Virus record (IMG/VR): IMGVR_UViG_3300045135_001998
Coordinates: 1 to 22,427 of that record
Length of the DNA stretch: 22,427 bases
Direction: 5' to 3' (one strand)
From: a virus
In this document: positions 1-22,427 of the stretch, piece after piece
Layout: every line of letters starts with the position of its first letter
Numbering within the stretch: the first letter of the stretch is position 1
Position numbers and translations under genes: made by a program
Notes under the pieces: model-generated
Told to the model about the DNA's origin: nothing
The model's input: the letters and a program-made list of their open reading frames with translations, nothing else
The model's database searches: none

Positions 1-2
1 TG

Positions 3-149
3 GCTGGATCTCTTCGGAGTTGGGTTCACTATTGCCAGTTACGTAGAGAAAATGGGACGCAGAAAGAGCACATGGTTGTTGCTAATAAGTGCTGGGATAT
101 TATTCGTCAGCATTTTCCTGATATAGCGGAGGCTGTAGATGGAGGGTAA
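3..149 (+). CDS. 3' end of an unidentified gene (partial)
   Basis: An open frame enters from the left edge and ends at TAA 147-149, overlapping the next start by 11 nt, which fits the tightly packed layout. Its visible 48 residues are soluble-looking (for example NKCWDIIRQHFPDIAEA) and its codons are G-first and A/T-ending like the neighbours. An alternative is the frame beginning at base 1. It ends at TAG 124-126 and would encode a C-terminal membrane segment (WLLLISAGILFVSIFLI after a positively charged MGRRK). I cannot decide firmly between them and assign no function. The overlap and codon pattern make me prefer the frame given. Confidence 0.35.
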   Translation, partial: AGSLRSWVHYCQLRRENGTQKEHMVVANKCWDIIRQHFPDIAEAVDGG

Positions 150-582
150 AAAGTACGATGGAGAGAAGCCAAGAATGTATTTGCTTCCTCCAAAAGCACT
201 AACAGAAGTCGCTAAAGTACTAACCTTTGGCGCAAACAAATACGATGAACATAATTGGAAGAAGCTAGACAATCTTCAAAATCGGTATACTGGAGCCGCA
301 CTCCGACATATCTTTGCTCATATGGACGGAGAGGAACTAGATCCCGAAACTGGACTAGATCACTTAGCTCATGCACTTTGTTGCTTATTATTTAAATTAG
401 AGGCAAAATTACAAAATGGCAAGAGTAAAGAAGAAGGACTACGAGAACCTATCGTCAACGAATATTCAGAAAGTAATTGGGCTACTTTCTCCCAAGGATG
501 GGACAGCTCCAATTTCCAAAAAGGAAGCCTGCGAGATATTGAATATAGCATACAATACAACTCGCCTTCAGAAGATAATTGA
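139..582 (+). CDS. MazG-like dATP/dGTP diphosphohydrolase-type protein (DUF5664-like)
   Basis: Residues 1-92 match the all-alpha phage dNTP pyrophosphohydrolase type. They carry KYDGEKPR near the N-terminus (K5-R12), LLPPKAL, FGANKYDEHNW (30-40), AALRH (53-57), DGEELDPETGLDHLAHA (63-79) and a final hydrophobic helix. The acidic and histidine residues in E65-H78 are the likely metal and substrate site. The family hydrolyses dNTPs to dNMPs plus pyrophosphate; which dNTP is not visible here. The start has a strong GGAGG at 128-132, 6 nt upstream. Oddly, the reading frame continues 167 nt into the next gene: residues 93-147 are polar, look non-conserved and lie out of frame with a more credible protein. 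The functional domain probably ends near residue 92, and the long tail may come from a lost stop or a one-base indel near the A-run at 413-416. Confidence 0.72.
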   Translation: MEGKKYDGEKPRMYLLPPKALTEVAKVLTFGANKYDEHNWKKLDNLQNRYTGAALRHIFAHMDGEELDPETGLDHLAHALCCLLFKLEAKLQNGKSKEEGLREPIVNEYSESNWATFSQGWDSSNFQKGSLRDIEYSIQYNSPSEDN

Positions 583-1117
583 TGATTATCATGAACGAAA
601 AGAATATGTAAAGCTCCGCAAGAGTCAATTGCGCGGAAAGCCTGCTAGTCATGCAGAGATTTCAGAAGCAGTAGCGGGGTATCTACGGGGTGAGCCAATC
701 AATGAGATTGCAGCAAGCCTCTATCGCTCTCCTGCATTTGTTAAGGCATTAATCGAGCGAGTCGGAGTACCGGAGCGAGTACCAAGCGATAGTATTGAAT
801 TTGACTATATTCCAGAAGAGTGCGTAGCTGAAGAGTTTTCTTCAGGTGAAATCGTTTGGTCGGCAAAGTACCACTGTGCTGCAATAGTTGAAAATGAAAT
901 ATCAGTAAACTATCAAGCGGAGAAGATGGGGTACTCTGACGTAAACTATGAGAAAAAATACGGAAGTAAGTGCTATAGTATTTATGTACTTACAAAAACA
1001 GATGATGACGATGTATTCCAGAAAAGAAAGGCGGGTTTCTGTGCCTATGCGCTTGCGTATGATTTGGCAAAGCTCGAACATTTGAAAGAATATGGCGTAG
1101 ACTTGAGCACAATTTAA
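416..1117 (+). CDS. Helix-turn-helix DNA-binding protein, function unknown
   Basis: This 233-residue protein has two helix-turn-helix-like stretches. The first is around residues 33-58 (ISKKEACEILNIAYNTTRLQ). The second is around 80-112 (a GEPINEIAASLYRSPAFVKA segment), resembling a resolvase or sigma-type HTH. The C-terminal half (about 120-233) is more beta-rich, with aromatic and cysteine residues and an acidic DDDD run, and I do not recognise it. The start at 416 is kept despite the 167-nt overlap with the preceding gene, because the basic N-terminus MARVKKK reads as a natural beginning and an AGAGG lies at 399-403. The stop overlaps the start of the adjoining nuclease gene by one base, so the two are probably translated together. 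DNA binding is inferred from the HTH pattern only; whether it is a regulator or a nuclease partner is unknown. Confidence 0.7.
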   Translation: MARVKKKDYENLSSTNIQKVIGLLSPKDGTAPISKKEACEILNIAYNTTRLQKIIDDYHERKEYVKLRKSQLRGKPASHAEISEAVAGYLRGEPINEIAASLYRSPAFVKALIERVGVPERVPSDSIEFDYIPEECVAEEFSSGEIVWSAKYHCAAIVENEISVNYQAEKMGYSDVNYEKKYGSKCYSIYVLTKTDDDDVFQKRKAGFCAYALAYDLAKLEHLKEYGVDLSTI

Positions 1118-1704
1118 TGTTACCAATTGAAAAACTTCTTCTACAGATAGAAGAAAATAGCAAAGCAGAGAATCCTTGGAGAGCCTCTAAATTTTTTCTG
1201 TGGCAAGAGCTTGCAGCAAAAAGTAAGGGAACTATGGGAGAGCTTCTAGTATCTTATGAGCTAGAGGCTCTCGGTATAGAGGTAGCTCCTATGGGACACC
1301 AGCAAAGCATAGATCTACACGATGTAACTAATAATATAAAAATAGAAGTCAAAACCTCTTTTGCAAAAAGAGAGAAGGGTATATGTATTCGAGATCTATT
1401 TTTATGGCAGCATATACAGGTTGATAAACCCTGGGATATTATTGCATTAATTGGAATAAATCCAGAACTAGAGGATCTTTCTAGGGCACGAAGAGGCTGG
1501 AGAGAGGAGTTAGAAGCAGTAAATATTCTTTATATTGGAAGAAAGGATATGGAGGATATAATAGCAAACGGGTACTTAACAAGCCAGTCCGGAGGAAAGG
1601 GAAGTACTAATGATGATGCTACTATATCGAATCAATGGTTTAGATACATAGAATACGGAAAAAACCATAAAAATTATCTTGACGTATGTAAAAATAATTC
1701 TTGA
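1117..1704 (+). CDS. PD-(D/E)XK superfamily nuclease, unassigned
   Basis: The protein (195 aa) shows the spaced catalytic pattern of PD-(D/E)XK endonucleases. E42 lies in the helix GTMGELLVSYELEALG, D66 in SIDLH, and E77-x-K79 in IKIEVKTS. This is the fold of many restriction, resolvase and repair nucleases. The C-terminal third (from about residue 115) has no motif I recognise. The start overlaps the stop of the HTH gene (TAATG), and a promoter for the next transcription unit begins at its 3' end. It is clearly distinct from the Hjc-like nuclease at 16927-17373, so this phage has at least two enzymes of this fold. The role could be host DNA degradation, site-specific nicking or recombination; the sequence does not say which. 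Confidence 0.65.
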   Translation: MLPIEKLLLQIEENSKAENPWRASKFFLWQELAAKSKGTMGELLVSYELEALGIEVAPMGHQQSIDLHDVTNNIKIEVKTSFAKREKGICIRDLFLWQHIQVDKPWDIIALIGINPELEDLSRARRGWREELEAVNILYIGRKDMEDIIANGYLTSQSGGKGSTNDDATISNQWFRYIEYGKNHKNYLDVCKNNS

Positions 1705-1730
1705 CAACAAGTGGTATATGTTGGTATAAT
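1701..1730 (+). promoter_or_regulatory. Sigma70-type promoter, copy 1
   Basis: TTGACA (1701-1706) and TATAAT (1725-1730) are separated by 18 bp. An A-rich block (AAAAATAATTC) precedes the -35 and ATAC follows the -10, as in four other copies in this window. It drives the small DNA-binding-type gene and lies at the very 3' end of the nuclease gene. Predicted transcription start is near 1737. Confidence 0.88.
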
Positions 1731-1843
1731 ATACGCTCAAATGATGAAGGAAAGCAATGGGCGAACGATTTTATCAGCAACAACTAGCAGCGACAGGCAA
1801 TTGTCCTGGAGCAACAATTTCACAAACTAAAAGGAAACGCAAA

Positions 1844-2206
1844 ATGGCATGGACTGACGAGAAAAAAGCAGAAGTAATTGAAGCATACGAGAGTGCAGAC
1901 CCTACTCCCGAAAACTCAATGGAAATCGTCAAAGAAATCGCAGAGCAGTTTGAAGAATCACCAAACGGTGTACGTATGATTCTGACTAAAGCTGGCGTAT
2001 ATGTTAAGAAAACTCCTGCAGCAGGAGCTTCCAAGTCTTCAGGCTCTACAGGCGGCGGTACTCGTGTATCAAAAGCAGCCGCAGTAGAAGCACTCACCGC
2101 AGCTATTTCAGATGCAGGTCAGGAAGTTGATGAAGAAATTCTAAGCAAACTGACAGGTAAAGCTGCTCAATACTTTACTACGGTAATTACAGCAATCAAT
2201 AATTAG
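1844..2206 (+). CDS. Small HTH-type DNA-binding protein related to the D5-like protein
   Basis: The 120-residue product has an N-terminal winged-helix-like region (MAWTDEKK to about residue 56, including NGVRMILTKAGVYVKK), a Gly/Ser/Thr linker (about 59-74) and a helical C-terminus ending AAQYFTTVITAINN. NGVRMILTKAGV resembles RGVKTMLTRRGL in the D5-like protein (4717-5439), and both begin MA..WT(D/E)E, so the two are probably paralogues. I prefer ATG 1844, with AAGGAAAC 7-8 nt upstream. An in-frame ATG at 1757, also preceded by AAGGAAAG, would add 29 residues rich in Q and K/R. It stands alone in its transcription unit behind a strong promoter and ahead of a stem-loop, which suggests high expression. 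The role is inferred as an abundant DNA-binding or regulatory protein. Confidence 0.72.
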   Translation: MAWTDEKKAEVIEAYESADPTPENSMEIVKEIAEQFEESPNGVRMILTKAGVYVKKTPAAGASKSSGSTGGGTRVSKAAAVEALTAAISDAGQEVDEEILSKLTGKAAQYFTTVITAINN

Positions 2207-2216
2207 TTTTAACAAC

Positions 2217-2254
2217 ACCCCTCACGCCTCTTAACAATGCGCACCATGAGGGGT
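2217..2254 (+). terminator. Stem-loop, possible terminator, after the small HTH gene
   Basis: ACCCCTCA (2217-2224) pairs with TGAGGGGT (2247-2254). Inside it CGC (2225-2227) can pair with GCG (2239-2241), closing an 11-nt loop that starts CTCT. A short T-rich run (ACTTTTCC) follows, weaker than a textbook terminator. The 5' arm and loop share CACGCCTCT with the stem-loop at 5461-5491. Confidence 0.6.
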
Positions 2255-2323
2255 TACTTTTCCACAGCTCCAGGAAAGACAGCACAGTAGAAGATTCTGC
2301 TAACCTGCTTATAAGGAGCAACT

Positions 2324-2599
2324 GTGAAAAAAGAAGAACTAGCACAGGTTGTTGAAGAATATGGCGATGCCGTAATCACTTATCGTAGTGAGAATAGTAA
2401 AAAACTAAAGTACAATGTTTGTACATTGGATTTTAGTACGCCTTATATTCAGCAAAAAAAGAATCGGGCAGTCGAATCAGATGACACTATTTTGTTATTT
2501 TGTTGGGACACTGATTCTTATAGGCTTCTAAAGCCAAAAAATGTCACAAGTGTAATTCCACTATCTTCTGTATTAAAAAATGATCCAGGAGGCCGCTAG
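2324..2599 (+). CDS. Small conserved-looking phage protein, unknown function
   Basis: A 91-residue protein begins at GTG 2324, fixed by an AAGGAG at 2313-2318 five nt upstream. After an N-terminal helix (MKKEELAQVVEEYG) the sequence alternates hydrophobic and polar residues (AVITYRSE, DDTILLFCWDTDSYRLLKP, VTSVIPLSSVL), suggesting a compact beta-rich fold. The pattern loosely recalls WYL or Sm-like small beta domains, but I see nothing decisive. Its stop overlaps the start of the PC4 homologue by one base and the pair is probably co-translated, so it may act on nucleic acid alongside that protein. It sits just after the stem-loop with no obvious promoter of its own, so expression may depend on readthrough. 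Confidence 0.65.
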   Translation: MKKEELAQVVEEYGDAVITYRSENSKKLKYNVCTLDFSTPYIQQKKNRAVESDDTILLFCWDTDSYRLLKPKNVTSVIPLSSVLKNDPGGR

Positions 2600-2901
2600 T
2601 GGAGCTTTATGAAGCACCAGAGGTGTACGAAAAAGTAATACACTATGACGAGCAGAAAGAAGTACAGGTACGTCTAACTATTAATACCTTTCGTGGTATT
2701 GAGTATCTTCATTTACGCAAGTATTATCTTGATTTTGAAGAAGAGTGGAAGCCTACTCCAGAAGGTATAGCAATGCCCCTGGACTTTGATAACTCTCGTA
2801 ATCTGTTCTCTGGACTAATCGAAATACTTTCTCTCGCAGAAAGTAAAGAGATTATAGAGGAGCATTTTGAAGATTTATTAAAAGAGCTTTACTTAAAATA
2901 G
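2599..2901 (+). CDS. PC4-like single-stranded DNA-binding protein
   Basis: The 100-residue product matches the transcriptional coactivator p15/PC4 fold. Strands run through VQVRLTINTFRGIEYLHLRKYY (22-43), the loop contains EEEWKPTPEGIAMPL (47-61), and a final long helix covers residues 66-99 (LFSGLIEILSLAESKEIIEEHF). The FRG..YLHLRKYY and WKPTPEGI blocks correspond to the PC4 ssDNA-binding surface. PC4 proteins dimerise and bind melted or single-stranded DNA. From memory, phage T5 encodes such a homologue linked to recombination-dependent replication, which fits the SbcCD-like and D10-like genes downstream. The start is GTG 2599, with AGGAGG at 2587-2592, overlapping the preceding stop. The fold call is strong; its role in this phage is inferred. 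Confidence 0.82.
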   Translation: MELYEAPEVYEKVIHYDEQKEVQVRLTINTFRGIEYLHLRKYYLDFEEEWKPTPEGIAMPLDFDNSRNLFSGLIEILSLAESKEIIEEHFEDLLKELYLK

Positions 2902-2904
2902 TTC

Positions 2905-2933
2905 TTGACTTTTCTTGCTTCTTTCTGTATAAT
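2905..2933 (+). promoter_or_regulatory. Sigma70-type promoter, copy 2 (ligase catalytic subunit)
   Basis: TTGACT (2905-2910) and TATAAT (2928-2933) are spaced 17 bp apart. They are preceded by AAAATAGTTC and followed by ATGTATTC. The upstream A-block overlaps the stop codon of the PC4-like gene. Predicted start near 2940 leaves a leader of about 19 nt before ATG 2959. Confidence 0.9.
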
Positions 2934-2958
2934 ATGTATTCATTGAGTGGGAGAGTGT

Positions 2959-3882
2959 ATGATAGATTTTTTACAACGTGCAGCTGATATGTATTATCAA
3001 GGTACTCCGATTATTTCGGATGCTGAGTTTGATGCTTTAGCTGATAGATATGCTTTCAAAGATGTGGGTCACCGCATTACTGATGGTATTCCACACTTGT
3101 ATAAAATGTATTCATTGCAGAAGTGTTTTGACATTAATGAAGCTCCTCTGGAGTTGAATTCTTGTGTTATAACACCAAAGCTCGATGGTGCAGCAGTGTC
3201 AATTCTTTATGTAAATGGAGAACTGGCACTTGCACTTACTCGTGGAGACGGTAATATCGGTCGTGATATTACTGACAAGATTGCTACGCTAGTGCCTACT
3301 AGTATCAATATTCTTGGTACTGTTCAGATTACTGGCGAAGTAGTTTGTCCATCACGCGTTCCCAATGCTCGAAATGTCGCAGCGGGGTCATTAAACTTGA
3401 AAGACTTTGACGAGTTTCATGCTCGCCCACTGACTTTCGTAGCTTACGATATTCAAGGAGCCGACTACGGCACTTGGACTTCGGCCATGAATGTGTTGTC
3501 ACAGCAGGGTTTCTCTGTTGTAACTTCCTTTGATGCTTCGGAGTATCCAACCGATGGTTTGGTATATCGAATTGACTCCTATGCGGCTTTTCAGCATATG
3601 GGATATACTGCTCACCATCCACGCGGCGCATTTGCTCTGAAAGAGCAGAAAGCTGGCGTAGTTACTAAATTACTCGGCGTGGAATGGCAAGTAGGTAAAA
3701 GCGGCGTAGTGAGCCCTGTAGCAATACTTGAACCAGTTCTGGTTGGAGATGCTACAGTATCTCGTGCAACGCTTCACAATATTGAATACATACAAAATCT
3801 GAATCTGGAGATTGGATGTATGGTGGAAATTATTAGGAGCGGGGAGATTATACCTCGAATTTTAAGACGTGTATCTGAATAG
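2959..3882 (+). CDS. ligA: NAD+-dependent DNA ligase, catalytic subunit (Ia, adenylation and OB domains)
   Basis: The 307-residue protein carries the N-terminal two thirds of a LigA-type ligase. Domain Ia is about residues 4-31 (YYQGTPIISDAEFDALADR). The adenylation domain has nucleophile K74 in KLDG, TRGDGNIGRDIT (94-105), GEVV with E127, NARNVAAGS (136-144), DGLVYRI (199-205) and ALK with K228. The OB fold runs from about 236 to the end (VEWQVGKSGVVSPVAILEPV, then EIIRSGEIIP). It should use NAD+ to adenylate K74 and seal nicks. The zinc-finger, HhH and BRCT parts are missing here and lie in the next gene. ATG 2959 has GGGAG at 2949-2953. The in-frame GTG 2947 is only about 7 nt from the predicted transcription start and is rejected. 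T5 ligase is similarly split. Confidence 0.93.
   Translation: MIDFLQRAADMYYQGTPIISDAEFDALADRYAFKDVGHRITDGIPHLYKMYSLQKCFDINEAPLELNSCVITPKLDGAAVSILYVNGELALALTRGDGNIGRDITDKIATLVPTSINILGTVQITGEVVCPSRVPNARNVAAGSLNLKDFDEFHARPLTFVAYDIQGADYGTWTSAMNVLSQQGFSVVTSFDASEYPTDGLVYRIDSYAAFQHMGYTAHHPRGAFALKEQKAGVVTKLLGVEWQVGKSGVVSPVAILEPVLVGDATVSRATLHNIEYIQNLNLEIGCMVEIIRSGEIIPRILRRVSE
3381..3389 (+). repeat. AGCGGGGTC motif, copy within ligA
   Basis: Exact AGCGGGGTC in codons for Ala-Ala-Gly-Ser. One of four exact 9-mers on the + strand (others at 6993, 15849 and 18572). Candidate site-specific nick or other DNA-level signal; the function is inference. Confidence 0.5.
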
Positions 3883-3905
3883 GTATACCATTAAAAAAAT
3901 AGTTC

Positions 3906-3934
3906 TTGACTTTTACCTTAATTTTTCATATAAT
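3906..3934 (+). promoter_or_regulatory. Sigma70-type promoter, copy 3 (ligase second subunit)
   Basis: TTGACT (3906-3911) and TATAAT (3929-3934) have a 17-bp spacer. AAAAAAATAGTTC lies upstream and ATACATTC downstream. It lies in the 79-nt gap between the two ligase genes, so the subunits can be expressed separately. Predicted start is near 3941. A small GGTATACC palindrome at 3882-3889 precedes it. Confidence 0.9.
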
Positions 3935-3961
3935 ATACATTCAAATTCAGAGGAACGATAA

Positions 3962-4717
3962 ATGACTGCAATCCAAGCCCCAACACACTGCCCCAGCTGT
4001 GAGTCGGAACTTGTATGGGTCAATCACCTTCTGTACTGTAAAAGCGCGTCCTGCGGTTCACAGTCACAGAAAAAACTGGAGCACTTTGCAAAGACTCTCA
4101 AAATTAAGGGTCTTGGCCCAAGTTCTATTCAGAAACTGGGTATTTCCGATATAGATCAGATCTATGCTCTGTCTGTAGAAGAAATTGCAGAGTGCCTCTC
4201 TTCTGAAAAACTCGCAGAGAAACTCTACGCAGAGATTCTGAATTCCATTTCAGCACCTCTTAACTTAGTGTTGCCTGCATTTAGTATTCCGTTGATTGGG
4301 AAAACAGCCACTGAAAAGCTCTCAAAAGTTTGTAATGACATTACAGATATAACCGAAGAAACTTGTGAGAAAGCAGGGCTCGGCCCCAAAGCAACAGAAA
4401 ACCTACTCAATTGGTTAGCTACGGAGTTTTACTCCTTCTATGACGGGCTTCTACCATTTGATTTAAAGTTTGCTAAAACTGCTAGTGTTGCATCTACAGG
4501 AACTGTATGTATTAGCGGCAAATTGAAGAGCTTCAAAACAAAAGCCGAAGCTACTACAGCTCTAAAAGCCAAGGGCTTTGATGTAAAGAGTAGTTTAACA
4601 AAAGATGTGACGATTTTAATCAACGAGAGTGGTATTGAATCGTCCAAAACACAAAAAGCCAGAGAGTCTGGCGTAACTATAGTTACTAATTTAATTCAAT
4701 TCTTGGAGAATTTATAA
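3962..4717 (+). CDS. ligB: NAD+-dependent DNA ligase, second subunit (zinc finger, HhH, BRCT)
   Basis: The 251-residue protein supplies the C-terminal part of a LigA ligase. A Cys4 zinc finger uses C10, C13, C26 and C31 (HCPSC ... YCKSASC). Tandem helix-hairpin-helix segments follow (IKGLGPSSIQKLGI about 48-61, SIPLIGKTATEKL about 107-119, and GLGPKATENLL). A BRCT domain covers about 176-251 (GTVCISGKLKSFKTKAEATT through VTIVTNLIQFLENL). It lacks any adenylation motif, so it should bind DNA and complete the enzyme made with the preceding gene product. The start has AGAGGA about 8 nt upstream. Its stop overlaps the next start (TAATG), coupling it to the D5-like gene. The symbol follows T5 usage and does not mean E. 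coli LigB. Confidence 0.9.
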   Translation: MTAIQAPTHCPSCESELVWVNHLLYCKSASCGSQSQKKLEHFAKTLKIKGLGPSSIQKLGISDIDQIYALSVEEIAECLSSEKLAEKLYAEILNSISAPLNLVLPAFSIPLIGKTATEKLSKVCNDITDITEETCEKAGLGPKATENLLNWLATEFYSFYDGLLPFDLKFAKTASVASTGTVCISGKLKSFKTKAEATTALKAKGFDVKSSLTKDVTILINESGIESSKTQKARESGVTIVTNLIQFLENL

Positions 4718-5439
4718 TGGCATTACCAAAGTGGACTGAAGAGCGCACAGCTGCTCTTACCTCATTCGTAGGCGATGAGTCGCCTATCTCTCAAGCAACT
4801 GTAGCAGAAGCTGCAGACCAACTTGAGACTTCTACTCGCTCAGTTTCTAGCAAATTGCGAAAAATGGGCTATGAAGTAGAACTCGCTTCTACTGCTGGAG
4901 GTAAAGGTTTTACCGAAGCACAGGAAGCAACCTTGGCTTCTTTTGTCTCTGACAACAGTGGTCAATATACTTACGCTCAAATTGCTGAGCACTTTGAAGG
5001 CGGCGCATTCTCTGCGAAGCAAATCCAAGGTAAGATTCTTTCTATGGAACTTACTGGCCATGTAGCCCCTGCTCCTAAAACAGAAGCAGTACGTACTTAC
5101 AGCGAAGCTGAAGAAGCTCAGTTTGTAAAAATGGTTAAGGATGGAGCTTTCGTAGAGCAGATCGCTGAAGCAATGGGTCGCTCTGTAAATTCTGTTCGTG
5201 GTAAAGCGTTGAGCTTGCTTCGTTCGGGCGATATTGATGCGATTCCTCGTCAAGAGCACACTAAAGGCTCCGACAAGTCAGATCCTTTGGAAGGCGTAGA
5301 TGTACCGTCTATGACTGTAGAAGCTATCGCTGAAGCTATTGGCAAAACTGCTCGCGGTGTTAAAACCATGCTAACTCGTCGTGGCTTATCTGCCGCTGAC
5401 TATGATGGTGCGGCAAAAGCAGCTAAAGCTGCTCAGTAA
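4717..5439 (+). CDS. D5-like abundant DNA-binding protein with repeated winged-helix motifs
   Basis: The 240-residue protein is built from about four HTH or Myb-like repeats. These are residues 1-50 (KWTEERTAALTSFVGDESP ... SSKLRKMGYEV), 63-108 (FTEAQEATLASFVSDNSG ... IQGKILSMELTG), 126-170 (YSEAEEAQFVKMV ... NSVRGKALSLLRSG) and about 195-230 (TVEAIAEAIGKTARGVKTML). It closely matches what I remember of T5 D5, an abundant DNA-binding protein needed for replication and for control of early and late transcription; no database check was possible. All its arginine codons are CGN, while several neighbours use AGA/AGG freely, suggesting high expression. The start overlaps the ligase stop, with GGAG at 4705-4708. 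A stem-loop follows it. Confidence 0.78.
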   Translation: MALPKWTEERTAALTSFVGDESPISQATVAEAADQLETSTRSVSSKLRKMGYEVELASTAGGKGFTEAQEATLASFVSDNSGQYTYAQIAEHFEGGAFSAKQIQGKILSMELTGHVAPAPKTEAVRTYSEAEEAQFVKMVKDGAFVEQIAEAMGRSVNSVRGKALSLLRSGDIDAIPRQEHTKGSDKSDPLEGVDVPSMTVEAIAEAIGKTARGVKTMLTRRGLSAADYDGAAKAAKAAQ

Positions 5440-5460
5440 GAAATTTACGTAAGTAATACG

Positions 5461-5491
5461 TCCCACGCCTCTGCCTAGTGTACGCGTGGGA
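5461..5491 (+). terminator. Stem-loop after the D5-like gene
   Basis: TCCCACGC (5461-5468) pairs perfectly with GCGTGGGA (5484-5491) around a 15-nt loop beginning CTCTGCC. The downstream run is only TTTCATG, so it is an imperfect intrinsic terminator. It may be an attenuator or 3' stabiliser that still lets some RNA continue into the helicase gene 21 nt away. Confidence 0.6.
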
Positions 5492-5511
5492 TTTCATGTT
5501 CGGGGGAACTT

Positions 5512-6861
5512 TTGAATATAGCAAGTGCTTTGATAAAGCAGGTACTATCTCTACGCGACTTTGAAACGTGGAGTTACTTGCGCAAAGAATATCTGCCTGT
5601 AGAGTATCACACTCTGCACAAGATAATCGACAAGCACTGCGAAAAATATCATGAGCTTCCCACGTTCGATGATCTCAAGCTCGAAATTCGACATGCACAG
5701 ACTCAAGAAAAAGTTTTTGCAATCGAAGCAGTAGATATTGACATTGATGCTTTTACCCTACTGCAGTATCTTAAAAATGAGTATACTCAACGAGAGATAC
5801 TAAACTCGCTTGAAGATTATATTGATAATTCTGTTCTGTTTGCAGACGCAGAAGAATCAGTAGGTCAATTACATCAGATTGTCCTAGACATTGAAGATAA
5901 AGTTGATCTAGAAGTTCCTACAGAGAGTATGCAACGTATTACTCTGTTTGAGCCAGAGGAAGAGATTGGTAAGTACGTTGGTCTCGGTTTGAATACCGAG
6001 TACGATCACGAGATCAAGTTCTCCCCCCGAGACTTGGTACTTGTGGGAGGTCGCCGAGGTGCTGGTAAATCTCTGACTTGTGCAAACATTGCTAACAGTG
6101 TGTTTGAGTCTGGTCGTTCGGCTATTTACTTTACTATTGAGATGGATAGCCGATCGATCCTTCAACGTATTTGTTCGATTGCTACAGGAGTACCTTACTC
6201 TCGTTTGCGCACTAAAAATCTTAGTGTTACTGAGTGGGAAAAAGTTGCTGGATGGTGGGCTAACCGCTTTCAGCAGGGCCAAGAGCGTTTAAAAGAATAC
6301 CGAGAGCACAGAAACTTTGAAGAGTTCCATCATAATTTAACTACCAAGCATGAGCTTCTCCCGACTCAACAGCTTGATGTTATTTATGATCCTAGTTTAA
6401 CTCTTGCGAAGATTCGTGCAGAATTGGATAAGAAAGTTAAGACTATCAATCCAGGTATTATTATTGTTGACTATATCAACCAGGTTAAACGCTCTAACCT
6501 ACCTTCTCGCGGAGGACAGTATGATTGGACTGAACAGATCGAAGTTAGTAAAGCACTAAAGGCTATGGCACAGGAGTACGAATGTACTATCTTCTCGCCA
6601 TACCAAACTGACGCTACTGGCGAAGCACGTTTCGCAAAGGGTATTCTTGATGCAGCTGACGCGGCTTACGCGCTAGAGACCTGGGATCAAGAAGACGCTT
6701 GCATGACATTTAATTGTGTTAAAATGCGCTCTGCCAGTATGCGCTCTTTCACCTCTACTGTAGACTGGGAAACTCTTAAGATTGGCCCTGATACAGCACT
6801 GACGCCGAAAGAAAAAGAGTCATCGTCACATAAAACCGGCGAAGAAATAGATGACCTTTAA
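5512..6861 (+). CDS. DnaB-like replicative DNA helicase
   Basis: The 449-residue protein has a RecA-like ATPase core. Walker A is GGRRGAGKS with K186, and Walker B is GIIIVDYIN with D320. A later PYQTDATGEARFAKGILDAAD segment matches the DnaB H3/H4 area. Residues 1-150 form a helical N-terminal domain resembling the DnaB primase-interacting region. It should unwind DNA 5'-3' ahead of the family-A polymerase as a hexamer and work with the primase at 7473. Start is TTG 5512, preceded by GGGGGA at 5502-5507; no ATG or GTG lies closer in frame. No promoter is visible in the 72 nt upstream, so transcription probably reads through the stem-loop. The acidic tail (GEEIDDL) may contact partners. Confidence 0.9.
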   Translation: MNIASALIKQVLSLRDFETWSYLRKEYLPVEYHTLHKIIDKHCEKYHELPTFDDLKLEIRHAQTQEKVFAIEAVDIDIDAFTLLQYLKNEYTQREILNSLEDYIDNSVLFADAEESVGQLHQIVLDIEDKVDLEVPTESMQRITLFEPEEEIGKYVGLGLNTEYDHEIKFSPRDLVLVGGRRGAGKSLTCANIANSVFESGRSAIYFTIEMDSRSILQRICSIATGVPYSRLRTKNLSVTEWEKVAGWWANRFQQGQERLKEYREHRNFEEFHHNLTTKHELLPTQQLDVIYDPSLTLAKIRAELDKKVKTINPGIIIVDYINQVKRSNLPSRGGQYDWTEQIEVSKALKAMAQEYECTIFSPYQTDATGEARFAKGILDAADAAYALETWDQEDACMTFNCVKMRSASMRSFTSTVDWETLKIGPDTALTPKEKESSSHKTGEEIDDL

Positions 6862-6873
6862 TAAAAATAGTTC

Positions 6874-6902
6874 TTGACACTCTCATCATTTTTGGGTATA
6901 AT
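6874..6902 (+). promoter_or_regulatory. Sigma70-type promoter, copy 4
   Basis: TTGACA (6874-6879) and TATAAT (6897-6902) have a 17-bp spacer. AAAAATAGTTC lies upstream and ATATGTTC downstream. It starts the run of two small genes, primase and polymerase. Predicted start is near 6909, with a leader of about 26 nt before ATG 6935. Confidence 0.9.
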
Positions 6903-6934
6903 ATATGTTCTGAAAGTGATGGGAGTATTTTTTT

Positions 6935-7225
6935 ATGGGAATGTTTTACGGTAGTCTTAGTCATACTTATTCTGGTCGCAAGAAAAAGCAGCAGCGGGGT
7001 CGTAAAAATACTTACAAGCCTGCGTTTCGCCCTCTACAATCTACAGATACTTATCGTAGAGAGACACCAGAGTACAAATCTGCAGAAATTACTACAGCAG
7101 TTACACATAAAGTAGAAGAAGATTTTCGTAAAACAGTATCACAAAAATATACAGTCGCACCTGCCTATAACAAGGGTGCATATCAAGTAATCAGCAGAGA
7201 AAACGTAAAGGATATTGGAAGATGA
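6935..7225 (+). CDS. Small basic protein, unknown function
   Basis: The 96-residue product is strongly basic at its N-terminus, with GRKKKQQRGRKNTYK at about residues 14-28 after MGMFYGSLSHTYS. It is predicted to be mostly extended or disordered, with no membrane segment. A role in nucleic-acid binding is possible from the charge but not shown. The start at ATG 6935 follows GGGAG at 6921-6925. It is the first gene after promoter copy 4 and its stop overlaps the next start (ATGA), in an operon leading into primase and polymerase. I do not recognise a family. Confidence 0.65.
   Translation: MGMFYGSLSHTYSGRKKKQQRGRKNTYKPAFRPLQSTDTYRRETPEYKSAEITTAVTHKVEEDFRKTVSQKYTVAPAYNKGAYQVISRENVKDIGR
6993..7001 (+). 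repeat. AGCGGGGTC motif, copy within small basic gene
   Basis: Exact AGCGGGGTC read here as part of codons CAG-CGG-GGT-CGT, a different phase from the ligase copy. This argues the word is conserved at DNA rather than protein level. Preceded by GCAGC, as is the copy at 15849. Confidence 0.5.
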
Positions 7226-7473
7226 AGGAACAGCTCAACATTAAAATTCAGGGATACTTTGATATACTCGAAGCCGCCCTTGAAGTAGAAGATGTAGAAA
7301 AAGCTGAGATATTTATTGGAAAATTGTCAAAGTATTTTCATTTATTTGATGACGAGTTGACAGATTACTACCAATATGCACAAGACGTTGTAGACTCATA
7401 CTGGGCAGAAGACTCCTACTATGAAGAACCTACAGAATTAGATGAATGGCTTGATTTTGATCCGGACTGTTAA
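7222..7473 (+). CDS. Small acidic protein, unknown function
   Basis: This 83-residue protein is very acidic and helical (KIQGYFDILEAALEVEDVEK, then YYQYAQDVVDSYWAEDSYYE), ending DEWLDFDPDC. It follows the basic protein with a 4-nt ATGA overlap, and its stop TAA shares its last base with the primase ATG. Expression is therefore probably translationally coupled on both sides. A basic and an acidic small protein made side by side could bind each other, but that is inference from charge only. GGAAG at about 7216-7220 may serve as the ribosome binding site. No family recognised. Confidence 0.65.
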   Translation: MKEQLNIKIQGYFDILEAALEVEDVEKAEIFIGKLSKYFHLFDDELTDYYQYAQDVVDSYWAEDSYYEEPTELDEWLDFDPDC

Positions 7474-8306
7474 TGAACGTAGAAGATTTATTACGAAGCA
7501 AAGACATAAAGTATATACCAAAGGGAGCAGATTTTGTAATTAGCTGCCTTAATCCTGAACACCCTGATCGTAATCCAAGTATGCGAGTAGATCAGGTTAC
7601 TGGCATTTTTAACTGTTTTTCCTGCGAATTTAAAGGCAATCTGTTTACGCACTTTGGGGAAAAGGCAAACCAACTACAATTACGCAGACAGTTATTGAAG
7701 AAGAAAATTGGAGAGAAACGTGCCGAAAGTATTGGTTTGTCTTTTCCCGAAGGTGTGCTACCTTATGTAGGAAACTGGAGAGAAATTCGCCCAGAGACTT
7801 ACAAAAACTTTGAAGCGTTTATTCATACCGGAAAAGAGTATATCAGTCGTATTAACTTTCCTATTCGAGATCGAACTGGAAAAATACGAGCATTTGTAGG
7901 CAGACATACTTCAGCGGGTATTCCAAAGTACTTAAATAGCCCTCCAGGTGCAAAACTGCCTCTTTACCCAACAGTACAGCCCTATCAAGGCTCAATTATT
8001 CTAGTAGAAGGTATATTTGATATGCTCAATCTACACGATAAAGGGCTTGAGAATGTTATGTGCTGTTTTGGAGTAAAAAATGTAGACGAAGAAAAGCTCA
8101 GTATTCTTGCAATGCAGGGCGCGGATAATATAGATATATTTTTAGATAATGATGAAGCAGGGCAGAAAGGCTCTGAAAGAATTAAAGAACTGTGCGAGAA
8201 AGTTGGTCTCACTAGCCGAACCATCAAGTTTGGAAACAAACAGCAAGATGCCGGTGCACTTACAAAAACTCAAGTACAAAAACTGAAAGGAAAATTATAT
8301 GGCTAG
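7473..8306 (+). CDS. DNA primase (zinc finger plus TOPRIM)
   Basis: The 277-residue protein has a CHC2-type zinc ribbon with C25, H30, C48 and C51 (CLNPEH ... FNCFSC). A TOPRIM domain follows, with E179 in IILVEGIFD and the D225-N-D227 pair in IFLDNDEAG, which should bind catalytic metal. This is the layout of DnaG-type primases without the C-terminal helicase-binding domain. It should lay RNA primers for lagging-strand synthesis with the DnaB-like helicase encoded at 5512. The start at ATG 7473 overlaps the preceding stop; the ribosome binding site is weak, consistent with coupled translation. Its stop lies inside the polymerase gene start (8-nt overlap). Confidence 0.9.
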   Translation: MNVEDLLRSKDIKYIPKGADFVISCLNPEHPDRNPSMRVDQVTGIFNCFSCEFKGNLFTHFGEKANQLQLRRQLLKKKIGEKRAESIGLSFPEGVLPYVGNWREIRPETYKNFEAFIHTGKEYISRINFPIRDRTGKIRAFVGRHTSAGIPKYLNSPPGAKLPLYPTVQPYQGSIILVEGIFDMLNLHDKGLENVMCCFGVKNVDEEKLSILAMQGADNIDIFLDNDEAGQKGSERIKELCEKVGLTSRTIKFGNKQQDAGALTKTQVQKLKGKLYG

Positions 8307-10587
8307 AGTAGCCTTAGTAGAAACAAAACCAAGTAAAACCGATTTCAAATCAGAGTTTGATCGAGCCTTTGAGTTTGATCGCTTTGCCCTATGCTCAGAC
8401 CCAAATATTAAAAAAGTTTTAAAACGAGACTGCGATATTACTATGAATCCAGACGAGTATGACTGGGTTATTCTTGTAGGGTCTGACGCTCTTAAATACT
8501 ATACAAAAATTAATTCAGTAACAGAATATTCTGGCAAGCGTGTAGAAGGTAAGTTTTTACCTGTAATTAATCCAGCAATGCTTGCTTTTAAACCAGAAGC
8601 CAAAAATACATGGGATGCTTCAAAAGAAAGCATTATTAACTATATTTCAGGAGATTTTGAAGAGGTAGTAATCAATGAATCAATCGCTTTTGGAATTCAA
8701 GATTCAGAATCCTGTAATCAATTTATACGAGATGCTATTGATGCCCCTAAGTCCTACGTTGCTCTTGACTCAGAGACTACAGGACTATATCCTCGTGATG
8801 GGTATATGCTTGGTATCTCTTTAGCCTATGACGGTAAGAAAGGAGCCTACATTGACACGGACTGCTTTAATGAAGAGACGGAATCTCTGCTCCAAGAGCT
8901 TTTCACCAAGAAAACAGTTATCTTTCATAATGCCAAGTTCGATATGGCATTTTTTGAGTATCATTTTGGTTTCAAGTTCCCCGTATTTGAAGACACTATG
9001 CTCCTTCATTATCTTATAGATGAAAATCCAGGTACTCATGGCTTAAAGCAGCTAACCATGAAGTACACTAAGTACGGTGATTACGAGAAGCCAATGTACG
9101 ACTGGATTGCTCAGTATAAGAAAGATCATGGCCTTACAAAAGATCAGTTTACTTGGGATATGATTCCTTTTGACATTATGCAAACCTACGCAGGAATGGA
9201 TGCCTTGTGTACGTTTTTACTTTATGAAAAATTTGTAAAAATTAAGCAAAACAAAAAACTTTGCTGGGTTTATGATAATATTCTTATTCCTGGCACAAGA
9301 TTTTTAACTAATATTCAAGACAACGGAGTACCTTTTGATAGAGAAAGACTTTTGTGTGCTCAAGAGATCATGCAGAATCATATTGACACAGCAATTAAAG
9401 AATTGTATAAAAATCCAGCTATCAATAGGTTTGAGGAGATAAATGGAAAGCCTTTCAATCCTAATAGTACTGTTCAGTTGCGTCAGCTTATGTTCGATTT
9501 TTTGGGCCTCAAGCCAACTGGTAAGAAAACTGGAACAGGCGCAGATTCTACAGATGCGGAAGTTCTCAAAGAGCTTGCAGAGCAGTCAGATGTGCCAGGA
9601 CTCATCCTTGACATTCGCCAGAAGTCAAAGATTAAAAATACTTATTTGGACAAGATCATACCACAGTTGGATAGAGATTCTCGGCTACGCACGGGTTTTA
9701 ACCTACATGGCACTACTAGTGGCCGTCTGTCTTCTAGTGGTAAACTAAACATGCAGCAGTTGCCTCGGGATAATCCAGCAGTAAAAGGATGTATTAAAGC
9801 AGCTCCAGGACATAAGATCGTTGCAATGGACTTAACAACAGCAGAAGTATATGTTGCAGCAGTTCTAGCAAAAGATACGGCACTAATGGACGTATTTAGT
9901 AGCGGAGGGAACTTTCACTCTACTATTGCACACAAAGTATTTAAACTTCCCTGTGCTGTAGAAGAAGTTTCTGAACTCTACCCAACACAGAGACAGGCTG
10001 CAAAAGCCGTAACCTTTGGTATTATGTACGGAGCTGGCCCAGCAAAGATCAGTGAGCAAGTAACAAAAGATAGTGGAAAATTCTTTTCCAAGAATGAGGC
10101 TCAACAAGTTATTAATGAATACTTTAAAGAGTTCCATAAACTAAGAAAGTGGATTGATGAAAATCAAAAATTTATTGAACAAAATGGGTTTATTTATTCA
10201 TCGTTTGGCAGGAAGCGTAGGCTACCAAACGTTAATTCCTCTGATGCCGGTATCAAAAGCCATAGCATTAGGTCTGGTCTTAACTTTTTGGTGCAGTCTA
10301 CTGCTAGCGATATTAACCTTTTAGGTGCAATTGATATGGAGGCATACATTCGAGCAAACAAAATGAAGTCTCGTATTTTTGCCCTTGTACATGACTCGAT
10401 TCTAGCAGAAGTACCTAATGATGAAGTAGACCATTATATGGAAAAGCTTCAGCACTTTGTTCAAATGGATAGAGGATGCAGTATTCCAGGAACTCCAATT
10501 GGTTGTGATTTTGAGATAGTACACGAAGACTACTCAAACGGAAAATTTGAAAAAATGTATGGTAATTACGTACAAGACCTTAGATAA
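8299..10587 (+). CDS. Family-A DNA polymerase with 3'-5' exonuclease
   Basis: The 762-residue polymerase has a complete proofreading domain: D157 and E159 in ALDSETTG, D215 in NAKFD, and Y297 with D301 in YAGMDA. The polymerase core follows: TSGRLSSS near 475-482; motif A MDLTTAEV with D511; motif B RQAAKAVTFGIMYG with R565, K569 and Y577; motif C VHDS with D699. Motif C has Ser where bacterial Pol I has Glu, and motif A lacks the usual DYSQIE wording; I recall T5-type enzymes being similar. Residues 1 to about 130 precede the exonuclease and look like a degenerate uracil-DNA-glycosylase fold (VILVGSDAL about 55-63, then FLPVINPAMLAF). There is no 5'-nuclease domain; that activity is encoded at 17363. 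An AAGGAAA upstream supports ATG 8299. Confidence 0.94.
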   Translation: MARVALVETKPSKTDFKSEFDRAFEFDRFALCSDPNIKKVLKRDCDITMNPDEYDWVILVGSDALKYYTKINSVTEYSGKRVEGKFLPVINPAMLAFKPEAKNTWDASKESIINYISGDFEEVVINESIAFGIQDSESCNQFIRDAIDAPKSYVALDSETTGLYPRDGYMLGISLAYDGKKGAYIDTDCFNEETESLLQELFTKKTVIFHNAKFDMAFFEYHFGFKFPVFEDTMLLHYLIDENPGTHGLKQLTMKYTKYGDYEKPMYDWIAQYKKDHGLTKDQFTWDMIPFDIMQTYAGMDALCTFLLYEKFVKIKQNKKLCWVYDNILIPGTRFLTNIQDNGVPFDRERLLCAQEIMQNHIDTAIKELYKNPAINRFEEINGKPFNPNSTVQLRQLMFDFLGLKPTGKKTGTGADSTDAEVLKELAEQSDVPGLILDIRQKSKIKNTYLDKIIPQLDRDSRLRTGFNLHGTTSGRLSSSGKLNMQQLPRDNPAVKGCIKAAPGHKIVAMDLTTAEVYVAAVLAKDTALMDVFSSGGNFHSTIAHKVFKLPCAVEEVSELYPTQRQAAKAVTFGIMYGAGPAKISEQVTKDSGKFFSKNEAQQVINEYFKEFHKLRKWIDENQKFIEQNGFIYSSFGRKRRLPNVNSSDAGIKSHSIRSGLNFLVQSTASDINLLGAIDMEAYIRANKMKSRIFALVHDSILAEVPNDEVDHYMEKLQHFVQMDRGCSIPGTPIGCDFEIVHEDYSNGKFEKMYGNYVQDLR

Positions 10588-11053
10588 AGTAAGATTTCCA
10601 GTGTATATTCTTCCATCAGGAAACTGGGACAAAGCAGACGGTCTGCTCTTTCTTGATGGAGAATTAGTAGATGATAAGAATATGCCTGGAGATACTTTAG
10701 GTGTTCGTAGAATACAAACACCTTATAAAGAGTTAATGCCTTTAAGAAGACAGCTGATAAGTCCTCAAGGTATCTTAAAACAAAAATCAAAAACTTTTAT
10801 AGATAGTAATGGAACTCCGTTTATCTACGAAAAAACAAAAGTATGTAAACTTTCATACTACAAAATAAAGAAGGTTGAACGAAAAGAAGTTGCATCTATT
10901 TTATGGTTAAAAGGAGTAAATTTTCCTTTTACCGTTCCGCGTCCTCCCGAGGATGGTATGACTTGGGCGGGCGTTTTACATTTCCACGGACTTCCGTGGA
11001 TGTTATACGAGTACTCAGAAAATAAAAAACCTGACACTCGAAGAAAAATATAA
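10559..11053 (+). CDS. Unknown protein encoded behind the polymerase
   Basis: The 164-residue product begins MVITYKTLDKVRFPVYILPSG. Conserved-looking features include DGLLFLDGE, GVRRIQTPYKELMPLRRQL, and a C-terminal WAGVLHFHGLPWMLYEY segment rich in aromatics. No catalytic motif or membrane span is evident. I favour ATG 10559, which overlaps the polymerase by 29 nt; an in-frame TTG at 10547 would add four residues. It lies in the same transcription unit as primase, polymerase and PhoH-like ATPase, and 8 nt separate it from the next gene. That suggests a replication-associated role, but I do not recognise the family. Confidence 0.7.
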   Translation: MVITYKTLDKVRFPVYILPSGNWDKADGLLFLDGELVDDKNMPGDTLGVRRIQTPYKELMPLRRQLISPQGILKQKSKTFIDSNGTPFIYEKTKVCKLSYYKIKKVERKEVASILWLKGVNFPFTVPRPPEDGMTWAGVLHFHGLPWMLYEYSENKKPDTRRKI

Positions 11054-11061
11054 GAGGTATT

Positions 11062-11721
11062 ATGGCTAAGCGTTCAAAAACACTAGCTGGAGCTAATTTA
11101 GATCTACAACCAATCGAACCATTAACTCAGAATCAATTAAAAGCATTTGAAAGTGAAAAGCACTTAGTTCTTCACGGGGTCGCAGGAACTGGAAAAACCT
11201 ATATTTCTTGCTACCTTGCATTTGATGATATGGTAAAGGGGTACTATGATAAGTTAGTTATTATTCGGAGTGCCGTCTCTACACGAGATATTGGATTTCT
11301 TCCAGGAAACGAGTCTGAGAAGGCTTCTGTTTACGAAGAACCTTATAAAGATATTTGTATTGAGTTATTCCAAAGAGGCGACGCCTACAGTCTTTTAAAG
11401 GCTAAAGGCTTAGTTCATTTTATGACTACTTCTTTTATTCGCGGAGTAACTCTCAGAAATGCTACGATTATAGTAGACGAGTGTCAGAACATGTCATTCC
11501 ATGAGCTAGACTCTATTATTACCAGAATCGGAGAAGGATGCAGAGTAATTTTTTGTGGAGACTTCCGACAGGCAGATCTTGCAAAAAATGGGCTACGAGA
11601 CTTTATTCGAGTATTAAAAGCAATGGATTCTTTCGATCTAATAGACTTTGAAATAAAAGATATTGTTCGAAGTGAGTTTGTAAAAGAATATATTATCGCC
11701 AAAACGGATCTTGGATTTTGA
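11062..11721 (+). CDS. PhoH-like ATPase
   Basis: The 219-residue protein is a PhoH-family P-loop ATPase. Walker A is GVAGTGKT with K45, preceded by the Q-motif-like LTQNQLKAF. KLVIIRSAVSTRDIGFLPG (84-102) is the typical PhoH segment. Walker B is TIIVDECQN with D139 and E140, and CGDFRQADL is the sensor region. PhoH-like proteins are widespread in phages and thought to be RNA- or nucleic-acid-dependent helicases or ATPases. AGAGG lies 6-10 nt before ATG 11062. The stop overlaps the TTG start of the D10-like helicase. The Walker A codons contain ACGGGGTC (11174-11181), a variant of the window's repeated G-rich word. Confidence 0.88.
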   Translation: MAKRSKTLAGANLDLQPIEPLTQNQLKAFESEKHLVLHGVAGTGKTYISCYLAFDDMVKGYYDKLVIIRSAVSTRDIGFLPGNESEKASVYEEPYKDICIELFQRGDAYSLLKAKGLVHFMTTSFIRGVTLRNATIIVDECQNMSFHELDSIITRIGEGCRVIFCGDFRQADLAKNGLRDFIRVLKAMDSFDLIDFEIKDIVRSEFVKEYIIAKTDLGF

Positions 11722-13001
11722 AAGCAGTCATAAGTAACAGAATTTATCTTGAATGCACGAGAGAGTATAGGGAGTTTTTGTCTAAAGAACTTACCTATAC
11801 AATACCGGCGCGGGGTCCCAACGAAGCGCCACAGGTTATTAAAAATATGCAACGTGTTCGAGAGAATTTGGTTACTATACCTATCGGAAGAATGGATCTA
11901 ATTCCTGATGACTACGAAATAGTAGATAAACGTATTCATGTGCCAGTAGACTTTCCTCAGTTTAAGTTCCCTCTCCGAGAAAGCCAACAAGCGGTATATG
12001 ACGAACTCGATGATAATTGTATTATTAACGCTTGGGTCAGTTGGGGCAAAACTTTTACAGGTTTAGCAATCGCAGGAAAGCTTGGGCAGAAAACACTTGT
12101 TGTAACTCATACAACTTCACTGAGAGATCAGTGGGCAAAAGAAGTGCAAAAAGTCTATGGAATTACGCCTGGTATTATAGGAAGCGGTAAATTTAATATT
12201 GATGCTCCAATCGTAATTGGGAATACTCAGACTTTATACCGTAATATTCCGAAGATAAGAAAAGAGTTTGGAACTATTATACTCGATGAAATGCATCACG
12301 TATCTAGCCCTACTTTTTCTAAAATTTTAGATACAAATTACTGTAGATATAAGATCGGATTATCAGGCACTGTAGAAAGAAAAGACGGCAAACATGTCGT
12401 GTTTAAAGATTACTTTAGTAGTAAACTTTTTAAACCGCCCCGAGAAAACTTTATGACTCCTACAATCGAGATACTTCGTTCAGAAGTGCGATTTATGGAT
12501 GGTGCGAGCGTTCCTTGGGCGAAACGAATCAATGCGCTAGCAAATAATGACGAATATCGTCACACAGTAGCCATGCTTGCAGCGGCCTACGCCGCAAAAG
12601 GGCACAAGGTACTTGTGGTGTCAGATCGAGTTCACTTTTTGAAAAGCTGCGCCGAACTGACAGGTGAAAAAGCCGTGTGTGTTACAGGCGAGGTCGCGCA
12701 CGAGGAAAGAGAAAAGCTTGTGAATGAAATACTCTACGGAGATAAGAATGTTCTTTACGGAACGCAAGCAATTTTCAGCGAAGGTATAAGCGTAAATAGC
12801 CTTAGCTGCCTAATACTAGGCACCCCTATCAATAACGAGCCTCTTCTCACTCAGCTAATTGGCCGAGTTATACGTAAGCAAGAAGGCAAGCGAGACCCAG
12901 TAGTAATTGACATACATTTAAAAGGCAAAACAGCACAGAGACAGGCTTCTAACAGAATGGGATATTATATGAAACAAGGCTATCAAATACGACAGCTTTA
13001 A
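11718..13001 (+). CDS. SF2 DNA helicase, T5 D10 / T4 UvsW-like
   Basis: The 427-residue protein has an N-terminal region (1-80), then two RecA-like domains. Motif I is AWVSWGKT with K111, where Ala replaces the first Gly of the P-loop but the GKT is intact. Motif Ia is VVTHTTSLRDQW, motif II is LDEMHH with D190 and E191, and motif III is GLSGT. Domain 2 holds KVLVVSDRVHFLKSC, IFSEGIS and motif VI QLIGRVIRK. T5 D10 and T4 UvsW are branch-migration helicases that process forks and recombination intermediates, which suits the neighbouring recombination genes. Start TTG 11718 overlaps the PhoH stop (TTGA), so translation is probably coupled. Confidence 0.9.
   Translation: MKAVISNRIYLECTREYREFLSKELTYTIPARGPNEAPQVIKNMQRVRENLVTIPIGRMDLIPDDYEIVDKRIHVPVDFPQFKFPLRESQQAVYDELDDNCIINAWVSWGKTFTGLAIAGKLGQKTLVVTHTTSLRDQWAKEVQKVYGITPGIIGSGKFNIDAPIVIGNTQTLYRNIPKIRKEFGTIILDEMHHVSSPTFSKILDTNYCRYKIGLSGTVERKDGKHVVFKDYFSSKLFKPPRENFMTPTIEILRSEVRFMDGASVPWAKRINALANNDEYRHTVAMLAAAYAAKGHKVLVVSDRVHFLKSCAELTGEKAVCVTGEVAHEEREKLVNEILYGDKNVLYGTQAIFSEGISVNSLSCLILGTPINNEPLLTQLIGRVIRKQEGKRDPVVIDIHLKGKTAQRQASNRMGYYMKQGYQIRQL
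11810..11817 (+). repeat. GCGGGGTC motif, copy within D10-like helicase gene
   Basis: Exact 8-mer GCGGGGTC preceded by C rather than A. It is read as GCG-CGG-GGT-CCC (Ala-Arg-Gly-Pro), again in a different codon phase from the ligase copy. Confidence 0.45.
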
Positions 13002-13012
13002 AAAAATATTTC

Positions 13013-13041
13013 TTGACATTAATTGAATTTTTTGGTATAAT
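13013..13041 (+). promoter_or_regulatory. Sigma70-type promoter, copy 5
   Basis: TTGACA (13013-13018) and TATAAT (13036-13041) have a 17-bp spacer. AAAAAAATATTTC lies upstream and ATATGCTC downstream. Unlike the other copies it sits on top of the next start codon: predicted transcription start is near 13048, while the open frame begins at 13044. Confidence 0.88.
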
Positions 13042-13043
13042 AT

Positions 13044-13445
13044 ATGCTCTTGTATGATTGGAAGAAGATATTTGAACTGACGGAAGGAACTCCTTCGGAC
13101 ATAGTTCTTGTGTTGCGAATGATGACTGAAAGTCTTATTCCAAAGAATAAATATGATCCGATATATAAGTACTATCTCAAAGACTTTATAGGTAGTTCTT
13201 TTATCGCCCATCCAGATGTTTTACTTTTTAATCGCTACAAGCACACAAACAGTGAAATTGCACAGTATATGGCATTAGCCTCTTTGAGATCTCTTGCTGA
13301 TTACTATGCAAATCACACTGTTACACTAGACTTACTTCACTGTCCAGTGGAGAGAGAACTTTTTAACAACAACAGTCTACTTCATATTGACGAAGATGAT
13401 AAATTACATTTTCTATATGAAGAAGTCCCTACGGAGAAACACTAA
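13044..13445 (+). CDS. Unknown protein with a start codon at the promoter
   Basis: The 133-residue frame starts MLLYDWKKIFELTEGTPSDI and includes HPDVLLFNRYKHTNSEIAQYMALASLRSLADYY, which reads as a real helical protein; I do not recognise it. It lies where T5 has its D11-region genes, just before the SSB and SbcCD genes. ATG 13044 is only 3 nt after the -10 box of promoter copy 5 and upstream of the predicted transcription start. From that promoter the usable start would be TTG 13050, giving an almost leaderless message, or translation depends on readthrough RNA from the helicase gene. No Shine-Dalgarno precedes either codon. The C-terminal end is 1 nt from the SSB ATG. Confidence 0.68.
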   Translation: MLLYDWKKIFELTEGTPSDIVLVLRMMTESLIPKNKYDPIYKYYLKDFIGSSFIAHPDVLLFNRYKHTNSEIAQYMALASLRSLADYYANHTVTLDLLHCPVERELFNNNSLLHIDEDDKLHFLYEEVPTEKH

Positions 13446-13446
13446 T

Positions 13447-14076
13447 ATGGCACTATCATTTAACAAATCAAAGGGCGCTGCCCAAAAATCTTCGATCAAC
13501 ACCTACGCTTATCAAGAAGGAGACAACTCAGTTCGCTTAGTTGGTGATATTCTTGCGCGTTACGTTTACTGGATTGAAGGTAAAAACGGTAAGAACATTC
13601 CCTTTGAGTGCTTATCTTTTGACCGCAATGAAGAGCGTTTTAATAACCTAGAGAAAGATTGGGTTCGTGAATACTACCCAGACTTAAAATGCGGTTGGAG
13701 CTACGCAATGCAGTGCATTCATAACGGCGAAATCAAAGTACTTAACCTGAAGAAAAAATTATTCGAGCAAATTCTTACAGCTGCTGAAGATCTTGGTGAT
13801 CCTACAGATCCAGAAACTGGCTGGGATGTAAAATTTAAGCGAGTAAAAACTGGCCCACTAGCCTACAATGTAGAGTACCAGTTGCAAGTACTAAAATGCA
13901 AACCTCGCGCATTAGACGATGATGAGATGGAGCTTGTAGCTAATCTTAAGTCTATGGATGATGTTATGCCGCGTCCTACGCCAGATGCACAGAAAAAATT
14001 GCTTGACGAGATTCGTGAAGAATCTGCAGGTGATATTGATGAAGAAGCCCTTGAAGAAGAGTTTAACATCGGATGA
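13447..14076 (+). CDS. Single-stranded DNA-binding protein
   Basis: The 209-residue protein has a basic N-terminus, a central OB-like region (VRLVGDILARYVYWIEGKNG, then CLSFDRNEERFNNLEKDW and YYPDLKCGWSYAMQCIHNGE), and a strongly acidic tail ending EEALEEEFNIG. This is the plan of phage SSBs of the gp32/gp2.5 kind, in which the acidic tail recruits replication and recombination proteins. Position directly ahead of SbcD supports it. GGAG at 13434-13437 fixes ATG 13447; an upstream in-frame ATG at 13387 would run over the previous gene and is rejected. Arginine codons are all CGN, as in the D5-like gene, consistent with high expression. Confidence 0.76.
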   Translation: MALSFNKSKGAAQKSSINTYAYQEGDNSVRLVGDILARYVYWIEGKNGKNIPFECLSFDRNEERFNNLEKDWVREYYPDLKCGWSYAMQCIHNGEIKVLNLKKKLFEQILTAAEDLGDPTDPETGWDVKFKRVKTGPLAYNVEYQLQVLKCKPRALDDDEMELVANLKSMDDVMPRPTPDAQKKLLDEIREESAGDIDEEALEEEFNIG

Positions 14077-15032
14077 TTCTGTTTACAGCAGACTGGCACA
14101 TAAAACTGGGACAGAAAAATGTCCCAGTTGCTTGGGCATTAAATCGCTATAATCTATTTTTTGAGCAGATCTACGAGCTAGAGAAGCAGTGCAATATGCA
14201 TATTATAGGTGGCGATTTATTTGACCGGCTTCCGAATATGGAAGAGTTAGAGCTTTATTTTTCGTTTATTCGAAGAGTAAAGATTCCAACAATTATATTC
14301 GATGGTAATCATGAAGCAACAAAAAAGAATAAAACCTTCTTTACGCAATTAAAGCAGGTTTCTCGGGATATTAATCCCTTGATACAAGTAGTAGATATTT
14401 CATTTATTGATGAAGATTTTGGATTTGGTATACTACCTTATGCAGACTTGCATAAGAAAGGCAGCATAGAACACTTTGATACTAGCAAGCCTTTATTTAC
14501 TCATGTTCGTGGCGAAATTCCTCCACACGTCAAGCCAGAGGTGGACTTAGATAGGTTTGAGGATTTTCCTGTAGTTTTTGCAGGAGACCTTCATGCACAT
14601 AGTAATACACAGCGTAATATCGTATATCCAGGAAGCCCTATGACTACTTCATTTCACCGAAATGAGGTCTCAACGGGGTATCTACTAATCAATCCAAACG
14701 ATTGGAGTTGGAGATGGGATCCTTTTGATCTTCCTCAGCTAATTCGTAAAACTGTACGAAGTACTACAGAGATGATACCTACAGAGTACCATCACACAAT
14801 CTACGAAATAGAAGGAGATATTCAAGAACTTGCAGAGGTAAAAAATAGCGAGCTTCTTGATAAAAAAGTAGTAAGACGAAGTTCAGAAGCTACTTTAGTG
14901 ATTGAAAAGGATATGAGTATTCAAGAAGAGTTAGCAGAGTATTTAACTTATATTCTTGAAATAAACGAAGAGAAAATACCTGAGATTATAGGATTATTTA
15001 ATGATTACGCTTCAAAAGTTGAAATGGAGTAA
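14073..15032 (+). CDS. SbcD/Mre11-like recombination nuclease subunit (T4 gp47, T5 D12 type)
   Basis: The 319-residue protein is a calcineurin-like metallophosphoesterase. It has D7-x-H9 in ADWH, GGDLFDR with D48 and D51, GNHE with N79 and H80, a THVRG histidine and GDLHAH (171-176) as the last metal ligands. With the ATPase encoded next it should form the SbcCD/Mre11-Rad50-type complex that opens hairpins, resects ends and supports recombination-dependent replication. ATG 14073 overlaps the SSB stop by 4 nt and the 3' end overlaps SbcC by 32 nt, pointing to stoichiometric co-expression. Confidence 0.92.
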   Translation: MILFTADWHIKLGQKNVPVAWALNRYNLFFEQIYELEKQCNMHIIGGDLFDRLPNMEELELYFSFIRRVKIPTIIFDGNHEATKKNKTFFTQLKQVSRDINPLIQVVDISFIDEDFGFGILPYADLHKKGSIEHFDTSKPLFTHVRGEIPPHVKPEVDLDRFEDFPVVFAGDLHAHSNTQRNIVYPGSPMTTSFHRNEVSTGYLLINPNDWSWRWDPFDLPQLIRKTVRSTTEMIPTEYHHTIYEIEGDIQELAEVKNSELLDKKVVRRSSEATLVIEKDMSIQEELAEYLTYILEINEEKIPEIIGLFNDYASKVEME

Positions 15033-16800
15033 CTGTTTTAGCTATGGTGCGGATAATGAGCTAGACCTCACAGAGAGTACCCTAACTCAGATAATCGGAA
15101 CTAACGGTATGGGCAAGTCGTCTATACCGTTAATTATTGAAGAAGCACTATACAACAAGAACTCTAAAGGAATTAAGAAAGCAGATATACCAAATCGTTA
15201 TGTAAATAATGGATATAGTATTTTTCTGTCTTTCTCAAAAGACCAAGATCAGTATGAAGTAATTATTGATCGTAAAAGCAGTATAAAACTTACTCTCACT
15301 AAAAATGGCGAAGATATTAGTAGTCATACTGCTACAAATACCTATAAGACTATACAAGAAATTATTGGTATTGACTTCAAGACATTTACTCAGCTAGTAT
15401 ATCAAAATACAAACACTAGCCTTCAGTTTTTAACTGCAACTGATACAAACCGTAAGAAGTTTTTAATTGATTTATTACATTTAGAAAACTATGTAAAATT
15501 ATTTGAACTCTTTAAGGAAGAGAGCAGACAGAGTAACCTCAATCTTAGCTCTATTTCTTCTAAGATCTCAACGATTGAAAAATGGTTATCAGATAATAAA
15601 TTGAGTGATACTACCATACTTCCTCCAGTAAAATTTACAATTAATACGGAAGATGACGAGAAAGAACTCCGTTCTCTTATGGTAGAAATTCAAAATATTT
15701 CTGAAAAAAATAAAAAAATCTCTACAAATAATACTTATAGAGATATGCTGAGTAAGATAAATCTACAGGAAATTCAGGAATTATCTTCCTACGAGAAAAA
15801 ATCTTACGATTCTTTACAGTCAGAGCTAGGAAGTTTAGAACAAGCAGCAGCGGGGTCTCAACGACTTCTCACAAAGCTACGCAAATTAGGAGACCACTGC
15901 CCTACTTGTGAGCAATCTGTGGATGCTTCTTTTAAACAGAGCTTGATTGATACAGAAGAGGAGAAATTAAAGGAGGCAGAAGAACGAAATGCTGCTATTC
16001 GAGAAGAAATTGAACGAATTAAAGAACAAAATAGAAAGCACGAACGCGGGACAAAACTTCAAGGAGAATGGGAAAATCTTTACAGAAGCATTGACTCAAG
16101 CCTTCCCTCAAGCATCTTGGATAAAAACGAGCTTGAGGAACGCGCAAGACGAGTTCGTGATGAGCTGGAACGAGCAAAAAGCAAACTGGCAGAGGTCACA
16201 GCAGAGAATGAAAAAAGAGCGCGGAGAAACACCCGAATCGAAGTAATTCTTGAGCAGACTGAAGAGTTTCAGAAAAATCTTGAAGAAGCTACACAACTTC
16301 TAAAAGCTGAGCAAGAGATTGCATCAAATTTAGAAGTATTGAAAAAAGCTTTTAGTACGAATGGACTGATCGCATATAAAATTGAAAACTTAGTTGGAGA
16401 GCTTGAAGAGCTTACAAATGCTTATCTTGGAGAGCTTTCTGATGGCCGCTTTACGCTTGAATTTGTAGTATCTAATGACAAACTCAACGTACAAGTAACT
16501 GATAACGGAAATATTGTTGATATTCTTGCGCTTTCTTCAGGAGAGTTAGCAAGAGTAAATACTGCTACACTAATTGCAATTCGTAAGTTAATGAGTAGTA
16601 TTTCAAAATCAAGAATTAATATACTCTTCCTAGATGAAGTAATTAATGTTCTTGATGAAGGCGGGCGTGAAAAGCTAGTAGAAGTTTTATTGGGAGAAGA
16701 AGAGCTAAACACTTATATCGTTTCCCACGGCTGGACACATCCATTGTTGAATAAAGTAGAAGTTGTTAAAGACGAAAACTTAAGCAGACTGGAGCACTAA
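15001..16800 (+). CDS. SbcC/Rad50-like recombination ATPase (T4 gp46, T5 D13 type)
   Basis: The 599-residue SMC-like ATPase has an N-terminal Walker A, GTNGMGKSS with K39. Two long charged coiled-coil arms (about 160-290 and 310-450) flank a zinc hook CPTC with C300 and C303. The C-terminal ABC half carries signature LSSGELARVN (511-520) and Walker B ILFLDEVINVLDEGG with D545 and E546, then a D-loop. The arms are short compared with bacterial SbcC (over 1000 residues) but usual for phage versions. It pairs with the nuclease encoded immediately upstream. The last stop overlaps a 51-codon gene start (TAATG). Confidence 0.92.
   Translation: MITLQKLKWSNCFSYGADNELDLTESTLTQIIGTNGMGKSSIPLIIEEALYNKNSKGIKKADIPNRYVNNGYSIFLSFSKDQDQYEVIIDRKSSIKLTLTKNGEDISSHTATNTYKTIQEIIGIDFKTFTQLVYQNTNTSLQFLTATDTNRKKFLIDLLHLENYVKLFELFKEESRQSNLNLSSISSKISTIEKWLSDNKLSDTTILPPVKFTINTEDDEKELRSLMVEIQNISEKNKKISTNNTYRDMLSKINLQEIQELSSYEKKSYDSLQSELGSLEQAAAGSQRLLTKLRKLGDHCPTCEQSVDASFKQSLIDTEEEKLKEAEERNAAIREEIERIKEQNRKHERGTKLQGEWENLYRSIDSSLPSSILDKNELEERARRVRDELERAKSKLAEVTAENEKRARRNTRIEVILEQTEEFQKNLEEATQLLKAEQEIASNLEVLKKAFSTNGLIAYKIENLVGELEELTNAYLGELSDGRFTLEFVVSNDKLNVQVTDNGNIVDILALSSGELARVNTATLIAIRKLMSSISKSRINILFLDEVINVLDEGGREKLVEVLLGEEELNTYIVSHGWTHPLLNKVEVVKDENLSRLEH
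15849..15857 (+). repeat. AGCGGGGTC motif, copy within SbcC-like gene
   Basis: Exact AGCGGGGTC, coding Ala-Ala-Gly-Ser inside a coiled-coil arm, where a Gly-Ser pair is not otherwise expected. It is preceded by GCAGC, as at 6993. Confidence 0.5.
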
Positions 16801-16955
16801 TGAGAGCAACAAACCGACTATCCGCACAGCGTAGAATATTCGAGTTACAGAAAGCAGTAAAACAAGAAATGAAAGAGGCTATTAGCCAAGCATCAGAAGA
16901 TAATTCTGAGACGCCAAAAGAAGTATATGGTAGACAGCAGAGCAAAAGGAGCTAG
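16800..16955 (+). CDS. 51-residue basic helical protein, unknown
   Basis: A short frame starts at ATG 16800, overlapping the SbcC stop by one base, with TGGAG at 16790-16794 as ribosome binding site. It ends at TAG 16953-16955, 29 nt inside the resolvase gene. The product (MRATNRLSAQRRIFELQKAV ...) is basic and probably alpha-helical, with RLSAQRRIFELQKAVKQEMK giving a charged amphipathic helix. Coding is supported by the start signal, and it fills what would otherwise be a 126-nt gap in a gap-free operon. Function is unknown; it could assist SbcCD or the resolvase. Confidence 0.6.
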   Translation: MRATNRLSAQRRIFELQKAVKQEMKEAISQASEDNSETPKEVYGRQQSKRS

Positions 16956-17373
16956 AGGAGAGTATTTAGTACGAGACATGCTTCGTGAATCTACAGGCTA
17001 TCAATTTGAGCGCGTTCCAAATTCGGGCGCGCTTGAATATCTCAAGGGAGACCTGTATGTTCCAAATGAAAGAAATCGTTTTTGTATTGAGGTAAAAAGC
17101 TACGCAGACTCTCCTTTTAATGATAGTTTATTTACAGCACCAAAAACAAATAACCTGATTCGATGGTGGAAAAAGATTGTATTACAAGCAGAAGGCGGAA
17201 ACCAGGAGCCTTTGTTGTTTTTTAAATATAACCGGTCAAAAGTGTTTGTAGTAACACGAGAATTTCCAGAAAGTACGGATCAATACATTTTTATTAACTT
17301 TCTCAACTGCTATGTGCTAGTAGCCGAAGATTGGTTGGAAAGTGAGAAACCGGAGTTTTTAAATGGCGTTTAA
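16927..17373 (+). CDS. Hjc-like Holliday junction resolvase (PD-(D/E)XK)
   Basis: The 148-residue protein carries the archaeal-Hjc-like pattern. E12 lies in SRAKGARGEYLVRDML, D42 in the strand YLKGDLYV, and E55-V-K57 in CIEVKS. An arginine-rich N-terminus and VPNSGALEY precede the strand. The length and the SRAKGxRGE opening fit Holliday-junction or branched-DNA resolvases of phages better than restriction enzymes. Its location between SbcC and the flap endonuclease supports resolution of recombination intermediates. AAAGAAG lies just before ATG 16927, and the stop overlaps the flap endonuclease start by 11 nt. Exact substrate is inferred from family. Confidence 0.8.
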   Translation: MVDSRAKGARGEYLVRDMLRESTGYQFERVPNSGALEYLKGDLYVPNERNRFCIEVKSYADSPFNDSLFTAPKTNNLIRWWKKIVLQAEGGNQEPLLFFKYNRSKVFVVTREFPESTDQYIFINFLNCYVLVAEDWLESEKPEFLNGV

Positions 17374-18202
17374 TTTTACTGATAAAATAGTAAATGAAAC
17401 CTCAAACTCTACATTAATTGTTGATGCTTTAAACCTAGCGTTTCGCTGGAAGCATCAAGGTCGTACAGATTTTCGTTACGACTTTCAGCGTACTGTTGAA
17501 AGTCTAGCGAAGTCTTATGACTGCGAAAGGCTGATTATTGCAGCAGATTGGGGAAGTTCTTCCTATAGAAAAGAAATATGTCCTGACTATAAGCAGAACA
17601 GAAAAGATAAGTTTGCAGAGCAGACTGAAGAAGAAAAAATTGCTTTTGAAGAGTTCTTTGAAGAGTTTGAAGCCTCTCTCGAATTACTTGCAGAAGATTA
17701 TTTAGTTCTTCGCTACAAAGGTGTAGAGGCTGACGATATTGCAGCTCATCTTGTAAAAGAAAAAGAGAAGTATGATTTAGAGTATATTTGGCTAATCTCA
17801 AGCGACCGAGACTGGGATTTGCTAATTCAGGAGAATGTAGGAAGATTTTCTTATGTTACTCGAAAAGAAGTAAGACTTGATAACTGGAGGGAGCACTATA
17901 ATGTAAGCCCAGAAGAGTATATTTCTCTCAAGTGTCTTACAGGCGATAAAGGCGATAATGTACCGGGTATTCCAGGTATTGGCCCAAAACGAGCAGAGCA
18001 GCTTATAAAGGAATACGGTAGTGCAATGGATATTTATGATGTGCTACCCATTAGTAGTAAGTATAAGTACGTACAAGAGCTGAATGCAAATGCAGAGCAG
18101 CTTCTTTTAAACTACGAGCTTATGGATTTAATAGCATATTGCGATGAAGCAATAGGGGCCGAAAACTTGGCTGATATTGAAAGGAAGATGAATGGAAGTT
18201 AA
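17363..18202 (+). CDS. 5'-3' exonuclease / flap endonuclease (T5 D15-like)
   Basis: The 279-residue protein matches T5 D15 closely in outline. Metal-binding acids are D21 in IVDALN, E122, D124 and D125 in GVEADD, D148 and D150 in SSDRDWD, and D195 and D198 in GDKGDN. The helical arch region is KQNRKDKFAEQTEEEK. The helix-hairpin-helix is VPGIPGIGPKRAEQL. It should remove RNA primers and cut 5' flaps, a job the polymerase cannot do because it lacks this domain. CGGAG about 8 nt before ATG 17363 supports the start. It overlaps the resolvase gene upstream and NrdA downstream, so all three are likely on one message. Confidence 0.94.
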   Translation: MAFNFTDKIVNETSNSTLIVDALNLAFRWKHQGRTDFRYDFQRTVESLAKSYDCERLIIAADWGSSSYRKEICPDYKQNRKDKFAEQTEEEKIAFEEFFEEFEASLELLAEDYLVLRYKGVEADDIAAHLVKEKEKYDLEYIWLISSDRDWDLLIQENVGRFSYVTRKEVRLDNWREHYNVSPEEYISLKCLTGDKGDNVPGIPGIGPKRAEQLIKEYGSAMDIYDVLPISSKYKYVQELNANAEQLLLNYELMDLIAYCDEAIGAENLADIERKMNGS

Positions 18203-19967
18203 TATTGATCTAAGACGCGACAGATACCTATCAGAGTTCAGCATTAAAACTCTACGAGATCGTTATATGGTAGAGGGAGAGTCTTCTCCCCAACAAGCAT
18301 TTGCACGCGCTGCAAAAGCCTTCGCAGATGACGAAGCACACGCACAGAGGCTATACGACTATGCTAGTAAACTATGGTTTATGTTCTCCACCCCAATTCT
18401 TTCTAATGGTGGCACAAGCAGAGGCCTTCCTATTAGCTGTTTTCTTAATTATGTGGACGATTCAAGAAAAGGGCTCACCGACCACTACACTGAAAATGCT
18501 TTTCTTAGCAGTGTCGGGGGTGGTATTGGCGGTTCTTGGAATGATGTGCGATCAGTAGGCAGTAAAACCTCAGCGGGGTCAGAGAGTACTGGAGTAATTC
18601 CCTTTTTGAAAGTAGTTGATGCAGAGATGTTAGCATTCTCGCAAGGCGTTACACGGAGAGGCAGTTATGCAGCATATTTGGACATATCTCATCCAGAAGT
18701 GGAAGAGTTTTTGGATATACGTAAGCCTACGGGTGGCGATATTAACCGCAAGTCTACTAACCTACACCACGGCATCGTTCTTTCTGACGAATTTATGGAG
18801 TTGATTGAGCGATGCACAGTTGAAGAAGGAGTAGATGACTCGTGGGATTTAGTAGACCCGCATAGTAAGAAAGTTACAAAAACTGTTTCAGCAAAAGCAC
18901 TTTGGGTAAAACTTATTCAAAATCGTGTTGAAACTGGCGAACCTTATATTATGTTTGGCGATACTGTGCAAGCAGGGCTACCAGATTGCCAGAAAGATCT
19001 GGGACTAGTTGCACGACAGTCAAATCTCTGTAGTGAGATTACGCTACCGACAAACGAAGAACGTACAGCAGTATGCTGTTTATCAAGTGTAAACCTAGAA
19101 GAATATGACGAATGGTGTGAAAACCCTAACTTTATTCCTGATCTAGTAAGAATGCTTGATAACGTACTTACTTACTTTATACGAAATGCTCCGTCACAGC
19201 TTGAAAAAGCAAGATTTAGTGCAGAGCGAGAACGAAGTATCGGATTGGGGGCCATGGGATTTCATGCTTACTTACAGAGACACCTTATTCCTTTTGAGAG
19301 TGCGATTGCAAAAAGTCGTAATATGGCTATGTTTAAGCATATTAAATCTAGCGCAGTTAAAGCCTCAAAGCAACTCGCTGCAGAGCGGGGCGAAGCACCT
19401 GATGCAATCGGTACTGGAATGCGTAATTGCCATCTTTTGGCTATTGCTCCTAATGCTAGTAGCAGTATTATCTGTGGCAATACTTCCCCTAGTATTGAGC
19501 CATATCGAGCTAATGCGTATGCACAAAAAACTAAAAGTGGTACTAGCCTCCAGAAAAACGAGTACTTAGAAGCAATTCTTCAAGACTTGGAAATGGATAC
19601 TGATGAAGTTTGGAGAAGTATTGTAACAAACGGAGGAAGTGTACAACACCTTGATTTCTTGGATGAGTACACAAAAGATGTATTTAAAACTGCAGTAGAG
19701 ATTGATCAGCGTTGGGTAATTGATCTTGCCGCGGATCGACAAAAAGAAATTTGTCAGAGTCAGTCTCTGAACGTATTTTTTCCTGCGAACGTATCAAAGC
19801 AGGAATTGCATGCAGTACATATGATGGCGTGGAAAAAGAAAGTAAAAACTCTGTATTATTTACGTAGTGAAGCCTATAAAAGAGCTGAAAATGTATCTGA
19901 TGCAGTATTAAGACAAATGGTCGTTGAAAGTACAGACGAAGGCGCGTGTTTAGCGTGTGAGGGCTAA
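18192..19967 (+). CDS. nrdA: Class Ia ribonucleotide reductase, large subunit
   Basis: The 591-residue protein keeps the catalytic set: C83 in ISCFLN, N278, C280 and E282 in SNLCSEI, C295 in CCLSSVNL, the Tyr pair Y555/Y556 in LYYLRSEA, and a C-terminal redox pair C586/C589 in ACLACEG. It reduces NDPs with the small subunit encoded next. It is much shorter than E. coli NrdA (about 760), and the first catalytic Cys is at 83 rather than about 225. The N-terminal ATP-cone, where dATP normally inhibits activity, is therefore missing. AAGGAAG at 18181-18187 precedes ATG 18192, overlapping the flap nuclease gene by 11 nt. Confidence 0.95.
   Translation: MEVNIDLRRDRYLSEFSIKTLRDRYMVEGESSPQQAFARAAKAFADDEAHAQRLYDYASKLWFMFSTPILSNGGTSRGLPISCFLNYVDDSRKGLTDHYTENAFLSSVGGGIGGSWNDVRSVGSKTSAGSESTGVIPFLKVVDAEMLAFSQGVTRRGSYAAYLDISHPEVEEFLDIRKPTGGDINRKSTNLHHGIVLSDEFMELIERCTVEEGVDDSWDLVDPHSKKVTKTVSAKALWVKLIQNRVETGEPYIMFGDTVQAGLPDCQKDLGLVARQSNLCSEITLPTNEERTAVCCLSSVNLEEYDEWCENPNFIPDLVRMLDNVLTYFIRNAPSQLEKARFSAERERSIGLGAMGFHAYLQRHLIPFESAIAKSRNMAMFKHIKSSAVKASKQLAAERGEAPDAIGTGMRNCHLLAIAPNASSSIICGNTSPSIEPYRANAYAQKTKSGTSLQKNEYLEAILQDLEMDTDEVWRSIVTNGGSVQHLDFLDEYTKDVFKTAVEIDQRWVIDLAADRQKEICQSQSLNVFFPANVSKQELHAVHMMAWKKKVKTLYYLRSEAYKRAENVSDAVLRQMVVESTDEGACLACEG
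18572..18580 (+). repeat. AGCGGGGTC motif, copy within nrdA
   Basis: Exact AGCGGGGTC, coding Ser-Ala-Gly-Ser-Glu, on the + strand like all other copies. Confidence 0.5.
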
Positions 19968-19968
19968 A

Positions 19969-20931
19969 ATGAGTAATTTATTAACAGAAAGAGAATACTA
20001 CAAACCTTTTAACTACCCGTGGGCTTTTGAGCACTATAAAACTCAGCAGCACATGCATTGGCTTCCCGATGAAGTCAATCTTGCTGATGATTTACGCGAT
20101 TATCGTGAAAAATTAAGCCCTGCAAACAAAAAGTTAATTAACTCTTTGTTTACGTTTTTTACCCAAGCAGACGTTGATGTCTGCTGTGGGTATGCGAAGC
20201 ACTACCTACCAACATTTAAGCAGCCAGAAGTTCGCATGATGCTTTCTGCGTTTGCTGCAATGGAAGCAGTGCACCAAGAAGCTTATTCATTACTTCTTGA
20301 GACTTTAGGTTTCGGCGACGATGTTTACACAAAGTTTATGGAACATAAAGCAATGATGGATAAGCATGAGTATCTTTCGAATTTTGGAATGGATACTCCA
20401 ATGAACATAGCAAAAACTATGGCGATTTACTCTGGATTTACTGAAGGAGTGCAGTTATTTAGTTCTTTTGCTATTTTATTAAACTTTCCAAGACATAATC
20501 TAATGAAAGGCATGGGGCAGATTGTTACCTGGAGTATTCGTGACGAAACCCTTCATGTTGAAGGAATGTCTCAACTTTTCCGTACTTTTATTAAAGAAAA
20601 TCCAGAACTCTGGACAGACGAATTAAAGTATGAAATTTACTGTGCCGCAGAGCGTACAGTTGAACTTGAAGATGCCTTTATTGATCTATGTTTTGAAGGC
20701 GCTGAAATTCCAGATCTGAAGCCAGAAGAAGTAAAGGAGTATATTCGTTATATTGCTGACCGTCGACTGCTCGGTCTTGGAATGAAGAAAATCTTTAAAT
20801 CTACCGAGAATCCACTACCTTGGCTAGATTACATGTTAAATGCAGTGGAACACACTAACTTTTTTGAGAACAGAGCCACAGAGTATGCACGCGCGAGCAC
20901 TACTGGTAACTGGCAAGACATATTTAAATAA
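19969..20931 (+). CDS. nrdB: Class Ia ribonucleotide reductase, small subunit
   Basis: The 320-residue protein has the diiron and radical residues with the same spacing as E. coli NrdB. D68, E99, H102 and radical Tyr Y106 (in EAVHQEAY) correspond to D84, E115, H118 and Y122. The later ligands lie in FTEGVQLF and RDETLHVEG. It generates the tyrosyl radical used by NrdA. GAGGG at 19959-19963 gives ATG 19969, one base after the NrdA stop; the in-frame GTG at 19957 would use that Shine-Dalgarno as codons and is rejected. Expression should be tightly coupled to NrdA. Confidence 0.95.
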   Translation: MSNLLTEREYYKPFNYPWAFEHYKTQQHMHWLPDEVNLADDLRDYREKLSPANKKLINSLFTFFTQADVDVCCGYAKHYLPTFKQPEVRMMLSAFAAMEAVHQEAYSLLLETLGFGDDVYTKFMEHKAMMDKHEYLSNFGMDTPMNIAKTMAIYSGFTEGVQLFSSFAILLNFPRHNLMKGMGQIVTWSIRDETLHVEGMSQLFRTFIKENPELWTDELKYEIYCAAERTVELEDAFIDLCFEGAEIPDLKPEEVKEYIRYIADRRLLGLGMKKIFKSTENPLPWLDYMLNAVEHTNFFENRATEYARASTTGNWQDIFK

Positions 20932-20942
20932 GGAACCTTATA

Positions 20943-21161
20943 ATGGAAACAAAAGAAAAACAAGTAGTAACAATTGATGAAAAAGAATATGAAGTAGAGG
21001 CTCTTTCGGATACAGCAAGATATTGTCTAAATCAGCTTCAAGCAATTAGACAAGACGCTGTAGCTAAAAGAACAGAAATAGATAGACTAGAAATGGCTAT
21101 TCGAGGATTCAATTTAGTACTGAGAGAAGAGTTAGATAAAATTGATAAAGGGGCTGAATAG
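20943..21161 (+). CDS. Small coiled-coil protein, DUF6447-like
   Basis: The 72-residue product opens with a beta-hairpin-like VTIDEKEYEVEALSDTARYC followed by a single long heptad-rich helix (LNQLQAIRQDAVAKRTEIDR through LREELDKIDKG). This resembles a family of small phage proteins (DUF6447, by memory) with no established function. AAGGAA lies 7 nt before ATG 20943. It is the last rightward gene; its final codons lie inside the bidirectional terminator. Having a terminator embedded in its 3' end suggests it closes the NrdAB transcript. Confidence 0.72.
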   Translation: METKEKQVVTIDEKEYEVEALSDTARYCLNQLQAIRQDAVAKRTEIDRLEMAIRGFNLVLREELDKIDKGAE

Positions 21162-21171
21162 CCCCTTTTTT
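21147..21171. terminator. Bidirectional intrinsic terminator between convergent genes
   Basis: AAAGGGGCT (21147-21155), a GAAT loop, then AGCCCCTTT (21160-21168) and a T-run to 21171. The A-run on the left gives a T-run on the other strand, so it can stop transcripts from both directions. The arms contain the stop codons of both flanking genes or abut them. Confidence 0.92.
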
Positions 21172-21481
21172 ATATTGTAACATTAATATCTGCTACTGAT
21201 TCTATTGTTACTTCATTACCTATATAGCTAATATCCACACTCTCATCTGGTATTTCAATAGATACTGATATCTCTTCAGCAAGCACTGAGACTTCTGCAA
21301 ATAGATCTATATAAGGTGCAATATCTACAGAAAGTATTGCATCCTCTATTTTTTCCACACTGACTTCAAATATAGAAGGCATCTCAAGCTCTACATCCTG
21401 ATTAATGTAAAGTGTTTGAGTAACATTTTCTCCGCCTCTAAAACCTCTAGTTGCGTAGGCTAGTCGCTTTCTTAGTGTCAT
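21170..21481 (-). CDS. Unknown, likely virion-associated small protein
   Basis: The 103-residue product starts MTLRKRLAYATRGFRGG and continues with alternating hydrophobic and acidic residues (ISVSIEIPDESVDISYIGNE), a pattern of beta strands. Its start overlaps the stop of the fibre-like gene (ATGA), with AGAGG upstream on the minus strand, so it is co-translated with it. Neighbourhood and strand suggest a structural or tail accessory protein; I do not recognise the family. It ends at the bidirectional terminator. Confidence 0.62.
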   Translation of the reverse strand: MTLRKRLAYATRGFRGGENVTQTLYINQDVELEMPSIFEVSVEKIEDAILSVDIAPYIDLFAEVSVLAEEISVSIEIPDESVDISYIGNEVTIESVADINVTI

Positions 21482-22427
21482 TGCCTGCTTACCTCTGTGG
21501 TAGAAGCGTCTGGTTGAGAAATTGATAATGTTATATCGCCTACTGATATACTAACATCCGTTATAGTCTGTGGATTATTGCTGTCTAGACCCAATATTCT
21601 CCATACTTCTAGAAGTTTTGATAACACTTCAGTATTTGTAGATTGCGTAGTACTATTTATATTAGTTACAGTATTATTAATCGAAGTTACATCTGTAGAT
21701 ACAAGGTTTAGTGAAGTTTGTAAGCTGTTTAAAAGAGCTTGATTTTCTACTGTATCTAATCCTACTCCTTCAATAGTTACCTGTAAATTATTCGTATAGC
21801 CTACAATACTAGTAATATTAGTAGATACTGTATCTACTTTATTATGTAAACTAGTAAGAGAAGATTCAACAGTATCAGTATTAGTATAGACTAAATCAAC
21901 CATAGACTCTACATCAGTAAGAGTAGTTCCTATAGCTGTAATATTACTTGATACCAGAGATAGTTTACTGTCTAAATTACTCGTATTATTATCTATTGTC
22001 ACTATATTAACCGAAGCAGTATCTACTTTATTATGTAAACTAGTAAGAGAAGATTCAACAGTATCAGTATTAGTATAGACTAAATCAACCATAGAACCGA
22101 CATTACTAACATTAGTATCTATAGTATTAACTGTAAGTGCTACTGCATCTATCTTATTTTCTAAGACAGTAACATCTGTATCAGTATTTAATATTGTATC
22201 AACATTAGTATTAATTGTATTGACAGTAGTAGTTACATAGTCTAGTTTAGTTTCTAAGTTACTAGTATTACCATTTATATTTACTACATTTGTTGATATG
22301 GTATCTACTTTATTATGTAAACTAGTAAGAGAAGATTCAACAGTATCAGTATTAGTATAGACTAAATCAACCATAGAACCGACATTACTAACATTAGTAT
22401 CTATAGTATTAACTGTAAGTGCTACTG
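21478..22427 (-). CDS. Repeat-rich coiled-coil fibre-like protein, C-terminal part
   Basis: 315 residues are visible; the frame is open to the window edge (VALTVNTIDTNVSNVGS precedes the first internal Met), so the true start lies outside. The sequence is a series of 3-4 hydrophobic repeats rich in Asn, Thr, Asp and Val (VDTISTNVVNINGNTSNLET), typical of trimeric fibre coiled coils. It contains three copies of the segment DLVYTNTDTVESSLTSLHNK. Near the end LLEVWRILGLDSNNPQTIT resembles a motif seen in phage structural proteins. There is no signal or membrane segment. It is probably a tail fibre or other virion protein of the late module, transcribed opposite to the replication genes. Confidence 0.75.
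   Translation of the reverse strand, partial: VALTVNTIDTNVSNVGSMVDLVYTNTDTVESSLTSLHNKVDTISTNVVNINGNTSNLETKLDYVTTTVNTINTNVDTILNTDTDVTVLENKIDAVALTVNTIDTNVSNVGSMVDLVYTNTDTVESSLTSLHNKVDTASVNIVTIDNNTSNLDSKLSLVSSNITAIGTTLTDVESMVDLVYTNTDTVESSLTSLHNKVDTVSTNITSIVGYTNNLQVTIEGVGLDTVENQALLNSLQTSLNLVSTDVTSINNTVTNINSTTQSTNTEVLSKLLEVWRILGLDSNNPQTITDVSISVGDITLSISQPDASTTEVSRQ
21830..21906 (-). repeat. 77-bp repeat, copy 1, in fibre-like gene
   Basis: Identical by eye to 22019-22095 and 22301-22377. It encodes the VDT...TNTDTVESSLTSLHNK block. Distance to copy 2 is 189 bp (63 codons), in frame. Confidence 0.9.
22019..22145 (-). repeat. Repeat, copy 2, extended to 127 bp
   Basis: Contains the 77-bp unit (22019-22095) plus 50 bp that also match copy 3. 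Distance to copy 3 is 282 bp (94 codons), in frame. Confidence 0.9.
22301..22427 (-). repeat. Repeat, copy 3, at least 127 bp, cut by window end
   Basis: Identical by eye to 22019-22145 over all visible bases. Identity continues to the last base of the window, so the repeat is longer than seen. Confidence 0.9.

Follow-up and report, generated by a model that had tools for sequence, protein, structure and literature searches.

The octamer GCGGGGTC is a polar, DNA-level signal, and the phages that carry it are one clade of uncultured, mostly marine T5-like phages. Its orientation follows the arm of the genome in which it lies and not the gene that contains it; therefore, it is not a signal of RNA, codons or transcription. 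The word is read on DNA, and not on mRNA, by something sensitive to arm direction (replication, recombination, end processing or translocation). Tentatively, with a probability of about 0.4, we consider it a Chi-like orientation signal read by the phage DNA machinery, with the D10 helicase as the best candidate.

The window analyzed is the entire IMG/VR fragment of 22,427 bp, and the relatives were counted in place of the parent genome. The features considered are the following.

3381..3389, + strand: AGCGGGGTC in ligA, with codons GCG GGG TCA, the A-G-S of NVAAGSLNL
6993..7001, + strand: AGCGGGGTC in a small gene (6935-7225), in another codon phase (CAG CGG GGT CGT)
11810..11817, + strand: GCGGGGTC in the D10 helicase gene (GCG CGG GGT CCC)
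15849..15857, + strand: AGCGGGGTC in D13 (SbcC/Rad50-like); the zinc hook CPTC lies 16 codons downstream
18572..18580, + strand: AGCGGGGTC in nrdA, encoding S-A-G-S-E-S
673..681, + strand: variant AGCGGGGTA in a D2-like gene; the final A is 2-fold enriched in relatives
11174..11181, + strand: variant ACGGGGTC in a PhoH-like gene; ACGGGGTC is 11-fold enriched in relatives
14673..14680, + strand: variant ACGGGGTA in D12, differing at two positions, 1 and 8
11718..13001, + strand: D10 homologue, candidate reader of the word, with 47% identity to T5 D10 over 430 amino acids (phrog_16, DNA helicase)
14073..16800, + strand: D12-D13 recombination nuclease pair, second candidate reader; D13 is 34% identical to T5 D13, and D12 is assigned from gene order
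21161..21170, no strand: junction between the replication arm (+) and the start of the structural block (-), from the ORF map and the arms in relatives

The recount placed GCGGGGTC at 3382, 6994, 11810, 15850 and 18573 on the + strand, with no copy on the - strand. These are exactly the coordinates of the sequence-only reading. The leading A (four of the five copies), the counts of CGGGGT (nine on +, none on -) and the variants at 673, 11174 and 14673 also agreed with it. Among all the 8-mers of the window, GCGGGGTC ranks first by over-representation. Its expected count is 0.03-0.07 under Markov models of order 1-3 (p about 1e-8 to 2e-10). When synonymous codons were shuffled, none of 4000 shuffles reached five copies, with means of 0.03 (codons pooled) and 0.05 (codons within gene). 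Likewise, the per-genome coding run gave 5 copies against 0.04 expected in the window (p 8e-10). At least two codon phases are used, as had been claimed: GCG-GGG-TCN three times and xxG-CGG-GGT-C twice.

The signal is replicated in the related genomes. In 1.94 Mb of CDS, we found 147 sense copies of GCGGGGTC against about 4 expected, and the antisense copies are at background. These reduce to 36 distinct homologous sites in sense and 6 in antisense. The 36 sense sites occupy all three codon phases (17/9/10). In the per-genome coding tests, the word appears 11 times in G003 (0.21 expected), 7 in G030 (0.22), 7 in G031 (0.19) and 6 in G009 (0.09). The cultured Demerecviridae (n=10, T5 included) have 0-2 copies each. 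So, of the earlier interpretation, the strand-biased DNA-level signal stands. Its second part, a diverged T5 nick consensus, is not supported and is discussed below.

The sites differ in how often relatives share them. The word is at the same place in 22 of 52 relatives for ligA and in 38 of 120 for nrdA. The exact word lies within D13 in 75 of 163 relatives, frequently doubled at an 11-bp period; this doublet and one nrdA pair are the only tandem or inverted arrays in the relatives. In the small gene and in D10, the word is present in 2 of 41 and 2 of 128 orthologues, respectively. We did not take the conservation at ligA, D13 and nrdA as proof, because the other codons at these sites are equally conserved; part of it may consist of inherited codons. 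Two further words were discarded. GCGGGTGC, considered as an allelic second word, stands at the position of the word in D13 in some relatives, but conservation of a few protein positions accounts for most of it. ATTACGCT reflects codon conservation in nrdA and at the beginning of D13.

In relatives, the CGGGGT core tolerates no change. At its flanks, G is preferred over A before the core and C over T after it. An A at position 1 or an A at position 8 is tolerated, each as a single change. GAGGGGTC, GTGGGGTC and GGGGGGTC show no enrichment in the relatives. The word contains GGGTC and in this resembles the T7 primase site. However, GGGTC alone is 1.24-fold enriched in relatives and the leading C of CGGGGT is required, so a T7-type primase site was rejected.

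The relatives present a strand switch, in that the left arm and replication block share one strand preference of the word and the structural block has the opposite one. More precisely, the words of the D-block arm and those of the structural arm are on opposite strands in G003, G029, G030, G031 and G005. The two word polarities converge at the replication/structural junction, just past nrdB (about 21.17 kb in the window), and diverge in a promoter-dense zone of the left arm. In co-oriented genes, the sense:antisense counts of [AG]CGGGGTC are 58:2 and 36:3. In left-arm genes inverted with respect to their arm, it has 0 sense and 5 antisense copies. The difference is significant (Fisher p 2.5e-6; 2.4e-5 without one probable homologue), for a test with 4-5 sites and arm limits placed by hand. 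Control G-rich words track the gene strand in these inverted genes, whereas the GCGGGGTC-type word tracks the arm. No replication-type base skew was seen.

These data bear on the reading of the word as a by-product of codon choice, of conserved A-G-S motifs or of an mRNA element. Of the 36 distinct sites, 17 (phase 0), about half, encode A-G-S, and many other codons in these genes are also conserved. Nevertheless, the codon-aware nulls and the several codon phases lead us to reject a protein motif or codon usage as the cause. The RNA structure at 108 word sites did not differ from that of codon-matched nulls. With this lack of structural context, the use of all three phases and the arm-tracking in inverted genes, we judge this the least probable of the explanations considered.

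A second possibility is a stoperator-like site, asymmetric and oriented with transcription, bound by a phage repressor or elongation blocker. The stoperators of mycobacteriophages number 20-30 per genome and are dispersed, asymmetric and transcription-oriented (PMC6550527). The word resembles those of cluster A in being dispersed and asymmetric, with a single orientation per genome arm, and a few copies adjoin early promoters of related contigs. However, it lies near few of 547 promoter-like sites. Moreover, cluster A stoperators have 13-14 bp, are repressor-bound and follow transcription (PMC6550527), whereas the word ignores transcription in inverted genes, where its antisense orientation is not that of a stoperator. 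Such a function seems very unlikely. Among these phages themselves, we know of no repressor.

The word might instead act as a KOPS-like guide, orienting a translocase (packaging, ejection or segregation) toward a convergence point. As with KOPS and other architecture-imparting polar words, there are two arms with opposite strand preference and one convergence zone at which both aim. On the other hand, packaging has one direction, with no obvious need for two arms. The word differs from KOPS in belonging to a phage genome with few copies, and to our knowledge no FtsK-type translocase exists in these phages. We regard this guide as improbable.

The word also resembles Chi. As Chi of E. coli (GCTGGTGG, read by RecBCD) and its AddAB analogues, the word is short, G-rich, asymmetric and over-represented, with large-scale polarity, and it is dispersed through coding sequence in all frames. 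An over-represented asymmetric octamer, as expected of Chi, is what GCGGGGTC is. Its orientation followed the arm in all five words that lie in inverted genes. Its excess is far above the about 2.3-fold of Chi in E. coli (PMC3784561).

The word could be the Chi of the host, a RecBCD/AddAB octamer that the phage carries as protection against the host nuclease or to make use of it. Its asymmetric, G-rich, dispersed and polar character is that of Chi, and Chi is in excess in lambdoid phages that lack recombinases (PMC3784561). Nevertheless, this word is specific to a phage clade, and no enrichment was found in the candidate host MAGs, nor a clear one in the class survey. In MAGs holding close relatives, the counts of word versus control were 59 vs 48 (G026) and 24 vs 30 (G027), and the coding test in a candidate host gave 2 vs 4.0. 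Among the 143 genomes of the class survey, the best word/control ratio was 2.0, and that genome showed 28 vs 20 in the coding test. The phage also has its own D12-D13. A host Chi is thus unlikely. An apparent strand segregation of the word in two bacterial genomes proved to be an artefact and was gone on a fuller count.

We infer that a Chi-like orientation signal has a reader encoded by the phage, since the possible host MAGs show no enrichment of the word and the class survey no clear one. D10 would be the best single candidate and D12-D13 the second. In T5, D10 is a branch-migration helicase with sequence-dependent, polar unwinding, which its authors liken to Chi; their paper establishes no recognition word (PMC5180179). 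In one orientation, the word would pause or redirect the enzyme. This would give the handling of forks or breaks a direction along the stretch from a left-arm zone resembling an origin or an end to the nrdB/structural junction. Against the link with D10 or D12-D13, the D region is also present in relatives without the word. Because the contigs are partial, the genes confined to word-positive contigs gave only weak candidates. A stronger version is doubtful: D10 would directly sense the polar octamer as a Chi-like code that belongs to the clade itself. This code would provide two directional arms for fork or break processing, and it could mark self against host DNA.

On the simplest linear map of the genome, the words are directed from the ends inward, which counts against the Chi-like reading: Chi of E. 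coli would halt an enzyme entering from an end in the other orientation. Polar words of this kind have been described chiefly in bacterial chromosomes. The phage clade has one with a tens-fold excess and a two-arm polarity. GCGGGGTC is a concrete word to try on D10, a sequence-dependent helicase.

The remaining explanation is nicking. The word and the major interruptions of T5 share a T5-like phage, a dispersed asymmetric G-rich site and one copy in D13. However, the consensus given in the sequence-only reading, RGCGCGGTG, is absent from the annotated nicks of T5, which are AGCGCAGGG (four) and GGCGCGGGC (one). The published consensus is R/GCGCRGG (PMC3517423). AGCGGGGTC lacks GCGC (the nick annotation is NPu pGCGCN), and T5 lacks any GCGGGGTC. 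The annotated major nicks of T5 are all on the minus strand, across the left arm, the D-block and the terminal repeats. Thus, T5 nicks are one-stranded and of other sequence, whereas the word changes strand between arms, and its reading as a diverged T5 nick consensus is not supported. A strand-biased word in a T5-like phage need not be a nick site.

A phage nickase could still cut at the word, whether the DNA is replicating or in virions. It might be the T5.153 homologue, an HNH protein that lies between terminase and portal. This system would be akin to those of T5, phiKMV-like phages and tf, differing from them in the word and in the change of strand from arm to arm. The HNH protein is labelled 'nicking endonuclease' in KKP_3711, the one annotation that gives it a nickase role, and homologues lie beside TerL/portal in G001, G003, G004, G006, G011 and G017. 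The nick words of tf are one-stranded, dispersed and asymmetric (PMC3517423). D13 is a gene with both the T5/KKP nick-type site and the word; in D13 of T5 and KKP_3711, the T5-type site is on the strand opposite to the word and ~70 nt off relative to the zinc hook. In contrast, the nick systems known so far keep one strand genome-wide, and a T5.153-like HNH is also present in G002, which has no word. Furthermore, the T5-type site occurs on both strands of T5 with no over-representation, different from the word studied here. Nicking at the word is, on balance, rather unlikely. T5 was also scanned for an equivalent polar word, with nothing above noise, and the repeats from that scan cluster at the T5 injection-stop region.

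The word GCGGGGTC occurs five times in the window and its core CGGGGT nine times. The minus strand is free of both. In all three points our recount agrees with the sequence-only reading. The word ranks first among all 8-mers of the window, with 0.03-0.07 copies expected (Markov order 1-3). The excess, proposed earlier from a hand estimate, also withstood a codon-aware null: synonymous-codon shuffles gave 0.03-0.05 copies each, and five were reached in 0 of 4000. Because the word was picked after looking at the window, replication weighs more than this window p-value.

At 22,427 bp, the window spans an entire IMG/VR record. Its T5 D-region comprises, by assignments made partly on gene order compared with T5, D2, D3, the split NAD ligase, D5, helicase, primase, polymerase, PhoH, D10, an SSB-like protein, D12, D13, a D15-like nuclease and NrdA/B. 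No phage record matched it at the DNA level, and its polymerase shares no more than about 45% identity with those of cultured Demerecviridae. IMG/VR is rich in relatives with 74-95% identical proteins. A coiled-coil protein with internal repeats of ~90 aa (21478-22374, minus strand), at the start of the structural block, shows little similarity to the relatives.

The excess suspected from the window was reproduced in these relatives. The strand split was 51:0 in their first 1.0 Mb. In 1.94 Mb of deduplicated CDS, we counted 147 sense copies against about 4 expected from within-gene synonymous shuffles, with enrichment in every codon phase (observed/expected 113/2.35, 18/0.88 and 16/0.63). Antisense copies stayed at background (6 vs 4.0). 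Since kinship inflates the raw sense count, sites were clustered by homology, leaving 36 distinct sense sites (phases 17/9/10) and 6 antisense. Single genomes are free of this effect, and the word significantly exceeded expectation in G003 (11 vs 0.21), G030 (7 vs 0.22), G031 (7 vs 0.19), G009 (6 vs 0.09) and G046 (5 vs 0.11), the last of which is closely related to G003. The word also heads the 8-mer ranking in the window, G003, G009 and G007. In a scan of the pooled relatives that did not single it out, its excess was the strongest of any 8-mer. The relatives G002, G010, G018 and G020 lack it, and ten cultured Demerecviridae or related records hold 0-2 copies each.

Among single changes, only those at position 1 (A 11-fold, T 4-fold, C 3-fold) and position 8 (T 4-fold, A 2-fold) leave the word clearly enriched. 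Any single change inside CGGGGT abolishes or nearly abolishes the enrichment. The T7 primase word GGGTC reaches only 1.24-fold. This profile implies a sharply defined recognition site some 8 bp long. A second word lies at or near positions that hold [GA]CGGGGTC in other relatives. It may be a variant site or may reflect conserved codons.

[GA]CGGGTGC(G) in relatives: D10 codons around NLQRVRE; D13 near the zinc hook

Among relatives, the word recurs at fixed places in ligA, nrdA and above all D13. There it precedes the zinc hook by 16 codons, and paired copies are common, at an 11-bp period and in two reading frames. This recurrence is not independent proof, because codons elsewhere in these genes are similarly conserved. 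The remaining sites vary from genome to genome. Coding word sites showed no RNA-structure signal. Separately, a hairpin lies between the D5-like and helicase genes (window 5440-5511). In several relatives its loop carries TCTACGGGGTC or AGCGGGGTC on a stem of variable sequence; the window's copy is without the word.

D5-helicase hairpin in relatives: L046 3382; L048 5264; L060 2333; L078 2548; L083 7446; G007 12244; L324 3617

An early impression that the word follows gene strand (60/66 in long contigs) was overturned by longer left arms, traced via PPK2- and MazG-like genes. One strand bears the word across the left arm and D-block, and the opposite strand across the structural block. The polarities converge at the nrdB/structural junction (window about 21.17 kb). 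They diverge beside PPK2, on its D side, in a zone where promoters are dense, noncoding sequence is abundant and copies occur in both orientations. This zone is possibly an early control region or origin. The left arms of relatives also hold auxiliary genes unusual for T5-like phages.

Divergence zone, strong divergent -35/-10 sites: L426 15000-18200 (G031); equivalents in G030, G045, G016, G019
PPK2-like, MazG/PRA-PH-like and IscU-like gene regions: G003 65981-66592; G003 70852-71232; G009 17516-17896

In left-arm genes opposed to their arm, [AG]CGGGGTC occurs 0 times sense and 5 antisense, against 58:2 (D-arm) and 36:3 (structural) in co-oriented genes. The contrast gives Fisher p 2.5e-6, or 2.4e-5 with one site dropped as a homology safeguard, on few sites, arm boundaries set by hand and metagenome assemblies. 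Control G-rich words track the gene in the same inverted genes (GGTGG 20:6, GCTGG 12:7, GAGGT 23:11), so base-composition skew is not the cause. Fourfold-site skew is likewise unchanged there. This points to a word acting at the DNA level, not in mRNA.

A diverged T5 nick site had been proposed. The consensus RGCGCGGTG given with it was not borne out: the annotated major T5 interruptions, all on the minus strand, read AGCGCAGGG or GGCGCGGGC. T5 lacks GCGGGGTC and shows no excess of its own nick word, and no equivalent polar word was found in it. A T5-type site in D13 is common to T5 (78574) and the phage KKP_3711, whose D13 proteins are 51% identical. In each phage it precedes the zinc hook by 40 codons and occupies the strand opposite to that of the word in the window's clade. 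The T5.153 HNH family, labelled nicking endonuclease in the KKP_3711 annotation, is conserved beside TerL/portal across the clade, including word-less G002, and is a plausible candidate for T5's nickase.

T5.153-family HNH, between TerL and portal: PP579741 43001-43432; T5 105346-105783

Such an enzyme possibly nicks at the word in the window's clade. However, this would require two-arm strand use, for which we found no precedent among T5, phiKMV-like phages and tf (PMC3517423).

MAG bins holding close relatives belong to Halieaceae and Porticoccaceae, with one more in a Bacteroidetes bin. These MAGs show no enrichment of the word, and none of 143 genomes from the class of the first MAG clearly does. 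This argues for a phage-encoded reader, with the caveat that bins say little about the host of a lytic phage.

Chi and KOPS words are over-represented, sharply asymmetric and polar by arm regardless of gene direction. The clade's word resembles them in all three respects. Chi has been described in phages (PMC3784561). T5 D10 is a branch-migration helicase, and base sequence sets the polarity with which it unwinds branched DNA. The authors of that study suggested that in-cis sensing makes branch migration pause or end, and likened this to Chi and RuvC hotspots (PMC5180179). We infer reader, origin and effect alike: D10, or the D12-D13 recombination nuclease, would read the polar octamer. This is our best-supported guess, since the word is Chi/KOPS-like, sequence sets the polarity of T5 D10, and the window encodes a D10 that is 47% identical to it.
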